Shown in pieces: positions 1-64,000 of a DNA stretch of 64,000 bases. Both the position numbers and the translations under genes were made by a program. The DNA lies in IMG/VR virus record IMGVR_UViG_3300031837_000008, positions 32,857-96,856 of that record. One strand, 5' to 3'. The notes under the pieces were generated by a model. That model saw nothing but the letters and a program-made list of their open reading frames with translations. It searched no databases and was not told the origin of the DNA. The stretch's first letter is position 1, and the number at the start of each line of letters is the position of its first letter. This DNA comes from a virus.

Positions 1-1
1 T

Positions 2-400
2 GATGGGTGGAACCCTTATCAATTTCTTGCAGTGTTAGTTCCATTCGAGGACAAGTTACTGGCTGAAGCTATGTCCGCCGTTCTAGCGCACAACAAGGAG
101 TACGCAGAGTACTATGATACCTGGGGCAGCATTCATCCCGACAACCGACCCCCTCAGCCGCGATACGAAGAAGCGTTAGTCCTTAGTTACATGGGGTCGT
201 CTAATTGTCGGATCTGTGATTCGCAGGGTCGTGATATGGGCTACCGCGAATTCCACGTTGGTGACTGGGTGTGGCCCGAAGGTTATCGACACTACATCGA
301 GGTGCATAACGTGAAGCCTAGTGACGAGTTCATGGCCTTCATTACGGACGTTGCCACTTGGCTTGACATCAAACCAAAGGAAAGATATGGCATTAGTTAA
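2..400 (+). CDS. Hypothetical protein, 5' end cut by window
   Basis: The reading frame is open from base 2 to the stop at 398-400, giving 132 visible residues, so the gene begins upstream of the window; an internal GTG at 32 is a possible but unsupported start. The protein is polar, with no membrane segment and a single C-x-x-C (residues NCRIC) in the middle. I do not recognise a family. Its end overlaps the next gene by 14 nt, as expected in a tightly packed phage operon. Confidence 0.6.
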   Translation, partial: DGWNPYQFLAVLVPFEDKLLAEAMSAVLAHNKEYAEYYDTWGSIHPDNRPPQPRYEEALVLSYMGSSNCRICDSQGRDMGYREFHVGDWVWPEGYRHYIEVHNVKPSDEFMAFITDVATWLDIKPKERYGIS

Positions 401-707
401 TCTGAATAGCTATGACGCAGAGTTCGGACGCAGCTTGCAGTTACCTAAATGTAATCGCGATGCTTGTAGTTCAAAATTCGCACCCGTGTTTAATAAAGCA
501 ACTAAAACTTATTACTGTATTCCGTGTGCTAACAGGCTCAACGAATACCCTCACGCGCCCCCGTGCTGTGAGGTATTGACTCCAGAACAGGAACTAGAAG
601 CACATCAAAAGTTCTTGAACGGTGAACTGTACGTTGGAGTCCAGAGGCTGGAAGCTTGGGAAGCAGCTAACCCGGGCTATAACATACGTTCAAATGTGCT
701 ATCATGA
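387..707 (+). CDS. Hypothetical protein with cysteine-rich N-terminal half
   Basis: The start at 387 is chosen because an AAAGGAAAG ribosome site lies just upstream; the frame extends further back but without such a site. The 106-residue product has CNRDAC, YYCIPC and a later CC, a spacing compatible with a small zinc-binding domain. The remainder is helical and polar. No family is recognised. It overlaps the preceding gene by 14 nt and is probably co-translated with it. Confidence 0.6.
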   Translation: MALVNLNSYDAEFGRSLQLPKCNRDACSSKFAPVFNKATKTYYCIPCANRLNEYPHAPPCCEVLTPEQELEAHQKFLNGELYVGVQRLEAWEAANPGYNIRSNVLS

Positions 708-790
708 AAATCAAAATACTGAAAGTTCAGGTCAATCACTACTTGCTCAGTCCCAACTAATAGCAATATTATTTAATCTAGGATTTCAAT

Positions 791-1147
791 ATGGGTGGTT
801 GGAAACCTTTTCATGATAGCTGCAGCAGCTCACCTTATGCTGTAGCTAACAGCAATCCGAATCCATATAATTTTAAGATTCTTCAGTCTGTGGTGACCCG
901 CTATGCTTCTAAAGTTTGTTTAGTTGTTAAAATTCACTATCCAGATGCCAAAAATTTTGAGGGTATAAAAATACTGGTATATTGTGATATAGACGGTGCT
1001 GATAACCTACTGGCTAAACTGAGTAACAAAATCGATCCTCATTTCAATGATTCAGGACCATGTCCTGATGCTAGGTTCCCGCCTACGCAGAAAGGCTGGC
1101 GAAATGCTTTAGCCTTTGCTAAATTACTGGTTAGACTAGAATCTTAA
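791..1147 (+). CDS. Hypothetical protein, paralog of 8883-9233
   Basis: 118 residues. It shares with the protein at 8883-9233 the N-terminal block SCSSSPYA-x-x-NSNP-x-P-x-NFKI, the central HYPDAKN(F/Y)EG, and the C-terminal pattern ARF-x-P-T-x-x-GW-x-NA-x-x-FAK-L(L)V. This conservation over the full length shows a real protein family, function unknown. No membrane segment. A GGATTTC sequence precedes the ATG. It is followed by the first copy of the promoter/leader cassette at 1166. Confidence 0.75.
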   Translation: MGGWKPFHDSCSSSPYAVANSNPNPYNFKILQSVVTRYASKVCLVVKIHYPDAKNFEGIKILVYCDIDGADNLLAKLSNKIDPHFNDSGPCPDARFPPTQKGWRNALAFAKLLVRLES

Positions 1148-1165
1148 TTAAACTCTAAATAATTG

Positions 1166-1194
1166 TTGACGTTGGCACCAACCTAAACTATACT
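1166..1194 (+). promoter_or_regulatory. Sigma70-like promoter, cassette copy 1
   Basis: TTGACG (1166-1171), a 17-nt spacer, then TATACT (1189-1194). The spacer contains the TTGGCACCA block that serves as the -35 in the four other copies; here six bases of the usual spacer are missing and an upstream TTGACG restores correct spacing. The downstream leader (GGAATCACT, then CAACGAAAAGGAAGAA before ATG) matches the other copies. Confidence 0.7.
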
Positions 1195-1241
1195 GGAATC
1201 ACTCCACTGAATCAAACAACCCAACGAAAAGGAAGAACAAA

Positions 1242-1463
1242 ATGATCCACGCGCGAATCACCATCACAGCCTTCGGTGGAACTGATTACAGAACCGGTGC
1301 CGACCGTCTTCCTCGTACTTTTGAAGTTTGTGGTTATAACAAAGAAGAATGCAAGTCTAAAGCACTTGACATGTATGGTGACTATAGCCAAGTCTCCAAG
1401 TACGTTGAATTCGATCCTGATTTTCCGCCCCAGTATGCCCACATGGACGAAGAAGATCTATAA
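1242..1463 (+). CDS. Hypothetical small protein
   Basis: 73 residues starting at an ATG behind an AAAAGGAAGAA ribosome site in the conserved promoter/leader cassette. The sequence is mixed alpha/beta with an acidic C-terminus ending in HMDEEDL; no membrane segment and no recognised family. It stands alone between promoter copy 1 and the tRNA gene, so it is probably expressed early from the host-type promoter. Confidence 0.7.
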   Translation: MIHARITITAFGGTDYRTGADRLPRTFEVCGYNKEECKSKALDMYGDYSQVSKYVEFDPDFPPQYAHMDEEDL

Positions 1464-1478
1464 AATCTAGTGTCAAAT

Positions 1479-1553
1479 CTGCCCTTAGCTCAACGGATAG
1501 AGCAACAGCCTTCTAAGCTGTGGGTCTAGGTTCGATTCCTAGAGGGCAGACCA
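1479..1553 (+). tRNA. tRNA-Arg (anticodon UCU)
   Basis: A full cloverleaf can be drawn: acceptor CTGCCCT pairs with AGGGCAG, the D stem is GCTC/GAGC, the anticodon stem is ACAGC/GCTGT with loop CTTCTAA, and the T arm is CTAGG-TTCGATT-CCTAG. Discriminator A and a genomically encoded CCA follow. The anticodon TCT at 1512-1514 reads AGA (and AGG by wobble). It sits in an intergenic gap between two promoter/leader cassettes. Confidence 0.95.
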
Positions 1554-1577
1554 ACTATAAACTATTTAAAATAAATG

Positions 1578-1606
1578 TTGGCACCAGCACCAAATTAGTC
1601 TATACT
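1578..1606 (+). promoter_or_regulatory. Sigma70-like promoter, cassette copy 2
   Basis: TTGGCA (1578-1583), 17-nt spacer, TATACT (1601-1606), followed by the shared leader ending AAAGTCCTAACGAAAAGGAAAAGATC before the ATG at 1662. It lies immediately downstream of the tRNA. Confidence 0.75.
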
Positions 1607-1661
1607 GGGTTCATGGTTAAGTAATAACCGATTCAAAGTCCTAACGAAAAAGGAAAAGATC

Positions 1662-2309
1662 ATGAACTATTCAGTAGACCCCCATATTTTAGCCCTAATC
1701 CTAGTGGCTGTTATTGCTGGTGCCTTGATCGTCGCCTTCTGGCGAATTGCCTTGGTAGCAGCCCTAATTGTTGTTGTACTCGTGTTCATGGGCCACAGTT
1801 CGGATCCGATGACCGGGGTCTCCGATTTCTTAGGTTCAGCCGTTGATGCCTATCATGCGAAGCTGAATCAGAATTTAATCACCATTCCGCCAGTAACTGT
1901 TGGTGACGTCCTGAACAAGGCTACTGACGTAGCCTCGTCTGCCATCTCAAATGCTGATGTGCCTCCGGTTGCGAGCGCGAGTTCCACACCAGCAGAGACC
2001 GACGAGGCTGGGCCAGCAAACGAGTCCAGCAACCCGAATGCACCATCCCCGATGTCACAGGTTGAACACCAGTTTTTGGACCAGTGCATGGCTCGAAATG
2101 ATAACAATGCTCGTCAATGCGTGGTCGACTGGTACGCAAAGAATCCTTGGGCTTGGAATAAGAAACAGGCTGAAATCAGTGAACAAGAAAAGTCTGACGA
2201 TGAGGATACGGACACGAAAGAAATTGAAGCCGACAACAAGGCCGACAGTTCCAACTCAATCGTCCCCCCAATTCAGAGTACGAAGATCATCGTACAGGAT
2301 CAACAGTAA
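1662..2309 (+). CDS. Membrane protein with acidic C-terminal tail
   Basis: 215 residues. Residues about 8-46 form a strongly hydrophobic stretch long enough for a two-helix hairpin broken by an FWR turn. A Pro/Ser/Ala-rich linker (about 100-135) follows, then a short segment with two cysteines (CMARNDNNARQC) and a highly charged Asp/Glu/Lys tail. This is an inner-membrane anchored protein by its composition; no family is recognised. It has its own promoter (copy 2) and ribosome site AAAAGGAAAAG. The next gene follows after 9 nt. Confidence 0.75.
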   Translation: MNYSVDPHILALILVAVIAGALIVAFWRIALVAALIVVVLVFMGHSSDPMTGVSDFLGSAVDAYHAKLNQNLITIPPVTVGDVLNKATDVASSAISNADVPPVASASSTPAETDEAGPANESSNPNAPSPMSQVEHQFLDQCMARNDNNARQCVVDWYAKNPWAWNKKQAEISEQEKSDDEDTDTKEIEADNKADSSNSIVPPIQSTKIIVQDQQ

Positions 2310-2318
2310 GGATTTATC

Positions 2319-2489
2319 ATGTCGTTAAAGCAAGCCTTATGTGAACGTTGCCACAAATTTGGATATATTGGTTACGACGAAGAGATGGAACAAAGTATAT
2401 GCGGTAAATGTAGTCTAGACTTTACTGAGTCCATGGAACAGTACGAGATCGACAAGCATCACCGCATTGCCGAAAGCAACGAATATTAA
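2319..2489 (+). CDS. Small zinc-ribbon-like protein
   Basis: A 56-residue product. It carries CERC near the N-terminus and CGKC about 20 residues later, the four-cysteine layout of a small zinc ribbon, followed by an acidic helical tail. The ATG lies after TAAGGATTTATC, an acceptable ribosome site, and the spacing to both neighbours is short, so it is likely a real co-transcribed gene. Function unknown. Confidence 0.6.
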   Translation: MSLKQALCERCHKFGYIGYDEEMEQSICGKCSLDFTESMEQYEIDKHHRIAESNEY

Positions 2490-2499
2490 GGACCCAACA

Positions 2500-2607
2500 A
2501 TGTACAAATTTGAACAACAATCCAAGTTAAATTCTACCTTGGGACTGCTTGGTGCCTGTATCCTTGGTATGCTTCTGGCCATCACCATATTCTTTCAACT
2601 TAGCTAG
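2500..2607 (+). CDS. Tiny single-pass membrane protein
   Basis: A 35-residue product beginning MYKFEQQSK followed by one transmembrane helix (LGLLGACILGMLLAITIFF) running to the end. A TTAAGGACC ribosome site is placed correctly. The gene fits tightly between its neighbours (10 nt and 8 nt gaps). Phage mini-membrane proteins of this kind are common, but nothing identifies its role. Confidence 0.5.
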   Translation: MYKFEQQSKLNSTLGLLGACILGMLLAITIFFQLS

Positions 2608-2615
2608 GACTTGAA

Positions 2616-2969
2616 ATGACACATGTTAAGGCAGCAGAACGATTGATTGCCACGTCCTTCGTTGGGGCTATGGCTAACTTGAATCCGAAGACGACGGGCA
2701 TACCTCATGTTGTCGTGTGGATTTCAAAGAAGGAACCAACACATGCTTGTCGTGTGAAAGTTTCCAATATACGCGGTAAGTTCTCGGGCGAGGACAATTT
2801 TTCAATCGCGCTTCACGATGAGTCTATCGAAGGCGAAGTGAAGGTTTCGCCGAAAGATGTGAAGGCCGTCATCGAATGGATGAACCTGAACCGTAAGGTC
2901 ATTCTGAAATATTGGAATGACCCCGAGTTTGACGTTGCCGAGTTGCTGGCGAAACTCAAAAAGATTTGA
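2616..2969 (+). CDS. Hypothetical protein with N-terminal AAxRL tag
   Basis: 117 residues. It opens MTHVKAAERLIATSF, one of the 17 copies of the AAxRL signature discussed in the findings, here well outside the virion gene block. The rest is a compact alpha/beta domain ending in WMNLNRKVILKYWNDPEFD, which resembles the C-terminal helix of DUF4160-type small proteins (weak resemblance). Part of this C-terminal coding sequence is repeated at 3457-3525. GGACTTGAA precedes the ATG. Confidence 0.7.
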   Translation: MTHVKAAERLIATSFVGAMANLNPKTTGIPHVVVWISKKEPTHACRVKVSNIRGKFSGEDNFSIALHDESIEGEVKVSPKDVKAVIEWMNLNRKVILKYWNDPEFDVAELLAKLKKI

Positions 2970-2976
2970 TTAGATG

Positions 2977-3004
2977 TTGGCACCATCTTAAATTGTGCTA
3001 TACT
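2977..3004 (+). promoter_or_regulatory. Sigma70-like promoter, cassette copy 3
   Basis: TTGGCA (2977-2982), 16-nt spacer, TATACT (2999-3004), then a leader nearly identical to copy 1 (GGAATCACTGCACTGAAGC ... CCAACGAAAAGGAAGAA) ahead of the gene at 3052. Confidence 0.75.
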
Positions 3005-3051
3005 GGAATCACTGCACTGAAGCAAACAGTCCAACGAAAAGGAAGAATAAA

Positions 3052-3459
3052 ATGGGTACGCGAGCAATCACCAATGTTTTTGAAAACCAACAGCCTCTTG
3101 TTAGCCTGTACGTTCATAGCGATGGCTATCCTTCGGGCCACGGACTGGCACTGGCAGAATTTCTCAGTACCCAGCGTTTAGTTACCGGGTTAGGTCCAGC
3201 TGATACACAACGAAGTTGTAACGGCGCTGGCTGTTTGGCTGCCCAATTGATTGCTTCACTCAAAACATGCCCCGGCCATATTTATGTTCGGGCTTATGAC
3301 GCAGCTGCGACTGAAGAATTCAGATACGATATTCGAGTCGAAACCTGGGTTGGGCTTGAAGCCCCAACTCTGCGCGTTCAAGTTTTTAGTCGGAAGCCCG
3401 AAATGTTGTTCTCGGGTGGTGTCGAGGAATTCCTTAAATGGTGTAAGTCGGAAGCTTGA
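3052..3459 (+). CDS. Conserved phage protein, MGTRA-type
   Basis: 135 residues starting MGTRAITNVFEN, with YVHSDGYPSGHG a little further on. This MGTRA...DGYPSGHG opening is a pattern I recall from small proteins in many large phages and some bacteria, of unknown function. The start at 3052 is chosen by the AAAAGGAAGAA site; the frame extends upstream into the promoter. No membrane segment. It has its own promoter (copy 3), and the cassette of promoter plus gene is flanked by duplicated sequence, suggesting it was inserted as a unit. Confidence 0.8.
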   Translation: MGTRAITNVFENQQPLVSLYVHSDGYPSGHGLALAEFLSTQRLVTGLGPADTQRSCNGAGCLAAQLIASLKTCPGHIYVRAYDAAATEEFRYDIRVETWVGLEAPTLRVQVFSRKPEMLFSGGVEEFLKWCKSEA

Positions 3460-3525
3460 ATCTGAACCGTAAGGTCATTCTCAAGTGTTGGAACGACCCT
3501 GAGTTTGACGCTGCCTAGTTTCTAG
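3457..3525 (+). pseudogene. Duplicated fragment of the 2616-2969 gene
   Basis: These 69 nt align without gaps to 2881-2949, the 3' part of the 2616-2969 gene, with about five in six bases identical. The encoded residues NLNRKVILKCWNDPEFD match NLNRKVILKYWNDPEFD. There is no start and a TAG interrupts shortly after, so this is a non-coding remnant. The duplication brackets the promoter-plus-gene unit 2977-3459. Confidence 0.8.
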
Positions 3526-3533
3526 GGATTACC

Positions 3534-3725
3534 ATGAACGACAAACCCTGTTACGCGAACGCAGACTGCATGTCTGCCGCCTGGAACGATGGACACACCT
3601 ATGGTCTAAAAGGTGTGTACGCCCAGAACTACATAGACCTAAATACTCAGGCATGGTTTGATTATGCAGACGGCTGGACGACCGGGTACGCTGAACGAGA
3701 CATATATCATGACGACAAAGAATAG
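3534..3725 (+). CDS. Hypothetical small protein
   Basis: 63 residues, rich in Tyr, Trp, Asp and Asn, with two cysteines near the N-terminus (CYANADC). No membrane segment, no recognised domain. A TAGGGATTACC sequence precedes the ATG. The 3' end overlaps the next gene by 17 nt, which supports translational coupling. Confidence 0.6.
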   Translation: MNDKPCYANADCMSAAWNDGHTYGLKGVYAQNYIDLNTQAWFDYADGWTTGYAERDIYHDDKE

Positions 3726-4122
3726 CAACAAGCAGATAGATAAGGTGATGGCTTTCTTGTGCTCCTTCCTAGGTACGGGCTATGAGTTGGAATCTTATTA
3801 CGGCACGGGACACGGTGTTAGCTGGCCCACGCAGAATATAAATAATCTGGTGATTCAGGTAGATTTGAGTACCTGTGTGGGTGGTCGTCGCAGTTTCCTA
3901 CTTGATGTGTGGTTATGGACTGCATACGAGGATACCGACGTAGACGGCGCACGTTTTACCATAAAGTTCAGTACGTTTACGAGCTTCCAAAAGAGCTGGG
4001 AGCGAAAGCTAGGCGAAGTTGTCGAGGACTATCGCGCAGACATACGCAGAATCCAGCTCGGTATAGACGACACCCAAGCCTTTATGTTGAAGGTAACGCA
4101 ATTGCCGCTACCTCAGAATTGA
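3709..4122 (+). CDS. Hypothetical protein
   Basis: 137 residues from the ATG at 3709; an earlier in-frame ATG would overlap the upstream gene by 68 nt and lacks a better ribosome site. Mixed alpha/beta, with a central beta-rich portion (LVIQVDLSTCVGGRRSFLLDVWLW) and a charged helical C-terminus. No recognised family. It ends 37 nt before the TATAAT of the promoter at 4135-4164. Confidence 0.6.
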   Translation: MTTKNSNKQIDKVMAFLCSFLGTGYELESYYGTGHGVSWPTQNINNLVIQVDLSTCVGGRRSFLLDVWLWTAYEDTDVDGARFTIKFSTFTSFQKSWERKLGEVVEDYRADIRRIQLGIDDTQAFMLKVTQLPLPQN

Positions 4123-4134
4123 TTAAGAGACTGA

Positions 4135-4164
4135 CTGACGGGTTGAGTGTGCGTGTGGTATAAT
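4135..4164 (+). promoter_or_regulatory. Candidate sigma70-type promoter
   Basis: CTGACG (4135-4140), 18-nt spacer and a perfect -10 TATAAT (4159-4164). Transcription would start near 4171, which rules out the GTG at 4169 as start of the next gene and supports the ATG at 4214. It does not share the TTGGCACCA cassette. Confidence 0.55.
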
Positions 4165-4213
4165 TGAAGTGTCACACGCATTCACACCAATCAATCTAAT
4201 TGGGGGATTCACT

Positions 4214-4657
4214 ATGAGCCTCAGATCGAAGGCTAAAGCAGAGAAGAAACGTGAGCAATTAAGACTGCAACGCGAACGAGAGGTTGCAGCAGTAAATGCA
4301 CGCGTAGCAGAATTGAAGACTAGGACCGCAGGATTTGCCAGGTCACCGCGCCCGCCAGAAATGGATGAAGCCTATAACCGCGCAAAGATACCGGTCTACG
4401 CACGACAGAACAAAGTACACCATGTCGGGACTTTGCACTCACGGTTTGATATGTCCGTGACGCCAAAGAAACCCGTGGTTGTTGGTGATGGTGGTGAGAC
4501 CTCAGAAGAATTAATGTTGCGCGAGGTGAAGGCCCTAGAGCGCACTCGCGAGATCCAGAAGAGAGTTGACGTCGCCTTTAATAAGGGAGGGCTTCAACTC
4601 CTATCAGAGGGTGAGTTCGAAGCCATGCGTAAAGGTGAGTTAAGGAGACGGTCATGA
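4214..4657 (+). CDS. Hypothetical basic, helical protein
   Basis: 147 residues beginning MSLRSKAKAEKKREQLRLQRERE, a long basic amphipathic helix likely to form a coiled coil or bind nucleic acid. The start is fixed by a GGGGGA site 6-7 nt upstream and by the promoter position. No recognised domain. It shares an ATGA overlap with the next gene, beginning a run of coupled genes. Confidence 0.65.
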   Translation: MSLRSKAKAEKKREQLRLQREREVAAVNARVAELKTRTAGFARSPRPPEMDEAYNRAKIPVYARQNKVHHVGTLHSRFDMSVTPKKPVVVGDGGETSEELMLREVKALERTREIQKRVDVAFNKGGLQLLSEGEFEAMRKGELRRRS

Positions 4658-5058
4658 AGTTGGAAGTCGGTGACAAGATACATTGGCTAGGCGGCGACCG
4701 ATCTGGATTAAAATCGAGGCCGACTAAAGATGGTACCATCATTAGTATAAATCCTGGTGCTAGACGCCCAATGGAGCCTGAGTGGGTTTATGTGGCACCT
4801 TGGGTCAAAGCGGGGTTCCCAATCTTGATTTTGGTGCGGGACATCGTAAAGGTCAACGGCAAGGATGTTAGAGCTGAAGCCAAAGTAGAGAAGGATATGC
4901 AAGAACACATGCTGCTTGTCTACGAATTCGCGTCGTCTTACAACCGTGACTCACTACGCGACCCAGACGCATACGCAAAAATACACGCCGCACTCAAACA
5001 GCGGATGCGTGAGCTTTTCCGCAAAGCCAATGCCAACAAAGAAGGGAGCGCCACATGA
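4654..5058 (+). CDS. Hypothetical protein
   Basis: 134 residues, starting in a 4-nt overlap with the upstream stop and ending in a 4-nt overlap with the next start. The N-terminal half (VGDKIHWLGG ... EWVYVAPWVKAG) looks like a small beta-barrel of the kind found in ribosomal-like or chromo-type folds, the C-terminal half is helical and charged. Function unknown. Confidence 0.6.
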   Translation: MKLEVGDKIHWLGGDRSGLKSRPTKDGTIISINPGARRPMEPEWVYVAPWVKAGFPILILVRDIVKVNGKDVRAEAKVEKDMQEHMLLVYEFASSYNRDSLRDPDAYAKIHAALKQRMRELFRKANANKEGSAT

Positions 5059-5498
5059 GCTACATGAATACTGAAGTCCCCGCATCTGGGCCTAATTTTG
5101 ATCTTCTGCGTGAAGCCTTTAAAGTTATTGAGGATTCACCTGAAGAGGAAATCAACCTAGATAAATGGGTGTGCGGCACCCAGTTCTGTGCCGGAGGTAA
5201 GCTAACCACGGTTAAGAAATTCCAAGACCTAGGTCTTGGACTCACACCTCTATATGGTGATCGGAGATACCCACCAGATTGGTTGTATCTGTCTGTGGAT
5301 GGTAATAACTTTCTGGGATTTAAGGCCCTGTCTAACCTATTCGGTATACCCTATCCCGACGCAGAATTTCTATTCGATAGCGTTATCGATAATTACCATG
5401 ACGAACCACGCAGTGTAGACTGGGAGAAATGTACTGACCGTCAAATCTTCCTGTCCCGTATGCGTGTATACTTTATCAGAGAAGGCCAAACTCTTTAA
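5055..5498 (+). CDS. Paralogous family A protein, copy 1
   Basis: 147 residues. It shares with the proteins at 5507-5968 and 16334-16777 an N-terminal FDLLR-A-(Y/F)-VI-x-(D/T)SP-(D/E)-EEI-(N/D)-L-(D/E)-(K/T)-W-V-CGTQFCA and a C-terminal (T/S)DRQ-(I/V)-(F/W)-L-(S/N)-R-(M/V)-R-x-(F/Y)-F. The central region varies. The cysteines in CGTQFCA are conserved in the two tandem copies. No known domain; the duplication in tandem suggests diversifying accessory proteins. Confidence 0.75.
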   Translation: MSYMNTEVPASGPNFDLLREAFKVIEDSPEEEINLDKWVCGTQFCAGGKLTTVKKFQDLGLGLTPLYGDRRYPPDWLYLSVDGNNFLGFKALSNLFGIPYPDAEFLFDSVIDNYHDEPRSVDWEKCTDRQIFLSRMRVYFIREGQTL

Positions 5499-5506
5499 GG
5501 ACTCAA

Positions 5507-5968
5507 ATGGACTCAGTCTTGAAAGACCAGGGGATCCCAAACTTCGATCTGCTGCGTGCTGCTTACGAAGTGATAAAAGATTCTCCTGACGAGGAAATCA
5601 ACCTGGATACCTGGGTGTGCGGAACGCAGTTCTGTGCTGCTGGCAAGTTAACACAGGCAAAGAAATTCAGAGACCTTGGATTACGTCTAGAACGTGATAG
5701 GCGTTTTTTTGACGACGACCTGACGTACTTCCACCTAGTGTTTAGAACATCAGAAGATGCGGACCCGAGTTATAGTTTTAACGCGCTGTCGAAATTATTT
5801 AATTTTCCTAGGACTTGTTATGACCTTATTGCTAGGGAACTTTTTGACTCAGTAAAAACTAACGAACAAATTGAGGACTATGTAGATTGGTCTGCCTGTA
5901 CCGACCGTCAAATATTTTTATCGCGCATGCGTCTATTCTTTACTAAACACAATCAAGTTTTGGTCTAA
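5507..5968 (+). CDS. Paralogous family A protein, copy 2
   Basis: 153 residues, 8 nt downstream of copy 1 and clearly its sister: the NLD-x-WVCGTQFCA-x-GKLT and CTDRQIFLSRMR blocks are nearly identical, while the middle third differs in length and sequence. The ATG follows a TTAAGGACTC ribosome site. Function unknown; an internal tandem duplication with divergence of the central part is the simplest history. Confidence 0.75.
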   Translation: MDSVLKDQGIPNFDLLRAAYEVIKDSPDEEINLDTWVCGTQFCAAGKLTQAKKFRDLGLRLERDRRFFDDDLTYFHLVFRTSEDADPSYSFNALSKLFNFPRTCYDLIARELFDSVKTNEQIEDYVDWSACTDRQIFLSRMRLFFTKHNQVLV

Positions 5969-5972
5969 GACT

Positions 5973-6293
5973 ATGAACCATAATCCACAAATAGTAGCTC
6001 TGATTTTTGCTGTGCTTGCCCTAACCCTGAGCTTATTCTCCATATCTTATTCTTGGTTTCGTTGGTATCGAAAAGATTATGTGACTCGCTATCTACTCAA
6101 GTCAGAGTTGAAACGAATGCAGGTCTTGACCGAAGCCTTCAACAAGGTTTATATTAAGACTTCATCAGCGGCTGATGATGAGGATTGGTTAGAGGCTGCA
6201 TTGATTGCCCGACAAATAGTTAAGGCTCTAGGCACCAATGATTTAATAGACGACTCATCATTTTATCAAGTCTACTCAAAAAACATTTCCTGA
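5973..6293 (+). CDS. Single-pass membrane protein
   Basis: 106 residues with one transmembrane helix at about residues 7-28 (IVALIFAVLALTLSLFSISY), followed by a basic WFRWYRK boundary and a soluble helical domain. The topology is consistent with an N-out/C-in anchor in the inner membrane. No recognised family. It is separated by only 4 nt from the upstream gene. Confidence 0.65.
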   Translation: MNHNPQIVALIFAVLALTLSLFSISYSWFRWYRKDYVTRYLLKSELKRMQVLTEAFNKVYIKTSSAADDEDWLEAALIARQIVKALGTNDLIDDSSFYQVYSKNIS

Positions 6294-6310
6294 TATTGAA
6301 CAGACAAGCT

Positions 6311-6526
6311 ATGAAAATTCGCATAATTAACCATGGACGTTCGTTCGAAATTGATCCTTATGAAAAATGTGGGTCACCCTCGGTAGGTCGGGGTCGAACT
6401 ATGAAAGAAGCGTTAGGCGATTTTCTGATCAGTTATCAGAAAGAGCTGGGGCTTGAAATTGATCTAGATGAAGCAGCACAGAAAACAGAAAGAAATCGCC
6501 GTCGGCGGGAACTAGCTAAACGCTAA
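6311..6526 (+). CDS. Hypothetical small protein
   Basis: 71 residues from ATG 6311. The frame could start five codons earlier at a TTG, but no ribosome site favours it. The N-terminus is beta-like (KIRIINHGRSFEIDPYEKCG), the C-terminus strongly basic (RNRRRRELAKR). The sequence motif GRTMKEALGDFLISYQ resembles the fold of HicB-like small proteins, a weak impression only. Function unknown. Confidence 0.5.
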   Translation: MKIRIINHGRSFEIDPYEKCGSPSVGRGRTMKEALGDFLISYQKELGLEIDLDEAAQKTERNRRRRELAKR

Positions 6527-6537
6527 AGGTAAATAAC

Positions 6538-6762
6538 ATGACTGATCGTTATCATTCTCTTACAGTTGTGCTGGACAAAGACCTACGCGAGGACGACGCA
6601 GAAGTTATAATCTCTGCGATAAAGTGCTTGCGTAGTGTCGTCAGTGTTACCGGCAATGTTAGTGTTGCCGACTACGACCTTCACGTGGCACAAGTGCGCG
6701 CACGTATGGACATCATCGATAAGTTGAACGAGGCACTATACCCGAAGAACCAAACGAAATGA
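6538..6762 (+). CDS. Hypothetical small protein
   Basis: 74 residues in a ferredoxin-like alpha/beta pattern (YHSLTVVLDKDLREDDAEVIISAIKCL). Preceded by AAAGGTAAATAAC and overlapping the next start by 4 nt (ATGA). No recognised family. Confidence 0.6.
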   Translation: MTDRYHSLTVVLDKDLREDDAEVIISAIKCLRSVVSVTGNVSVADYDLHVAQVRARMDIIDKLNEALYPKNQTK

Positions 6763-7136
6763 AATACTCCTACAACGAAGTCGAGCTTCGCGTAGTTGCC
6801 TTAAAGCTTAAGGGGCAGGTGACTGCGTACCCTTACGGGTCAGTTCAGGACATTGAGCAGCTGATTCTGAAAGACATGCGGGAAATCATAGATGAGAATT
6901 ACGACGCACTCTCAGAAGGACGTGCTTCGTTCAACATGATGGTCGGTGGTTATTACATTGCGGTCAATAGTTACCCAGCTGACAAGCATAGACCAGAGCA
7001 TGAAGTATGCGTTACGTTCTTGTTGAGTCCTACGCACTTTTTCATAAAGGAGGCTGAAGCACTGTATGGTACAGAGTTAGAAATTTACAGAGTCATAAAT
7101 GTTGTTGACGATGACGACGAGGACTACTTACGCTGA
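6759..7136 (+). CDS. Hypothetical protein
   Basis: 125 residues, coupled to the upstream gene by a 4-nt overlap. Mixed alpha/beta with an acidic C-terminus (VVDDDDEDYLR). No membrane segment and no recognised family. Its stop codon overlaps a CTG (CTGA at 7133-7136) that begins the open frame of the next, disrupted gene. Confidence 0.6.
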   Translation: MKYSYNEVELRVVALKLKGQVTAYPYGSVQDIEQLILKDMREIIDENYDALSEGRASFNMMVGGYYIAVNSYPADKHRPEHEVCVTFLLSPTHFFIKEAEALYGTELEIYRVINVVDDDDEDYLR

Positions 7137-7770
7137 AAGCCTGGACTGACTATCCGATAACCCAATTGGGTGACCGCCCGCACGCAGAGGCACCCGTGCG
7201 CGAAGTCGAGATCATAAGCTACGACCGTAACAAGTATTGCCAAGTATTAGTTGGCGGTGTTATCGAATCGATAAAGCGTGGGTATATATATACCGCAAGC
7301 CCGGTCGCTATGGCGAGGTACGCATTGTGGACAGGCGTCGGCTCAGGGACTACCGTGGTAGACACATATGGAAGCTTGAACGCGCTTGGGGTCACCAGAC
7401 GAGCTATCATATCTACTCGTATGATCCGCAACAATCGTACCCAGATTTTGAATCTATTTCTGCAGTTAAGGCCTATATAGTTAAGCATCAGATCACCGAG
7501 GGGGAAGTCTGGAAAGACCATAGCACGTATGGCCATGGCACTTCACGTTTTGACCACGATTTTTGGCGATCCATCAACGACCCCGGTTACAAACGGCTGG
7601 AACCCAATCAGGTGTGCGCCATGTGGGAAGGGCTGGATCCACGCGCTATCGTAGACAGCGGACGGCCGTACAAAGAGTGGGAACCAATGTTGCGGCAGGC
7701 CTTCGCCCGTGCGATTGAGGACCACGTATTGCAGGAACTAACCAATAATGCAACTCAACCTAAAACATAG
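7133..7770 (+). pseudogene. Gene split by a (TA)5 frameshift
   Basis: Two frames together give one natural-looking protein. The first frame, open from about 7133 (possible CTG start in a CTGA overlap, or TTG at 7166), reads to ESIKRGYIY. The second frame, open to the stop at 7768-7770, continues from the same place as RKPGRYGEVRIVDRRRL. The switch lies in TATATATATA (7283-7292); loss of one TA unit would join the frames into about 211 residues. Alone, the first frame ends at 7480 with an unlikely tail. It could be a slippage mutation, a programmed shift, or a sequencing error. Function unknown. Confidence 0.55.
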
Positions 7771-8212
7771 GGCAGTACTCGGGGCCTTCACCTTCTACAC
7801 TAGATGGACCACCTTCAAGGACTTGAGAGGGCTGCAAGCTCGTCACATTCACAAGCTAAGCCCACGGACGTTCGACAACTTGTGGCGTGTGGGCTATGTA
7901 GCACTTGGTATATCCAATACGTGTAAGGCGCTGGTAAAGGCGGGTCTCATGGTGCGCGTCGGTGAAGTCTATAGGCCATGGACCTCACCTAGAGGAGTGG
8001 ACTGCGCGTATAAAAGCCCGGTCTTTGCCCCCACTGACTACGGACTGATGCTCATGTTAAATGAGCTGGATCTCGCGTGCCTGCCACTAGAGAAAGACCT
8101 ACAAATCTTACGCCTCGACATTAGGAAATCTGAATCTGATAGTTACCACCCACGTTTCGCCATGCATGCACCACGTACCTGGGATATTGACTTCCGCCAG
8201 CATATTCTATGA
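7748..8212 (+). CDS. Hypothetical basic protein
   Basis: 154 residues, overlapping the end of the split gene by 23 nt. Rich in Arg, Lys and His, with helical segments that might form a winged-helix DNA-binding fold (around TFDNLWRVGYVALGISNTCKALVKAGLM, a helix-turn-helix-like sequence followed by MVRVGEVYRP). This is an impression from pattern, not a family match. A short perfect repeat, GATATTCTAT twice, follows its stop. Confidence 0.55.
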   Translation: MQLNLKHRAVLGAFTFYTRWTTFKDLRGLQARHIHKLSPRTFDNLWRVGYVALGISNTCKALVKAGLMVRVGEVYRPWTSPRGVDCAYKSPVFAPTDYGLMLMLNELDLACLPLEKDLQILRLDIRKSESDSYHPRFAMHAPRTWDIDFRQHIL

Positions 8213-8286
8213 TATTCTATGGGACCCAACGGAAGCCGATCATTTAAAACTCAGTAGAAATCGTAGACGTCTATTAGGAAATTGAT

Positions 8287-8880
8287 ATGAACATCACTGA
8301 TGCACTTGCAATTCTATGCGCTCCTAACATCAAGCTTGGTCCGGAGCTAGTGGCTGAAGCTAAGCTTACGGTCAACAACCACGTTGTTTCAAACTTTCTG
8401 ACACTATCCAAGCCGGATCCCGATCGAACGGCGAACGACAGTGCAGAAGAAGCAGCGAGAGAACTTGAAGACGCATTTAGAGAGCTGGACGAGATGGGCA
8501 GCGAGAAGCCCGATGCGTATATCCATACGATCACTTGGCACGATACTACGATTCGCTGGGTGTCGAAGTGTGATACAGTACCAGCTAAGTATAGGCCGTA
8601 TTTAAGTCCCCGTGATGCCGTTCATACGGCAGAGGCCTTAGTTAAACGTGTAGACTCCAGTGTGTCTTCCCACCAACCACTAAAGAAGGTTGGTGGGACG
8701 AGCAGGGACGCAGTTTCCCGCCTACGTGCCTTCGTCAAAGCCTACAAAGCTGCACCCGGTTGGTATACTTCGCCCAATCCTACGCTGTACACCGTCAATA
8801 GTGAAAAGGAAGGTCGTCACTCAATTTTATTCGCTGACCTTGAACGGGTTCTTTCCCGTTTCATTCCCTTTGAGGAGTAG
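8287..8880 (+). CDS. Hypothetical protein
   Basis: 197 residues, mostly helical and charged. A central acidic helix (residues about 55-75, with AEEAARELEDAFRELDE) precedes a segment rich in Tyr and Pro. AGGAAATTGAT precedes the ATG. No recognised domain or membrane segment. The next gene starts 2 nt after its stop. Confidence 0.6.
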   Translation: MNITDALAILCAPNIKLGPELVAEAKLTVNNHVVSNFLTLSKPDPDRTANDSAEEAARELEDAFRELDEMGSEKPDAYIHTITWHDTTIRWVSKCDTVPAKYRPYLSPRDAVHTAEALVKRVDSSVSSHQPLKKVGGTSRDAVSRLRAFVKAYKAAPGWYTSPNPTLYTVNSEKEGRHSILFADLERVLSRFIPFEE

Positions 8881-8882
8881 TC

Positions 8883-9233
8883 ATGGGACTCTCACCGCTA
8901 AAGAGTTGCTCGTCGTCTCCTTACGCTGCACCCAACAGCAATCCAAGTCCATCGAATTTCAAGATCATCAATTCGCGAACATTCCCAGGCCTGGACCAAG
9001 ACGTGTTGGTTCTTCAAGTTCACTACCCCGATGCCAAAAACTATGAAGGGATGAAGACCTTGGTTTATCTTGGTTACTCCTCGGTGGCTGAACTTCTGGA
9101 CCAAGCACAAAACAAATTAGACCCGCACTTCGCGTCCTCCGGGGTTAGTCCAATTGCTCGTTTCCAACCCACTACTAGCGGTTGGTCGAACGCCTGCAAA
9201 TTCGCGAAGATGTTAGTTTCGGCTCAAATCTGA
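8883..9233 (+). CDS. Hypothetical protein, paralog of 791-1147
   Basis: 116 residues. It matches the 791-1147 protein over its whole length (SCSSSPYA, NSNPSPSNFKI, HYPDAKNYEGMK, ARFQPTTSGWSNACKFAKMLV), about 45 per cent identity by eye. TTTGAGGAGTAGTC gives a good ribosome site. The two copies lie 8 kb apart among unrelated genes, which suggests duplication followed by dispersal. Function unknown. Confidence 0.75.
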   Translation: MGLSPLKSCSSSPYAAPNSNPSPSNFKIINSRTFPGLDQDVLVLQVHYPDAKNYEGMKTLVYLGYSSVAELLDQAQNKLDPHFASSGVSPIARFQPTTSGWSNACKFAKMLVSAQI

Positions 9234-9241
9234 GGACTACT

Positions 9242-9543
9242 ATGTCAATCGCGGATGACCTATGCAACGGAGTTCGTTCCCAAGCCGCGCTGGCCGAGCA
9301 TTTCAAGAATTTGTGGATGCAGGCCAACATCGAGCTTGAAAGCGAGAAAGCTCGCACGGCTGAATTACTGAAGTTGGTGCCTAAGGAAAAACTGGGACAA
9401 CTCAAGCAGTTAATTTATTCAAGCCTGCATATCACAGTGATTATGACCGTCATCCAACTAAAAACGTTCGTTCAATGTCAGACAAACAATTGTGGTTACA
9501 TCGTGTGCGCACATTCCTGTCGGAGTACGAGACAACACCCTAA
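9242..9543 (+). pseudogene. Frame-disrupted gene with family A C-terminus
   Basis: From the ATG at 9242 the frame reads MSIADDLCNGVRSQ ... LVPKEKLGQLKQ, then becomes cysteine-rich and unlikely, ending at 9559. The -1 frame, open from 9385 to the TAA at 9541-9543, reads YHSDYDRHPTK then MSDKQLWLHRVRTFL, which matches the C-terminal block of family A ((S/T)D(R/K)Q...L-x-R-(V/M)-R). The change lies at or after the A5 run 9387-9391. I take this as a fused or frameshifted gene remnant. Confidence 0.5.
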
Positions 9544-9591
9544 GGATTTTCGTCATTAAAACGGCGGAGTAAATACAAATTGAATCAAACT

Positions 9592-9634
9592 GAACACAGA
9601 GAGTGTTCTTTTATTAACTGCAAAGGAGATTTGC
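9592..9634 (+). promoter_or_regulatory. Leader hairpins of the nadM-Nudix gene
   Basis: Two hairpins precede the start codon. The first is GAACAC-AGAGA-GTGTTC (9592-9608) followed by TTTTATT. The second, GCAAA-GGAGA-TTTGC (9620-9634), places the GGAG ribosome site in its loop. The 19-nt stretch AACTGCAAAGGAGATTTGC recurs exactly ahead of nadV at 10818-10836, where a hairpin with the same AGAGA loop also lies upstream. Confidence 0.6.
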
Positions 9635-9636
9635 AA

Positions 9637-10755
9637 ATGTCAAACATCTATGAGTATGAATTCGATATGCTTGTGTTCATTGGTCGATTTCGCCCCTTAC
9701 ATAATGGCCACAAGCATGTTATTGATGAAGCATTAAAGAAAGCGCGTCATGTACTGGTCTTGACGGGTTCAGCCAACCGCCCTCGTACCCGAAAGAATCC
9801 CTGGACGGCAGTTGAAGTCGAAGAGATGCTATGGCGCACGTACAAGCAGGAAATCAGAGACAGTCGCATCATCGTTCAGTTCTTAGACGATCACATGCAT
9901 GACCACGATTTCCACTGGTGTATGGATGTCCATAAGAAGGTTGCTTACGTTCAGAACAAACTTGCAGATGATGATTGGCCTATACCTAGGACTATAGGAC
10001 TGATTGGTTTCTCTAAGGACCATACCTCGTACTATCTGAAGAAATTCCCGCAGTGGGGTTCAGTCAACGTGCATGGTTACAAGGTACAACAGTTGGGTAT
10101 GCCCGGCTTAGGTGTGACTCTAAATGCAACGGATCTACGCGATTCCATTCTGGCCGGTACGTGGAACTATTCACGGCAGCACGTACCTGAACCCGTGGCG
10201 GAGTATCTTGATACTTGGATTCCACGTAACGTTGAGTTTATAGATGGTTTGCGCGATCAGCGTGACTTTGCTGCTCAGTACAAAATTGAGCACCAGTATG
10301 CGGGCAACAAACCCTATCGTCCTATAATGACGACTACTGATTCAGTGTTCATTCAGTCATCACACGTACTGCTGGGTAAACGCAAATTGAATCCTGGTAA
10401 AGGACTGTGGGCGCTACCAGGTGGATTTGCACACGATGACGAAGTGTTAGCTGACAGTTCATTGCGTGAATCTCACGAGGAAACACGCATTAAGTTACCG
10501 CGTTCAATGTTGGACCTGTCATTCAGGTTCAAGCACGTGTTCTCTGATCCGAATCGGTCAGATGACCGGGGACGCATCATCACGCATGCGTATCTGTATC
10601 TACTGAACGACAATACTTCTTTACCTCTCGTAGAGGCAAACGATGATTTCGAAGAGGTCAAGTGGGTACCGCTCGGGCTACTTCAAGCGCATGAGCTATA
10701 CTCGGATCACTTCTGGATCATCCATAAGATGATTAACTTGATTCCGTGTGATTAA
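9637..10755 (+). CDS. nadM: Bifunctional NMN adenylyltransferase / Nudix hydrolase
   Basis: 372 residues from the ATG behind GGAG; the frame extends upstream into the leader hairpin. The N-terminal domain has the nucleotidyltransferase signature GRFRPLHNGH (about 16-25) that binds ATP, and converts nicotinamide mononucleotide plus ATP to NAD+. The C-terminal domain has a Nudix box beginning GGFAHDDE (about 263) with RESHEE; the Gly near the end of the box is replaced by Arg. This NadM-Nudix fusion is known in bacteria and in KVP40-like phages. It pairs with nadV just downstream: together they make NAD+ from nicotinamide, a route phages use against NAD-depleting defences. Confidence 0.93.
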   Translation: MSNIYEYEFDMLVFIGRFRPLHNGHKHVIDEALKKARHVLVLTGSANRPRTRKNPWTAVEVEEMLWRTYKQEIRDSRIIVQFLDDHMHDHDFHWCMDVHKKVAYVQNKLADDDWPIPRTIGLIGFSKDHTSYYLKKFPQWGSVNVHGYKVQQLGMPGLGVTLNATDLRDSILAGTWNYSRQHVPEPVAEYLDTWIPRNVEFIDGLRDQRDFAAQYKIEHQYAGNKPYRPIMTTTDSVFIQSSHVLLGKRKLNPGKGLWALPGGFAHDDEVLADSSLRESHEETRIKLPRSMLDLSFRFKHVFSDPNRSDDRGRIITHAYLYLLNDNTSLPLVEANDDFEEVKWVPLGLLQAHELYSDHFWIIHKMINLIPCD

Positions 10756-10789
10756 TAATTCCGTGTTCGGTCGTTTATACTAGACCAAA

Positions 10790-10836
10790 CCCTAGGCAGA
10801 GAGCCTGGGTCTTTAAAAACTGCAAAGGAGATTTGC
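10790..10836 (+). promoter_or_regulatory. Leader hairpins of nadV
   Basis: A hairpin CCTAGGC-AGAGA-GCCTGGG (10791-10809, one wobble pair) has the same AGAGA loop as the nadM leader. It is followed by the exact 19-nt AACTGCAAAGGAGATTTGC with the ribosome site in the loop of GCAAA/TTTGC (10822-10836). A TATACT at 10777-10782 could be a -10 box, but no good -35 element lies at 17 nt. Confidence 0.55.
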
Positions 10837-10837
10837 C

Positions 10838-12229
10838 ATGACTTACGGATTTGCTTTAGGGTCGGACAGCTACAAGTATTCGCATGGACCGCAGCTGCCC
10901 GACGATTTGAAATACGCCAGTAACTATGGTTCAGCTCGTAGTCTGAACATGTACAAGCAGGTACTGTGGTTTGGTCTCCAAAGTTGGAAGCGGAAGCTGA
11001 TGAAGAATCCGCTGACAATGGAAAGTGTGGAGTACGCAAACCGTCGTATTGTCGAGCACTGCGGCATCTTTCCATACGAAGAGTTCAAGCGTATCGTTGA
11101 GGTCCATAACGGACTGCCTCCGGTTCGCATTGAAGCTCTTCCCGAGGGGTTGATTGTTCCGGTCGGTGTCCCGTGTTATCAGGTAGTAAGCACGGACCCG
11201 TTATTGCCGACTCTTGGTTCGTTTCTTGAGACCGAGATTCTGCGTGCTGCATGGTATCAGTCTTCGGTCGCTACACTGAGCTGGCATATCAAACAGGACT
11301 TGCGTAAGTGGTTAGAGCAAACGTGCGATAATCCCGAGGAAGAGCTTGCATTTCGCTTGCATGACTTTGGGGGTCGCGGTGCCAGTTCTGAAGAATCAGC
11401 TGCGCTTGGTGGTATGTCGCATTTGATCAACTTTATGGGCACTGATACTGTCCCAGCCTTAGAGGCCGCAACCGAGTTCTACGATGAATGGATGGCGGGG
11501 TATTCAATTCCTGCCATGGAACATTTCACCGTGACCGCATGGGGTCGTGAAAGGGAAGCCCAAGCTTACGAACGCATGATTGATGTGTATGGTGGCGAAG
11601 GCAAGAAGTACGCGTGTGTTTGCGATGCTTACGATCAACGTAACTCAGTAGATAACATCTGGGGCAAGCAGTTGAAGGATAAGGTCTTGGCGAAAGGTGG
11701 TACCGCCGTCATCCGTCTTGACTCAGGTAAGCCTATCGCAGAAGTTGTTTACGCGGTTAAGTCTATCGCTAACTCTTACGGTTTCCACACCAATAAGAAG
11801 GGTTACGATGTGGTGAACCCTGCAGCACGCATTATCCAGGGTGACGGCGTAAACCGTACATCCATTAACGGTATCTGTCACGCTTTGGAGCTTAACAAGC
11901 TCTCAATCGAGAATAACGGGTACGGTATGGGTGGTGCGCTGTTGCAAGAAGTTATGCGGGATGACTTAGGTTGGGCGCAGAAGGCTTCAGCGATTTCCGC
12001 TGATGGTGAACATTGGACGGGTATCAACAAGAGTCCGATTACTGCACCTGAGAAAGCGTCGCTGAAGGGTCGTCAGATGGTTGTATATGACGCTACAGGC
12101 AAAATGATTGCTGTCCCGAAAGGCTCGCGTCCTGAGAGTCAGAATCTTCTGCGTGTTGTGTACGAGAATGGTGTATCGTACAACGACCAGACCTTTGCGC
12201 AAGTCCGGGCAAATAGCAATCTGAAGTAA
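10838..12229 (+). CDS. nadV: Nicotinamide phosphoribosyltransferase
   Basis: 463 residues, full family length. It condenses nicotinamide and PRPP to nicotinamide mononucleotide. Recognisable blocks are the N-terminal GSDSYKYSH, HDFGGRGASSEESA followed by HLINFMGTDT, the substrate-loop region IPAMEHFTVTAWG, VIRLDSGKP and RIIQGDGVN, all typical of the NAMPT/NadV family with its TIM-barrel-like core. The product is the substrate of the adenylyltransferase encoded just upstream. The two genes share an identical 19-nt translation leader, so they are probably co-regulated. A hairpin terminator candidate follows. Confidence 0.96.
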   Translation: MTYGFALGSDSYKYSHGPQLPDDLKYASNYGSARSLNMYKQVLWFGLQSWKRKLMKNPLTMESVEYANRRIVEHCGIFPYEEFKRIVEVHNGLPPVRIEALPEGLIVPVGVPCYQVVSTDPLLPTLGSFLETEILRAAWYQSSVATLSWHIKQDLRKWLEQTCDNPEEELAFRLHDFGGRGASSEESAALGGMSHLINFMGTDTVPALEAATEFYDEWMAGYSIPAMEHFTVTAWGREREAQAYERMIDVYGGEGKKYACVCDAYDQRNSVDNIWGKQLKDKVLAKGGTAVIRLDSGKPIAEVVYAVKSIANSYGFHTNKKGYDVVNPAARIIQGDGVNRTSINGICHALELNKLSIENNGYGMGGALLQEVMRDDLGWAQKASAISADGEHWTGINKSPITAPEKASLKGRQMVVYDATGKMIAVPKGSRPESQNLLRVVYENGVSYNDQTFAQVRANSNLK

Positions 12230-12248
12230 TCACACCTATTATAGCACG

Positions 12249-12257
12249 TAGTAAATA
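12249..12257 (+). promoter_or_regulatory. TAGTAAATA motif
   Basis: TAGTAAATA, here between nadV and the next small gene. The same nonamer (or one mismatch) lies in at least six other intergenic sites on both strands at a similar distance before genes; see findings. It resembles the T4 late promoter TATAAATA in form. Confidence 0.3.
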
Positions 12258-12297
12258 AATGGGGATACTACTCACTGCACTGTTGGTATCCCCATTT
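12257..12297 (+). terminator. Hairpin terminator candidate after nadV
   Basis: AAATGGGGATAC (12257-12268) pairs perfectly with GTATCCCCATTT (12286-12297) around a 17-nt loop. The stem is strong, but only TTT follows, so termination efficiency is uncertain. Confidence 0.6.
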
Positions 12298-12318
12298 CCC
12301 TACCAAAAGGAGATTCGC

Positions 12319-12402
12319 ATGCTTGAGACGCTCTCTGCACTAACGGCCCGAAAGCTCATAGCTGATTTACAATCGGCACTTGCTGCAGTGGTGACAAAAT
12401 GA
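12319..12402 (+). CDS. Small ORF, possibly coding
   Basis: A 27-residue helix-forming peptide, MLETLSALTARKLIADLQ..., with an AAAAGGAGATTC ribosome site that resembles the nadM/nadV leader, and an ATGA overlap with the following gene. These features suggest translation, perhaps mainly as a leader for the next cistron. Confidence 0.4.
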   Translation: MLETLSALTARKLIADLQSALAAVVTK

Positions 12403-12533
12403 CCCCAGACGAAACCCTTGGGTTTGTAATAGCCCTCTTGTTGATCATGGCTTTCGTGCATTTCTGTTACACGACGAATGCCAATGCTAAAGCTACTCAA
12501 GTTCTAGAGACGCATCTTAGACACTATTTATAG
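12399..12533 (+). CDS. Small membrane protein, possible +1 frameshift extension
   Basis: 44 residues with one transmembrane helix (LGFVIALLLIMAFVHFCY) and a short helical tail ending at TAG 12531-12533. The +1 frame, open from 12508 to the TAA at 12622-12624, reads SRTAGKQQIAGKQQILLADLEAVLDSFTET right after the stop, a plausible coiled-coil continuation with no start codon of its own. Slippage at TTA-TAG-T would join them. The extension contains two exact tandem copies of an 18-bp unit. Confidence 0.45.
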   Translation: MTPDETLGFVIALLLIMAFVHFCYTTNANAKATQVLETHLRHYL

Positions 12534-12539
12534 TCGAAC

Positions 12540-12575
12540 TGCTGGAAAACAGCAAATTGCTGGAAAACAGCAAAT
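12540..12575 (+). repeat. Tandem 18-bp repeat, two exact copies
   Basis: TGCTGGAAAACAGCAAAT occurs twice head to tail (12540-12557 and 12558-12575). Each copy is a small hairpin, TGCTG-GAAAA-CAGCA. The unit is a multiple of three and reads AGKQQ-type residues in the open +1 frame. Confidence 0.85.
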
Positions 12576-12633
12576 ACTCCTAGCAGACTTGGAAGCTGTT
12601 TTGGATAGCTTCACCGAAACTTAAATATAAATG

Positions 12634-12662
12634 TTGGCACCAGCTTCAATCTTTACTATACT
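12634..12662 (+). promoter_or_regulatory. Sigma70-like promoter, cassette copy 4
   Basis: TTGGCA (12634-12639), 17-nt spacer, TATACT (12657-12662), then a short leader with GAAAGTCCTAACGAAAGGGAAAATC before ATG 12697. The -35 region and spacer start CCAGCTTCAATCT are identical to copy 5. Confidence 0.75.
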
Positions 12663-12696
12663 GAATTCATTGAAAGTCCTAACGAAAGGGAAAATC

Positions 12697-12783
12697 ATGA
12701 TTCATCAAACTTATTACCTCGGGACCGGGCGCAAAAAACGCGATGTATACCACGCTTACTGCTTGACTACAATTGAGGTATAA
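12697..12783 (+). CDS. Tiny hypothetical protein
   Basis: 28 residues, MIHQTYYLGTGRKKRDVY..., directly behind promoter copy 4 with an AAAGGGAAAATC ribosome site in the position used for real genes in the other cassettes. Too short for family assignment. Confidence 0.45.
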   Translation: MIHQTYYLGTGRKKRDVYHAYCLTTIEV

Positions 12784-12786
12784 CCC

Positions 12787-13020
12787 ATGAAGTCCAAACT
12801 AATTTACTGTCTGTCTGTTCTATTCTTGACGGCCAGCATCTGCGGTGCTCCAATGTACCCGAAGCTCAGTTTAGTTCTAGCCTTTATGTATGGCTTGGGT
12901 CAAGCCTCTTTAATAGTGATCTTGTGTTATCCTATGTTCAGGATTTGGCTTAAACTCAAACACCGAACACGAGCAAGCAATCAACAACACAAGCACAAAG
13001 GAAACGAGGAACCTGCATGA
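12787..13020 (+). CDS. Small membrane protein
   Basis: 77 residues with two hydrophobic helices (about 5-23 and 29-53) and a basic His/Lys-rich tail facing the cytoplasm. It starts 3 nt after the upstream tiny ORF and overlaps the next start by 4 nt. No family recognised. Confidence 0.6.
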   Translation: MKSKLIYCLSVLFLTASICGAPMYPKLSLVLAFMYGLGQASLIVILCYPMFRIWLKLKHRTRASNQQHKHKGNEEPA

Positions 13021-13469
13021 ACTCAAACAAAGATCCACGAAAGCTCACGGACCAGGAAATCGAGAAACTAGCTAACAATACCACGCGATTCGCTGGTCAC
13101 GAACTGGGTTCACCGCCCGAACGTGAGGCTCGTTTCCTAGCTGTCTTGGACGCGTTAGAGAGTCAAGTACCGGTTGACCGGTCGTCACCTATAATTGTGG
13201 TTGCACCAAGGGCTATGCACAATTTGTGGCGATTCACTGTGAATTCACTGAAGGAACAACGCTTAACCGCTCGTAAAGTTTTGTTTATGAACGTGCTGGA
13301 CTTGAAGCATCACATTCCGAATATGCACATTTCTCACATTCTGTTTATTGATGAAATGTACCCTGATCAGCGACCAGTGTTAAAAGTGACGTTGAGCCTG
13401 ATGAACCCTAATCTTAATCACAGAGTGTTCGCGACTCGTCCACCTCTAATGGACGCTGGCGTAATTTAA
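13017..13469 (+). CDS. Hypothetical protein
   Basis: 150 residues, ATGA-coupled to the membrane protein upstream. The middle reads SSPIIVVAPRAMHNLW then KVLFMNVLDLKHHIPNMHISHILFIDEM, an alternation of hydrophobic strands and helices like a Rossmann or P-loop-like core, with IDEM in the position of a Walker B. No Walker A is visible, so an NTPase role is not supported. Promoter copy 5 follows its stop. Confidence 0.55.
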   Translation: MNSNKDPRKLTDQEIEKLANNTTRFAGHELGSPPEREARFLAVLDALESQVPVDRSSPIIVVAPRAMHNLWRFTVNSLKEQRLTARKVLFMNVLDLKHHIPNMHISHILFIDEMYPDQRPVLKVTLSLMNPNLNHRVFATRPPLMDAGVI

Positions 13470-13477
13470 AATAATTG

Positions 13478-13506
13478 TTGGCACCAGCTTCAATCTGTAT
13501 TATACT
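13478..13506 (+). promoter_or_regulatory. Sigma70-like promoter, cassette copy 5
   Basis: TTGGCA (13478-13483), 17-nt spacer, TATACT (13501-13506), then GGAATCACTGCACTGAAGC and an AAAGGAACAAGATC ribosome site before ATG 13559. Confidence 0.75.
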
Positions 13507-13558
13507 GGAATCACTGCACTGAAGCGTGAACCAACAACCCAACTAAAGGAACAAGATC

Positions 13559-14251
13559 ATGACCATTCTTTCTTATCAAAACGATCCCAAAGTAAAAGAA
13601 ATGTTTCAAGCGCGTTTTGATCAACACCGTGTCGCTGATGAAGTACTCCAAGGTACGGGTTTTTCAGGGGGACGTGGCTGTTTTATCGGCTGTACAATGA
13701 ACGAATACAATCATGAATCTTTTGCCAAACAAATCAGGCCTCAATGGCTAGCACATTTGGCTGACTCTATTTTTGAAGGCTTGCCAGCTATAGAGGCTCC
13801 TCAATTTGGTACTGACTTATTGGAGGCAATCCCCATAGGGAAGGATTTGGAGCCTGTCCAATGGAAATTAGCAGTTGCCCGTCACGAACGGCAGCTGGAG
13901 GCCTTAAAAGATAACAAAGAGGACTACGCTGTCCAGTGTCTAGATGCCCTCCAGTTGATTATCAACTATTGCAGGGCAAAGATTGAGGGAACAGCTACGG
14001 AGGACCAGCGTAAAGAAGCAGCACATTCAGCACGGGCAGCAGGTTCTTTCGATATCGTCCGGTCAGCAGCAGATTCAGCACTGTCAGCAGCCTACTGGTC
14101 AGTAACAGGTTCAGCAGTATGGTCATCAGCACTTTCAGCCTACTGGTCAGCAGTATGGTCATCAGCAGAGTTAGCACTGTCAGCCAATTCAGCTGAATCT
14201 CATTGGCTCTGGGAGCGCGATACCTTACTGAAGCTGTTGATTGAGGCTTGA
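13559..14251 (+). CDS. Protein with Ala/Ser/Trp repeat C-terminus
   Basis: 230 residues. The N-terminal half contains GRGCFIGCTM and a helical region; the C-terminal part (about 155-215) is a low-complexity repeat built from S-A-(V/L)-W-S-(S/A)-A and SAYW units with almost only Ala, Ser, Trp, Tyr, Val and Leu. At DNA level a 21-bp sequence occurs twice exactly, at 14111-14131 and 14147-14167. Such repeats resemble short solenoid or amphipathic helical arrays. It has its own promoter (copy 5). Function unknown. Confidence 0.7.
   Translation: MTILSYQNDPKVKEMFQARFDQHRVADEVLQGTGFSGGRGCFIGCTMNEYNHESFAKQIRPQWLAHLADSIFEGLPAIEAPQFGTDLLEAIPIGKDLEPVQWKLAVARHERQLEALKDNKEDYAVQCLDALQLIINYCRAKIEGTATEDQRKEAAHSARAAGSFDIVRSAADSALSAAYWSVTGSAVWSSALSAYWSAVWSSAELALSANSAESHWLWERDTLLKLLIEA
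14111..14167 (+). repeat. 21-bp direct repeat within gene
   Basis: The 21-bp sequence beginning TCAGCAGTATGG and ending TCATCAGCA occurs at 14111-14131 and 14147-14167, 36 bp apart, encoding the SAVWSSA repeat of the 13559-14251 protein. Confidence 0.85.
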
Positions 14252-14321
14252 AATCAAACTAGTCATCATTAGTTTTAGCTGTCTGCTTAGTTAATACACA
14301 ACGTAAATAAGGAACAAGATC

Positions 14322-14720
14322 ATGTTTGATATTCCGGTTGACCAAGTTTTATACGAGGCTGAGGAAGAGATTAGTGTTCTCCTCAACATAACCCGGAATA
14401 TCAATAGTTTCTTATTCGACAATCGTAATGTAGAATTAAGTACTGCTGATATTGTTTTTGCATCCGAGACTTTCCAGGAAAATGTAGGACTTAATCTGAC
14501 GGAAGTCCAGATGCGAGGTATTATAAGCTTATATCCTCATGCACGAATCAAACTAGCTTATTACGGAGAAGATACAGAGACTGTAGATTGCTTACTAGAT
14601 GCTTTTGCTCATTTCTTTCTCGGTTGTCAATGGCCAACTTACGGGGATGATGTAAGCCCAAATGTTTTCCGCCAAGCTATGCATGCCCGTATGCGAGCAA
14701 TGAAGTTCATCAATAACTAG
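14322..14720 (+). CDS. Hypothetical acidic protein
   Basis: 132 residues, predominantly helical and acidic at the N-terminus (VLYEAEEEISVLL). AAGGAACAAGATC gives the ribosome site, the same sequence as ahead of 13559. A CGTAAATAA precedes it. No recognised family. Confidence 0.6.
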   Translation: MFDIPVDQVLYEAEEEISVLLNITRNINSFLFDNRNVELSTADIVFASETFQENVGLNLTEVQMRGIISLYPHARIKLAYYGEDTETVDCLLDAFAHFFLGCQWPTYGDDVSPNVFRQAMHARMRAMKFINN

Positions 14721-14726
14721 ACAGCT

Positions 14727-15176
14727 ATGATTTCACACACTTCCGAAGTCGTGCAACTATTGAGTAACGAACAGCACGTGATGATACTAGATGGATCCGG
14801 AGTTCCGGCTATTGTCCATCACTATAGTCTGCCGTATCCGGTAATCAAGCACCTTAACTACATCAAGGTAGTAGAAACAGAACGTGTGTTGAAGGTGCCT
14901 AAGCACCAACAAGATTTTAGGTTTCCCTCATCCGCACCCGAGGCCCAGCCTATTTATGCTCACACCAAATTAGGATTTGACACTTATGGCGATCAAGCCT
15001 TAGTATGGAACATCGGGTTGAAGGCTTCTAACGGATTTTCCATTCCAAGCACGGCTGTCATTGACTCCTGTTATGTGCTGATTGATGAATCTTTAGTAAA
15101 ACAGCGGGCACCTATGGAGACCTTCGGTCGCGAAGCCTACTTGCGACATAGATATAACAACCATATCCTGGTCTGA
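14727..15176 (+). CDS. Hypothetical protein
   Basis: 149 residues, beta-rich, without membrane segment or recognised domain. It starts 6 nt after the upstream stop. The pattern VQLLSNEQHVMILDGSGVPAIVHHYSLPYP at the N-terminus suggests a compact beta fold. Confidence 0.6.
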   Translation: MISHTSEVVQLLSNEQHVMILDGSGVPAIVHHYSLPYPVIKHLNYIKVVETERVLKVPKHQQDFRFPSSAPEAQPIYAHTKLGFDTYGDQALVWNIGLKASNGFSIPSTAVIDSCYVLIDESLVKQRAPMETFGREAYLRHRYNNHILV

Positions 15177-15204
15177 GCATAGCCTCAACGTTACGGAGAA
15201 TTTT

Positions 15205-15396
15205 ATGGACAAACCAAGTTGGACTAATGCCCCGAATTGGGCTGAATGGCTATTCCAGTACGACCAGGATAGCTGGTACTGGAGCGAGTATGAGCCCATC
15301 AGGAACGGTAACTCTTGGGAGTCTCTACCCGGCCGCGCCGAGTACGCGGGACCGGGAGCCTTAAAAGTTAAGGAGCAAAGACCTCCTAACTCGTAG
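15205..15396 (+). CDS. Small Trp-rich protein
   Basis: 63 residues starting MDKPSWTNAPNWAEWLFQYDQDSWYWSEYEP. The (K/T)P-x-W-x-x-APxWAxWL...WxWxEYxP pattern is one I recall from many phage and prophage hypothetical proteins; no function is known to me. TTACGGAGAATTTT precedes the ATG. Confidence 0.7.
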   Translation: MDKPSWTNAPNWAEWLFQYDQDSWYWSEYEPIRNGNSWESLPGRAEYAGPGALKVKEQRPPNS

Positions 15397-15456
15397 GTAA
15401 ACCTTTAGCTGAGTTCTATCGGGTTTAGTTCAAAATTAGAAATAGAGAAAACAACC

Positions 15457-15708
15457 ATGGCAAAAATACTTGCAATAACGCCGAGTTCGGGACTCAGAAT
15501 CGAGGCCATCAAATTCGAAGATGGATCCAAGCGTATTTCAATCCGCCAAATCTACAAGACTAAGAAAGAACCGGATGACTGGAAAATAGGTCGTAACGGT
15601 ATTACCATTCCTTTTGAGAAAGCTGGACGGGTATCTGCAGCAATCAAGAATTTAGTTGACGATCCGGATCTGAATTTCAAACTGATTGAAGGTAAGGACA
15701 AAGACTGA
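15457..15708 (+). CDS. Small protein resembling PC4/p15 coactivator fold
   Basis: 83 residues. The stretch RISIRQIYKTKKEPDDWKIGRNGITIPFEKAGRV matches, by pattern, the PC4/p15 domain (beta strand, (I/V)R-x-x-Y, then K-x-G-x-x-G-I-(T/S)-(I/L), then helix), a single-stranded DNA-binding fold found in transcription factors and some phages. The match is by eye only, and a different small beta protein is possible. It is followed 2 nt later by the next gene. Confidence 0.5.
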   Translation: MAKILAITPSSGLRIEAIKFEDGSKRISIRQIYKTKKEPDDWKIGRNGITIPFEKAGRVSAAIKNLVDDPDLNFKLIEGKDKD

Positions 15709-15710
15709 TC

Positions 15711-16052
15711 ATGTTATCAATTCAGTACACCGATGTTCATCTCATAAAGACTACTGAAAATGGAGTCAACTCGTTTTCTTTAGTTTATGTGTACTCTAAT
15801 CCGTCAGAGACCAACTATTCAGAAATCGAGGTCCTGCGTTTTTCTAATTTGTGTCCCGAGAATTATGACTACTCTTTGGACATAACTGGTGTGGTGACTT
15901 CCGGCTTCTACACCGGAGACACAGTTAAAGCTTATGGTATTGCTTGGGACTGGTCGAAAGCGTGGATCGACGTAAAAACAGCAATTATTGAAGACTGTTA
16001 TAACGGGTGGGGAAGAAACCCCAGCGTAATAATGACTAAGGAATGGTCATGA
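15711..16052 (+). CDS. Hypothetical protein
   Basis: 113 residues, beta-rich, with several aromatic residues; no membrane segment and no recognised domain. Its stop overlaps the next start (ATGA at 16049-16052). Confidence 0.55.
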   Translation: MLSIQYTDVHLIKTTENGVNSFSLVYVYSNPSETNYSEIEVLRFSNLCPENYDYSLDITGVVTSGFYTGDTVKAYGIAWDWSKAWIDVKTAIIEDCYNGWGRNPSVIMTKEWS

Positions 16053-16321
16053 CCAATCAAGAACTTGCAGCCTACGTGTTTGACACCGTGGCTGGCATAG
16101 CATTCGGTGTTTCCGCAGCCACACTGGATTCTACATTCAAGAGTTTGGGTTTGGATGCTCTCCATATTCTGGACCTAGCTCTTACCGTAGAGCGCGAACT
16201 TCAAGTCCCGATTGACGAAAAATTGTTTACTCCGGAATCAAGGGTCAAAGATTTAGTATCCGAGGTGAACAAGCAACTGGTAAACTTACGTATCAGAGAT
16301 TTGAATCTAAATATTGTTTAA
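16049..16321 (+). CDS. Acyl-carrier-like protein lacking the serine
   Basis: 90 residues from the ATG that forms a 4-nt overlap with the upstream stop; an ATG two codons earlier is less well spaced from AAGGA. The helix pattern and the motif LGLDALHILDLALTVERELQVPID match the core of acyl carrier proteins, but the phosphopantetheine-bearing Ser of D-S-L is Ala37 (D-A-L). It therefore cannot be a normal holo-ACP. A canonical ACP lies 0.8 kb downstream. It may be a decoy or structural ACP that binds ACP partners without carrying an acyl chain. Confidence 0.7.
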   Translation: MTNQELAAYVFDTVAGIAFGVSAATLDSTFKSLGLDALHILDLALTVERELQVPIDEKLFTPESRVKDLVSEVNKQLVNLRIRDLNLNIV

Positions 16322-16333
16322 AGGATATTTGAC

Positions 16334-16777
16334 ATGAAAGATTATCGCGATACTGAGGACATTGACTGGGATTTGTTTCGAGATGCTTATGCCCTAATCA
16401 AGACTACATCTGACGAGGATATCGACCTAGAGAAATGGTGTCAGCCCCACATGGTTGACCCGTGTCGCACCTTGGCCTGTGCCGCTGGTACACTTGCAGT
16501 TAATCCCTTGTTTAATGATCGTGGACTTAAACGACATGTTCGGGGGAAACCTTATTGCATAGTTAATGGTGAGTATTTATCCGGTTTTGAAGCACTAGCC
16601 TGCGTTTTCAAAATAAGTCTAGTAGAGACTACTATTTTGTTTGGTATTCGCGGGATTGCGGGGGAACGAACCGCGATTAAGATTGCCGACAACGACCAAC
16701 CAAATCATTTGTCAGATCGTCAAGTCTGGCTCAACCGCGTAGAGCATTTCTTTGCCAGACATGGACAAATACTATGA
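16334..16777 (+). CDS. Paralogous family A protein, copy 3
   Basis: 147 residues. WDLFRDAYALIKTTSDEDIDLEKWC and LSDRQVWLNRVEHFFARHGQIL match the ends of the proteins at 5055 and 5507; the middle has a longer cysteine region (C-x12-C-x4-C: HMVDPCRTLACAAGT). AAGGATATTTGAC precedes the ATG. It lies between the two acyl-carrier-like genes. Function unknown. Confidence 0.75.
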   Translation: MKDYRDTEDIDWDLFRDAYALIKTTSDEDIDLEKWCQPHMVDPCRTLACAAGTLAVNPLFNDRGLKRHVRGKPYCIVNGEYLSGFEALACVFKISLVETTILFGIRGIAGERTAIKIADNDQPNHLSDRQVWLNRVEHFFARHGQIL

Positions 16778-17091
16778 TATCCCCGACTATAACCGGAGCA
16801 GGACTAGCTCAACTTTCAGCCGAATCTGAGTTGAAATCCAAAATGCAAATATCGTTCGATAGCTTGAGCGTCCAGTATCGTCAGTCTGAAGTTAATGACG
16901 AGCCGGTTGTTAACCTTGTATTTTTGAAAGACGGGAAATCTGTAGCCGAAGTTAAGCATTTGAAAATTCAACAACTACAGACCATAACATTCAGTGGACT
17001 TACAGGGACGATTCCAATCCAGATAGGAGGTTTCACCGGCCAGGACCTAGCCGATATGAAGACTGCAGCAACCTGGGTATCGACAGCCTAA
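16774..17091 (+). CDS. Hypothetical protein
   Basis: 105 residues, 4-nt overlap with the upstream gene. Beta-rich, ending in GLTGTIPIQIGGFTGQDLADMKTAATWVSTA. No recognised family; composition would suit a small structural or adaptor protein. Confidence 0.55.
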   Translation: MISPTITGAGLAQLSAESELKSKMQISFDSLSVQYRQSEVNDEPVVNLVFLKDGKSVAEVKHLKIQQLQTITFSGLTGTIPIQIGGFTGQDLADMKTAATWVSTA

Positions 17092-17120
17092 GTGCGAAAC
17101 TGATTGATGCATAGGACACC

Positions 17121-17129
17121 TAGTAAATA
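17121..17129 (+). promoter_or_regulatory. TAGTAAATA motif upstream of ACP
   Basis: TAGTAAATA followed by AAGTCAAC, 31 nt before the ACP start codon. It is one of the recurrent intergenic nonamers. Confidence 0.35.
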
Positions 17130-17151
17130 AAGTCAACTAAAGGATAAACAA

Positions 17152-17394
17152 ATGGAAACTAGTATTCAGGATCGGGTCATCAACATCGTAGCTGAACAGC
17201 TAGGACTAGCTATCTATGAAGTTCTTCCAACCTCAAACTTCGTCAATGACTTGGGTATCGACAGCCTAGACGAGCTCGAACTTTTGATAGCTATTGAGGA
17301 TGAATTCGAACTAGAGGTCAATAACGAGGAGGCAGAAAAGTTCAGTAATGTTCAAGAGGTTATCGACTACGTAACTGCGAATATTCAATCTTAG
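17152..17394 (+). CDS. acpP: Acyl carrier protein
   Basis: 80 residues, the usual ACP length. The motif LGIDSLDELELLIAIEDEF contains the phosphopantetheine attachment Ser38 in D-S-L, with the acidic helix II that binds ketosynthases and transferases. The protein is strongly acidic, as expected. AAAGGATAAACAA provides the ribosome site. Phage ACPs are known but rare; no other fatty-acid gene is visible here, so it probably borrows host enzymes, or modifies host acyl-ACP-dependent signalling. The Ser-less relative at 16049 is its neighbour. Confidence 0.93.
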   Translation: METSIQDRVINIVAEQLGLAIYEVLPTSNFVNDLGIDSLDELELLIAIEDEFELEVNNEEAEKFSNVQEVIDYVTANIQS

Positions 17395-17456
17395 TCTTAT
17401 AACCAGCAGCAAGAAAGTTAGAGTACCAATCACCCTTCCCAACAAGAGAAACAAAG

Positions 17457-18353
17457 ATGACAAACATTAATAGCATGGATCTGAAAACCTATCACCACGT
17501 CGTTGGCTCGTCGGCCAATGAATTCCAGGCCACCGGTCTGTCTTTCGGCCAGTATTTCCCCTGGTGCATTGTCCGCATGAACACAATGTACACGCTGCCA
17601 ATCAACGAAAGCCCGACGATCAAGGACGAATACCTGAACGAGCCCCCGGAAGCCAGACTTCAAAAGTTTCTTGGTGTACTTAGCGATGAGATCAGCGAGG
17701 GTCATGAAATTCTAGCCCTGATGCAGGCCCGTCGTGCATCACATGAAAATGTGGACATCACCGAGCAAGACGTAACTAATTTGGCGACCAGCAACGGCGT
17801 GTCGGCGAAACGTGCTAAGGCCACGGCAGAGACATTCATGAAAGCCTACCTGCATGACAAGAGCACAGGCTTCCAATTCAATGACGATGGCACCACAGAA
17901 GTCGAGCGCCAGATACTTGTAGCCTTGGGCGATTGGCTCGGTGACATGGTAGTCTACATCCGCAGCGAAAGTCTGAAGTATGGTATTCCTTTGGAGTCTA
18001 TGCTGGCCTGTATTATGGGTTCGAACTTTACCAAGCTCGACGAGAACGGGTTGCCTATCAAGAACGAGGCAACAGGCAAAGTCGAGAAAGGTCCGAATTT
18101 CATGCCACCCGAACAGCATATTTATGCCACCTTGTTCGGTACCCAAGAACTGATTACTGAATACGAAGGTGTGTCACAGTTGGTTAATGATTTCTCTGTT
18201 ATCGGTGAAGAATTGCTGTGTAACCCGATGACCGACATTCTTCATGCCGAAGGACTAGATACTGACGAAGATGAAGATGACGAAGCTGCGGATGAAGACT
18301 ATGACGAAGAAGAGGAACTTAAGGTTTGGTCGAAAACGTTGATAAATGAATAA
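17457..18353 (+). CDS. MazG-like nucleotide pyrophosphohydrolase
   Basis: 298 residues. The core from about residue 75 to 225 is an all-alpha NTP-PPase: an acidic helix with DEISEGHE, then EVERQILVALGDWLGDMVVYIRSESLKYGIPLE, and SNFTKLDENGLPIKNEATGKVEKGPNF-x-PPE. That 'SN-x-TKL...DGxP...GKVxKGPNxxPP' tail is characteristic of phage MazG/phosphoribosyl-ATP pyrophosphohydrolase-like enzymes, which hydrolyse (d)NTPs or alarmones to monophosphates. A very acidic tail (DEDEDDEAADEDYDEEEE) follows. The gene is closed by a strong terminator. Confidence 0.75.
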   Translation: MTNINSMDLKTYHHVVGSSANEFQATGLSFGQYFPWCIVRMNTMYTLPINESPTIKDEYLNEPPEARLQKFLGVLSDEISEGHEILALMQARRASHENVDITEQDVTNLATSNGVSAKRAKATAETFMKAYLHDKSTGFQFNDDGTTEVERQILVALGDWLGDMVVYIRSESLKYGIPLESMLACIMGSNFTKLDENGLPIKNEATGKVEKGPNFMPPEQHIYATLFGTQELITEYEGVSQLVNDFSVIGEELLCNPMTDILHAEGLDTDEDEDDEAADEDYDEEEELKVWSKTLINE

Positions 18354-18375
18354 CTCTTAATTATTGTGTGGTAAA

Positions 18376-18412
18376 GGAGGGTGGAACTAAAAATTCCACC
18401 CTTTTTCTTTTT
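18376..18412 (+). terminator. Rho-independent terminator
   Basis: GGGTGGAA (18379-18386), 7-nt loop, TTCCACCC (18394-18401), then TTTTTCTTTTTT. A textbook intrinsic terminator ending the MazG-like gene's transcript. Confidence 0.9.
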
Positions 18413-18467
18413 TATCTCGGGTTCGCAATTTTAGAATAACTAGTTTGGTTGCGCGCTCCCCTGTATT

Positions 18468-18722
18468 TTGGAAGCTAAATACAACAAGTATAAGCCTAGG
18501 CTTGACCTAATTTCCTGGTTAGAACTCAGGAACCTGAGCTGGATCGAGTGCGGACCTGCGGAGAATAGTGGTTATGTTGACTACATGGGTTGCATCTACA
18601 TTGATGTTCCTTTTGATATCGATAATTCAGATTACACCTTGTTAGCTGAGCGTCTAGAAAATAAAGATGGTACGCCGAAAAATCGCAACGTTCGTTTTCT
18701 ATATTGTGCGTATAAAGATTAA
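18468..18722 (+). CDS. Hypothetical small protein
   Basis: 84 residues if started at the TTG at 18468; there is no clear ribosome site and no ATG until much later, so the start is uncertain. Content is acidic and aromatic, with WIECG and YMGCIYIDVPFDIDN. No recognised domain. It lies between a terminator and the tagged gene at 18758. Confidence 0.45.
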   Translation: MEAKYNKYKPRLDLISWLELRNLSWIECGPAENSGYVDYMGCIYIDVPFDIDNSDYTLLAERLENKDGTPKNRNVRFLYCAYKD

Positions 18723-18757
18723 TCAGCGATTTTACTAAGTTGATTGGAGTCTCAACA

Positions 18758-19195
18758 ATGCCCAATAACATAATTAAACATGACGTAAAACAAGGCAAAG
18801 GTAGCAAGAAAAGTCTTGAACATAAATGGAAGGACGCTGAGGATAAGGCCAAGAAAAGCAGCGGCAAGAAAGAGCCCTATGCTTTGACTAATTATATTTA
18901 TCACAAAATGACAGGTAGCACTAAAGTTGAAGCAGCCTTACGCCTAGTCGCGGTCTCCAAGATGGAAGCAGATGCTTTCGAGGGTTGGGTAAATACACTG
19001 CAGTATGCGTATGAACGTCCGGACAACGAGGACTTCGTGATCGTTGACGCGCCGTTAAAAGACGTTGAGGCCAAGCTTTATGCAAACGACTGGGCAAAGG
19101 CTAGGTCCGCCGAGGTCAATCATTTCAGTAAAGGTGAGCACGAAGTAGAATTAGAGGACATAGGAAATAAAACAAAAATTATCAGCGTTGCGTGA
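18758..19195 (+). CDS. Hypothetical protein with internal AAxRL tag
   Basis: 145 residues from ATG 18758, behind TTGGAGT. Residues 1-54 are a very basic, disordered-looking lysine-rich segment; residues 55-64 are TKVEAALRLV, a copy of the AAxRL tag; the rest is an alpha/beta domain. The odd placement suggests that a basic DNA-binding extension was added ahead of the tagged unit, or that the tag separates two parts. It overlaps the unused early codons of the next frame. Confidence 0.6.
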   Translation: MPNNIIKHDVKQGKGSKKSLEHKWKDAEDKAKKSSGKKEPYALTNYIYHKMTGSTKVEAALRLVAVSKMEADAFEGWVNTLQYAYERPDNEDFVIVDAPLKDVEAKLYANDWAKARSAEVNHFSKGEHEVELEDIGNKTKIISVA

Positions 19196-19226
19196 GCTGA
19201 AAGTGAAAGTGCTTAAAAGGATTGAT

Positions 19227-20675
19227 ATGAAGGTTCAAATACACGCTGCACAACGACTGCTGGAGGATCAACACGAAAAACTAGCAACTCACAGAGGACA
19301 TATCCTGGTCCTAGGCTTCGGTGGTGTTGGTCAATCGATTCTCCCCGTAATTCTACGTCACCTCGATGTAAGTCCTAGCGCGGTAGTCGTTCTGGATAAA
19401 GAGGTACGCCCTGAATTTGCTAAATACGAAGATTTGGGTGTAACTTACGTTCATCGTGAAATCGTCAAATCTAATTTGGTGCCAACACTAAATGAATTAT
19501 TGAGTCCCGGTGACTTACTGATTAACGTAAGCTTGAACATAGACGGACTAGAAATCGTTGAGTGGTGCCTACAAAATAATGTGCTCTACATTGACACGTC
19601 TATCGAACGTTGGGCTACTGAACCCGACGAAATCATTCCGGAACTGGGTGAACGCACGCTCTACACAACGCATCAAGAAATGCGAAGAATGGCCTCGGCC
19701 TATCCTGGGGCCTCTACCTGTGTGGTGACGCATGGAGCTAATCCAGGTCTAGTTTCGCATTTTGTTAAAGCGGCGTTGCTCAAACTCGCAAAAGATACAG
19801 GTCTGAAAACAGGGACCCCTGAGTCCCAAGAGCAATGGGGAATGCTAGCTGAAGCCCTGAATGTGAAAATAATTCAAACGGCTGAGCGCGATACACAAAT
19901 TCTGAAAGAACCCAAGCGTGTTAATGAATTCGTCAACACCTGGAGCTGTGAAGGGTTCTGGGCTGAGGGTCGAGCACCAGCAGAAATGGGGTGGGGCACG
20001 CACGAAAAAGAGATTCCTGCTGACGGTAAAGAACTCGCTGGTGGCTCTGTGCTCTATCTAGAGCAACCGGGTGTGGAGACCACGGTTAAGTCGTGGGTAC
20101 CTTTGGGCGGTACATTCAACGGCTATTTGATTCAGCACTCGGAAGCCATCACTATCAGCGAATACTTTAGTACAGAGAATTATCGACCGACCTGTTACTA
20201 TGCGTATCAACCGTGTGATGCTGCAATTGCGTCTGTCCATGAAATGAAGGGACAAGAATTGTGGATGCACAGAAAGACCCGAATTGCTAAAAATAGTATT
20301 CAGAGCGGAATCGATGAACTAGGGGTCTTGCTTCTAGGTCATGAACGGAATGCCCTGTGGTACGGATCGCAACTTTCTATCGAAGAATCACGGGAACTGG
20401 TAGAAGGGCAAAACGCAACAACATTGCAGGTAGTGGGTTCAATGTTAGGTGCTATTGTTTGGATGCTGGACAATCCTAATCAAGGTTATTGCGAACCAGA
20501 GGACCTACCATTTGAATTCGTGTTAAACATCGCTTCGCCCTTCCTTGGGCCTATTGCTGCGGTCTACAGCGATTGGACGCCCCTAGCCCATGCAAATCGT
20601 GAACTGTATGACGACGAGCACGACGACTCAGATGTGTGGGCCTTTTCTAATTTTCGAACTGACAGTGGACTATAA
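19227..20675 (+). CDS. hss: Homospermidine synthase
   Basis: 482 residues, close to the usual bacterial length. Residues 25-36 (ILVLGFGGVGQS) are the Rossmann dinucleotide-binding loop of the saccharopine dehydrogenase/homospermidine synthase fold; further family blocks are DLLINVSLNIDGLEIVEWC, YIDTSIERW, VTHGANPGLVSHFVK, and ELWMHRKTRI. The enzyme makes homospermidine from putrescine and/or spermidine using NAD+. The start at 19227 (AAAAGGATTGAT ahead) makes the N-terminus MKVQIHAAQRLLED, an AAxRL tag placed in front of the catalytic domain. The Nudix gene follows after 1 nt. Confidence 0.9.
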   Translation: MKVQIHAAQRLLEDQHEKLATHRGHILVLGFGGVGQSILPVILRHLDVSPSAVVVLDKEVRPEFAKYEDLGVTYVHREIVKSNLVPTLNELLSPGDLLINVSLNIDGLEIVEWCLQNNVLYIDTSIERWATEPDEIIPELGERTLYTTHQEMRRMASAYPGASTCVVTHGANPGLVSHFVKAALLKLAKDTGLKTGTPESQEQWGMLAEALNVKIIQTAERDTQILKEPKRVNEFVNTWSCEGFWAEGRAPAEMGWGTHEKEIPADGKELAGGSVLYLEQPGVETTVKSWVPLGGTFNGYLIQHSEAITISEYFSTENYRPTCYYAYQPCDAAIASVHEMKGQELWMHRKTRIAKNSIQSGIDELGVLLLGHERNALWYGSQLSIEESRELVEGQNATTLQVVGSMLGAIVWMLDNPNQGYCEPEDLPFEFVLNIASPFLGPIAAVYSDWTPLAHANRELYDDEHDDSDVWAFSNFRTDSGL

Positions 20676-20676
20676 A

Positions 20677-21252
20677 ATGATAAAAGCAGCGTCACGACTT
20701 ATTGCTATAGAGGCGTCTAAGGATAAAGAGAATTGGGGACCCGGCATCAGAGGATATCACCAAGCAGTCGGAGCCTTAGTACTGGCCCTAGACACCGGTA
20801 ACTTTAGTTTCCAGCTACGTGGTCCTCATTCTGATACACCGAATTGCTACGGAACGTGGGGTGGCTCCGTTGACGGCGCAGAAGACTTGGTCAATGCCCT
20901 ACGCCGGGAACTCAGAGAAGAGACCGGCTATAACGGTGAGTGGTCTGTAATGCCGCTCAAGGTATCCAGAAATGGAAAAGGCTTTGAGTACCACACTTAT
21001 TTTGTTACTGTCCCCAAGCAGTTCGTAGTCAACCCAGAATCAGAATTCAGGTCAGAATCGACGGCTGCTATTTGGACAGCTTTCAATCAATGGCCTCAGC
21101 CAATGCATCCAGGACTTAAAGCGGTACTGGATGATCCACATGTGCAATTCGTGTTGGAGCAAGCCTTGAAACGTAGAGCACAGAATTTAAGCACGGGTGT
21201 CAAAGTCAATGCAGCATCCAGATTGGTTAACTCCGAACTTTCGATCCGCTAG
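20677..21252 (+). CDS. Nudix hydrolase with tags at both ends
   Basis: 191 residues. A complete Nudix box GX5EX7REUXEEXGU starts at GGSVDGAED and ends REETGY, so hydrolysis of a nucleoside-diphosphate-linked substrate is expected; the particular substrate is not predictable. The N-terminus MIKAASRLIAIEASKD and the C-terminus VKVNAASRLVNSELSIR are both AAxRL tags. It begins 1 nt after homospermidine synthase and ends just at a TAGTAAATA motif. The enzyme uses Mg2+ and probably acts in the cytoplasm or after delivery. Confidence 0.85.
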   Translation: MIKAASRLIAIEASKDKENWGPGIRGYHQAVGALVLALDTGNFSFQLRGPHSDTPNCYGTWGGSVDGAEDLVNALRRELREETGYNGEWSVMPLKVSRNGKGFEYHTYFVTVPKQFVVNPESEFRSESTAAIWTAFNQWPQPMHPGLKAVLDDPHVQFVLEQALKRRAQNLSTGVKVNAASRLVNSELSIR

Positions 21253-21258
21253 TAAATA
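21250..21258 (+). promoter_or_regulatory. TAGTAAATA motif overlapping a stop codon
   Basis: TAGTAAATA covers the stop codon of the Nudix gene and lies 28 nt before the dCMP deaminase start. It also supplies tandem stops (TAG TAA). Confidence 0.3.
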
Positions 21259-21285
21259 GGGTTCATACAACAACTAAATACAATA

Positions 21286-21747
21286 ATGACTCAGCCTCTA
21301 GACGATGACAAAATGTACATGGACTTTGCTAAACGTGCAGCCGAACGAAGTCATGCTCAACGACTTCAAGTAGGCTGCGTAATTGTGAAGGATGACTCTG
21401 TGGTGTCCTATGGTTGGAACGGCATGCCCCAGGGTTACGACAATACATGTGAACATTCGGTACTGTCAGGATCCGATGTAGGTAACAGCTATGTAATGCA
21501 TTTCGGTTTGAAGACCAACGATGAGGTCAGTCACGCTGAAATGAATGCTTGTGCAAAGTTAGCAGCATCTACGGTAAGCGCTGTTGGTGCCACGCTTTAT
21601 TGTACGCACGCACCCTGTATTGAGTGCGCGAAACTAATTCAAAGAACAGGTATTGCCGAGGTTGTCTTTGCCGATTACTATAGAGACAACAAAGGTTTGG
21701 CGTTGCTCAACAAACGTGGTATTAGAACTAGCCTTTTGATGTACTAA
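21286..21747 (+). CDS. Deoxycytidylate deaminase
   Basis: 153 residues. HAE (83-85) with the catalytic Glu, and PCIEC (110-114), form the zinc site of the cytidine/dCMP deaminase fold; the GCVIVKDD and GWNGMPQGYDNTCE blocks are typical of phage dCMP deaminases of T4 type. It converts dCMP to dUMP, feeding thymidylate synthesis and balancing the dNTP pool for replication of this phage. The following gene begins directly at its stop codon. Confidence 0.93.
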   Translation: MTQPLDDDKMYMDFAKRAAERSHAQRLQVGCVIVKDDSVVSYGWNGMPQGYDNTCEHSVLSGSDVGNSYVMHFGLKTNDEVSHAEMNACAKLAASTVSAVGATLYCTHAPCIECAKLIQRTGIAEVVFADYYRDNKGLALLNKRGIRTSLLMY

Positions 21748-22098
21748 ATGAAAAACATGAATTCCAATCCAAATCCCCAGGGCAATACCGATCATGTGTT
21801 CCACAAGAATCGTGTGTTCACAACCAATGACGCATGGCTAGCTATCAAAGAAAGTGTTGGGGTCTACGAGCTACCTAAAGGTTGGGAACGTATTTACGCT
21901 GGACGTAGCCTAACTATTGTTAATCCCAAACGATCCTTCATTTTCAAGGTAACGGTCAACCAAGAGCTGTATGTTGACCGGAAAATAAATGGTGTGTTCC
22001 ATAGCGAGCACCATCTATGCAAGTCGAATAAAGAACTGACTGACCTAGCAGTCCAAATACTGGATATGGCTGTTCCGAAAGTTCAGAATTTGCAGTAA
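21748..22098 (+). CDS. Hypothetical protein
   Basis: 116 residues, starting directly after the deaminase stop; an ATG three codons on is an alternative. Mixed alpha/beta with an Asn/Pro-rich N-terminus. No membrane segment, no recognised family. Confidence 0.55.
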   Translation: MKNMNSNPNPQGNTDHVFHKNRVFTTNDAWLAIKESVGVYELPKGWERIYAGRSLTIVNPKRSFIFKVTVNQELYVDRKINGVFHSEHHLCKSNKELTDLAVQILDMAVPKVQNLQ

Positions 22099-22207
22099 CC
22101 ATTTTGTGTCTAGGTTGACACAAAAACCTGGACCCTTAGGTCGATTCTGAGCTAGGGACCAGTCTTTAACCTTGGCAGAGATGCCTAATTACTAGGAATA
22201 GACAATA
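22099..22207 (+). other. Structured untranslated region
   Basis: The gap before 22208 holds a perfect hairpin TTTTGTGTC-TAGGTT-GACACAAAA, then the partly complementary CTGGACCC and GGGACCAG, then GGC-AGAGAT-GCC close to the next gene. The folded look suggests a leader with regulatory structure or an attenuator. No gene is visible. Confidence 0.4.
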
Positions 22208-22468
22208 ATGCTTACATTGAAACTTATGACAGGTGCGGCTATGGCTGACTCAGATGCCGCACACGATTTTATGTTGATTCAAATTAATGACGATGAGGAG
22301 CTTTCTTTCGAGAGACGTCCGCGTATAGGTGACGATAATAATTCAAGCCCTGTCTTTGCTGTTATCAAAAAGTATGGTGATGACACAGGTAAGGAATACT
22401 GGCTGCAAGGAAATGCCTACGTATTGAATGCGCAAGGTAAAACAATTGCCAGTCGTGCATCATACTAA
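22208..22468 (+). CDS. Hypothetical small protein
   Basis: 86 residues, acidic, with a beta-hairpin-like C-terminus (YWLQGNAYVLNAQGKTIASRASY). ATG follows ACTAGGAATAGACAATA. No recognised family. It is the last gene before a strong terminator. Confidence 0.6.
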   Translation: MLTLKLMTGAAMADSDAAHDFMLIQINDDEELSFERRPRIGDDNNSSPVFAVIKKYGDDTGKEYWLQGNAYVLNAQGKTIASRASY

Positions 22469-22497
22469 GCTCAGTTTTCAATTAAAGTTTTAGCATA

Positions 22498-22531
22498 AAA
22501 GGCGCAAATTCTTCATCGGGTTTGCGCCTTT
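22498..22531 (+). terminator. Rho-independent terminator
   Basis: AAAGGCGCAAA (22498-22508) pairs perfectly with TTTGCGCCTTT (22521-22531), 12-nt loop. It separates the metabolic block from the virion block. Confidence 0.85.
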
Positions 22532-22612
22532 ATTATTAAACCCTCAAATTTAATAGTAACTGGGAGTGAGAGCCAAATCCCACACCAACTAAAGTTTGAG
22601 TGAGGTGATAAA

Positions 22613-23848
22613 TTGCCAATTCGTGAATCAAATAACAACAGGCTACTTCCGGCCAACGCTAGGGCTGCTGATGTTGCTGAACGTATGGTTGAACACATCA
22701 TACCTATGCAACAGCGCAGATACTACGATGCTTTTCGTCCGCAGGGCATAACTTGTGTGCACTTCAACAGATTGACGTCCGGTCGTAAATGCAATTGCCA
22801 AGCTAGTGCTAAACAATTAGGTGGAATCCTAGATGAACAGGGTAAGGCCAGCACCGGCACAATCAATAGTCTGATCACGGGCCAAACTCCGTTATCGTTC
22901 AATGTGACGCCCTATAACTTCAATCAGCAAAGGGTAACAGGTTATAACGGAGAATCCAGTCCTAATGCTCCGCAGAACAAAAATCAGGGTGTGTTCGATG
23001 TTGTGACCCTGGGCGAGGATTTCCCCCTAGCTGATATCACAGACGAAGATTCATTTGGGGACAACGGTCCAGTTTCTCCCTTATCGCTTGACGACATGGT
23101 AGGCGACTTTGATGCCTCAACTATGGGCTTTTCCGATGTAGCGTGCCCCATCTGTTTTGGATCCGGCTTCATTGGCGGATTTGCACCCTACCACGCGCAT
23201 CGTCAGGTGTTTACTGTGCCTGATGTCCAGCTCCCATTAACTGGTGAAATTAATCTGGAGGATAAACCGTGGACGGCCTCAACAGAGACCGGTTTCAATG
23301 TCTTAGTTACGCTGCCCAGAGGGGCTATTGGGGTTGACGTGTTCCGAGTCTGGGACTCAGCAATTCCGGTCCCCGCTAAATTCTCTATTGACGGAAATCC
23401 GCTGACTGGCATCACGACCTTACTGTCTTATTGCGATGGAAAGCCACATCTAGTTACTGCTACGTTTAACGGACGGTTCACCCATCTAGAACTTCAATTC
23501 AACTTGACGACAGAGAGCGTGTATTTCGAGTTCCCAAAACGTCCGACTAGCTCTAATACTGCACTGCTGGAACAGATGGAACCGTTCCAAATTATACTGA
23601 GTCCTAACCTACCCAATATATCGAGCATGGACGTGATCGTTGAATCACAGCTAGGTAAAGTTCTAGTGGTCCAAAACGTCAATCCTTGGCGTTCCAGATT
23701 GCAGAATGTTTTGGGTTGGGAGGTTCAAGTCCGTGTAATTCAGCCTCAAGAATTATTTCGTATCTTGCCCCACAGAGGAAGAGTTGCGACCAAGGACCGA
23801 ACTACGTCAATGACCAGAGATAACGTGACAGGCCCCCGTCGCACGTAA
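22613..23848 (+). CDS. Probable virion structural protein
   Basis: 411 residues starting at a TTG behind GAGGTGATAAA. The N-terminal half carries cysteines (TCVHFNRL...RKCNCQ, and later CPICFGSG) that may bind metal; the C-terminal half is beta-rich. The first gene of the long virion operon. I do not recognise its family; size, composition and place suggest a neck, baseplate or head-tail component. Confidence 0.6.
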   Translation: MPIRESNNNRLLPANARAADVAERMVEHIIPMQQRRYYDAFRPQGITCVHFNRLTSGRKCNCQASAKQLGGILDEQGKASTGTINSLITGQTPLSFNVTPYNFNQQRVTGYNGESSPNAPQNKNQGVFDVVTLGEDFPLADITDEDSFGDNGPVSPLSLDDMVGDFDASTMGFSDVACPICFGSGFIGGFAPYHAHRQVFTVPDVQLPLTGEINLEDKPWTASTETGFNVLVTLPRGAIGVDVFRVWDSAIPVPAKFSIDGNPLTGITTLLSYCDGKPHLVTATFNGRFTHLELQFNLTTESVYFEFPKRPTSSNTALLEQMEPFQIILSPNLPNISSMDVIVESQLGKVLVVQNVNPWRSRLQNVLGWEVQVRVIQPQELFRILPHRGRVATKDRTTSMTRDNVTGPRRT

Positions 23849-23895
23849 TTTAACATCAGACAAGCACAGCCCAGCACATTAGCTTAAGGATGATC

Positions 23896-25179
23896 ATGGC
23901 TACCAATGCAGCCCAGAGATTGAAAGCAAGCACGACTAAAGATAAAACAGGTAACGTTAAAACGTCAAAAAATAAACCAAGAACTCAAGTCAAGGCAGCT
24001 GCTCGTATTTGTGCCTTGGAGCTACCTAAGTTCCGATATATTGACGATGTTGCTCGATTTCTTGACCAGACGGGAAGCACGGTTAAAGAATTAAGTCAGC
24101 TAAGTGGAGTCCAGCAGCAACAACTAGCAAAATTAAATCAGGCACAAATCCACACTCATCCCTGCCTAGTTAAGGCCAGCGGCTTGAGTCTAGACGGCGA
24201 GACTCAAACTGATCCTGATCATGAGTCCTTGAAGACCTTGGTTCCCAAAATTGAACAGCTGAATACGCAATATGTATTGTCAGAAGACTTGTACGAGAAA
24301 TACAGGGCTTTAGAGGCCCTAGAAACGCAGTTGGCTATACAGTTCACGGATAAGCGGGGCGAGCCTTACACGAAGGCCTACGGACTGTTAAAAGCACTGA
24401 AGGACAAGATTGGCTTTCAGTTAAAAAACGTTTTAGAATTCTTGAGCAGCGTGGCCTCACACTACGTACCTAAAGTGTTTCAGAGCTACGTATCGACATT
24501 AGTCCAAGAGCTTCAAGAGCACGTTATATTCGAGCACAAGGAACAGTTTTTGTACGTCAGTGTCAAAGACGGAGCCCTAATCTTTACGGATTACATCTTG
24601 CTAAAGAACGTAAAGAATGATGACCTACAGGTAACGCCCCATCTCTACATCAGCCTTCAATGGACTGTGAACCAAGGAATTCAAATTCAGGTTAATCATG
24701 AATTTGACTTACCCAATCTGTTACTAGTTGATGGCGGTTCCGAGGTTAGTTCATTGAACGAAGCCTTAGTGGTGATAGACAAACTTTTGGAACAAGAGAA
24801 CTTCAGTACTAGCCTAGCTGCTATTCCACTGTCTACCAGAATGAAGAATGATCCTTCCAAGTTCAGTGCTTCTATGTTTAACTACTGTGATTATATAAAG
24901 AAAGTTGACGTTGATGCTAAATGTATATCTTTTAGACTCAAAGCGAATACTACTGTCGAACAGATAGACGAAATTAAGTATCCGCTTTATCTTGAGGTCA
25001 AACGTTTGTTTGCCAATAGTCCGGTCGTAAAACTTAGAGTGAAGATTGGTGCGAAATTCATATCGTTTGAACCTCTAACCTCGGGTATTAAATCGGCGGT
25101 CATTCCTCATGACGCTGAGGTTTTGGGTTCCAAATTTGGATTCACGGGCCTCCAGATAGCTAAACTATTGCAGTTCTAA
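23896..25179 (+). CDS. Tagged protein, possible internal head protein
   Basis: 427 residues from ATG 23896 (AAGGATGATC ahead; an ATG two codons earlier overlaps that site). The N-terminus MATNAAQRLKASTT is an AAxRL tag; a second, QVKAAARICALE, follows about 25 residues later after a Lys-rich spacer. The remainder, with helical and beta segments, matches nothing I recognise. Tandem tags with a basic spacer look like a targeting/processing prosequence. Confidence 0.6.
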   Translation: MATNAAQRLKASTTKDKTGNVKTSKNKPRTQVKAAARICALELPKFRYIDDVARFLDQTGSTVKELSQLSGVQQQQLAKLNQAQIHTHPCLVKASGLSLDGETQTDPDHESLKTLVPKIEQLNTQYVLSEDLYEKYRALEALETQLAIQFTDKRGEPYTKAYGLLKALKDKIGFQLKNVLEFLSSVASHYVPKVFQSYVSTLVQELQEHVIFEHKEQFLYVSVKDGALIFTDYILLKNVKNDDLQVTPHLYISLQWTVNQGIQIQVNHEFDLPNLLLVDGGSEVSSLNEALVVIDKLLEQENFSTSLAAIPLSTRMKNDPSKFSASMFNYCDYIKKVDVDAKCISFRLKANTTVEQIDEIKYPLYLEVKRLFANSPVVKLRVKIGAKFISFEPLTSGIKSAVIPHDAEVLGSKFGFTGLQIAKLLQF

Positions 25180-25199
25180 TTAATCTAATAAGGCGAGCT

Positions 25200-25970
25200 A
25201 TGGAAGGCTTAACTAAAGTTTATGCAGCATCAAGACTGCTGGCCCTCCGTACATTTGAAGGCCCTAATTACGATCATGATGCTGTTATCAAAGAATGGCT
25301 AAGGGTTCAGGCGAAAGGTGAATTACGGATAGTCGAAACAGATAGACCTAATATTTGGCTGACCGTAGCTAGCTTTAATTATAGTTTCTATATTTTTATC
25401 CATGACGATTTACTTGATGCTTATCCTCAAGATTCTTTAGTGGGGTTGGTGACTTTTAATAGCATTGGTGCCACACAGTTCAATGGTAAAACCATGGAGT
25501 TGAAAAGTGCCCTGGGCAACAAGCTATACACGCCTCATGCTGAGATTAATCCCGATCATCAGAAGCAGAAAATAGTATCAAGTATCTATTCATGGTTTCT
25601 TGAAGCCGGTAATTGTCTGATGACCGGTGACTCACATTCTAGAGCCGCCAACCTGTTGTGGAGGAACCTAGCTTCAGTGTTCCCTACATATCTTATTGAC
25701 CTGATGGGTCTCGAAATATTGTCACCAAAGACTAGAGAAAGAATAGCTAAGTCACATTTGATACGACTTTTGATGCTGGGAACCTCTTTTAGTTTTGAAG
25801 ACTTAAAGGACCTCGGTTCTTCAGTTAGTGCCAAACTAGTTGACGAACCTGGGTTCGGTACCACGACAGAGGATTTAAATTCAGAGCCTGATTTGTTTGG
25901 GGACCACCCTACACGAACAGGTATGGGCGTCAATAATATAATGCTCCCAAGTACACCCGTTCAAGGATAA
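25200..25970 (+). CDS. Tagged protein, function unknown
   Basis: 256 residues. LTKVYAASRLLALRTFEG at the N-terminus is an AAxRL tag. A helical/beta domain follows, with a low-complexity acidic C-terminus. It ends 3 nt before the next gene. No known domain. Confidence 0.6.
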   Translation: MEGLTKVYAASRLLALRTFEGPNYDHDAVIKEWLRVQAKGELRIVETDRPNIWLTVASFNYSFYIFIHDDLLDAYPQDSLVGLVTFNSIGATQFNGKTMELKSALGNKLYTPHAEINPDHQKQKIVSSIYSWFLEAGNCLMTGDSHSRAANLLWRNLASVFPTYLIDLMGLEILSPKTRERIAKSHLIRLLMLGTSFSFEDLKDLGSSVSAKLVDEPGFGTTTEDLNSEPDLFGDHPTRTGMGVNNIMLPSTPVQG

Positions 25971-25973
25971 ATC

Positions 25974-27506
25974 ATGGCCGTACCTTATGTTTATTTTAAG
26001 ACACCAACAACAGATATAGCCGTTATTGCTGATGTAACCTCAATGTTGATTGGGGCTGAGACAATCACCAGCATCGTTGTAGGTACAGCCAGTCCCGTCA
26101 CTAGCACTCCTTTGTCAGCAACAGTCACGACAGGCACTAGCTCGGTAATTGGATTAACGATTACGGGCGGCAATGACGGACTTAGTTATGGCTTTCAGTT
26201 AACAATTACTACTAATGCTCGTGTATTCATCGTCACTGTCGCCACATCAGTTTCACAAGCAGAATTTATTCCTTACACCACTGAAAATCCAGATGCGTTC
26301 CAAGACTTAGTAGACGAAATAGAAGCCGGTAAAGCAGCCGTCGGAACATCCGTATTTGCGTTTCCCCCGCAAATAGACCCTTCCGGTGGTTTTGTTACCT
26401 GGGAATTTCTAGCCTCAGACGGTACTGTTTATGCCGCAGGTAATGCTTTCGACTACACTGTGCAATCAAATGGGTTGGCCAATACTGTAGTTGCCAAATC
26501 TATTATTACGGTGCCCGTTACAGTCCCACCATCATTAGATGGACAAGCCTATCAATTAAGATATACGCTAAGTCTAAGTCAAGAGTATGGAACACCACCT
26601 GATCCCACAGCAGGGAACCTAGGCCAGAACGTATTTTTTCAATTCGAGAACGTTCGGGTGGTGGGGTTGAACACAGTTCCATTGGGTACCCAACCATCAG
26701 TCGAGCTCCAGGGTGTACCAGCTACTGTTTCAATTGTGTTGGACACGCTATATGATAATGTGACAGTCGAATTATGGGCTGGACCCACTCAAGTAGTGGC
26801 CCCGACCCAGATTCAAGCCTATGAAAGAACTGCTAATGGTTGGTACTTTGCTGGTGTATTAGATACCTCGGGATTAGGCGTATCCCTAGTTCCCTACCAA
26901 ATAATTTGGAAATACTGGGCATCAACTAATACGGGAATCATCAATCAGGAAAATGCTGATTTCTTTGTTGTTAATCCGTCGATCATGAGTGCGGTCAATG
27001 ACGTTAAAGCCAAGATTAATAAGGCACGGACTACGCTTTATGGAACACCTGATATGTTGTTCCCTGCTTCAACTATTTTAACCTGGCTACGCCGTGGTGG
27101 TGACGCATTCAATATCGCTTATGGACAGTTTACTAATTTCACGTTCACAAATGCACTGGGTGGTATTCGTGAATTTTGGTTACTATGCAGTGAAGCTGCC
27201 GCCTTAGCCAGTGCTTATCTTTCGGAGGCTGAGAAATCCTTTAATTTTCAAGGTGCAGCAATTAGTTTAGACGTAGATAGAACTCAATATTTAGAGGCTG
27301 CTGCAACTGCTATTCAAACCCGATTAGATAACGAATTGAAGCTGATCAAAACCAATCTTATTATCAAGGGAAATACTTCAGGTGATGGATCGGTCAACGC
27401 TGGTCAACTTCAACACGGAGCAATCGGTGCCGTAGGAATTACGATTACGCAGGCCTCAATGTGGGGAGCTTATGCTCCAGGATACTTTGGAAATCGTGGA
27501 ATTTAA
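25974..27506 (+). CDS. Probable virion structural protein with Ig-like repeats
   Basis: 510 residues. The first half is Thr/Val/Ser-rich beta structure reminiscent of several Ig-like domains; the second half (from about 340) is helical, with the end GAVGITITQASMWGAYAPGYFGNRGI. Composition and location in the virion operon suggest a surface or neck protein; it could also be a head fibre. No tag is present at its ends. Confidence 0.6.
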   Translation: MAVPYVYFKTPTTDIAVIADVTSMLIGAETITSIVVGTASPVTSTPLSATVTTGTSSVIGLTITGGNDGLSYGFQLTITTNARVFIVTVATSVSQAEFIPYTTENPDAFQDLVDEIEAGKAAVGTSVFAFPPQIDPSGGFVTWEFLASDGTVYAAGNAFDYTVQSNGLANTVVAKSIITVPVTVPPSLDGQAYQLRYTLSLSQEYGTPPDPTAGNLGQNVFFQFENVRVVGLNTVPLGTQPSVELQGVPATVSIVLDTLYDNVTVELWAGPTQVVAPTQIQAYERTANGWYFAGVLDTSGLGVSLVPYQIIWKYWASTNTGIINQENADFFVVNPSIMSAVNDVKAKINKARTTLYGTPDMLFPASTILTWLRRGGDAFNIAYGQFTNFTFTNALGGIREFWLLCSEAAALASAYLSEAEKSFNFQGAAISLDVDRTQYLEAAATAIQTRLDNELKLIKTNLIIKGNTSGDGSVNAGQLQHGAIGAVGITITQASMWGAYAPGYFGNRGI

Positions 27507-27509
27507 ACT

Positions 27510-27806
27510 ATGAAAACAAATGCACGTCAGCGAATACTGGCCTCAACTACTACGGTTTATGCCGGTGAGGACCTAGAAAAAGAAGGTGGGTTCAAACTTA
27601 AACTGGGCACCAATATTTTCAGATGCAGTTCACCTAAAGATGCTTATGAAAAGGCCGCACGTTTTATTCATAACTTAGAGATCGCAGGTTTTAGCTACGC
27701 AAAGAAGGCATCCGAAGTTGACGGCCTGGACACGTACACCAAAGCCAATCATGAAATCTCTATTGGGGTCCACGGTGGAAACCTGAACTTAAGTTACTGG
27801 CACTAA
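27510..27806 (+). CDS. Tagged small protein
   Basis: 98 residues. MKTNARQRILASTT is a variant of the AAxRL tag (A-R-Q-R-I); a small alpha/beta domain follows. It starts 3 nt after the structural gene upstream and is thus probably expressed late. Function unknown. Confidence 0.6.
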   Translation: MKTNARQRILASTTTVYAGEDLEKEGGFKLKLGTNIFRCSSPKDAYEKAARFIHNLEIAGFSYAKKASEVDGLDTYTKANHEISIGVHGGNLNLSYWH

Positions 27807-27895
27807 TTTAATAGTAATAGTCTCACAATCACAGTCACAAGCATTCAAAAAATAAACCCATAGTAGATGTAGGTCTAGGCTCACGGAGCTCACTC

Positions 27896-28330
27896 ATGTT
27901 TAATACCGTACTTTCGTTCATTGTTCAAAATCCCATGGCCTTTGTCCTGTTGGCAATAGTGGTCATTGCCCTAATACTTTTATGGGTAGTACAACGAACT
28001 AAAGATAATTTAGACCTACGGTCATTAATCGTTGATGAGCAAACCAAGCAACCTTCTATTCATAAACTAGGGCAACTCACGGCTCTAGTCATGAGTACTT
28101 GGCTCTTGGTGTATTTAGCGCTACAAAATCGAATGGACAGTGTGTACTTCACTACGTACATGGGGATATGGACAGCCGCCCAGGCCATCAATCAATGGAC
28201 GACTAGTCGAGGACGCACGGACTTCAGCTACGGTAGCAACCAAATCCCGGCTAATTCTAATGTGGGTGGAGTGGGAATGGGTGGACCCCAGGATAATTCA
28301 GTTACACCAGCTGGAAATCCACCGCAATAG
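27896..28330 (+). CDS. Membrane protein, holin candidate
   Basis: 144 residues with a strong N-terminal transmembrane helix (about 13-33), a polar segment (TKDNLDLRSLIVDEQTKQPS), then one or two further hydrophobic helices (about 60-75 and 82-98), and a Gly/Asn/Pro-rich tail. The size and topology fit a holin, and similar proteins are frequent in large phages, but no endolysin lies near it to confirm this. A GGAGCTCACTC sequence precedes the ATG. Confidence 0.55.
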   Translation: MFNTVLSFIVQNPMAFVLLAIVVIALILLWVVQRTKDNLDLRSLIVDEQTKQPSIHKLGQLTALVMSTWLLVYLALQNRMDSVYFTTYMGIWTAAQAINQWTTSRGRTDFSYGSNQIPANSNVGGVGMGGPQDNSVTPAGNPPQ

Positions 28331-28366
28331 AATTTATGAGTCAGTTTTGAACTATAAGGATAATTA

Positions 28367-28714
28367 ATGTACGTGCATGCAGCTCAGAGACTGAAAGCTA
28401 TAGAAGATGAAGAACAAAAAGTAGAGGCTCAAATTCACGAAGGTAAAGGTGATGAGCTTCGTAAAATACAGGCCGAGTTGCGCAAGCACGGCTTAATTTA
28501 TAAATTCGTACACCCACATTTGATGTTCCACAAGAGCAATCCAGAGGATGTTGGACGTGAGGCCGAAGCCTCTGTTGAAGTTTTGAACCGTTTAAAGTAC
28601 GCCATGAATGCAAGCCCTGGAATATTCAAAAGGGTTTCGTTCGCGGTTAAGGGTAACGACGGCGTATGCTTGCAGCGCGTGCAGGTAGCGTTAAGAATTT
28701 TCTTTTCCATTTGA
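28367..28714 (+). CDS. Tagged small protein
   Basis: 115 residues beginning MYVHAAQRLKAIEDEEQK, an AAxRL tag directly followed by an acidic helix. The remainder is alpha/beta. ATAAGGATAATTA is the ribosome site. Function unknown. Confidence 0.6.
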   Translation: MYVHAAQRLKAIEDEEQKVEAQIHEGKGDELRKIQAELRKHGLIYKFVHPHLMFHKSNPEDVGREAEASVEVLNRLKYAMNASPGIFKRVSFAVKGNDGVCLQRVQVALRIFFSI

Positions 28715-28722
28715 GGCTAACA

Positions 28723-29211
28723 ATGACTACTGTAAATTACACGAATGCTAAAGCGGCCTTGGTTGCTGCTGGACTACCAACCAGCGCTGGCTCCAATTGG
28801 GAAGGAATTGACCAAGCATCCTACGATAAGTTCGCTGCAGCTGCTACCTACAAAGGTGGTGTTGCATACAGCAAGTATCAAACTAATTACGGGTTTGCTT
28901 ATCCATCGATCATGCCTGTATCCGTGTTGGACGCTGTAGAGATCGATGACTATCATGCAACGTTGGCCGGTACTCCATTGACTGGTGCCCATGCATCTAC
29001 ACCTGTTACATGGACCCTGACCGAGACCGGAGCTACAGGTACTTCGTATTCTTGGCACCTGGGTGACGGTTCATCCCCGCAGGTTACCACAGTACCTCAC
29101 CTGACTTATACCTATAGTGCGGCCGGTACGTTTACAGCTTCGGTGGTCCCGACTGTTGGCGGTAACCAGGTGCCCGCAATTTCCGCTACGGCTCCGGCTA
29201 TTCTATCGTAA
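28723..29211 (+). CDS. Structural protein with PKD-like domain
   Basis: 162 residues from ATG 28723 (TTGAGGCTAAC ahead); an earlier in-frame start lies inside the upstream gene. Residues 1-70 contain NAKAALVAAG and YGFAYPS, a short module also found in the protein at 36402. Residues about 85-160 form a PKD/Ig-like domain (SWHLGDGSSP...LTYTYSAAGTFTASVVP). PKD domains bind surfaces or proteins, so a decoration or surface role is likely. Confidence 0.65.
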   Translation: MTTVNYTNAKAALVAAGLPTSAGSNWEGIDQASYDKFAAAATYKGGVAYSKYQTNYGFAYPSIMPVSVLDAVEIDDYHATLAGTPLTGAHASTPVTWTLTETGATGTSYSWHLGDGSSPQVTTVPHLTYTYSAAGTFTASVVPTVGGNQVPAISATAPAILS

Positions 29212-29224
29212 ATAGGAATTAATT

Positions 29225-29551
29225 ATGCTGGCGCGCAGATCACGACCAAGAGCCCGAAATGTGCATGGCGTAGCCAGCATAAAAAGAGACAGTTATTCGA
29301 CGGTCAATGGGTTCACCCAGAACAATTCTTGGTGGGAACTCAGAGCCAAGGCCTATGCTAGGGATAAAGGTGTGTGCCAGGCCTTAATTAGGGGCACCCG
29401 TTGTTTAAAGCCTGGATCTGAGGTTCACCACATACAGCCGTTAAACGCTGGTGGCACCAATAATTTATCTAACTTAATTCTTTTGTGCCAGGCCTGTCAC
29501 GACCGTAGGCACCCACATTTAGTTAGAGCAGCACAATTAAAGAAAAGATGA
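29225..29551 (+). CDS. HNH endonuclease
   Basis: 108 residues. Residues 51-96 have the full HNH layout: CQ...C, the catalytic EVHHI (His 68-69), PLNAGGTNNLSNL with the N, and LCQACHDRRH, with four cysteines for zinc. The Arg-rich N-terminus could bind DNA. HNH proteins in phages act as free-standing homing endonucleases or assist terminase packaging. Location within virion genes and no terminase beside it favour a mobile type, without proof. Confidence 0.85.
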   Translation: MLARRSRPRARNVHGVASIKRDSYSTVNGFTQNNSWWELRAKAYARDKGVCQALIRGTRCLKPGSEVHHIQPLNAGGTNNLSNLILLCQACHDRRHPHLVRAAQLKKR

Positions 29552-29579
29552 ACCAACATTAGCTTCTGAAAAGGTAATT

Positions 29580-29960
29580 ATGACCATGATCACAGCAGCC
29601 CTACGCCTATTGGCAGACGCCGATGAGAAAGGCACCAACATAGAGGCAGGTCCCGAGGACGTGGAAAACGTGCTGACCATTCTAAAAAGAATTCTAGGCA
29701 TTCATTTTCTGCTGGATGATAGATCGTCTACCAACCAGTCTTTGATCTGGCGCACTTCCGAGTATCAAGCGGTCTTGAACTTCAGTACGGTTGATGAGGA
29801 CTTAAACTTTTATTTCAAGGCCTCTAAATACAAGTACGAATTAAAGGCCGAAGGCTCGGATGATCAAAGCTTACTGGCTTCAATCGGAAAAGCAGCAACG
29901 GAAGTAAATAAAAAGGTACCTGGACTAGACGAAGTCCTGTCCCAATTGCGTGCCCTATAG
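29580..29960 (+). CDS. Tagged small protein
   Basis: 126 residues starting MTMITAALRLLADADEKG, an AAxRL tag. The rest alternates helices and strands, ending in an amphipathic helix. The GAAAAGGTAATT ribosome site supports this start. Function unknown. Confidence 0.6.
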   Translation: MTMITAALRLLADADEKGTNIEAGPEDVENVLTILKRILGIHFLLDDRSSTNQSLIWRTSEYQAVLNFSTVDEDLNFYFKASKYKYELKAEGSDDQSLLASIGKAATEVNKKVPGLDEVLSQLRAL

Positions 29961-29973
29961 AGAGAAACCTGTC

Positions 29974-30423
29974 ATGGATAATCAAAAACTTGTAAGCCTA
30001 ATTGCTTTGTTTCTTCAGATCAATCCTGAACCGTCTGATGCTCAGTTCCACGCGCTGGCTGAGTCCGTTGGTGTTGATCATGAAAGTTTAGAATCAATTG
30101 CTTATGCCATGTTGGCCGACACCAACGAAATTGAACAAGAAGTAGTGGCTGAAATAGTTCAACCACCCCAGACAGAGAGCGAAGAAGTGCTGGACGGCGA
30201 GTACGATCCGAACACAACTAGCGTTGAAGACTTGGTGTTAAATGACGGGGCACCAGCGGGAACTACTAGCCAGCAAGCATTGCAGGATTCAACATTAAAT
30301 GACGGTGTTGGCATCAACGATGTGGGGACCGGAATTGACGGTGACAAAGATGCAATGATTAGTGACGGCGTTGCACCCATGCAACTCAAAGCCGCTTTAC
30401 GTCTGACTGAAAGTGCGGGTTAA
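29974..30423 (+). CDS. Acidic protein with C-terminal AAxRL tag
   Basis: 149 residues from ATG 29974. It is acidic throughout, with a Glu/Thr/Asp-rich, probably disordered central section. It ends MQLKAALRLTESAG, an AAxRL tag exactly at the C-terminus and thus in reversed placement compared with most carriers. The acidic character would fit a scaffold or internal head protein. The next gene follows after 2 nt. Confidence 0.6.
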   Translation: MDNQKLVSLIALFLQINPEPSDAQFHALAESVGVDHESLESIAYAMLADTNEIEQEVVAEIVQPPQTESEEVLDGEYDPNTTSVEDLVLNDGAPAGTTSQQALQDSTLNDGVGINDVGTGIDGDKDAMISDGVAPMQLKAALRLTESAG

Positions 30424-30425
30424 TC

Positions 30426-31157
30426 ATGAGTCGTGAACGTGAGGAACAGACGCAGCATCCATTTCTCAGTAACTTGGGAATTCCCGTTCTGCAGCAAGCA
30501 CGGAAGCCAACGATTGAAGGATTTCCGTTGGCTTTTAATCAGAACAATCGATTGGCCTGGGCTCAGGCAGTTACTGAATCGGAGGTCACAAACAATTCGA
30601 TTCTTGACTGGTCTGTAGCTATTCGCAGATACGTTGATCTGTGTATGGTTCATGATTTGTTTCCGTTCCAGAACGTTAGCCAGTCACGCAATGATCAGAT
30701 TTCAACGTATTTGACTGAGCGTCGTCGGGCCTTCGTCAAGTTCGTGAATCTAACCGATTTGTTTGGTAACCTATTTATCAAGTCGACTACCAGAGAGGTC
30801 AAAGTAACTGACAAAGGATTCGTGCTAACAGTTAATGCTGATGTCAACGTAAAGGATCCAACGTTTGTTGAATGGTTGAAGCGCACACCCTACCCTAAAT
30901 TCCAGTTAGACACGCTTAACGGACATTACAGGCGTCAATTGATGGACGGACTTACACTATTTGCGTACAACGACTATTCCAGATCAATGGATCAACGTTG
31001 GCATCTAGGTTACGAAATTGTGTGTCCTATTTTCCCTGATTTGCCTACCAATCAATTGCCGTCAAAGGCAGAAATTGAGAAATTCGTGTTGGATATTTTA
31101 TGGCGTCCAGTCATGATGTCAGCACGACCGTTGAAGACCCTACGCCGTCTTATTTAA
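30426..31157 (+). CDS. Probable virion assembly protein
   Basis: 243 residues, soluble, mixed alpha/beta, no tag. The motif DLFPFQNVSQ and the general size suggest a structural or assembly protein, such as a neck or tail-completion component, but no family is recognised. GGTTAATC precedes the ATG. Confidence 0.5.
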   Translation: MSREREEQTQHPFLSNLGIPVLQQARKPTIEGFPLAFNQNNRLAWAQAVTESEVTNNSILDWSVAIRRYVDLCMVHDLFPFQNVSQSRNDQISTYLTERRRAFVKFVNLTDLFGNLFIKSTTREVKVTDKGFVLTVNADVNVKDPTFVEWLKRTPYPKFQLDTLNGHYRRQLMDGLTLFAYNDYSRSMDQRWHLGYEIVCPIFPDLPTNQLPSKAEIEKFVLDILWRPVMMSARPLKTLRRLI

Positions 31158-31170
31158 AAGGAAAAAAGAA

Positions 31171-31545
31171 ATGAATGATGTCACCACTATTGTGAGTGCG
31201 GTTGAAACCGCTGTACGCCTGGCTGTTGACGTGCCCTTTCTTTTGATTGGTTTAGTCCTAGGTGTCTTGGTCTACCGCTATTTGTTGCGTACCAATCCAA
31301 CCCTGCTAGGTCACTTCCTGACCACCATCGACACGGACGTGCAGAAAGTAGCTTTAGACGTTGCATCGGCGGTCAAGAAAGAAGCAGCTAAGACTGAGAC
31401 CAGTGCTGCGAGTGCGTCAGCTTCTGGTTCCGGTTCCACAAGTTCCGGCTCTATTGTTTCCTCAACTGTAGTTACGGTGCCTAGCGCCGTGTCTGAAACA
31501 ACTATCGTTTCAAGTTCGCCGGATACTACGAGCGTTAGTAAATAA
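31171..31545 (+). CDS. Membrane-anchored Ser/Thr-rich protein
   Basis: 124 residues. One transmembrane segment at about 21-39 (VPFLLIGLVLGVLVYRYLL) is followed by an amphipathic helix and a low-complexity Ser/Ala/Thr/Val tail. AAAAGGAAAAAAGAA is the ribosome site. Possible spanin- or holin-related membrane protein, not provable. A strong terminator closes the transcript. Confidence 0.6.
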   Translation: MNDVTTIVSAVETAVRLAVDVPFLLIGLVLGVLVYRYLLRTNPTLLGHFLTTIDTDVQKVALDVASAVKKEAAKTETSAASASASGSGSTSSGSIVSSTVVTVPSAVSETTIVSSSPDTTSVSK

Positions 31546-31571
31546 GAGTAGGCCCTTTCATTTGTCAGTCC

Positions 31572-31603
31572 AGAGCCCATCCCTAATAAGGTGGGCTCTT
31601 TTC
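31572..31603 (+). terminator. Rho-independent terminator
   Basis: AGAGCCCA (31572-31579) pairs with TGGGCTCT (31592-31599); the loop is 12 nt and TTTTCTATTT follows the stem. Confidence 0.85.
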
Positions 31604-31632
31604 TATTTGCTGATCAGATTTTGCAATCAGGA

Positions 31633-31660
31633 TTGATAGCTTTGAGAATTGATGTACAAT
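31633..31660 (+). promoter_or_regulatory. Candidate sigma70-type promoter for the giant helicase
   Basis: TTGATA (31633-31638), 16-nt spacer, TACAAT (31655-31660), 39 nt before the helicase start codon and just after a terminator, so a new transcript probably begins here. Confidence 0.5.
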
Positions 31661-31698
31661 ATTAAGTCCATGTCTTACCCTAATTTTTACGGAAACTT

Positions 31699-34600
31699 AT
31701 GCTAAAAGACAAGCTAAGGCCCAAATCGAATTTGGTGGTACCTCAGCACCTGAAGCTCAACCGACGTCTTATGGGTGAGCGCTTCATGCATTTCTACACA
31801 GAAAAATACAGTGGGAGTCCGTCTTTCTTTCTGACTACTTTGTGGGCGTCAACCTTCTTTCCTTCGATTGTTGCAGACCCACGCCGTGGCTCCAGTCGAT
31901 TGTTGGCCGAAAAATTAAGAAAAATAAATCCGAAGACCTATTTATCAATCAACAAAGTAGACGATGCACATATTCCTCATTACGAGGTGTCATTGCCGCT
32001 GGCATCTTTTAGCAAGGACACGTGGGGTGCGCCATTAGCCTTCTTGAAAGACTGGTTTCTGGGTGAGAAAACGCATGGTCCAGAAGCCAACATGCAGCAG
32101 GTTCAAGAGTACAAAGAATTTGCTGAACTTTTGGGTGACGAATCCCTTTCTTTTGTGTCCACAAGAAGTGTCCCGGCAGCTACTGTTATCGCTAACCTGA
32201 AAGACATCAAGGCCACAACTAAACAGGCGTTGCTCAATTGCTTCTTAGAATTAAAAGTCCAAGTTAGAGGACATCTGTACATCATTTTTGCGGACTTCAA
32301 AATAGCTAAGGACGAGGCCGAACAACTAACGACCACCGAGTGGTCTCAGATTCGTGACATCGATATCTATCCATTGATTCTGCACTGGGTAGGTTCAGGC
32401 TTTGGCGAACGAGGACTGCCTAGCACTGCTTCGTTTCCGATTTCGAAAATCGTGTTTGGCTTGCCTCCAGATCACGTTGAATCCGCTCGTACAAATAAGT
32501 ACAATATTTCTATTTCACCTGTTGGCGAACCCGAATTTATTCCTCTAACAGTAGATCGAAATAACGCAATTGTTTATGAAGATCGCTATGCACAGGCCGG
32601 GACTCACAACGATTGTTTTGCTTTATCTACTCTAGCCTCAGCTAACCTAGAATTAGGCTCACAAACTGACGCTAGGACGCAACTCCCACATAACATGGTG
32701 GTGGCCCTTGACTGGGTGAACAACAAATTTTCGTACACCAACACTCAGGGAAACTTGCATGTTGAGGACCTAACACGTCATCGCAAGGCAGATATTTCGC
32801 ACATCCGTGAACTGTTGGACAACCGGTTTATTACGTCAGAAAAAGTAGACTGGTTTGCTCGCATGGGCAAGAGCGCAGGCATTGATCCCAATTTCTTTCG
32901 TTCATGCATTCAAGATTCGGATTTTGAGGGCCTAGCCCTAGAGCCGCAGCTTCAACATACATTTGATAGTGCGGCCGGTCCACAAGACTGGTTTAAAGCA
33001 TCTGTGGTACTTCATCAAAGATATGAAGATCGATCATCAATTAAGTTTTCCGAAATAAGCGAAACAGGTTTCGGGCCATTCAGATCATTGGCCCGGTATT
33101 TCGCTATCCTTGAAACAGCTATCAATGAAAACCTGGAGGCCGTGTACACGAAATGGAGTGTAGCCTCTGTTACTGAAATGCTGCCCTGGCTAACCCTGAT
33201 TGCTAAATATGCATCACGGATGGAATGGGTACGCACCAATGATGAGGCCAATCGGTATGCAGCAATTAATCAGGGTGTTGATCCTGATTGGGAAATTCCA
33301 GCTATTCCGTTGCTGGCTCCGAATATTGGGTTCTTGCCGCATCAAAAGAAAGTACGCAATTTACTGAAGGACAGTCCTGACCTAGCAATTCTACCCGTAC
33401 AAGCAGGGGGTGGAAAAAGTTTACTTCTTATCACCGACATATTGTACGAAATTAAAGAAAATTCAAATGATCCTTACATTGTTTTGTGCCCAGGTCATTT
33501 GGTATCGAACTACGTAAAAGAAGTTGCGTACTTTACTAACGGACAACTGAACGTATTGGCTATCACCAATTCTGCCATACGCCAGTTGGGATTCGCACGT
33601 CTGCAGACCCTGTTTGAGCAGGCACCACGTAACACCGTGGTGTTTGTTGCCTATGACACCCTGAGCTACGTGCCCAAGGGTTTCAATCGAATAATTAATT
33701 ACGGAACGACCCCGATCCAGGTATTTCCTGTCATTGATTTCTTGCGTCAATTCGACTTCGGTTATTCAGCCTTAGACGAGGCCCATCGCGTCAAGAATAA
33801 TACGGCGCGTACACGTGCAGCCATGATGTTGATCACAGACATTCCAAAGAAACGACTGGCGTCCGGAACCATGGTTCACGATTCGCCATCGGATTTAGCC
33901 CTCCAAATTATGGCTCTGGACCCAACGCTTTTTGGATCACGTGAGAACTTCAATAATACTTATGGCTTGATCGTCAAAAGTGACCGTGTAGTTGAATGGA
34001 AGCCTGGTGCCCAGGTCCAGATCATGCTTAAAATCAGATCCCGGATTGTAGAGGCCAGGGCTATGCGCAAGGAGTGGGCTGCATTATTGCCGTCCAAGCG
34101 CGAATGGATTGGTGGTGTGACTCTGACACCTAATCAGCAGAGCGTATACAACGATTTGCTGGCTGGCGCACTAAAGAAAATGCAAGAGGACTCGATCAAG
34201 GGTTCAAGGAAAAAGGCGCTGGCCTTGCGTAAATTCTTTGCCCAAGACGTCGAGGGCGAGGCACCTGAGGACTTTGACTACGATAATCCAGTAGACGAAG
34301 ACTCAGGTGAGTTGACAGAGACTGCGATCATGCCTTATCTAGCAACTCTAGAACAATTCATCATTGCGCCGGGAAAGATCGCACCTGATCAACTACAGGG
34401 TGAAGATGCAATTAGCCCTAAGGTTCTAGCTATTCTTGAACGTGTACGCTTGCATATTTTCGGTGGCTTAATTACGGACCCTGATACTGGCGAGAAAGTC
34501 CAATACGGACCTTTTCCCGGCAAGGTCCTGATCTTCACCAACAACATTATTTCTGCTGAAGAAATCTATGAACTGGCAGGCCCAGAATTAAAAGAGTGCG

Positions 34601-36357
34601 GAATACTATATAAGGCTCATCGTAAGATCGAGGATGGCGCTAAGTACGAAAAGATTAAGACCATTCGATGGATGGCGGGTGTAGAGGCGTCCATGAATGA
34701 AGGTCTCAATTTTCAGCATTCAGACCGATTGATCAGATGTGAAAGTCCGTGGAACCCAGGTACATTGGAACAAGGTAATTCTCGTATCGATAGACCGGAA
34801 CTCAAGAAAGAAGAATTCCGCAAAGAAATCTTCTTTGACACTGTGGTTGCTGATCGCACGATTGACATCACGAAAAGCGCACGCTTAATTTCGAAGGTAA
34901 TTGCAGCTGCTAAGTTTGAGAACGCGGACAACGCTGAGTATTCCACTATTCCTGATGTACCAACTATCAGCATGACTATTGACTCAATTATCGAGTTCAA
35001 TAGTTGGGTGGCCCTAGGCCCAGATAATCCAGGACTATTGGACTATGCAAAGGCACAAGCTGTTTATGTGAAGGTACGTGATGAGGACTACCGTCAGTAC
35101 AAAGAGGACTACATCGCTAAGTATGGCAAGGCCCCAGCTCTAGAATTAATTCCTGTTGCTGAGGCACCCGCAGATACCAAGTTACTGACTAGCACGGTCT
35201 ATACTCCGGGGATGAATTTGTTTGGGGCCGAAGCTCTAGGTCTTATTCGTATTGACGAATTCCTCAATCTGAATACCAATATTGACTCAGACTCCGATGA
35301 CGATGACGAGAATGAATTCTCTGATGACTCGGGTAGCGATCAGGTCTCGATTGAACGCAAACAGAAAGCACAGGAACTCAAACACAGACTAGTCCACACG
35401 GAATATGGCAACGGCTATATTTCGAAATGTGCTCCTAACAATGCGCTGATTACGATTGATCTGCTCAACAGCTATTCCGTGCAGACCCACAAGTCTCAAG
35501 TGTTCTTGCTTGCTCCTGATTCAGTGGCCCACGACACTAGAGAACAATTATTGACTTTAGTTGGCGATTTTCCTGTCACTCGTTCGATTAACACCTTGGC
35601 TACATCTTGGAAGCCTTCCAAAGGATTAGCAGCAAAAATTAAGAAGCAAGAGACCAAGATCAAAGTTCGCGAGTACAAAGTCCGTGAGCGCCAGCGTAAA
35701 GCCGACACCACTATTCGCCTAGAATTCGTGGTTGCCAATGGCTTCTTGGGCATTGACTACGTGATGACCAATAGTAGTCAGGCTGCAATTCAATTGTTGA
35801 CTAAGTGTGGCTTGCGACCCATGTCTGACTTTTATTATTCTGAGGTCAAGAATGCTGCGGCCCTAAGAAATCAATTCAAACTCTGGCGTCAGAAGGGGCT
35901 GACTCCTGATCCGTCGGTCTACAAAAACGGTGTGCGGGAATCCCTCCAAGCTATGTTGCATCTTTTAGTCGAGGAAGAAGTTTCTGACCATGAATCCGTG
36001 GTCAAAGCTTTATCTAAATCAAAGACGGTGAATTTCTATCAATTGCAGCACAAACCGAATAACGATAAACACGTTTACAAGCCTTATCCGATGATCCAGA
36101 ACGGCGTACCTTACTTGGTATTACCGGCAGTAGGCCAAGCAGGTACGAAGGCTGCTATGCGATTTAAACGACCAACCTATGAATGGCACAAGAGCGAGTC
36201 CACCATGTCATTTTACGGCTCAGTAAAAGAAGTGCGGGACGTCGTGCGTAAAATAGTGGCCCTAGGTATGACCATAACTAATGCTAAATCGCTGTCCAGA
36301 GAATTCAATAAGTTACGAAAATTGAAATTTCGCCAAACTGAAAACAACACAATTTAA
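31699..36357 (+). CDS. Giant SNF2-like helicase/ATPase
   Basis: 1552 residues. A large N-terminal region of unknown fold is followed by a helicase core: Walker A QAGGGKS (about 570), DEAH Walker B (ALDEAHRVKN, about 690), ASGTMVHDSPSDL (motif III region), and the C-terminal lobe motif NEGLNFQHSDRLI...EQGNSRIDR (about 1010-1030). The order and spacing are those of SF2/SNF2-type translocases. A further 500-residue C-terminal part includes an acidic stretch (DSDSDDDDENEFSDDSGSD). The position among virion genes, rather than in the replication block, suggests a packaged or assembly-linked DNA translocase. It has its own promoter. Confidence 0.85.
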   Translation: MLKDKLRPKSNLVVPQHLKLNRRLMGERFMHFYTEKYSGSPSFFLTTLWASTFFPSIVADPRRGSSRLLAEKLRKINPKTYLSINKVDDAHIPHYEVSLPLASFSKDTWGAPLAFLKDWFLGEKTHGPEANMQQVQEYKEFAELLGDESLSFVSTRSVPAATVIANLKDIKATTKQALLNCFLELKVQVRGHLYIIFADFKIAKDEAEQLTTTEWSQIRDIDIYPLILHWVGSGFGERGLPSTASFPISKIVFGLPPDHVESARTNKYNISISPVGEPEFIPLTVDRNNAIVYEDRYAQAGTHNDCFALSTLASANLELGSQTDARTQLPHNMVVALDWVNNKFSYTNTQGNLHVEDLTRHRKADISHIRELLDNRFITSEKVDWFARMGKSAGIDPNFFRSCIQDSDFEGLALEPQLQHTFDSAAGPQDWFKASVVLHQRYEDRSSIKFSEISETGFGPFRSLARYFAILETAINENLEAVYTKWSVASVTEMLPWLTLIAKYASRMEWVRTNDEANRYAAINQGVDPDWEIPAIPLLAPNIGFLPHQKKVRNLLKDSPDLAILPVQAGGGKSLLLITDILYEIKENSNDPYIVLCPGHLVSNYVKEVAYFTNGQLNVLAITNSAIRQLGFARLQTLFEQAPRNTVVFVAYDTLSYVPKGFNRIINYGTTPIQVFPVIDFLRQFDFGYSALDEAHRVKNNTARTRAAMMLITDIPKKRLASGTMVHDSPSDLALQIMALDPTLFGSRENFNNTYGLIVKSDRVVEWKPGAQVQIMLKIRSRIVEARAMRKEWAALLPSKREWIGGVTLTPNQQSVYNDLLAGALKKMQEDSIKGSRKKALALRKFFAQDVEGEAPEDFDYDNPVDEDSGELTETAIMPYLATLEQFIIAPGKIAPDQLQGEDAISPKVLAILERVRLHIFGGLITDPDTGEKVQYGPFPGKVLIFTNNIISAEEIYELAGPELKECGILYKAHRKIEDGAKYEKIKTIRWMAGVEASMNEGLNFQHSDRLIRCESPWNPGTLEQGNSRIDRPELKKEEFRKEIFFDTVVADRTIDITKSARLISKVIAAAKFENADNAEYSTIPDVPTISMTIDSIIEFNSWVALGPDNPGLLDYAKAQAVYVKVRDEDYRQYKEDYIAKYGKAPALELIPVAEAPADTKLLTSTVYTPGMNLFGAEALGLIRIDEFLNLNTNIDSDSDDDDENEFSDDSGSDQVSIERKQKAQELKHRLVHTEYGNGYISKCAPNNALITIDLLNSYSVQTHKSQVFLLAPDSVAHDTREQLLTLVGDFPVTRSINTLATSWKPSKGLAAKIKKQETKIKVREYKVRERQRKADTTIRLEFVVANGFLGIDYVMTNSSQAAIQLLTKCGLRPMSDFYYSEVKNAAALRNQFKLWRQKGLTPDPSVYKNGVRESLQAMLHLLVEEEVSDHESVVKALSKSKTVNFYQLQHKPNNDKHVYKPYPMIQNGVPYLVLPAVGQAGTKAAMRFKRPTYEWHKSESTMSFYGSVKEVRDVVRKIVALGMTITNAKSLSREFNKLRKLKFRQTENNTI

Positions 36358-36401
36358 TTGTAGCGCTGTTCATGAATCCATTCTTCACCTAGGAGCTATA
36401 C

Positions 36402-36899
36402 ATGAGTTTCAATATCTCAAAAATTAAAGCAGCATTGACTGAGGCTGGTCACGTGGTTACCGAGGGCGCGGAATTGGCGCACAAAGATATGCTTGAACTC
36501 TATGACTGGGCTTATTTGCATCTTGGGCTTTCCAAGAAACAGGTTCAATATGGTCTGGCTTATCCCTCGACAATCACCAAGGATTTTCCAGGCCACCCGC
36601 AGGCAGAAACTACTGCTGGTGCACAAGTTGCTGGTCCTAAAGTTGAGGCTCCTGCGGCAGCGCCGGTAACTCCAGTCCCTGCTGTTGAGGCATCAACTAT
36701 TACGGATTCAGCACCCGTTGCTGAACCTGTAGTTACCGAAGTTGTTGCACCGGCTGTAGAGCAGACGCCAGTGATTGAGACTGTTGCTGAACCTACGCCA
36801 GAGGCAGTAACTGAAGTTGCAGCACCAGCTACAGAAAGTATTCCGGTTGTAGAACAATCAACACAAACAATCGAACCCGAAGTTACGCCACAACCCTAA
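36402..36899 (+). CDS. Structural-type protein with Pro/Ala/Val/Glu tail
   Basis: 165 residues. Residues 1-60 (SKIKAALTEAG ... VQYGLAYPSTI) form a helical module shared with the 28723 protein; residues about 75-165 are a low-complexity PAVE-type repeat (TEVVAP, VEQTPV, AEPTPEAVTEVAAP). Such extended tails occur on decoration or linker proteins. AGGAGCTATAC is the ribosome site. Confidence 0.6.
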   Translation: MSFNISKIKAALTEAGHVVTEGAELAHKDMLELYDWAYLHLGLSKKQVQYGLAYPSTITKDFPGHPQAETTAGAQVAGPKVEAPAAAPVTPVPAVEASTITDSAPVAEPVVTEVVAPAVEQTPVIETVAEPTPEAVTEVAAPATESIPVVEQSTQTIEPEVTPQP

Positions 36900-36914
36900 G
36901 TCAAAGGATGAATC

Positions 36915-37307
36915 ATGGTTGCCAAAGTAATTAGCAATCGGTCAGCCTATTTCAAAGGTGGAGCCGATGGTATTGGCATCAGCAACCAACCTGACGGAAT
37001 TATTAGTTGGGTTGGCGCTGTTGGCAAGGCCGGAGACGTAGCTTATTTCACGGCCGCGTCCTGTACTTCAAATAATAAATTGTTTCAGGGTTACGCTTTT
37101 CAATCGACTGGTGGCTGTACCGTGGACTTCACCTTGCAGAACGCGGGATTAGCTGCCAATCCTGATCCAGCGGTCCAGGCCTCCGTTAAATGGGCTAACA
37201 CGCTGACGGTTCCTGCAGATACGATTGTTCAACCAACAATTAATTTATTCTCGTGTATTCGGGTTACGTGGACTGAAGCTGGTGAGTTCTACGTAGTATC
37301 TCATTGA
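36915..37307 (+). CDS. Small beta-rich virion protein
   Basis: 130 residues, Gly/Ala/Thr-rich with several aromatic residues and four cysteines, predicted as a beta sandwich. Located between the tail-like protein and the prohead protease; a capsid decoration protein is likely by position, not by family. AAAGGATGAATC precedes the ATG. Confidence 0.5.
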   Translation: MVAKVISNRSAYFKGGADGIGISNQPDGIISWVGAVGKAGDVAYFTAASCTSNNKLFQGYAFQSTGGCTVDFTLQNAGLAANPDPAVQASVKWANTLTVPADTIVQPTINLFSCIRVTWTEAGEFYVVSH

Positions 37308-37314
37308 GGTCTAT

Positions 37315-38220
37315 ATGGCTAACCTTCAGGTACCAAAATCATTTCTGAGTGCCCGTGCCAGTGTCAGTGTCAGTGCCCACCAAAAGCTTAGTGTTGCTAA
37401 ATACCAGCATCAAGTTACAGCCGATACTGTGCCTCTAGAACGCACGTTAGAAACCAACTCAGTAGATAACCTTCAGCGATCAATCGAAACGTTTGAAGCT
37501 GAAAAAGAAATGGCGCGAATTAGTGAACTGGATTACGCAACATGGCTACCCTTCTGTGCTCCGGTCTACAAAATTTCGCCCCGTATTGAAGACTACATAT
37601 TGGTCCGGACTATTATATGTCCATCCGATCTTCCTAATCGAAACGGCATTGCATTTCCGCGTTCCGAATTAGTAAGATTTCAACCACCACCAATAAACAG
37701 ATTGTCTTATAAGGCCTGGGTAGGTTGCCCGATCCATGAGGAACATTCCAATGAGGACTGCTCCACGGCACATGGAGTTATCTTTGACGCATCTTTCAAT
37801 AAAGTCCAGGGTTATGGGAATGGAAAACTGTGGAAAGTGATGGGTCTTTTAGGCATTGATAAAAATAAGTATCCGGACATTGCTCAACAGGTTTTAGATG
37901 GAACAATTAATACTTATTCTATGGGTGCTCTAGTCGATAGTTTTACCTGCGGTTATTGCGGAACCGTTTGCTCTAAGGACAGACGTTGCTCACATACTTC
38001 AGGTACGGACAACGTCAATTGGAAACGCTATCAAGATTATGATGGCTCATCGCATTTAGCATTTTTGAATGCTCACGGAATAAGTCCGATAGAGTGTTCC
38101 ATTGTTCGGGATCCAGCTTGGGCGTCAGCCCTTTCAGATTGGGTTGAGTATCCTTGGACGTCAGAAGTAAAAGCAGATTTAGATGTCCCTGGAAGTTCAA
38201 AACCTCAGCAGTTTTTATAG
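37315..38220 (+). CDS. Putative prohead (head maturation) protease
   Basis: 301 residues. Key blocks are GCPIHEEHSNEDCSTAHG with the likely catalytic His, INTYSMGALVDSFTCGYCG with the likely catalytic Ser in YSMG and a C-x-x-C, then CSKDRRCSH that would complete a zinc site, and GISPIECSIVRDPAW near the end. This His...SMG...CxxC...CSH order is what I recall from head proteases of large myoviruses related to T4 gp21. It would cleave scaffold and capsid precursors, and precedes scaffold and capsid genes as usual. A terminator follows. Confidence 0.65.
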   Translation: MANLQVPKSFLSARASVSVSAHQKLSVAKYQHQVTADTVPLERTLETNSVDNLQRSIETFEAEKEMARISELDYATWLPFCAPVYKISPRIEDYILVRTIICPSDLPNRNGIAFPRSELVRFQPPPINRLSYKAWVGCPIHEEHSNEDCSTAHGVIFDASFNKVQGYGNGKLWKVMGLLGIDKNKYPDIAQQVLDGTINTYSMGALVDSFTCGYCGTVCSKDRRCSHTSGTDNVNWKRYQDYDGSSHLAFLNAHGISPIECSIVRDPAWASALSDWVEYPWTSEVKADLDVPGSSKPQQFL

Positions 38221-38237
38221 TTTTAATTAGCAGTATA

Positions 38238-38279
38238 AAAGCCACCCTTTTCTTAAATGAAATCGGTGGCTTTCTTTTT
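38238..38279 (+). terminator. Rho-independent terminator
   Basis: AAAGCCACC (38238-38246) pairs perfectly with GGTGGCTTT (38265-38273), followed by CTTTTTG. Confidence 0.85.
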
Positions 38280-38547
38280 GTCCTCAATGCGTTATTAACT
38301 CTTCACTCCTCACTCTTCAATTTCCAGTATTTAATTATAAATACTCGGCACCCACATTCGTCCTACAGCTTAATTAATAATTATTCGTAGTTATTAATTA
38401 AATTTAAAATCCAGTTATCAATCCCCAGCATTTGTAATTCAAATTCCGATTCTTAATTCCGCACATACGTTAATTTTACTGTATGTGAGATTATTAGGAC
38501 GCGCGTCATTGTAATCCCTACATATTAACTTTTGAGCGAGGAACACT
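38280..38547 (+). promoter_or_regulatory. AT-rich region upstream of the scaffold gene
   Basis: A 268-nt gap with many TTAATTA words and no ORF of significance. At 38336-38343 TATAAATA is identical to the T4 late promoter core. At 38462-38487 lies a hairpin CACATAC...GTATGTG with a 12-nt loop. The region most likely carries a strong late promoter for the scaffold-capsid genes and perhaps an mRNA-stabilising hairpin. Confidence 0.4.
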
Positions 38548-40191
38548 ATGACCATCGGTACCAAGCGGAAAGTCGAAGCTGAAGCCCAGTCTAGCACCAG
38601 CACGCATTTTCCAAATAACACGACGAAGCCCGCTGACGATAATGGTCAACAGGCTTTGAACCATCAAGTGCCGGAAACTCTGACTGATCCGGAGGACGAC
38701 GAAGGCGGTTCTACACACTTCAATAACAACGAAGAATACAACAAGAAATCGAAGATGAACAACGGGGGTCGAACCACGGCAGCGGCTAAGCCGGGTAAAA
38801 CTAAACCAGTTCCTCTGTCGAAGGTTTCGCCCAAGAAACATCCTGCGCAAGCCAGATTGGACGCTGATGATGCAGCTGATGAAGTTGATCTAGATACGGT
38901 TAAAGGTCCCGATGCTGATGCTAATTTTAAAGCCGGTGGTCCTGATTCTGGAACCTTGAAAGCCAATAAAGTTAAGGCTGACAACGATCCGAATGTACCG
39001 GGCCAGCAAGCAACCACTAATCTTCCGAATGCAGTTGATCCTGCTGCCGGTTATTTGACGGTTGGCTCAGATGCAGACACTGACACTGAAGATTCGGATG
39101 ATACGGAGGAAGCAGATGAAGTCGATGCCGATTTCGATAACGAGGAAGTCGAATTGAAAGACGGTGACAATCCTCAATCGCTGTTGGAAGTTGATGATAA
39201 CTGGGACGCCGGTGACGCCGAAGAAGTTAATTCGGAGTTTGACGACGAAGACGACACGGACACGGACACTGAAGATTCGGATGAGCTTGAAGTTGCACCC
39301 GTTGCTGATAAAGCAGACAACGTAGCCTTGTTGGACGTAGATGGTACGGATGATGAAGGCGACGACGTTGTATTCGCTACTGTGGGGACCCGAGTTCACG
39401 CAATTAAAGCTAATCGTATTGTTGCATCTCTGGGCAAAAAAGTAGCTGTAAAAGCGGGTCATGGCGACATGTATTTGTCGGATCAATTCCAGGAAGTAAC
39501 TGAAGTTGAGATGCAAAAACATGGCTTGCGTGCGGGCTTGAAAAAGATGGGATTTGTACTGGCCACCGTCAACGTAGGTTCTCAAGAAGTACTGAACAAA
39601 CGTGTTGAGGCTAAAGCCGCTAAATTGACAGCTGCCGTTCGTCGTTCTAATCAAGTTTCTAACGATGCCCTGAATCAATGCTTGGCAATTGCTGCTGTTG
39701 GCATCAACAAACAGTACTTCAAGGATACGCGCAATGAACTGCGTGCAGCCCTAGAAGAAGAATTGCAGGCTGCAGGTGTTCGCGGTGGCGTGTCGTTAGT
39801 TCGTCGGGTATTTGCTAGCTACGGTGTGGATTACGCTAAATCGATTCTCACTGTTGCTAACAAACTTTCGGGCTTGCCTGAAGTTCAACGTAATGCATTT
39901 GCATCTGCCTTGGACATGACTAGCGATGAAGCAGGCACCAGCACTGATGACGAAGAAGACTTGTTCGGTGACTCGGCTAGCCCGGATTTTCAATCGGAAT
40001 TCGCTGCTGGTGATTCTGATGACGAGTTCAACGATGAATTTGCAGAAGAACAGGCCCCCAACACGGTTCAAGCAGCGCTGTTGCGTGGACCGATTCATCG
40101 CCGTATCAACGAAGTAAAGGCAAGCTCAACCGGTTATTCGGTAAATGCTGCGGCCGTGCTTTCGGGTAAAGCTCCTTTGCCTTTTGCTTAA
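38548..40191 (+). CDS. Acidic prohead scaffold/core protein
   Basis: 547 residues. The N-terminal 280 residues are low-complexity and very acidic (TDTEDSDDTEEADEVDADFDNE), interrupted by Lys/Pro stretches. The following 170 residues (VHAIKANRIVASLGKKVAVKAG to KLSGLPEVQRNAF) are a helical domain, then a second acidic run and a basic C-terminus ending GKAPLPFA. Acidic, helical, cleavable core proteins next to protease and capsid genes are typical scaffolds of large myoviruses. GAGCGAGGAACACT precedes the ATG. Confidence 0.65.
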   Translation: MTIGTKRKVEAEAQSSTSTHFPNNTTKPADDNGQQALNHQVPETLTDPEDDEGGSTHFNNNEEYNKKSKMNNGGRTTAAAKPGKTKPVPLSKVSPKKHPAQARLDADDAADEVDLDTVKGPDADANFKAGGPDSGTLKANKVKADNDPNVPGQQATTNLPNAVDPAAGYLTVGSDADTDTEDSDDTEEADEVDADFDNEEVELKDGDNPQSLLEVDDNWDAGDAEEVNSEFDDEDDTDTDTEDSDELEVAPVADKADNVALLDVDGTDDEGDDVVFATVGTRVHAIKANRIVASLGKKVAVKAGHGDMYLSDQFQEVTEVEMQKHGLRAGLKKMGFVLATVNVGSQEVLNKRVEAKAAKLTAAVRRSNQVSNDALNQCLAIAAVGINKQYFKDTRNELRAALEEELQAAGVRGGVSLVRRVFASYGVDYAKSILTVANKLSGLPEVQRNAFASALDMTSDEAGTSTDDEEDLFGDSASPDFQSEFAAGDSDDEFNDEFAEEQAPNTVQAALLRGPIHRRINEVKASSTGYSVNAAAVLSGKAPLPFA

Positions 40192-40231
40192 TCCTAAGTC
40201 TAAGTTCACACAATCCTTAATTTAATGGTGA

Positions 40232-40269
40232 CGGGAACTTAATTAACACTTCAAGTTTTATAGTTCCCG
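40232..40269 (+). terminator. Hairpin between scaffold and next gene
   Basis: CGGGAACT (40232-40239) pairs with AGTTCCCG (40262-40269) around a 22-nt AT-rich loop. No T tract follows, so this may be a processing or stabilising hairpin rather than a terminator. Confidence 0.45.
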
Positions 40270-40310
40270 CTGCCTAATTATTTACAAATTCCAAACAGGA
40301 GTTTCACATC

Positions 40311-41012
40311 ATGAGCTTGTATTTTCCAGGAACTCGACTCTCCGATTCGACCGAGATGCTGACTGCACCCGGCGCAATCTTTTTGGCTGAAGGCCAGGCC
40401 TTGGTTCGTACTCAAGGTAATACTTCGGCCGGTGTTTTGGTATCGACGGGTACCGCATCTGATATTTTCCAAGGGTTCGTTGTTGCCGGTACCTCGGCCT
40501 TGCCTTTCCCTGAATCGTATTACAACAAAGTAGAACAATTCCTGGTTCCGTCGACGGGGGCAATTACGTTGAGCCTGACGCCGGTTTCTGGTCAGGTTTT
40601 CGTATTCGACGTTACGGCTAATGCTCCGGTTACTAGCCCGACGGTTGTTGGTAATCAGGTCACGGGCCTGACCGCTGGTGACACGGTGAACGTTACCTAC
40701 AAGTACAGCCTGACCATTGTTCAAGAACGGGCCTTGTTTGGTGATGTTCAACCGGGTGGTTACAGCGGTGCCTACGTGGGTCAAATCGGCGTTGCTACTC
40801 GCGGTGTCATCTTCACCTCGGAATTCGATGCTTCGCAAAACTGGGCTGCTGCGGGTTCGACTACTGCTACGCAATTGGCCTTGGGTGCGAGTGGTCAAGT
40901 TACTTTGGCTAACACTACTGCTGGCCCGAATGTGGGTATTCCTGGTTCGGTTATTGCTGTTCCGGGTCAAGACTATCCGTGGTTGGGTATTGAGTTCTCG
41001 GCCTCGAATTGA
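40311..41012 (+). CDS. Virion structural protein, possibly capsid decoration
   Basis: 233 residues, Thr/Val/Gly/Ala-rich beta protein without Cys or tag. It sits between scaffold and major capsid genes, and codon use is strongly regular, as in highly expressed late genes. Head decoration or vertex protein is the best guess from position. AACAGGAGTTTCACATC provides a strong ribosome site. Confidence 0.55.
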   Translation: MSLYFPGTRLSDSTEMLTAPGAIFLAEGQALVRTQGNTSAGVLVSTGTASDIFQGFVVAGTSALPFPESYYNKVEQFLVPSTGAITLSLTPVSGQVFVFDVTANAPVTSPTVVGNQVTGLTAGDTVNVTYKYSLTIVQERALFGDVQPGGYSGAYVGQIGVATRGVIFTSEFDASQNWAAAGSTTATQLALGASGQVTLANTTAGPNVGIPGSVIAVPGQDYPWLGIEFSASN

Positions 41013-41032
41013 TAACTAGTTAAGAACAAATT

Positions 41033-41070
41033 TAGGATCACTAAGGTTAATCATTTAATTAGTGGTCCTA
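41033..41070 (+). terminator. Hairpin upstream of the capsid gene
   Basis: TAGGATCACTAA (41033-41044) pairs with TTAGTGGTCCTA (41059-41070), 12 pairs with one G-T wobble. It lies 28 nt before the major capsid gene. No T tract follows, so an mRNA-stabilising or processing function is likely. Confidence 0.5.
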
Positions 41071-41097
41071 ACTTAAACAAAATAACGGAGTATTAAG

Positions 41098-42189
41098 ATG
41101 CGTACAAAAGTTCAGGTTCGGGCGTCGAAGACGCCAATGGTGGCAGCATCCGAGTATCGTTTCGACGGCATGCAAGAAGGTGAGCGTGCAATTGGTCGTA
41201 ACGGTGAAATTAATGCATCGGATAAACGTGACCTTATTAACCGCCAACAAAAGTTCTTGGCTGCATCCTCGAATGGTTCCTTGGCTGCTGATGGTGTATT
41301 TGCTAGCGCAGAGCAACAAGTCAAGCTTAGTCGCGAACTAGTGCAAGCAGCGTTCAACGACAAAGAAGCCCATCGTGTCTTGGGTGAAAAGATTAGCGAT
41401 TCTTTGTATATCACGGCAAATCGTCAGGGTTTTATGCGCAAGTACTTGACGAAGATTACCGTCGAGCAAGGCGCTATCCCACGGTTCCCCTTGCGTACTA
41501 AAAACGTAACGGCTGTGTACTCGACTAGCCCCACCAAGATTCAGTCGCAGATCACTCGCGATAAATGGTTTACACCGCCGGAAATGCAAGTCGTTACTCG
41601 TCCGTTTATTCCGATGAACGAGTTGAACCAATCAGCTGGCGACGTTCTGCAAGAGAAGTATGTTGAAGCAACCGAAGCAATCATGGTGGGTGAAGATCGC
41701 TTGTGGTACAACCAGGTGAATCAGATCGTAGGTATTGATAATCCGCTGTCGATTATCTCAGGTCAGCTTACGCCCTACACGTTCGCTCAAGTAATGACGA
41801 ACGTTACGCGCTGGGGCCTGAAAGCACCGCATGTCCTGATCGCTACCGATATCTATCAGGACATCATCGGTAATTCGGATTTCTTTGCCGCCATTGATCC
41901 GGTTGCACGTCACGAGTTGTTGCTGACCGGTGAACTGGGTGTGATGTATGGTTGCACGATTACTTCGGACGCTTATCGTCATCCGGAACATAAGGTGTTG
42001 AACCAAGGTGAGTTCTTCGTCATTGCCGATGCATTGAATCACGGTGCTTACTCGGATCGTGGTGGCCTGCAATCGCAACCTATCGACATTTCTATTGAGC
42101 GTATTCCGGGTCGCGGATGGGTGATGTATGAAAGTTTGGCCGTGTCTATCGCCAACAGCAGATCCGTCGCGAAAGGTTTACGTGTGTAG
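41098..42189 (+). CDS. Major capsid protein
   Basis: 363 residues. The N-terminal helical part, the central strands (VYSTSPTKIQSQITRDKWFTPPE), and the C-terminal GELGVMYGCTITSDAYRHPEHKVLNQGEFFVIAD and IERIPGRGWVMYESLAVSIANSRSVAKG resemble HK97-fold capsid proteins of large myoviruses; HK97-type 'linker/A-domain' order is plausible but not proved. It is shorter than T4 gp23. The N-terminus (MRTKVQVRASKTPMVAASEYRFDG) could include a cleavable segment ending at AASE. Best supported by its place after protease and scaffold. AACGGAGTATTAAG precedes the ATG. Confidence 0.8.
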   Translation: MRTKVQVRASKTPMVAASEYRFDGMQEGERAIGRNGEINASDKRDLINRQQKFLAASSNGSLAADGVFASAEQQVKLSRELVQAAFNDKEAHRVLGEKISDSLYITANRQGFMRKYLTKITVEQGAIPRFPLRTKNVTAVYSTSPTKIQSQITRDKWFTPPEMQVVTRPFIPMNELNQSAGDVLQEKYVEATEAIMVGEDRLWYNQVNQIVGIDNPLSIISGQLTPYTFAQVMTNVTRWGLKAPHVLIATDIYQDIIGNSDFFAAIDPVARHELLLTGELGVMYGCTITSDAYRHPEHKVLNQGEFFVIADALNHGAYSDRGGLQSQPIDISIERIPGRGWVMYESLAVSIANSRSVAKGLRV

Positions 42190-42347
42190 GCACCAACGTT
42201 TAATCAACAATAAGCCTTAAGACTCCGTGTTTAGCGCGGTTCTCTATCAGAAGCTTGAACGAGTTTGAGGGAAAAGGTTTAGCGGCCCTGATTGGTTCCT
42301 GTCCGGACTAATCTACCTCATCAAATTAAATATTATTGGACAGAATA

Positions 42348-43376
42348 ATGGCAAAGACTGGACCTAAACCACTTAGTCCTGAGGACTATGCTCACAAGTA
42401 TTCAGTAACGTTTAACTATAAGTTGCTCAGGGTCTTGGGTGACCGCAAGTTTGAGGTTAAATGTAATGCTTGTAATGAGTTGCGGATTGTTGAATGCAAG
42501 CACAGTAAGATGGGACACGCATGTAGATGTACTCATAAACGGCAGTTCTACAAAGTTAAGAGAACGCCTAAAACTTATACCGAACATCTAAAAAGTGCAG
42601 GTAAAGGTGACTACAAATGCATAAAAATTACAGAAGGTGAAGGCAGTAAAGATAGCACTGTTTTCACCTACAAGCATAACTGCGGTTTTGTGTTCGACAT
42701 GCGATTGTCTTGTTTCAATATGTGCATAGATCCGTGCTCCAAGTGTAGACCTTGGGTTAAGAAACCGAATGATGTTTATGTAGCTGAAGTGACAGAACGT
42801 AGTAATAACATACGTGTCATAGAGAAGTATAAAGGTACGAAGACTCCGATCTTGCATCAATATATTAAATGTGGGCATAAGGTAAGTCATCAACCTGAAA
42901 CTCTCTTCAAGCTAAAAACTATTGGAATATGTCCTATCTGCCACCCAAATCACATATGGTTTAAGTTCAGAATTAATGGTAAGGATTTCAATACTAGGTC
43001 GTTGATCGAGAAAGCCTTTGTTGAGCATTTAGTTAAACACAGGGCTACTCCCGTTGACGACATAGTATATGAACCCAAGGAATCAGTAGATTATTTTAAT
43101 CCAAGACTAAATAGAATGGCTAAGTATTCTCCAGATTTTAAGGTTGGAGATACTTATATAGAGATTAAAGATTTGTCGTCTCTAGGGTTAAGAGATTATC
43201 ACTGGATGCCCAAAGAAGAAGCTCTGATAGAGAACCGTGCTAAAGCGGAAGCTGCAAGTCTGCATTTTGCCGAGTACAAGACTTATGTTCATATCGATGG
43301 GATGTTTTACCCCACTGAAAAGTTCTGGACTAAAAATGAGATTACACGCTTGCTCAATTTAAAGTTGTTGATTTAG
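42348..43376 (+). CDS. PD-(D/E)XK-type (homing-like) endonuclease
   Basis: 342 residues from ATG 42348. Repeated zinc-binding pairs (CNAC, CRC, C-x-x-C in CSKC, CPIC-HPNH) cover the first two-thirds, then RSLIEKAFVEHL and YSPDFKVGDTYIEIKDL, the D...(E)xK nuclease motif of Vsr-like/EDxHD and related homing endonucleases. The gene is more AT-rich and lysine-rich than the adjacent capsid genes, and it lies directly behind the capsid gene, a typical target for free-standing homing endonucleases. Function inferred from motif only. Confidence 0.7.
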   Translation: MAKTGPKPLSPEDYAHKYSVTFNYKLLRVLGDRKFEVKCNACNELRIVECKHSKMGHACRCTHKRQFYKVKRTPKTYTEHLKSAGKGDYKCIKITEGEGSKDSTVFTYKHNCGFVFDMRLSCFNMCIDPCSKCRPWVKKPNDVYVAEVTERSNNIRVIEKYKGTKTPILHQYIKCGHKVSHQPETLFKLKTIGICPICHPNHIWFKFRINGKDFNTRSLIEKAFVEHLVKHRATPVDDIVYEPKESVDYFNPRLNRMAKYSPDFKVGDTYIEIKDLSSLGLRDYHWMPKEEALIENRAKAEAASLHFAEYKTYVHIDGMFYPTEKFWTKNEITRLLNLKLLI

Positions 43377-43427
43377 TGCTCAAAATACGTCGAACCTTAC
43401 AATTACCGAATTCAAAAGGAATGAATC

Positions 43428-43847
43428 ATGAAGACTTACAACAAGTCCTTGGACTACGTGGTATTGGCCATGGAGCAAGCATCAAAGGGCAAGCCTAAAA
43501 CGGCAGCAGCTCTTTTTGCTAAAGCTCTTAGCCAACCGGACGTGCAGTCGGCTATCGCTATTCTTGAGCATAATAATGCTCAGGCCTACACAGCCAAGGT
43601 AGAGGCTACGGCTAATGCCAAGAAAGTTAAGGTAAAAGCGGCTGAAGAAAAAGCTCTGGATCATCTGGTTGGTGACCAAGACGAAGAGGGTAAAGAGGTT
43701 GAGGCTGAAGCCGAACCCGAAGGCGAGCCTGAAGAAGTAGAAGACGAGGCTGTTGAGGACGAGGATAAGACGGATGATAAAGAGGCATTGGCTAAAGCTC
43801 TGTTTGCTAAAGCCTTGGCTGAATTGATTCCTACCAAGAAAAAGTAA
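43428..43847 (+). CDS. Acidic internal/prohead core protein
   Basis: 139 residues. Helical repeats (KTAAALFAKALSQPDVQ and EALAKALFAKALAELI at the ends) flank a long acidic stretch (EVEAEAEPEGEPEEVEDEAVEDEDK). No tag. Composition is that of small prohead core proteins that leave after maturation. AAAAGGAATGAATC is the ribosome site. A terminator follows. Confidence 0.55.
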   Translation: MKTYNKSLDYVVLAMEQASKGKPKTAAALFAKALSQPDVQSAIAILEHNNAQAYTAKVEATANAKKVKVKAAEEKALDHLVGDQDEEGKEVEAEAEPEGEPEEVEDEAVEDEDKTDDKEALAKALFAKALAELIPTKKK

Positions 43848-43875
43848 TAATCCATAGTCAAAAGTTTCAACAAAG

Positions 43876-43913
43876 AAGGGCACGCCGGTGATTCGAACCG
43901 CCGTGCCCTTTTT
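43876..43913 (+). terminator. Rho-independent terminator with T-arm-like loop
   Basis: AAGGGCACG (43876-43884) pairs with CGTGCCCTT (43902-43910), followed by TTTTTCTTTT. The upper part contains GGTGATTCGAACC, whose complement GGTTCGAATCACC looks like a tRNA T arm in antisense. Confidence 0.85.
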
Positions 43914-43953
43914 CTTTTAGTTTTAGTTTTAGTACTACACAAAGGAGTTGCTT

Positions 43954-44628
43954 ATGAGTGATCCTTCAGTACAACCCCTGGACATGTTTGTGATGGAGGG
44001 ATTTGCTCAACGATTCCAGCAAGTATTCGGTTGTGCTAAATGTGCGTTCATTAACCAGAACGATAAGACGAAGGTCCTAGATGCGCTATTCGGTCAGGGA
44101 AAGACGCTGACTTATCCCTATGCTTATTTTGTGATCCAGACGACTAGCGTCAACAACGAAAGTTATAACCCTCATCAATGGGTACGTAGGGGAATTAGGA
44201 TTGGTGTGAGATCTGACGACACAATTCAAATGGCGCGGATTCAACCCACTAATTTCGACATCGAAGTGACCTACGTAACCAACAAATTTGATTCTATAGA
44301 GCAAGGATCGGTTAGGGCATTTGTCCGACGATGGCTCCTAGCCAGAAGAGCAGGCTATTTAAAGTTCAGTGTGGACTATGGCTTGAAACAATTCGGCATA
44401 GGCCTGACGCTAGCTGAGTCAATCAATATTCCTCAGCGTGAAAATATCGTAGAGCAAGAAACGAAATACGAAATTACTGTACTAGCCACTATCCACGGCT
44501 ATATCAGTGAACCCTACACTGCAAAAATGGGCAAGACGAATCAAATCAATGTGAATGCACAAATCGGAGGCGTGAACAGCCAAATTGTTAGCTCGCAGTT
44601 CTTCGCCTTCCCTACAGAGGAGCAGTAA
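43954..44628 (+). CDS. Putative neck/tail-completion protein
   Basis: 224 residues from ATG 43954, behind AAAGGAGTTGCTT. Beta-rich soluble protein, no tag. It directly precedes a short linker protein and the sheath gene, the usual place of the tail terminator or neck protein in contractile phages; the sequence itself gives no recognised signature. ATGA-type overlap joins it to the next gene. Confidence 0.5.
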   Translation: MSDPSVQPLDMFVMEGFAQRFQQVFGCAKCAFINQNDKTKVLDALFGQGKTLTYPYAYFVIQTTSVNNESYNPHQWVRRGIRIGVRSDDTIQMARIQPTNFDIEVTYVTNKFDSIEQGSVRAFVRRWLLARRAGYLKFSVDYGLKQFGIGLTLAESINIPQRENIVEQETKYEITVLATIHGYISEPYTAKMGKTNQINVNAQIGGVNSQIVSSQFFAFPTEEQ

Positions 44629-44993
44629 TGAGAGTCGTTAACTTAACTAAAGTAAGTCAGTTTCCGGACACGATTAATTCGTCAGGAATCAAAGGCGGTG
44701 CCCGTATTAGTCCTAAGGGACGTGTTGATCTACCTGCAGGATTTGTTGTTGATCCTAACTGGGAAGCCCTGCATCCGAATACGGTGAAATCGTTCACGCC
44801 AACAACGGTTAGCACTTCTAATAGTAAGCCTCCGGTCAAGACCAATTCTTCAAAGCCCCGGACTATGGCTCAATCAAAGACGGTGACAGCTCCAGTTCCA
44901 GTTCCAATTCCCGCGACTGTTGTAGCAACTACGGCCTCTAGTGCAGCTCAGTCCTCCGCTAGTGCAACGCCCACGAAAACGGAGAACGCATAA
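44628..44993 (+). CDS. Small protein with low-complexity Ser/Pro/Thr tail
   Basis: 121 residues. About 50 residues of ordered sequence (GGARISPKGRVDLPAGFVVDPNWEA) are followed by a Ser/Thr/Pro/Ala-rich tail. Overlaps both neighbours by 1 nt. By position a tail-assembly component. Confidence 0.55.
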   Translation: MRVVNLTKVSQFPDTINSSGIKGGARISPKGRVDLPAGFVVDPNWEALHPNTVKSFTPTTVSTSNSKPPVKTNSSKPRTMAQSKTVTAPVPVPIPATVVATTASSAAQSSASATPTKTENA

Positions 44994-46945
44994 TGACCAT
45001 CTCAGCACAGCAGTCGAGTAAGGTAATAATCCAGGAAATTAATCTCTCTCAAGTTATTACCTCGGCCTCAACATCCGTAGTAGCCCAAGTTATAGTATCC
45101 AACCAAGGATCGACTAGTCCTAAACTATTCACCAATGGTCAGAACTATTTGAGCCAGTATGGTAATCCAAATGCGCAGATCAGTTTCGACGTCTACTGCG
45201 CCTTAGATTATTTCAGTGAAGGTAATCAACTCTGGGGCCTTAGAGTTGTTGGTGAAGGTGCACTTTACTCATCAGTTCTCATGTGGAGCGATGGCGTCTT
45301 AACCTATTTGACGCCAATTGCAGCAGGTATTGTCGATCCTACCCAACCCGATTGGGCAGCTATTCTGCCTGTAGGTTCTACTAACGAAGCACTGGCTCTG
45401 TTCTACCCGAATTTGGGACCCGGAAGCTACGGGGATAACCTAGCAATCTCGATTGTTAGCTCTAATCTTCAGCAACCAGCCGAACCTACCTTAGCCTCAG
45501 CCCTGACAGGCGGCACCCTAGTAGCCGGTACCTACCAGTACCAGGTCTCTAGCTTGGGTCCCGCAGGTGAGACCCTGGCCTCAGCTCCTGCCCAGATCAT
45601 TATTAGTGGTATGGGTGTGACGAATACGGTGACCGTAACCTGGGTGATTGACCCCAATGCCATCGGTTATAACCTGTATGGGCGGGTTACTGGGGGCACC
45701 TACGGGCTTATGGCAACGATTGGGCAGGGTACATCGAGCTTCATCGATACAGGGGCACTGATCCCCAATCCTGCGATTCTGCCTATTACCAGTCCGGCCA
45801 ATGTTGCAGCACCCAGCCCCACTTTCGGCCTAAACGTTTATAGTTTGAGCCAGAGTCTGAATTACCCTGTGGAACAGTTCAACTGCTCTTTAATTGATTA
45901 CACGGATAGCACGGGTATGGAGACCGAATTGGAGCAGCGGATTAACCCGTTCTCTCAGTATATTCAAGTGACATCCAATGTACCGGCGCTTCCTGGCTAT
46001 CCTGTTGACTTGCCGCCTATTGATAGCGTGGCTTCCACTGCAATGGCTGGCGGTGACTCGGGAACAGCTCCTACACCGTATGACGTAGCAGCTGCGTGGT
46101 CGACGTTCCAGAATAAACAATTGTATTCGATCAATATATTGCTGAACTCGGGTAACTCGACGCCCACCGTTCAACTAGCAATGGATACACTGGCTCAATC
46201 TCGTGGTGATTGTGTATCTTTAATTGATATGCCAAGTGCTAGCCAGCAGTTCCAGAATGCCTTGAACTATAGGAATCTGCAGCTTAATCTTAATTCAACG
46301 TACAGCGCGATCTTTAGCCCCGATATGTTGGAAGCAGATACGATTAATGGCAAGCAACAGTATGTGCCGTTCTCTGGTTGGGCTGCAGCCCTGTGTGCAC
46401 GTACAGACCGCGTGGCCAATCCATCTTTCAGTATCGCGGGCTTAAACCGAGGTATCGTCAATGTATTGGGTACCCGTTACACCTATGATGCTGGACAGAT
46501 GGATGACCTGTTTGATGCGCAGATTAATTACACGCAAACATTCATCGGTCAAGGTACGGCTCTGTGGGAACAACAAACATTAGCTGCTCAATTTAGTGCC
46601 CTGTCATGGGTTAGTGTACGGCGAATCGTCAACGTGATGAAGACAGCGTTGTATAACTTCTTGCTATACGCCCTGCAGGAACCTAATGATGATTTTCTAG
46701 GCCGTCAGATCGTAGCCTCGTGTACTGATTACTTGCAATCTATTCAGAATGCTCGGGGTATTTCTAGTTTCACTGTTGTTAGTGACAACTCGAATAATAC
46801 GGCTCAGGATTTTAATTCTGGAATTAGAAATGTGACGGTGATCGTAATTCCGCTGGTGCCAACGCATATTATTAACCTCCAAGTAGTTATTAGTCAACAG
46901 GGTGTATCCTTTACAGAAGCGCTCTCGCAAGTTACTCCTCAATGA
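44993..46945 (+). CDS. Tail sheath protein
   Basis: 650 residues. The C-terminal part (from about 440) has the sheath hallmarks: AALCARTDRVANPSFSIAGLNRGIVNVLG, YTYDAGQMDDLFDAQINYTQTFIGQGTALWEQQTL, and SWVSVRRIVNVMKTALYNFLLYALQEPND, all conserved in contractile tails (T4 gp18 type). Residues about 161-268 are an inserted fibronectin-III/Ig-like domain (GTYQYQVSSLGPAGETLAS ... IGYNLYGRVTGGTYG), probably exposed on the sheath surface. It ends at a bidirectional terminator. Confidence 0.95.
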   Translation: MTISAQQSSKVIIQEINLSQVITSASTSVVAQVIVSNQGSTSPKLFTNGQNYLSQYGNPNAQISFDVYCALDYFSEGNQLWGLRVVGEGALYSSVLMWSDGVLTYLTPIAAGIVDPTQPDWAAILPVGSTNEALALFYPNLGPGSYGDNLAISIVSSNLQQPAEPTLASALTGGTLVAGTYQYQVSSLGPAGETLASAPAQIIISGMGVTNTVTVTWVIDPNAIGYNLYGRVTGGTYGLMATIGQGTSSFIDTGALIPNPAILPITSPANVAAPSPTFGLNVYSLSQSLNYPVEQFNCSLIDYTDSTGMETELEQRINPFSQYIQVTSNVPALPGYPVDLPPIDSVASTAMAGGDSGTAPTPYDVAAAWSTFQNKQLYSINILLNSGNSTPTVQLAMDTLAQSRGDCVSLIDMPSASQQFQNALNYRNLQLNLNSTYSAIFSPDMLEADTINGKQQYVPFSGWAAALCARTDRVANPSFSIAGLNRGIVNVLGTRYTYDAGQMDDLFDAQINYTQTFIGQGTALWEQQTLAAQFSALSWVSVRRIVNVMKTALYNFLLYALQEPNDDFLGRQIVASCTDYLQSIQNARGISSFTVVSDNSNNTAQDFNSGIRNVTVIVIPLVPTHIINLQVVISQQGVSFTEALSQVTPQ

Positions 46946-46956
46946 TTGTTGGTGCC

Positions 46957-46994
46957 AAAGTAGGGTGGGTAGGGTACCCTACCCACCCTACTTT
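46957..46994. terminator. Perfect 38-nt palindrome, bidirectional terminator
   Basis: Bases 46957-46975 are the exact reverse complement of 46976-46994 (19 bp, no spacer), beginning AAAGTAGGGTGGG and centred on GGTACC. It lies between the sheath gene and the convergent minus-strand gene, with a T/A run on each side, so it can stop transcripts from both sides. Confidence 0.9.
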
Positions 46995-47779
46995 TAAAAC
47001 TCTAGCTTCCACTTGGTTTTACCTGCGTCAACAAATGAGGGTAGTCCTACTTCATAGTCTCCAGTTTTAGAACCTACTAGATTAGGACCGTACCAAACTT
47101 TTGTTTCGGGACCCACGTCTTTTAGTTTGGTAAAACCTAATGCTTTTTGCAGACTCCCTGTTGAAGTTGAGTTGACGCTAAACGAAATTATGTACTTGGC
47201 GTCCGTCAGTTTCAACAGGGCCTCTTTAAGTTTCGGTACCAGTCCTTGAATACGTAGTGATGATCCATAGGCTAGTAATTCGTAGCCACCGTTTTCAGTT
47301 AATTTTTTAAAGGCTAATGCGGCTACAACAGCAGAGCCCTGAACAAGAGATATCACTGTTTGCGTTTCTGGACTTCCTTGAATGCAGGTTCGGGCAAAGA
47401 ATGTTTTTAACTCAGGTGTCATCTTCGACTTCTTTACCAAGCATTCGCTAGCATTTACGGTCTTGGCTTGGTCATTTAGCATTAGTTCCAAGATGAGAAG
47501 ATAGCCTCTATTTAAATACCAGAATTTATTCCAAAGACGAGGATTGGTCAATTTTAGTTCATAGAAGGCTGCAGGCAACCAATGCGTAATTTGCTTGCTA
47601 GACTTGAACTTCAAAATTTGGGTCTTTAACGCGTCATCATCTTTAGCCGTCCAGTCCTCGATCTTGAATTTTCCAGTTAATTTCTCTACGTCCTTGAAAA
47701 CTTTCTCAGGCACTTGATCAACGGTTACCCACCATTTCAGGTGCCCCGGTTTTATATTATTGTAATTTGGATTGTACAT
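46994..47779 (-). CDS. GNAT-like acetyltransferase on an isolated minus-strand island
   Basis: 261 residues, the only minus-strand gene in the virion block. The C-terminal half (about 125-245) has the GNAT layout: VISLVQGSAVVAALAFKKL (beta strands), YELLAYGSSLRIQGLVPKLKEALLK with a pyrophosphate-loop-like turn, then STSTGSLQKALGFTKLKDVGPETKVWYG, which resembles the C-terminal domain I recall from phage proteins associated with homing-type endonucleases. The first half is basic and unknown. Its stop lies in the shared terminator, and a TAGTAAATA motif lies upstream. A moron or mobile gene is plausible. Confidence 0.6.
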   Translation of the reverse strand: MYNPNYNNIKPGHLKWWVTVDQVPEKVFKDVEKLTGKFKIEDWTAKDDDALKTQILKFKSSKQITHWLPAAFYELKLTNPRLWNKFWYLNRGYLLILELMLNDQAKTVNASECLVKKSKMTPELKTFFARTCIQGSPETQTVISLVQGSAVVAALAFKKLTENGGYELLAYGSSLRIQGLVPKLKEALLKLTDAKYIISFSVNSTSTGSLQKALGFTKLKDVGPETKVWYGPNLVGSKTGDYEVGLPSFVDAGKTKWKLEF

Positions 47780-47806
47780 GATGGCCCTGACGTTCGTTAT
47801 ACCCTC

Positions 47807-47815
47807 TATTTACTA
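47807..47815 (-). promoter_or_regulatory. TAGTAAATA motif (minus strand)
   Basis: On the minus strand this reads TAGTAAATA, 28 nt before the start codon of the GNAT-like gene. It is the same nonamer as at other late or middle genes. Confidence 0.35.
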
Positions 47816-47865
47816 TAACACACCACAGTACAAACACTAAGCACGTAAACATACAGGCGGTTAAG

Positions 47866-48639
47866 ATGCAAATTAAAACCGAGGTAAGGGCAGCATTCAG
47901 ACTAGTTGCTGAGTCGAATTCAGACGTAATAGCACCAGCTACAGATTTCAAGTCCCAGAACGAAAAGCAGTTAGAGCATCAGCAAGATACCAGGGAAACG
48001 ACTGAGAACAAAGAAAGCACTAGCACTAGCCCTAAATCAGCTATGGATAAAACAGCAGTTAAAGACACGGGCACGGACACTACAGCTAGTTCTACACCAG
48101 TGAGCAAGAATCCGACGACCCAACAAACTGATGCTCAGTACGCCCACGCCCAGGCCTATCTTAAGATTAAGGCTGCATTACGTTTGTTTCGTATTGAATC
48201 CGGTGCTGAGGACGACCCCCTAACAATGGACATGGAGAACGCTGCACTAGAAGAGTCCACGCGTAGACCTAATACTAAGCAGCGTCCAGTAGCTAGGGCC
48301 GAACTTAAACTTAAATCTAAAGTTAAATCTAAAGTTAAACCTAGGATTGCTAATTCGACTGTGGATACAGATGGGATGCCAGGCTTATTTGACGGCTATC
48401 AAATGATTGGCGAAGAAGGTGATAACCAAAGCTATGCTAAGCAAAAGAAAGGTCAAAAACAATTAGAGGCCGGTCCGCCATCGACTTCTAAATCAGATGG
48501 CTTTATGTACGAATCGTTGCCCGGTGTTTTGAACGAGGATCAAGAAGCCAATATGACTAGAGAGCAGGTCTTAGAACACGAGGTCTTAAGTGATGCTGAT
48601 CCTCGACTCTTTAACATGGGTCAACAACCATTGGGCTGA
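47866..48639 (+). CDS. Protein with two AAxRL tags
   Basis: 257 residues. The N-terminus MQIKTEVRAAFRLVAESN is one tag; a second, LKIKAALRLFRIESG, lies at about 99-112, after a disordered polar linker. The remainder is a Lys-rich, then acidic low-complexity chain with repeated LKSKVKSKVKPR. It looks like a mostly disordered internal protein. A prosequence up to the second tag is a reasonable guess. Confidence 0.6.
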   Translation: MQIKTEVRAAFRLVAESNSDVIAPATDFKSQNEKQLEHQQDTRETTENKESTSTSPKSAMDKTAVKDTGTDTTASSTPVSKNPTTQQTDAQYAHAQAYLKIKAALRLFRIESGAEDDPLTMDMENAALEESTRRPNTKQRPVARAELKLKSKVKSKVKPRIANSTVDTDGMPGLFDGYQMIGEEGDNQSYAKQKKGQKQLEAGPPSTSKSDGFMYESLPGVLNEDQEANMTREQVLEHEVLSDADPRLFNMGQQPLG

Positions 48640-48646
48640 GACACTT

Positions 48647-49051
48647 ATGGAAAATTTAATTCCAGTTAATCCACGACTAGGCGTCGTTATCAAGTCTAAG
48701 GCCTGGCATCGATTACTAGCTACTTATCATGAAGAACCTAAGTACCAGCTCAAGGGCCAGAATCCACAGCATGTAGCGGACATAGGCACCCGTGGAGTTA
48801 AAGCAATAGCCTTAAATCAGTTATTGAAAATGCATGGTCTAAGAGTGCACCTGAACCAAGCGGACTTTAGCTTAGGTTGTCACTGCGATTTCGCGAAGCT
48901 TTTAAAGGCCGTTCAAATGCTTGATTTCAAGGCCCAGCCTATACCCCATGGGGAGCCACCTAATTCTTATCTATTTAAAGGTAAAGACTGCTTGATCAGA
49001 GTCCGAGAATTAAGAGAGGGTTGGGATCCAGTTATTCAAATTTTGGGTTGA
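48647..49051 (+). CDS. Hypothetical protein
   Basis: 134 residues from ATG 48647, 7 nt after the tagged gene. Contains GCHCDFAKLLKAVQM and a lysine-rich C-terminus. Mixed alpha/beta, no tag. No recognised family. Confidence 0.55.
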   Translation: MENLIPVNPRLGVVIKSKAWHRLLATYHEEPKYQLKGQNPQHVADIGTRGVKAIALNQLLKMHGLRVHLNQADFSLGCHCDFAKLLKAVQMLDFKAQPIPHGEPPNSYLFKGKDCLIRVRELREGWDPVIQILG

Positions 49052-49087
49052 TTTGATTGATCAACCTATTGTTATTTTAATCATCAA

Positions 49088-49135
49088 TCACTAGTCACTA
49101 GTCACTAGTCACTAGTCACTAGTCATTAATCATTA
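49088..49135 (+). repeat. Tandem 7-bp repeat upstream of tail tube
   Basis: Five exact copies of TCACTAG (49088-49122) followed by two degenerate ones (TCATTAA, TCATTA). It lies in the untranslated gap 16 nt before the tail tube start. It is not a multiple of three and encodes nothing. Confidence 0.9.
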
Positions 49136-49151
49136 AACCTAGAGGTGTATT

Positions 49152-49658
49152 ATGGGACGTTCGAGTTTAGCAGATGTACAAGCGGTTGCCGACCCAGCTC
49201 AGTCTTGGAATTTTGATCTTTTTTTACCAGCTATTCCAGGCTCTAGTTCTACACAGGCCTTAACCTGGAAATGTATGACCACTGGCCTTCCTGGCTTTGC
49301 AATGGATAAAGTTGTAGTTCCTTTGCACGGAACAAAACTTAACTATGCGGGCATGAAGACTTACACGGGAAGTTTTAATTCAACTTTCATGGAAGCCTCT
49401 GACTGGAGTACACGTGCTCAGTTTTATGCTTGGTCTGAAAGCGCCCGTTCATGGCTTAATAATAGCGGTACTTTTAAGTCTTCATATGGCGTAAATGGTC
49501 AGATAGTCGTATATAACGATTTACCCCAAGTTAGTAGAACTATTAACGTTTACGGTATGTGGCCGGAGACCGTGAACGAGGTGGAGCTTGACGGTGGAGC
49601 CTCTAATCTGATTACACTACAGATCGGTTGGAGCTTCGATTACGTTCAAGATGTGTAA
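49152..49658 (+). CDS. Tail tube protein
   Basis: 168 residues. The pattern SWNFDLFLP...GSSSTQALTWKCMTTGLPGFAMDKVVVPLHGTKLNYAGMKTYTGSFNSTFMEASDW and the C-terminal VYGMWPETVNEVELDGGASNLITLQIGWSFDYV fit the T4 gp19 tail tube family, a six-strand beta-barrel that polymerises inside the sheath. AGAGGTGTATT provides the ribosome site. It follows the sheath gene at a distance because of the inserted minus-strand gene and three small genes. Confidence 0.92.
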   Translation: MGRSSLADVQAVADPAQSWNFDLFLPAIPGSSSTQALTWKCMTTGLPGFAMDKVVVPLHGTKLNYAGMKTYTGSFNSTFMEASDWSTRAQFYAWSESARSWLNNSGTFKSSYGVNGQIVVYNDLPQVSRTINVYGMWPETVNEVELDGGASNLITLQIGWSFDYVQDV

Positions 49659-49686
49659 AATGTTTTGTTAGACTTATTCCACAACA

Positions 49687-49695
49687 TAGTAAATA
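49687..49695 (+). promoter_or_regulatory. TAGTAAATA motif
   Basis: TAGTAAATA followed by TAGTTTAGTG, 45 nt before the adenine methylase start, in a gap after the tail tube gene. Confidence 0.35.
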
Positions 49696-49739
49696 TAGTT
49701 TAGTGCTCAGTGCTTCGACTTGAATGCAGTAAACCAACT

Positions 49740-50612
49740 ATGTTGTGGACTAATCTAGGAAAGAAAATTACTAATTACACACCTTTAAGATACCCCGGTG
49801 GGAAGTCTCAACTACTCCCGTATTTTCAAAAACTAATAGCCAACAATAAGTTAAAGAGCGGGCACTACATAGAACCTTTCTGTGGCGGAGCCGGATTAGC
49901 ACTAGGCTTATTGCTGACTGATTCAGTTAGCGCGATTCATCTCAACGACTACGATAGAGCGATTTATGCATTTTGGTATAGCTGTATTCGTAAACCAGAT
50001 GCTTTGTGCTCTCTTATCGAAACAGTGCCTTGCACCATGGACACTTGGTATCTTCAACGTGAGACTTGGTTGAACAGAAATAAAGCCCCTCTTCTAAACC
50101 TAGGTTTTGCTACATTCTTTCTTAATAGGGTGAACAGATCTGGGATCCTAAAGGCTGGTGTTATCGGCGGAAAACAACAGGCTGGAACATATAAATTAGA
50201 TGCTCGTTACAACAAAGATGGACTCATAAAACGAATTCAGACTATTGGGAAACTCAAGTCCCGTATAGGTATCTATAATTTAGATGCCTTGGACTTTATG
50301 TCTGGTATACAGTCACAAGTACCAAAGAATTCATTAGTATATCTAGACCCTCCTTACGTTGAGAAAGGTCCGGGTCTATACACAGATGCGTATAAAGAGG
50401 CTGACCATAGAAGACTCGCTACGTGGGTACAGAAGAAATTAAAGCTTCCTTGGATTATGTCCTATGACAGTCACCCCTTGATAAAAGAATGCTATAAGGC
50501 CAGTGCGGGGGCGGGGCATGAAATTGACCTTGCGTATAGTGCGCATGCAAGCTTAAGAAAAGGTAAAGAATTAATGTACTTTTCGAAGTCTCTTAGCTAT
50601 CTACAAATTTGA
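49740..50612 (+). CDS. dam: DNA adenine methylase (Dam-like)
   Basis: 290 residues if started at the ATG 49740; a GTG at 49710 is an alternative, and neither has a convincing ribosome site. The domain starts LRYPGGKSQLLPYF (motif X), then EPFCGGAGLALGLL (AdoMet binding), FFLNRVNRSGI, and the catalytic LVYLDPPY (DPPY), the order of class-alpha N6-adenine methylases such as Dam and T4 Dam. It modifies adenine in a short site, perhaps protecting the phage genome. It is the intact counterpart of the interrupted methylase at 56397-57266. Confidence 0.9.
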   Translation: MLWTNLGKKITNYTPLRYPGGKSQLLPYFQKLIANNKLKSGHYIEPFCGGAGLALGLLLTDSVSAIHLNDYDRAIYAFWYSCIRKPDALCSLIETVPCTMDTWYLQRETWLNRNKAPLLNLGFATFFLNRVNRSGILKAGVIGGKQQAGTYKLDARYNKDGLIKRIQTIGKLKSRIGIYNLDALDFMSGIQSQVPKNSLVYLDPPYVEKGPGLYTDAYKEADHRRLATWVQKKLKLPWIMSYDSHPLIKECYKASAGAGHEIDLAYSAHASLRKGKELMYFSKSLSYLQI

Positions 50613-50657
50613 TTATGCGCCGAATAGTTATGGACCAAATTATGATCAGGAACAACA

Positions 50658-51983
50658 ATGAAACTCAACGCTGCTTTTCGATTATTGAGCACCCAAACTA
50701 TTAGTGCAGCACCTACGGGGCAGGCTCAAATGCAGAGCACTAGACCTCAGCCGTTAGAGACTAAAAAGCCAGTCAAAAAGAATCAGCCTAATAAATTCTA
50801 TAAGGTCAATAACCCTCAACCCGACAAAGAATACAAACTCAATGAAGAATGGTTTGATAAGCTCTCAAAACCAGAACAAGAAGACTACGTTGAGGAACAT
50901 CCGGGTTCCAAGTACGCGGATGACATAAAATCTGAGGACAATAAACCCAAATCTAGACCCACTGATCGTAATCAGCCGGTGACCGTGACCAGGGATCAGA
51001 AGACGTTGCCTAAATCAATAAGCGAAACTCAGAAGCAGAAACCCGCAGCCACACCCGCACCCAAAACCGAACAAGAGAAATTTGAGCAGAATAAGAAAGA
51101 TTTGTTGAAACCTGAACCCAATTCTGCTCCTGAACCTAAAGCTAAAGGGAAACCTGAAGCTAAGGACAAGTCAGGAGTGGATAGTCCTGAACCAAAACCC
51201 CAGTCTAAGGTGCCGGTTAAAGCACCTACTAAAAGCAGTAAACCCAAAATAACACCAGAGGATAAGAAACCAAGTAGTCCACAACGCAAAACCGCAGCTT
51301 CCAAGGTTAAAGCTGAGGCTAAGAAGAAAGGGTTGATTAGAGGCATTATAAGGGACGGTGGAGGCCTACTATCGGGTATTGGTGCAACTCACAGACTATT
51401 GAATGGTAAGACGCAGGAAGGCGATGTAAAGAAGATTGCATCAATGGTCGGTAATATCCTAGGCAGTGCAGCTATGGCTGGTGTACTGGGTGCCTCAGGT
51501 GGTGTTGGACTAGTAGCTTTCATGGCTGTTAAGCACTTGGGTGCACCGGCAATATATAGTCTGGTAAAGAAAGGTGTGGTCGGTGCTGGATCGAGCATTA
51601 AGAAACTAGGAAACGATAAGCCTAGAAAGAAAGGGTGGTCAGATGAAGAAGCTGAAGCAAATAAATATGGATATTGGAAAAACGGCGATTGGGTACCGCT
51701 ATCCAAACACGAATATGATACATTAAGCGACGAAGAAATAGACCGCCGTCAACGTCAAGGTGGACCAGGCACCAAAAATAGTCGACATGGTGTCCATAGT
51801 TCACTAACCTTAAGCATTGCTTCAAGACTGATTACAGCCGAAACTAGCGATAAACTGGACGACGAACTTGTAGGTAAAGTGATTGATGCAATTGCTGACT
51901 ACGTTGAGTCAGGTGATATACCTGACGCTGCGTGGACCAAAGCACAAGAGGAACTTGATCAACAATCAAAGGATAGCAAATGA
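50658..51983 (+). CDS. Long disordered protein with tags at both ends
   Basis: 441 residues. MKLNAAFRLLSTQTIS is an N-terminal AAxRL tag; near residue 387 is a second, LSIASRLITAETSD. Between them lie a Pro/Lys/Gln/Glu-rich disordered region (about 20-215), a Gly/Ala helix pair that could be membrane-associated (about 260-310: MVGNILGSAAMAGVLGAS), and a charged region. The layout suggests an internal or tail component, possibly a tail-length or membrane-penetration factor. The stop overlaps the next start by 4 nt. Confidence 0.6.
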   Translation: MKLNAAFRLLSTQTISAAPTGQAQMQSTRPQPLETKKPVKKNQPNKFYKVNNPQPDKEYKLNEEWFDKLSKPEQEDYVEEHPGSKYADDIKSEDNKPKSRPTDRNQPVTVTRDQKTLPKSISETQKQKPAATPAPKTEQEKFEQNKKDLLKPEPNSAPEPKAKGKPEAKDKSGVDSPEPKPQSKVPVKAPTKSSKPKITPEDKKPSSPQRKTAASKVKAEAKKKGLIRGIIRDGGGLLSGIGATHRLLNGKTQEGDVKKIASMVGNILGSAAMAGVLGASGGVGLVAFMAVKHLGAPAIYSLVKKGVVGAGSSIKKLGNDKPRKKGWSDEEAEANKYGYWKNGDWVPLSKHEYDTLSDEEIDRRQRQGGPGTKNSRHGVHSSLTLSIASRLITAETSDKLDDELVGKVIDAIADYVESGDIPDAAWTKAQEELDQQSKDSK

Positions 51984-52336
51984 ACATCAAAGTTAATGCA
52001 GCACAAAGATTAGTGGCAACAGATATTAGTCGCGATCCAGGTTTTGCACAACTTGAGGCCTCAAATCCAGAAATTGCTGAACTTTTGAAACATGAATTCT
52101 CCAAGCACCATATTATTGATGGAGTTAGTTATGGTGAAGAAGCGGATAATGTCATATCGATCTATTTGAAGGCTAGTAAAAGCAGTATTCCGGGCCTCAG
52201 AGGTACGTCTTGGGACCCTAGCGGAATCTTAGAAATCCATAATTTGATGAAGGACCTGTCAAAAATTAAAAATCTGCAGTTTATCTGTAACACCAATGGC
52301 TACTACAAATTGGTTGGCATTATCAACGCTAAATAG
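51980..52336 (+). CDS. Tagged small protein
   Basis: 118 residues, coupled to the upstream tagged gene by ATGA. MNIKVNAAQRLVATDISRD is an AAxRL tag, followed by an alpha/beta domain ending in a beta hairpin. Function unknown. Confidence 0.65.
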   Translation: MNIKVNAAQRLVATDISRDPGFAQLEASNPEIAELLKHEFSKHHIIDGVSYGEEADNVISIYLKASKSSIPGLRGTSWDPSGILEIHNLMKDLSKIKNLQFICNTNGYYKLVGIINAK

Positions 52337-52415
52337 TAGTTCTACGTTCCACAATTTAATGATAACCCTTAGAGGTTCACAATCTGTACTCTCCCTTTCG
52401 CAATAAGGATTAAAA

Positions 52416-53174
52416 ATGAACAACGATTATATTCAAACGTCTACCGTAGCTGTTACCGATTTCGAGATGAAAACTCCAACCCTAGCCAAGGTTATTGTCT
52501 CGTTTACGGGTCAGCAAACTAAAGACAGCATTCGTGCATCAGTTGGATCCAAGTTTAGTCATTTAGCAGCTATCGTTGAAGACAGTTTCCGTATTATTAA
52601 GGCTGGTGTAGCTGTTGGTTTTATTCGTGCTCACAAAGAAGTGCGAGTCTTGAATGAAAAAGAAGTACGGGCTAGTTATCGTGTCATGAGCTCGAATATC
52701 ATGATGGATAATAAAGACAAGTCACTGTGGGAAGTACGTGAAGGTAAGAGTGGCAAATATCTGGCACGTCACGGTCATGAAGATCTGTCGGAACTGGTTG
52801 AAGCCACGGTCAGCCGTCGCCCCGATGTACCACGCCTAGCTCAGTTGTCTATGGCCTCAGCAGCACCGGGTGAATTCGTTTCGTTTGTGGCTAAAAGCGG
52901 GGACATGGACTATGGGTTTGCTGTCCAGGCCAATAGTGAAAAGGTACAGGTTGTATCCTCAACTACTAATCTGGCGACTACAGTTAGCTATGATCTGGTG
53001 ACCTCGATTGCTCAGGTTCCGGTCATGAAGTCGTTTAACGAAAAGATGGTGAAGGCTGGTATTAGTCGTGCTGACAAGGCAAAGGCTATAGAATATTGGA
53101 AGCAGTTGTATTCTTACGATCCTGCTTATTTGAGCGACGTAATTTCTCAGGTAAATGAAGGCACTACTGCTTGA
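52416..53174 (+). CDS. Probable virion protein
   Basis: 252 residues, alpha/beta, no tag. The AATAAGGATTAAAA ribosome site and regular late-type codon use suggest high expression. No family is recognised; position just before a terminator in the virion block supports a structural role. Confidence 0.5.
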   Translation: MNNDYIQTSTVAVTDFEMKTPTLAKVIVSFTGQQTKDSIRASVGSKFSHLAAIVEDSFRIIKAGVAVGFIRAHKEVRVLNEKEVRASYRVMSSNIMMDNKDKSLWEVREGKSGKYLARHGHEDLSELVEATVSRRPDVPRLAQLSMASAAPGEFVSFVAKSGDMDYGFAVQANSEKVQVVSSTTNLATTVSYDLVTSIAQVPVMKSFNEKMVKAGISRADKAKAIEYWKQLYSYDPAYLSDVISQVNEGTTA

Positions 53175-53203
53175 ACCAGTTTTAGACCAAAAGCTTAACT
53201 ATA

Positions 53204-53240
53204 GGGCTGCATCTTTCACTAGGTGTAGCCCTTTTCTTTT
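53204..53240 (+). terminator. Rho-independent terminator
   Basis: GGGCTGCA (53204-53211) pairs with TGTAGCCC (53224-53231; one G-T pair), then TTTTCTTTT. Confidence 0.8.
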
Positions 53241-53266
53241 GTTCATTATTATTTATGGGGCTAACG

Positions 53267-54016
53267 ATGAGTAGAGAATATAGCAGAGTGAGAGATAGTT
53301 ATGACTCAAGGACTCCAGTATTCGCTGTTGCTAATCCTGTGGATGTTCCGCGAACAGTTGATCTACGTCCTAAGTGTAGTCCGGTAGAGAATCAAGAATC
53401 GGAGGGCTCGTGTACGGGTCACGCATTCATTGGTGCAATGGAGCACTTAGAACTGGTTCAGCATCAGAAGTTCACCCGGTTAAGTCGCAACTTTGTTTAT
53501 TACAACGAACGATTAATTGAGGGGACAACCAGACAAGACGCTGGGGCCCAGATCGCTGATGGCATACAAGCACTCAAGACTTACGGCGTATGTGAAGAGG
53601 CCGTCTGGCCCTATAACGTTCATCATTTTAAGGCTAAACCCTCAGCTGATGCCTATATTGATGGATTAAAACGTAGAGCCCTAAAATGTACAAAGATTAG
53701 CCAGCACGAAAATACGATTCTTCATTTCTTAAGTGAAGGTCGTCCTATTGTGTTCGGTATCGTTGTCTACGAATCGTTTGAGAACGAAGTTGTAGCAAAG
53801 ACGGGGATAGTACCTATGCCCGATAATACAAAAGAAAAATGCTTAGGCGGTCACGCTGTATTAATGGTGGGCTACGATTTAAATACCCGTATGTTTCTGG
53901 TCCGCAATAGTTGGGGCATTAAATGGGGACTAGACGGCTATTTCTGGCTTCCCTTTGCCTTTGTACTAGACCCAACGTTATCAGATAGTTTTTGGACCGT
54001 AGAGCGTAGCACATAA
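53267..54016 (+). CDS. Papain-like cysteine protease
   Basis: 249 residues from the ATG 53267, preceded by GGGG at good spacing (an ATG four codons earlier is possible). The C1 papain layout is complete: NQESEGSCTGHAF with the oxyanion Gln43 and catalytic Cys49, GGHAVLMVGYD with His196, and VRNSWGIKWGLDGYFWLP with Asn214 and the NSWG signature. No signal peptide or long prosegment is visible, so it is made as a cytoplasmic mature enzyme. Role could be virion protein processing or attack on a host protein. Strong terminator after it. Confidence 0.9.
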   Translation: MSREYSRVRDSYDSRTPVFAVANPVDVPRTVDLRPKCSPVENQESEGSCTGHAFIGAMEHLELVQHQKFTRLSRNFVYYNERLIEGTTRQDAGAQIADGIQALKTYGVCEEAVWPYNVHHFKAKPSADAYIDGLKRRALKCTKISQHENTILHFLSEGRPIVFGIVVYESFENEVVAKTGIVPMPDNTKEKCLGGHAVLMVGYDLNTRMFLVRNSWGIKWGLDGYFWLPFAFVLDPTLSDSFWTVERST

Positions 54017-54032
54017 ACTGAGAGACTAAAAG

Positions 54033-54068
54033 AAAAGGGACTACACATTTGATTGTGTAGTCCCTTTT
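54033..54068. terminator. Bidirectional terminator between convergent operons
   Basis: AAAAGGGACTACACA (54033-54047) pairs perfectly with TGTGTAGTCCCTTTT (54054-54068), loop of 6 nt, with T tract on one side and A tract on the other. It separates the plus-strand virion block from the minus-strand replication block. Confidence 0.92.
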
Positions 54069-54163
54069 TTATTTAGAGCACGCACGCTTTTAATGTTTGT
54101 ATATGGTCGGGGGCCTTGACATACAAAAATTGATAACGTTGGTCATTTCTAATCTTAATCTGT

Positions 54164-54505
54164 TCAGTCTAGGTCGGCTAGGGATATGTCTGACAAAGCT
54201 TCAGCTAATTTAGCCTTAAACTCGGACGCAGTAAGCATGTTATCCGCAGTACCTTTCAGATAAGCTATCCCATAGTTCTCAAGACTAGTAGCCCCAACTA
54301 GAATTGAAGTCTTTTCATAGTCTCCAGGATAGCCGCAACCCGTTCGGAAAACCAAGGTTATTGTTCTAGTCTCCTCGATCTTTACATAGGTATCTTCGTT
54401 GTAGTAATCCGAATGGTGGACATCACGAATTTTGCGGTAAAACGGAAATTCAACGTCTATTTCGACATGAACTTTAGTTTGAACATAAGTCTTAATTTTT
54501 GGCAT
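54164..54505 (-). CDS. Hypothetical protein
   Basis: 113 residues from the ATG at 54505 (an earlier TTG in frame is ignored). Beta-rich, with VHVEIDVEFPFYRKIRD near the N-terminus and a helical C-terminus. No recognised family. Last gene of the minus-strand operon before the terminator. Confidence 0.6.
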   Translation of the reverse strand: MPKIKTYVQTKVHVEIDVEFPFYRKIRDVHHSDYYNEDTYVKIEETRTITLVFRTGCGYPGDYEKTSILVGATSLENYGIAYLKGTADNMLTASEFKAKLAEALSDISLADLD

Positions 54506-54528
54506 AACCAAATTCCTGATTTTTAAAC

Positions 54529-54771
54529 TTAGTATTTAGACGCATCCAGCTCTAGACTTACGGACCATCCTACTATATCGGAAGGTAAGCCCCGATGTTC
54601 CCAAGTTAAAGCACATGCGCTGATAGTCATAATTTTTCCGTTGCGTAGGACTACCCGCACAACTTGGTCTTTGGAAACAGGGCAGGGCCCGGGCCCACCG
54701 TTCCACTTGCTGAATTCTACCTTAGGTTTGGGACTAATGACTGGCCTACAAAAATTAATAACGTTTGTCAT
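54529..54771 (-). CDS. Small conserved phage protein
   Basis: 80 residues. EFSKWNGGPGPCPVSKDQVVRVVLRNGKIMTISACALTWEHRGLPSDIVGW fits the frequent phage pattern W-x-GGxCPVxxxxxVxVxxRxG...xWxH...DI, a small beta domain of unknown function. It is co-directional with the helicase gene upstream. Confidence 0.7.
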   Translation of the reverse strand: MTNVINFCRPVISPKPKVEFSKWNGGPGPCPVSKDQVVRVVLRNGKIMTISACALTWEHRGLPSDIVGWSVSLELDASKY

Positions 54772-54870
54772 TGTTTTTCTCTAAATTGGAGCATGAAACA
54801 TGCAGTGCCTTGCCACGCCACGTGCTGTTTTAAGGCCCTTTTGAGGCCCGTGGCGACCCTAAATTGAGGA

Positions 54871-56229
54871 TCATGTATCAGTGGCAAGGTTGGGCATTTT
54901 CCGCCTTTTTGGGGCCTTTTTGGGGTCCTCGGCATCTGATCCTGGCGGATGCTCAACTGCACCCAAACTTTCGTCTGTAGGTGCCCTTTCAATTCTCATC
55001 TGGTCCCATACGAACTTGACAGAGAAAGGAAAGGCCATAGAATTACGGGACTTAGGTTGTTCAATACGGGTAATGCCCGATTCTTTTTGTTCTTTTGAAT
55101 TAATCCAAATTAAAGAATTGCTGCTGTGCTCGCTTATGGCTCGCGCATAACGGATCTTGCCATCATCGCTAACTTGACACAATAAAATATTTACGCGACC
55201 TTCTATTTCGGCATTGATCTTAGCATAACGAGCAACTGACCCTAAGGCCCGCCACTGATCGTCACCGTCTACACCTTTCAAAAGTGAAATATAATCAATG
55301 ATCATCACATCACACTGGTAGGCAGCGGTTGCAGCCATGATCTCCTCAATATTCATGTCCTCACGAGGCTTAAATATAGTGAATCGACCACCAGCTTCTT
55401 TGACTCTACGTTCCCAACGTCGTTGACGCTTGAATACTAAATCTCGTTCACCTGTTGCTAACTGCTGTCTAATGATCTTTGTTAGATTGGTCTTTGTTAC
55501 GTTTGCCAAGATACGCTGAGTCATTTCTTTCTCAGACATTTCCAAGGGAACGAACAATACCTTGTAGCCTAAAGCCGCCATCTTCAGACCCATGGCACCG
55601 GCTAAAACTGATTTACCCCCACCTGAGTTGGCACCAGCAGTAACTAAAGAGCCTCTGGCAAATCCTCCGTTCACTTCGTCAAAGGCTTCAATGCCAGACG
55701 GTATTAAGTCCTCTGAGTTATCGCCGTACAGAATATCATGAACCAGTTCTTTCGAGTTGTTGTTGCGCCCGAAATGGGTGAAAGCATCGTTATTAGACTT
55801 CTTGCTCCGTACAATATTGATGGCCGTTGCCGAGTCCTCTAACAGGTTATCAATATTGAGACGGGAACCCTTCATCGCATCATTGATGTGGGAGGCTAAG
55901 TTGAAGAGTCCACGTGTCTGACGATAACGGTTGAGGATGCGTGCAGCTTTATCAGCGTCTTCAACAGTTAGCACTGATGCCTGGCTATCCCGCATGTGGG
56001 ATCTTGCGTCTTCACTGATTTCCGGGTCTTCAATAAGCAGTCTGTAGCTGGGGGCTGTCCCCGATTCATGCATATGCCGCTTGATTGCCTGGTAGAGTTC
56101 TACACTTTCTTCTGAGTAAAAATATGATTCGTCTGTATTTGAGAGTAGGGCCCCCGCTATCTTTTTATTCTTGCTACACATACCTCTAAGCACTGCTAAC
56201 TCTGCTTTCAGGCTAACTAATCGGGCCAT
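54871..56229 (-). CDS. dnaB: Replicative DNA helicase (DnaB-like)
   Basis: 452 residues. An N-terminal helical domain (1-150) is followed by a RecA-fold core: Walker A GANSGGGKS (199-207), VLFVPLEMSEKEMTQRI (H1a-like), VMIIDYISLLKG (Walker B region), and LCQVSDDGKIRYARAISEHSSNSLIWI. The order is that of SF4 hexameric helicases of DnaB/T4 gp41 type. It unwinds DNA at the replication fork. The upstream gap of 167 nt carries a CAGTAAATA element. Confidence 0.92.
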   Translation of the reverse strand: MARLVSLKAELAVLRGMCSKNKKIAGALLSNTDESYFYSEESVELYQAIKRHMHESGTAPSYRLLIEDPEISEDARSHMRDSQASVLTVEDADKAARILNRYRQTRGLFNLASHINDAMKGSRLNIDNLLEDSATAINIVRSKKSNNDAFTHFGRNNNSKELVHDILYGDNSEDLIPSGIEAFDEVNGGFARGSLVTAGANSGGGKSVLAGAMGLKMAALGYKVLFVPLEMSEKEMTQRILANVTKTNLTKIIRQQLATGERDLVFKRQRRWERRVKEAGGRFTIFKPREDMNIEEIMAATAAYQCDVMIIDYISLLKGVDGDDQWRALGSVARYAKINAEIEGRVNILLCQVSDDGKIRYARAISEHSSNSLIWINSKEQKESGITRIEQPKSRNSMAFPFSVKFVWDQMRIERAPTDESLGAVEHPPGSDAEDPKKAPKRRKMPNLATDT

Positions 56230-56258
56230 ACCTTAATCCTTTTATGTTGCTCTACTCT

Positions 56259-56267
56259 TATTTACTG
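56259..56267 (-). promoter_or_regulatory. CAGTAAATA element upstream of DnaB-like gene
   Basis: On the minus strand CAGTAAATAAGAG, one base off the TAGTAAATA nonamer, 30 nt before the helicase start codon. Confidence 0.3.
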
Positions 56268-56399
56268 CTAGTCAATAATTCCACAATGGACAACAGTTAA
56301 TGGTTGGTTTAAAGCCAAGGGATAATCAACCCTGTATTTATTCAGTGTTGGATCTTGATCTTGAACTCTTTCATTCAACTGGTAGACCAGATGCTTTTA
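56268..56399 (-). other. In-frame open stretch after the methylase stop
   Basis: Directly after the TAA that ends the interrupted methylase, the same frame stays open for 43 codons and reads KHLVYQLNERVQDQD...NQPLTVVHCGIID, a natural-looking sequence, ending in TAG 56268-56270. It has no ATG. Only a TTG or CTG could start it. Possibly a decayed small gene. Confidence 0.3.
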
Positions 56400-57266
56400 A
56401 TCTAGATTTGAGTCATTGACGAATCGATTATTCAAAGATAAAAGTTTCTGACGTTGCTTATCGGACTTAGGCTCAATTAAGAAAGCTTTAGTCTCAACTA
56501 AGGGTTCAGTCCACAGAATCAAAATAGCATTCTCCTCTTTTCTGATTGATGCTCCGCTCCAGACAAATAGTTTTTCTACTCTTTGTTTGGATATTTTGTT
56601 AGAAGCATTATGCAGAGTCACTTTTCTATTTTTACTCCAAACACAATTAAAATCTGGTGGAGCCTTATATTCAGAGACAAAGACAGTACATCTTAATGAA
56701 AGTTTTCTAACCCAGGTCCAGAACTTGGAGTTGTCAAATGCATCTTTATAACCTGCAGTTCCTTCATAGGGGGGATCACAATATACTAAAGCACCGTCAG
56801 GTATTTCCAAATCCGAGTAACTTTTGTTTAAGAACTCAACATCCGTTAGGGCCGGAAGTTGTTTGAGTATACTTTTTAAGGCCTCAGCTTGATAGTTACG
56901 TACACTACCGTCTTTGAATTTACCTTTGTCTAAATAACTACTAAACCATGCACTACCAAAAGTACAACCAAACCCAATGTAGCTGGTTAGGGCCGCTGAC
57001 CGTGCATAGTGATTAGCTTTGCACTCTACTTAGAGTGCACGACTAACGAACTTAGGTGGGGTCCAGCCCTTATCCAATGCTCTCCACATGGCAATCAGGA
57101 ATTCATTAATGTCATTCCCGATTCTTTTCATTGTTGGTGGAGCATATTTCATCATGTTCATACCACCGGCAAATGGCTCTACATAAACTGTAGCATCTGG
57201 TCTGCTGGACAGCATAGTCCTCATTATTTCTTTGCCGAAACTCGCTTTACTTCCCATATAAATCAT
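56397..57266 (-). pseudogene. DNA adenine methylase interrupted by one in-frame TAA
   Basis: The frame reads MIYMGSKASFGKEI, VEPFAGGMNMM (AdoMet site), then PPKFVSRAL, TAA (57030-57032), then in the same frame VECKANHYARSAALTSYIGFG and ELEIPDGALVYCDPPYEG-type catalytic DPPY. Without the stop it would be a 289-residue D12-class methylase. The stop stands where related enzymes, as I recall them, have a Tyr, so a single base change explains it. The stop lies in a palindrome, GCACTCTAAGTAGAGTGC. Either a pseudogene, a readthrough site or a sequence error; the downstream half also has internal ATG at 56810. Confidence 0.75.
57023..57040. repeat. Palindrome around the methylase stop codon
   Basis: GCACTCTA-CT-TAGAGTGC (plus strand, 57021-57038) is an 8-bp inverted repeat with a 2-nt centre; as mRNA it gives a GCACTC/GAGTGC stem with the UAA in the hexaloop. 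Confidence 0.75.
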
Positions 57267-57310
57267 AGCTGAAACCTATATTTATTTAGTTTAATAGATA
57301 ACCTGATAAC

Positions 57311-57484
57311 CTAGATCGTTCCTAACTCGCCTTTTAATAGCGGTCTGTCCTTAGCTATAGGTTCGTCGGGTTCAATATAGTCAGCCACTAGTCTTTCATA
57401 GAAATCGTGTTCTGGCTCAAGAACAAAGCAATAAGGTTTTCTTAGATCAGCTCGGCGGTTAACCCTACGTTGTCGACTATTCAT
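57311..57484 (-). CDS. Small hypothetical protein
   Basis: A 57-residue product, MNSRQRRVNRRADLRKPYCFVLEPEHDFYE..., with a very basic N-terminus and acidic C-terminal part. The minus-strand leader contains GAGGGTTCTCAAT before ATG, a good ribosome site, and it overlaps the stop region of the next small gene upstream by 8 nt. Likely real; function unknown. Confidence 0.5.
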   Translation of the reverse strand: MNSRQRRVNRRADLRKPYCFVLEPEHDFYERLVADYIEPDEPIAKDRPLLKGELGTI

Positions 57485-57602
57485 ATTGAGAACCCTCGGT
57501 TAAGACCGCTGCTACATATAAATAAGTCGATATTGGGACAACCACAAATACTAGGACTAGCCACCAACAGATAGCGCATTTGCGCCTTAACTTACTTCTC
57601 AT
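57477..57602 (-). CDS. Tiny membrane protein
   Basis: A 41-residue product, MRSKLRRKCAICWWLVLVFVVVPISTYLYVAAVL..., with a basic N-terminus (inside) and one transmembrane helix. It overlaps the upstream gene by 4 nt (ATGA) and the next gene by 8 nt, typical of true coupled genes. Confidence 0.55.
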   Translation of the reverse strand: MRSKLRRKCAICWWLVLVFVVVPISTYLYVAAVLTEGSQYE

Positions 57603-57925
57603 TCTGGATTCAACCCATTTGGTACTTCTTTTAAATTGTGGAACACGCTGACTTTATATACCGACATATAAATCATTGTCTGATCACCAGCAGACCATTG
57701 AACTTTAACTCGAATCGCCAAGTCCTTAGCCTCAACAACGGACGGTGGGTTATTGGATTTATCACATTGTATTTGGGCGCTAGTTATTCCGGGACTTGAG
57801 TAGCAGTGTTCTAGAAACAGGATTCTTAGTGAACGACGGGTTTGTTCATCATTTAGCTCTTGCACTACCGTAGTGAAATACAGGAGCCGCAAATCTTTAA
57901 CTAACTTGGTGTAATCGCTGTTCAT
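57599..57925 (-). CDS. Hypothetical protein
   Basis: 108 residues, alpha-helical N-terminus, two cysteines in the centre, beta-rich C-terminus. 4-nt overlaps on both sides. No recognised family. Confidence 0.6.
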   Translation of the reverse strand: MNSDYTKLVKDLRLLYFTTVVQELNDEQTRRSLRILFLEHCYSSPGITSAQIQCDKSNNPPSVVEAKDLAIRVKVQWSAGDQTMIYMSVYKVSVFHNLKEVPNGLNPE

Positions 57926-58128
57926 TTAATGTCCAATGGAAATAAAGCTAATTGGGCTAATATACAAATATAATTATTCAACAATGGCTCTCCTCTGTAC
58001 AAAGTACAGGCCGCACCAATATAACCTAGGGCTACAGCAAATCTTTCTTTGTCGTCCTCAGTATCAATAACTCTTTGAGCATAGTCCTGCAACGTTTTAT
58101 CAACTTTTTCATTGGTTGACCATTTCAT
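57922..58128 (-). CDS. Small helical protein
   Basis: 68 residues, helical, with EKVDKTLQDYAQRVIDTEDDKERFAVALGYIGAACTLY and a hydrophobic C-terminal stretch (YICILAQLALFPLDI) that might contact membrane or a partner. 4-nt overlaps with both neighbours. Function unknown. Confidence 0.6.
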   Translation of the reverse strand: MKWSTNEKVDKTLQDYAQRVIDTEDDKERFAVALGYIGAACTLYRGEPLLNNYICILAQLALFPLDIK

Positions 58129-58469
58129 GACGAGCCGTGACCTTGACCTTGATCATGTTTCAATATGCTTTGAACCAGCTCGGATCTTAGTTCTTCAGGT
58201 ATGGAATCAGTTGCCTTTGCCCAATCCAGTAATCGATTCTTTACTAACAAAGCTAGTGTCTTAGGCTCGGAACCATCAAATATACGAGCGTCCTCAAACA
58301 CCAATTGTGATCTATGTCCAAAGTTGAAACTGAATTTGCAGTTAAACCCGCCACCGTTATGAATAACGCCGGTCAGAGTAGCAATAGGTTTTGACTTACG
58401 GACTCCTGGTCTCCAAGTCTTAGCTAACGAAAACGTTGATAACTGAATAACAACTTGAGGGTCCTTCAT
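58125..58469 (-). CDS. Hypothetical protein
   Basis: 114 residues, beta-rich N-terminus, helical C-terminus. Ends in a His/Gln/Gly-rich tail (KHDQGQGHGSS). 4-nt overlaps on both sides. No recognised family. Confidence 0.6.
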   Translation of the reverse strand: MKDPQVVIQLSTFSLAKTWRPGVRKSKPIATLTGVIHNGGGFNCKFSFNFGHRSQLVFEDARIFDGSEPKTLALLVKNRLLDWAKATDSIPEELRSELVQSILKHDQGQGHGSS

Positions 58470-59251
58470 ATAATATCCATTTTTCGTTTGACCAAGCTTT
58501 GACAGAAATAGGCTAAAGCATTTACTTCACTGTATAGTCTGCAGGACAGGAATGACAAAGGGTCTTCACCGGCCATGACCACTATACGTGGAATGTCTTG
58601 AAACTTCTCCAGCAGATCTTTAGCCTTATCCAGTTTCACCCCTGTACTAGCGGGGCTCAAATTGGTGAGAACCAATAATGAGGGTTTTTCTATTAAATCG
58701 TTATCCGTGTGGGACTTGAGTAACGGATTGTCAAATCCACCGTACAAGGTATGCCACACTACATTTGCTTTTGATCCTAGGGCCTGTAGATGAGCGTCGA
58801 CTAGGAAGGCCGCGAAATAACGGGCCTGTACGTCATCGGGGTTGCCTGACACACCATAAACAATGGGAATTCTTACATCGTCCAGAAACATGGATAAGCC
58901 TTGGTTCTGGACCTCGGCCTCAATAATTCTGTCATTAAGTTTTTCATTCTCTACAGAAAAAGGTAAGGGGTCCCATTTAAATGGAGCACAGCGCCAGACA
59001 GATGAAGGCACCACCTGTTTGATAGCTATTCCTTGTTTCACCATAATACGAGTACTACTAGATTTGGATTCTGATTTAGCTAATTCTTGTTTTTTAACTA
59101 TTTTTTTATTGATACTCTGAAGGTCTTCTACCGAGGCCTCGTCTTTAGGATCATAGACGGGAGACCCTGACTTAGACCCGGACCTAGTGTAAGTAGAGCC
59201 CCTAGCATAGGGGACCTTAGCCCTGGACGAACCACCATTGATCTCGTTCAT
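58466..59251 (-). CDS. AAA-like protein, possible helicase loader
   Basis: 261 residues. The first 65 residues are a disordered Ser/Lys-rich region; the rest looks like an AAA-type alpha/beta core: IPIVYGVSGNPDDVQARYFAAFLVDAHLQAL resembles the strand-loop-helix of a P-loop but without the GK(S/T); PSLLVLTNLSP and KFQDIPRIVVMAGEDPLSF resemble later core strands of DnaC/IstB-like loaders. The setting, between a DnaB-like helicase and a UvsW-like helicase, fits a helicase loader with a degenerate ATP site. Low certainty. Confidence 0.45.
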   Translation of the reverse strand: MNEINGGSSRAKVPYARGSTYTRSGSKSGSPVYDPKDEASVEDLQSINKKIVKKQELAKSESKSSSTRIMVKQGIAIKQVVPSSVWRCAPFKWDPLPFSVENEKLNDRIIEAEVQNQGLSMFLDDVRIPIVYGVSGNPDDVQARYFAAFLVDAHLQALGSKANVVWHTLYGGFDNPLLKSHTDNDLIEKPSLLVLTNLSPASTGVKLDKAKDLLEKFQDIPRIVVMAGEDPLSFLSCRLYSEVNALAYFCQSLVKRKMDII

Positions 59252-59409
59252 TGAAGCCTCACCTCCAAACTATGTCCATTAGGTGCGTAGAACATAGTTT
59301 GATCTTCATTCATCATATGTGGGTACAGAAGATGAAGGCCTTTTAACAAAGATAGGGAGGCCTCAGTTGGGTTGTACGTAATAGGCGATTGGACAGTTGT
59401 AAAAAACAT
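59248..59409 (-). CDS. Small hypothetical protein
   Basis: A 53-residue product, MFFTTVQSPITYNPTEASLSLLKGLHLLYP..., overlapping the next gene by 4 nt (ATGA). Its upstream region has the TAGTAAATA nonamer 28 nt before the start. Probably the first gene of the 54-59 kb minus-strand sub-operon. Function unknown. Confidence 0.5.
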   Translation of the reverse strand: MFFTTVQSPITYNPTEASLSLLKGLHLLYPHMMNEDQTMFYAPNGHSLEVRLQ

Positions 59410-59436
59410 AGTTCGTCTCGTTGATAGTTCTATACT

Positions 59437-59445
59437 TATTTACTA
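59437..59445 (-). promoter_or_regulatory. TAGTAAATA motif (minus strand)
   Basis: Minus strand CTAGTAAATAAGTATAG, in the 44-nt gap between the UvsW-like helicase and the 59248-59409 gene. Confidence 0.4.
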
Positions 59446-59453
59446 GCCGTAAG

Positions 59454-60989
59454 CTACCATTCCACCTTGGGGACCCGGTCTTTGTCAGCAAAATAAGCCT
59501 TCAGGATTTCTGTGTCTTTTTCTGAAATGACGGGCTTGAACATGGGCTTGATACACCCAAACCATTCGGTCCTTAAGCACGCACGTCTAACATGAGCATC
59601 ATCCAAAAAGATACGGAGAATAGGTGTGATCTTGCCGTCCATAGGTGTGAGAATACGAGACACCCGCTGTTCAGCATTTTCCATATTACTAGAAAGTGTA
59701 GACTCATACAAACAACTGGCCCTGGGAATGTTGGTACCGGTGGACAGGAGTTTGATGTTACCCACCAATATTTTGTGAGTGTACCGACGCGCACCTTCAA
59801 TGTACTTATCCCTATCCGCCTTTTTAAGGCCCCCATAGAATGGGTAGGCCACGGTCTTACCAGCCATCGTGTTGATAGCCGCTACGAGGGCTTTAATGGG
59901 CGCTACTTGGGCAAAAGGTATGAGTACCATGTGCCCGTTCTTGACGTCCTGCAAGGCCCATTTGGCAATAAGCTTTAAACGTTTCGGATCTTTTTCTAAG
60001 GATCCAACAATATAAGGCCACAATTGTTGTCCCTTCCCTTTCTTCACATATTCGGTACGTATCAAACGAACATGGGGCCTTAACCGCGCAACCTTAAGGT
60101 CGGCGATATTTGGCCCCATCAAATCACGTACCAACGAAAATTTAAAATCTTTCCTTGAGGGTGTCGCAGAAAGACCTATCTTCCAGCCACAATTAAGTTT
60201 GGAAATAACTGAGGCATATTTGGAGGCAGCTGCTGTGTGTACCTCGTCACAGACTAAAACTGAAAACATGTCACGAATCTTTCTTAGCAAGCGCTGTCCA
60301 CCTTCACTGTAGAAAGTCTGAACCGTTACCAAACAAACGTCGTATTTTTTGAAGTCCTCGATCTTGCGTGCAAAACCTATCTTATCGGGGTTGCAGTCAG
60401 TTAAGGCTTTCTGTGTTTTTGACCCGATGAATGTTTCTTGAAAACCTAAAAGCCATTCACGTTGAGACGCCATGATAATTGTTTTTTTGCCAATTCTACA
60501 AATGGCGGCACAACTCATTACCGTCTTCCCTGTACGCGCCCTGGATTTTACTACGCCTCGCTTCTTTTTAACCATGGCCTCAACGGCCTCTGGTTGATAG
60601 TCTCTCAAAGTCCCAGTGAACTTAATAGGGGTACTAAACTTTTTATCCGGAAAATGGGACTTGAACTTGTACTTAATTTCTTGATGGTCCAGCACCGATT
60701 TTAAAGGCCCAGGATTGCCCAGAGGTGTTCGGATATACGAATTCTTACCTACCTTAACTTCTGTTGCCAGTTCCGCGCCACCCTTGAAAGCTGCACAATT
60801 GTCACAGACCTCAAGATGCTGTTTCTCGTCAGCCAATCTTTCTTCATAGAACTCGCATTTTTTGCAGGCTTTAACCTCATAAAACATGTGACGATATTTG
60901 TCGATCAACGTTGATCTTATTTTAGGACTAATATCCTGTTTCTTGATGAAGAATGCCTCTCGTGCATGGATGGTGATAGTGCCTGTCAT
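59454..60989 (-). CDS. UvsW-like SF2 DNA helicase
   Basis: 511 residues. After a cysteine pair-rich N-terminus (CKKC 42-45, CDNC 62-65, possible zinc site) comes the helicase core: RDYQPEAVEAM (Q-type motif), Walker A SRARTGKT (149-156), LVCDEVH (DEVH, 248-251), GLSATPSR (motif III) and NAEQRVSRILTP (motif VI). The order fits SF2 helicases like T4 UvsW, which act on recombination intermediates and forks. 6-nt gap to the upstream gene suggests coupling. Confidence 0.88.
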   Translation of the reverse strand: MTGTITIHAREAFFIKKQDISPKIRSTLIDKYRHMFYEVKACKKCEFYEERLADEKQHLEVCDNCAAFKGGAELATEVKVGKNSYIRTPLGNPGPLKSVLDHQEIKYKFKSHFPDKKFSTPIKFTGTLRDYQPEAVEAMVKKKRGVVKSRARTGKTVMSCAAICRIGKKTIIMASQREWLLGFQETFIGSKTQKALTDCNPDKIGFARKIEDFKKYDVCLVTVQTFYSEGGQRLLRKIRDMFSVLVCDEVHTAAASKYASVISKLNCGWKIGLSATPSRKDFKFSLVRDLMGPNIADLKVARLRPHVRLIRTEYVKKGKGQQLWPYIVGSLEKDPKRLKLIAKWALQDVKNGHMVLIPFAQVAPIKALVAAINTMAGKTVAYPFYGGLKKADRDKYIEGARRYTHKILVGNIKLLSTGTNIPRASCLYESTLSSNMENAEQRVSRILTPMDGKITPILRIFLDDAHVRRACLRTEWFGCIKPMFKPVISEKDTEILKAYFADKDRVPKVEW

Positions 60990-60995
60990 ATCACA

Positions 60996-61490
60996 TCAAA
61001 CGCTGGTGAAAGCTAGATTTAAACTCGTGGGCGACCCCAAAGCAGATATTCCAGATATTTCACTATTACTCAAGGATACACGGTTGACCGCCACATTTGA
61101 CTGGGACTGAGGATCGACTTCGGCCGTTAATACGATGTTCAGGTTCTTCAAGTCTGGGTTGTTTGTTGCATACTGCACAGTTAGTGCCAAGGCTAGGGTC
61201 ACGGCCGGACTGCCGGTAATAATCAACGGGGCTTTACCGAATTGAGCAACCATAGACACGAGAAATTTAACGATAGCTGAACCTTCGTCTGCGGAAATAT
61301 CAGTTGAATAGTCGTATTTAGGGTTTAGTGACAAGGTCCGGATATTCAATTTTTGATTGACAGCTAAAGAAGCAAGGGACCAGGGACCTAACTCACCCAG
61401 GTCTATCAAAACGAAATGGCGAGATCCCGAGGCATCAACCGTAGCTGATGACAATGAAGGTGCTGTAGCTACCAAATAATTATTGTTCAT
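60996..61490 (-). CDS. Hypothetical protein
   Basis: 164 residues, soluble alpha/beta with Ser/Asn-rich parts and the segment KFLVSMVAQFGKAPLIITGSPAVTLALALTVQY, Rossmann-like. No nucleotide-binding motif and no recognised family. One nt from the upstream gene's stop. Confidence 0.55.
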   Translation of the reverse strand: MNNNYLVATAPSLSSATVDASGSRHFVLIDLGELGPWSLASLAVNQKLNIRTLSLNPKYDYSTDISADEGSAIVKFLVSMVAQFGKAPLIITGSPAVTLALALTVQYATNNPDLKNLNIVLTAEVDPQSQSNVAVNRVSLSNSEISGISALGSPTSLNLAFTSV

Positions 61491-61491
61491 T

Positions 61492-61968
61492 TTATTTTCC
61501 TTTTACCTTAACTAGAGCACCTGTGACTTTGGATATTTCTTTGTCGTAGGGTACTCCATGTCTATTTACTAGTTCTAACGATCCTTCCAACTTTATCAAT
61601 TCTGCTTGCAGGCCTAATAGACTCAGGTCCAATCCTATAAATGCTTGGTAACCGGTGCCTAGAAAATGAAGGTGCAGAACAGAGGAGCCACGCACGAAAT
61701 AGGGTAGGGCCTGAGCCAGCATAAATGCTGCATGCTCGTAGACTCGTAACTCATTTGTTTGTAAGGCTAGAACGGATAGTCCAAATTGATCGGACGCCTG
61801 TTGGATAATTACAGAGTTACCCACCAATCGCAATTCTTGATAAGTTACGTCGTTTACTGCCCGTTCATAATAGGTCCACAAACTAGAAACTTCCTGACTA
61901 ATTCCTAGATACCCCATGTCATTGAAGAAGTTTCGTAGATCAGGAACTCTTATCGTTTCTGTTGTCAT
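61492..61968 (-). CDS. Hypothetical protein
   Basis: 158 residues, helical and soluble, with DLSLLGLQAELIKLEGSLELVNRHG near the end. 4-nt overlap with the upstream gene. No recognised family; position in the replication block suggests a DNA-metabolism accessory role. Confidence 0.55.
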   Translation of the reverse strand: MTTETIRVPDLRNFFNDMGYLGISQEVSSLWTYYERAVNDVTYQELRLVGNSVIIQQASDQFGLSVLALQTNELRVYEHAAFMLAQALPYFVRGSSVLHLHFLGTGYQAFIGLDLSLLGLQAELIKLEGSLELVNRHGVPYDKEISKVTGALVKVKGK

Positions 61969-62513
61969 ATAACGACTCCACTCTTAGCCCCGTCGAGCAA
62001 CTTTAAAAGCTCCATAGAATTACGTAAGCTATGTCCGTTCTGGTCGATGTCCTTGATGATCTGGTCCAATAGATCGAGCAGGGTCCGACCTTCAGCCACC
62101 ATGTTTAGGGCTACTCGTTGGACTCTTTTGACTAGAGCTGATCGTTGATCAACAGTAGAAAACGCTTTTAACTGTTCGTGGTACTCGGTGAACAAATGAT
62201 GTTTGATTGCATCACAGGCATCTTCTAAAAGCTCAATATGATTTGAGGCCTTCACCCTGATTTCTACTAATCGACTACGTGTCCGTCCATCAGTAAGCGT
62301 TGCATCAATCAAGTCTTTTGGGGAATATCGTTTTGAACCGTGTAATGTTCTGCTGGTCCGTGCTGCATGACTAGCTAGTGCTTCTTCTCTATCTTTTTCT
62401 AGGTTCAGGCGCGTGCCTGTAATTCTGACCACACGCTTGAACTTGGTAAAACTTGGATCGTTACGAATTTCAGCTAGTAAGTCTTGCAGATCGAATTCTT
62501 CGGTCTTAGCCAT
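61965..62513 (-). CDS. Hypothetical helical protein
   Basis: 182 residues from the ATG at 62513; the frame runs 23 codons further upstream but this start avoids overlap with the neighbouring gene. Nearly all alpha-helical, basic in the first half (RVVRITGTRLNLEKDREE) and coiled-coil-like in the second. No recognised family. Confidence 0.6.
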   Translation of the reverse strand: MAKTEEFDLQDLLAEIRNDPSFTKFKRVVRITGTRLNLEKDREEALASHAARTSRTLHGSKRYSPKDLIDATLTDGRTRSRLVEIRVKASNHIELLEDACDAIKHHLFTEYHEQLKAFSTVDQRSALVKRVQRVALNMVAEGRTLLDLLDQIIKDIDQNGHSLRNSMELLKLLDGAKSGVVI

Positions 62514-62532
62514 TATTAATTCCAGTTTAGAA

Positions 62533-62946
62533 TTACTGCTCTTCGAAGATTGTAAGTACATCAGGCCCAATCTTGCAGGCAATAATTAGCGCCCCTCTAT
62601 TGGGAAACGAGTAGATGACGATGTTCTTAGACTTCAAGAGCACTTCTACTTTGGAGGCCTTTCCTCGTCCTTTATTCAGGTATCCTAAAAGATAGCCTCC
62701 ACCATTGGTTACCTGGAACTGGGTAACAAAGTGCAAACCCACTCGTTCACCGTCCAGAACAATCCAATGGGCCTCGAACATACAGGCTAATGGAATTTTA
62801 GGACCCAACCAAAATGTAGTTGCCTTCTCTTCTCTGAAGAACGTTAGATGGGCATCCCCAACTTCGTAGAAAAGCCCAGGCTCAACATCCAGCAACATCT
62901 TGATGGGGACTGTCGGTTCTTCGTCCTTAACTTTAGTTCGCGCCAT
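62533..62946 (-). CDS. Hypothetical protein
   Basis: 137 residues, beta-rich: strands around KATTFWLGPKIPLACMFEAHWIVLDGERVGLHFVTQF. The gene is 5 nt downstream of the clamp-like gene, so likely co-expressed. Possibly a clamp-associated or single-strand binding factor, but no family is recognised. Confidence 0.5.
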   Translation of the reverse strand: MARTKVKDEEPTVPIKMLLDVEPGLFYEVGDAHLTFFREEKATTFWLGPKIPLACMFEAHWIVLDGERVGLHFVTQFQVTNGGGYLLGYLNKGRGKASKVEVLLKSKNIVIYSFPNRGALIIACKIGPDVLTIFEEQ

Positions 62947-62951
62947 GTCAA

Positions 62952-64000
62952 TTAGTCCTCGTTTAAGGCTACAAGGATGGTAGCGTTCTTGCCCACAAAC
63001 GAAAGAAAGTCTGAACCTACTACCTTCATCTGGATATCATCCGTGCACTTGCGGACCGCTTCCTCGAAGAATTCAAAGTCTACTTTGAAACTGGTTTCTG
63101 CCTTTGTGTTAGCCTTGATCGTAGCCTGTGCGCGCCCCTGACCTGTTGTAACGGATAGTCCTAGTTTTCCAACTTCGGTACTAACCTTAAGTTCCATTCG
63201 ACTTTTTTCTGCAACGGCTCTGGCATTATCCAAGAATATCAAAACGTCTTTCTTGACGAATATAATGGACTGTCCATCAACCTTGAGTACTTCTTTTGAC
63301 TTCTCTAATACATCAGACCCGTTGATCTTCTGATCTTCCATAGACGGAAGTGCTAGTTGGACGCTAACCAATTTATTTCGAACGTGGAGGGCCGATGGCG
63401 TGACCTGCAGTTTACAACTTAGGTTCTTGAATGTGTCTAAGACAGCGGTCAACGTATCCAATGGAATAGTAACTTCCAAGTCACCTTTCATTGATCGATC
63501 AAAAGCAAATGCCATGTGTTGTTCATCGTAGCACGCAACAAACGCATATTTGGGGCCCAACTTGATGGAGACCGGCATGAATGCCGTGACATTAGCCGTT
63601 GGCTTTAATGCTACAGCAGCAACAGCAGTTCTTAACCATTCAAGCTGTTCCGCTGTAATGACCCACGTCTTAATGTCGGCTGCTTTCTCGTCACCCTCGT
63701 CCATTTGAATGGCGTCTACGGTTGCCAACTGTGCTTTGTATCGCCCACTTTTTATATTGAGCACAGTCTTGTCGTAGACAATTGACAGTTCCTTGCGGCC
63801 CTTGACCGAAGCTTGAATCGCGGCTGTTGGAATCGCGAATAAGGCTTCACCCTCAAGGACGCATGGAACTAGAACTCGGCACCGGCTGAGTTCAGCACTA
63901 GAGATTAGAAATAGTTTGGTGCCATCCGAATTTAGGGTTACGTTACCTGAGCTTGGAGGACTCAAACGTAGAGCTACCCTCAGTGCTTCTTGAATCAGAT
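62952..64000 (-). CDS. Sliding-clamp-like protein, 5' end cut by window
   Basis: The frame is open to the window edge (LIQEALRVALRL before SPPSSGNVTL), so the TTG at 63965 is not the start. About 348 residues are visible, in three repeated alpha/beta modules typical of DnaN-type clamps: SPPSSGNVTLNSDGTKLFLISSAELSRCRVLVP, AFMPVSIKLGPKYAFVACYDEQHMAFAFD, and the final DDIQMKVVGSDFLSFVGKNATILVALNED. Such a clamp would tether the DNA polymerase. The fold assignment rests on pattern only. Confidence 0.65.
   Translation of the reverse strand, partial: LIQEALRVALRLSPPSSGNVTLNSDGTKLFLISSAELSRCRVLVPCVLEGEALFAIPTAAIQASVKGRKELSIVYDKTVLNIKSGRYKAQLATVDAIQMDEGDEKAADIKTWVITAEQLEWLRTAVAAVALKPTANVTAFMPVSIKLGPKYAFVACYDEQHMAFAFDRSMKGDLEVTIPLDTLTAVLDTFKNLSCKLQVTPSALHVRNKLVSVQLALPSMEDQKINGSDVLEKSKEVLKVDGQSIIFVKKDVLIFLDNARAVAEKSRMELKVSTEVGKLGLSVTTGQGRAQATIKANTKAETSFKVDFEFFEEAVRKCTDDIQMKVVGSDFLSFVGKNATILVALNED

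Follow-up and report, generated by a model that had tools for sequence, protein, structure and literature searches.

A short peptide tag on otherwise unrelated proteins of a jumbo phage and its nearer relatives, a candidate cargo-loading signal

The window analysed here, a stretch of 64,000 nucleotides, comes from a 230-kb jumbo phage (IMG/VR) whose relatives include Achromobacter phage Motura and Burkholderia phage BcepSauron (Sauron). It holds head and tail genes, together with 13 genes for proteins bearing a tag of consensus M-x-[IVL]-x-A-A-x-R-L-x-A, at the N-terminus and sometimes at the C-terminus or a domain junction (Table 1). A first-pass annotation had listed 17 copies in 13 proteins. 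The motif core is in fact present in all 13, but the copies number only 16, namely 15 of the form AAxR[LI] and one ARxRI variant (27522). The longer consensus given at that time, [VIL]xAAxR[LI][LIVK][AE], matches literally in only nine of the 16, and the second copy ascribed to the 50658 protein amounts to a weak ATHRLL at residue 243 (score 10.6). The copy described as C-terminal or internal in the gene at 18758 (18740 here) is internal, lying at a domain junction at residue 59 of 145 by our own gene call. The prohead protease named at 37315 is borne out by its PHROG match, and the homospermidine synthase (HSS, 19227) and Nudix hydrolase (20677) by Pfam, the former also by PDB 2ph5.

Table 1. 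Tags, tagged enzymes and untagged or weakly tag-like structural genes in the window
Position	Strand	Feature	Match
2631..2645	+	tag core AAERL in 117-aa protein 2616-2969, at residue 6	
18932..18946	+	internal tag AALRL in gene 18740-19195 (or a shorter one), between small domain and further segment	
19227..20675	+	homospermidine synthase, 482 aa, N-terminal tag MKVQIHAAQRLLED, core 19245-19259	Pfam PF16653/PF03435
20677..21252	+	Nudix hydrolase, 191 aa, tag at each end, cores 20686-20700 and 21211-21225	PF00293 E 1.4e-8
23896..25179	+	427-aa protein, two N-terminal tags, cores 23908-23922 and 23995-24009	
25224..25238	+	N-terminal tag core, 256-aa protein 25200-25970	
25974..27506	+	head-tail connector, untagged	phrog_17327 E 1.6e-81
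27522..27536	+	variant tag ARQRI, 98-aa protein 27510-27806	
28379..28393	+	N-terminal tag core, 115-aa protein 28367-28714	
29595..29609	+	N-terminal tag core, 126-aa protein 29580-29960	
30391..30405	+	C-terminal tag, five residues ahead of stop, 149-aa protein 29974-30423	
37315..38220	+	head maturation protease, untagged	phrog_18299 E 8.4e-83
41098..42189	+	major head protein, N-terminus KVQVRASKTPMVAASEYRF weakly tag-like	phrog_2522
44993..46945	+	tail sheath, untagged	phrog_23
47890..47904	+	N-terminal tag core, 257-aa protein 47866-48639; second copy 48172-48186	
49152..49658	+	tail tube, untagged	phrog_45
50670..50684	+	N-terminal tag core, 441-aa protein 50658-51983	
51998..52012	+	N-terminal tag core, 118-aa protein 51980-52336	

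The carriers include HSS, Nudix, SprT-like and DarA_C proteins, with an RMF-like one below the cut-off, and the majority have no assigned function. The HSS aligns with PDB 2ph5 (E 8e-119) from residue 19 onward, and its predicted structure gives the tag as a low-confidence helix (pLDDT<50, residues 1-12) ahead of a confident body. The HSS tag is present in two phages and missing on the Motura HSS; a scan of cellular HSSs, the best 80 among 581 (one without its N-terminus), found it on none, and 48 of 51 viral HSSs are without it. Several of these 48 start with FxxF(L/I)xE-like peptides, a potential source of independent evidence, but a capsid targeting sequence (CTS) like that of phage T4 was dropped for them as unsupported, because no N-terminal motif of that kind recurs in those contigs: it was found in 0 of 408 ORFs (both strands, spurious ORFs counted), and the same test for a CTS-like motif gave 2 of 379 against 2.0 in shuffles. 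A motif F..[FY][LIVM] was counted twice in G006 (3.6 shuffled) and eight times in G007 (2.3 shuffled).

Tags are also found on orthologues. The Nudix hydrolase is N-tagged in Sauron too, as is the Sauron orthologue (51391-51786) of the 28367 protein, and relatives hold N-tagged members of the 47866 family. The 29580 protein has a degenerate tag on its orthologue in G002, and the C-terminal tag of the 29974 protein is retained in G002 and Sauron and missing in Motura. Internal tags mark fused modules, which in Sauron are separate tagged genes; the Sauron homologue of gene 18740-19195 has 71 aa and a tag close to its C-terminus. The 117-aa protein has a weak DUF4160 match below the cut-off and, in the same genome, an untagged paralogue of 164 aa (30% over 89 aa), while the 441-aa protein contains a W[FW]xxL..YxxHPxSKYA segment. 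An ADP-ribosyltransferase was considered for a tagged Motura protein with YHGT (143056) and rejected, with no Pfam, PHROG or PDB match.

The motif is far commoner than chance. In the whole 230-kb genome (289 genes by the analysis's own gene caller), [VIL]xAAxR[LI] occurs 16 times against a mean of 0.6 in shuffles of the same genome (maximum 3 in 200), and nine times within the first 20 residues against 0.07. Furthermore, an unguided tally of all 4-position N-terminal patterns in this genome put AxxRLxA and AAxRL at the top with 10 proteins each, the shuffles reaching 3-4; in BcepSauron and G002 the unguided counts were close to the shuffle level. The sole minus-strand AAxR[LI] match, at 33263 in an 84-codon frame antisense to a 1552-aa gene (31699-36357), is taken as chance. 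The tag is real, and the observation extends further than first noted; a scan of relatives gave 134 tagged proteins (near-duplicate contigs counted) in 64 body clusters.

Among the relatives examined, the tag is confined to the nearer ones. No tags were found in 50-kb stretches of GR7B, Peetri, PaBG, RHph_I42 and AD1, and in G032 (238,517 bases) and 160,000 of the 171,756 bases of G037 nothing reached a profile score of 14. The flanks of 14 loci of the major head protein (MCP) at no more than 60% identity had none either, by a scan that can miss tags: it gave none at the MCP loci of Motura (L105) and G027 (L123), two genomes that do have tags. A pooled unguided search of ten such distant loci reached a top count of 5 against 4 shuffled, without the tag motif; run per locus, the search misses L059, which has four tags.

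That the codons differ from copy to copy had been pointed out with examples that proved correct, and the 15-nt cores of the 10 pooled N-terminal tags of this genome are all distinct. The tags draw on each of the six codons for Arg and of the six for Leu, and codon agreement between tags, observed against expected from genome codon usage, is 0.43/0.36 in G027, 0.36/0.33 in Motura, 0.34/0.26 in this genome and 0.24/0.31 in G002. Codon use in the tags is thus near-random, so that selection acts on the peptide and the tag is conserved at the peptide level. Recent duplication at the DNA level, or a translation-start element that these genes share and whose peptide has no function, would suit the likeness of tags within a genome and their mostly N-terminal place, but either is scarcely credible when all tag DNAs examined differ, synonymous sites are near-random in four genomes, and copies also lie at C-termini and internally.

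As the first-pass annotation held, most carriers are in the virion block: over four genomes, 33 of the 40 terminal tags fall inside such blocks, the limits of which were drawn by the analyst (hypergeometric P 3e-6 to 9e-9). Some of the seven outside, such as Motura 211947 and Sauron 72220, may be chance. In Motura and Sauron, 36 genes for structure or packaging, picked by the analyst from annotations, were checked, and the tag is on none of them. The tag is thus concentrated in the virion block and absent from the 36 genes checked; its distribution over HSSs and the fused modules described above show it to be modular. Degrons are typically terminal and occur at either end, which would suit a regulatory or degradation signal; but we know of no degron of this form, and the concentration in virion blocks makes such a role very improbable.

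One carrier has a relative studied in virions. The tagged protein at L100 matches DarA_C (PF18789, E 5.8e-14), and a DarA_C search of 32 records gave two matches, namely this protein and another in G037, where the tag is missing. The DarA of phage P1 is described as cleaved and incorporated into the head (PMC12810830, PMC5512222). The likeness concerns one tagged protein and is limited to the C-terminal domain, not the part seen on the P1 capsid.

With a probability of roughly 0.7, the tag is a docking peptide that would bring unrelated proteins to a common receptor during head assembly. The proteins so recruited would be enclosed in the prohead and later injected along with the DNA, and the tag, probably a short amphipathic helix, would work at either terminus or where modules are fused. 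Since no published virion mass spectrometry of a tag-bearing phage was found, we infer the head location, as we do injection and helix binding. What stands of the head-loading tag first proposed is a shared address peptide on non-structural virion-block proteins, to which location, the untagged structural genes, the DarA_C carrier and concerted drift point indirectly; general removal at (L/I)xE or AxE sites is not supported.

The drift is seen in lineage versions of the tag. Tags are more similar within genomes than between them (0 of 2000 permutations reach the observed value), and one domain family bears each genome's own version. IEAxxRIxA occurs in 11 proteins of G027 and AxR[VIL]L[AS] in 8 of G023, both expressions having been composed after viewing the sequences; an unguided search recovers that of G027 (11 against at most 5) but not that of G023 (5 against 3-4, or 4-5 in a second run). 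The likeness within genomes and the altered versions in two sister lineages point to one shared receptor, and a single receptor may serve all tags. Concerted drift suits any common partner, and the receptor is not fixed by the sequence; the tag might thus dock onto another hub, such as the tail, the baseplate or a replication or membrane compartment, instead of the head interior, and tagged genes do also adjoin the sheath and tube genes. Such a hub is unlikely, however, as the DarA_C carrier points to head cargo and the tail genes among the 36 checked are all untagged.

A tag-like motif is also found at the MCP N-terminus: among MCPs with at least 61% identity 50 of 53 have it, among the less similar ones 2 of 12 (near-duplicates counted; five of 70 loci dropped because the MCP start was missing). 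Given that it tracks phylogeny and that the pattern was picked post hoc, the MCP N-arm as receptor, or as model of the tag, is a lead only. A tentative extension, more doubtful than the docking peptide itself, is a clade-wide portable address code: one prohead receptor would read A-x-x-R-L-x-A helices at either end, perhaps because these mimic the MCP N-arm ([VI]xA[AS][KR]TPxVAASE), a gain of about ten codons would turn a new gene into injectable cargo, and receptor and tags would drift together.

The tag could in addition be a propeptide, with the 37315 protease cutting at an (L/I)xE or AxE site right behind it; this would be compatible with docking. That Glu often follows is not supported as a general trend: over 89 N-terminal tags Glu makes up 7.7% of the residues just after the tag against 7.6-8.2% further in, and [LI]xE follows in 12 against 13. 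Mild excesses are seen for AxE within 17 residues after RL (19 against 9 of 89) and for Glu at the exact RLxAxE position (12.4% of the 89). RLxAxE or RICALE occurs in three tags of this genome (28379, 20686, 23995) and RLxAxE in none of the listed Motura tags. The MCP N-terminus retains a site resembling ASE[YF], present in all 53 MCPs with at least 61% identity and in 11 of the 12 less similar ones, and the Motura orthologue of the 23896 protein starts with MELPKFRY, immediately beyond the tag region, where a cut would fall. Cleavage of some carriers is possible, and suggestive in this last family; as an account of the tag, a propeptide is rather unlikely, with no overall Glu enrichment and with C-terminal tags that do not fit a simple N-terminal propeptide.

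Packaged and injected proteins are known for only a few jumbo phages. If the tag does mark cargo, injected proteins might be listed by a simple sequence scan, and dozens of proteins without a known family would emerge as candidates for early host takeover or anti-defence. It would also explain a metabolic enzyme, HSS, inside the virion gene block and would provide a peptide for cargo loading that is unrelated to the T4 one, while the receptor search could exploit the drifting versions of sister lineages as a natural experiment.

Short terminal helices at either end load unrelated enzymes into the shells of encapsulins and bacterial microcompartments; the shells differ, and these are an analogy only. 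In phage P1, an N-terminal packaging signal of DarB targets not only a head protein but also a reporter to the capsid, and no common consensus among the Dar proteins is reported (PMC9024508), whereas here one motif is widely shared. In the jumbo myoviruses SPN3US and phiKZ, a prohead protease cuts head proteins at A-x-E, and their propeptides, described as mostly long (111-254 residues, with two of 20 and 24), may target them (PMC10052503, PMC5694885). No widely shared short tag is seen there, and the A-x-E site that ends those targeting peptides follows only 19 of the 89 tags here. The T4 CTS is a short N-terminal peptide common to diverse internal proteins and Alt (PMC3012670, PMC5694885). 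Like it, the present tag is a short terminal peptide on otherwise unrelated phage proteins of a phage that encodes a prohead protease; unlike it, the tag is not strictly N-terminal, with C-terminal copies (21211, 30391, and in Sauron and G002) and internal ones, and its carriers form 64 body clusters in which no common cleavage site was seen. On the best reading, the tag would be a cargo-loading signal that works like the T4 CTS, with a sequence that we take to be unrelated.

The tag M-x-[IVL]-x-A-A-x-R-L-x-A, found at N-termini and sometimes at C-termini or domain junctions, is best read as an address peptide that would load cargo into the prohead, and we infer a head location for its carriers. 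Its core occurs in all 13 genes named by the first-pass annotation, which had counted 17 copies of a longer consensus; the core itself stood, in 16 copies (15 AAxR[LI] and one ARxRI), but the literal consensus matches only 9 of the 16. The window is part of a 96,856-base IMG/VR record, and the genome-wide gene set surveyed was that of G001 (230,110 bases, locus L015), apparently the same phage, with connector and major head protein (MCP) matching at 100%. The named relatives are Achromobacter phage Motura and Burkholderia phages BcepSauron (Sauron) and BcepSaruman; the gene order protease, 'ATPase', virion protein, MCP, sheath, tube is common to our phage, Motura and Sauron. In our whole genome [VIL]xAAxR[LI] occurs 16 times against 0.6 in shuffles, with 10 against 0.81 in Motura, 9 against 1.21 in Sauron and 6 against 0.68 in the viral record G002. 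Furthermore, an unguided search, in which every 4-position pattern in N-terminal 22-mers was counted and compared with shuffles, ranked the tag motif first in our genome (10 proteins; shuffle tops 3-4) and in the MCP flanks of ten nearer relatives (27 of 122 non-homologous proteins; shuffle tops 3-6), and likewise, in an IxAxxRL form, in Motura (14 proteins; shuffle tops 4-6). Top counts in Sauron (7 against 5-7) and G002 (8 against 4-6) lie near those of shuffles, so that the evidence there comes from the guided counts. Ten distant loci gave a top count of 5 against 4 shuffled, for patterns other than the tag motif.

Tags were found in the MCP flanks of 33 of 70 MCP-bearing viral contigs, many of the 70 being short or near-duplicates. 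All 33 fall within the 56 contigs whose MCP is 61% identical or more; the flanks of the 14 contigs at 60% or less yielded no tag, and neither did reversed DNA from the flanks of all 70. The 73 flank tags called N-terminal (start codon at most 14 codons away) all lie on the MCP strand. When 89 distinct N-terminal tags, drawn from 28 sources, were pooled, the profile was M-K-[IL]-[NQE]-A-A-[AT]-R-L-x-A, in which A1 is conserved in 90% and A6 in 79%, A0 and R3 being invariant owing to site selection, and Met stands 4-6 residues ahead of A0 in 77 of the 89.

As the first-pass annotation had claimed, codons vary between copies while the peptide is kept: the tags use all six Arg, all six Leu and all four Ala codons. 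Tags of the same genome agree in their codons about as often as genome codon usage predicts, a little more often in three of four genomes and less often in the fourth. The tags have therefore not been copied from one another recently, nor are they accounted for by a nucleotide element. At nine variable positions, tags of one genome have a similarity of 4.15, against 2.93 for tags of different genomes (ten sources with at least three tags), a difference reached by 0 of 2000 label permutations, from which no clean probability follows because lineage tags share ancestry; with the viral record G027 left out, the values are 4.11 and 3.44 (again 0 of 2000). Motura tags are mostly IQAxxRLxA. In G027 (MCP 69%), whose MCP flank scored no tag in the profile scan, 11 proteins begin with peptides resembling M-x-[FL]-K-I-E-A-x-x-R-I-x-A. 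In the record G023, 8 proteins have A-x-R-[VIL]-L-[AS], compared with 0.02 in shuffles; this pattern was defined post hoc from those sequences. A W[FW]xxL..YxxHPxSKYA family is preceded by each genome's own tag version in our phage, G002, Sauron, G027, G023 and the loci L075, L076 and L117; at the distant locus L113 the segment is present with no tag ahead. Because synonymous sites are near-random, a shared reader of the peptide best explains the within-genome likeness and the lineage versions. The segment, W[FW]xxLxxxxQxxYxxxHPxSKYA, for which we know of no name, stands shortly after the tag in many carriers and also inside a DarA_C protein at locus L100.

The carriers lie mostly in the virion block, in agreement with the first-pass annotation: with terminal tags scoring at least 14 and block limits set by the analyst, 10 of 11 fall inside the 37-kb block of our phage, and the corresponding counts are 10 of 12 for Motura, 6 of 9 for Sauron and 7 of 8 for G002. 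None of the structural and packaging genes picked from annotations (17 in Motura, 19 in Sauron) is tagged, and the same holds in our phage for MCP, sheath, tube, connector and protease. The tag is carried by small uncharacterized proteins and by enzymes, among them, as first noticed, both homospermidine synthase (HSS) and Nudix in our phage, as well as a SprT-like protein in G002 and the DUF3175 family (above cut-off in Motura and G002, slightly below in Sauron). Among 20 further carrier representatives compared with Pfam, the sole match above cut-off was DarA_C, in the tagged L100 protein. P1 DarA is cleaved and incorporated in the head (PMC5512222, PMC12810830); the L100 likeness, however, is to the DarA C-terminal domain, a part unresolved in the P1 head structure. 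In the relative G037, where no tag was found, a DarA_C protein (L290) lies immediately downstream of the connector gene.

The DUF3175 protein of our phage runs tag-like, module, tag, module, and Sauron splits the tandem DUF3175-like modules into two genes (tag-module-tag and tag-module). A tagged small domain adjoins the tagged Nudix in our phage and Sauron; in Motura the same domain is, judging from alignments, probably fused to Nudix, with a degenerate tag between. Motura encodes its HSS in a different gene region, without a tag; phiRSL1 and Motura are named as HSS-bearing phages in PMC9992855. Among viral HSS contigs (L206-L256) 3 of 51 are tagged, namely two copies of our phage and L208, whose record G010 (MCP 83%) has two additional, weaker tags, and 48 are without tag; none of the best 80 of 581 cellular HSSs is tagged (L190 without its N-terminus). 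In an AlphaFold2 model of HSS (20 sequences, mean pLDDT 88), residues 3-13 are predicted as a low-confidence helix followed by the well-modelled enzyme, in keeping with an appended peptide.

The proposed Glu signature after the tag, recalling (L/I)xE and AxE cleavage, was not upheld in general, there being a mild excess of RLxAxE Glu and of AxE only. Around residue 19, 53 of 53 MCPs at 61% identity or more and 11 of 12 below have an A[ST]E[YF]-like site, and the Motura orthologue of the 427-aa window protein 23896 starts at the place where cleavage behind C-A-x-E would cut our and the G002 versions. Some carriers may thus be cleaved.

Coordinates of tagged proteins and accompanying observations
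Source	Coordinates	Feature
Window	19227..20675	HSS, tagged
Window	42336-43376	HNH-endonuclease-like gene directly downstream of MCP gene (phrog_559 E 1e-7)
Window	50658-51983	441-aa tagged protein; segment shortly after tag
G001 (locus L035, outside window)	G001:C1:158258-159061	DUF3175 protein
Motura	L006:13824-14057	Tagged, 78 aa, RMF-like (ribosome modulation factor; E 1.7e-5, below Pfam cut-off)
Motura	108240-109052 (L003:28241-29053)	Annotated 'A/G-specific adenine glycosylase'; first 53 residues align to small domain of our phage and Sauron, C-terminal half to tagged Sauron Nudix
G002	81019 (L044:1019-1666)	Tagged, 216 aa; weak PF07737 match, below cut-off (E 0.00057)
L001	L001:529-604	Two tag-like matches taken as false positives; protein with HPDRGG stretch, DnaJ-like by Motura homologue
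G007 (160-kb HSS-bearing phage record)	G007:C1:49120-51702 and 58470-61015	Four starts like the T4 capsid targeting sequence: MLKFNDFLKEN, MLTFKEYLKED, MISFSQYLTEA, MLSFNDFLVES

In the accessible part of the open-access literature on these phages, capsid targeting, jumbo-phage N-terminal motifs and DarA/DarB, neither a description of the tag nor a proteomics report of a tag-bearing phage was found. The internal proteins of T4 are described as highly diverse defence proteins whose sole common element is the conserved capsid targeting sequence (PMC3012670), which is the precedent for the prohead cargo-loading reading of the tag. In P1, the first 30 residues of DarB send a reporter to the capsid, and the Dar proteins are reported to yield no common consensus (PMC9024508). 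The tag differs from the T4 and DarB signals in sequence, in its presence at both ends of proteins, and in carriers that comprise dozens of families.
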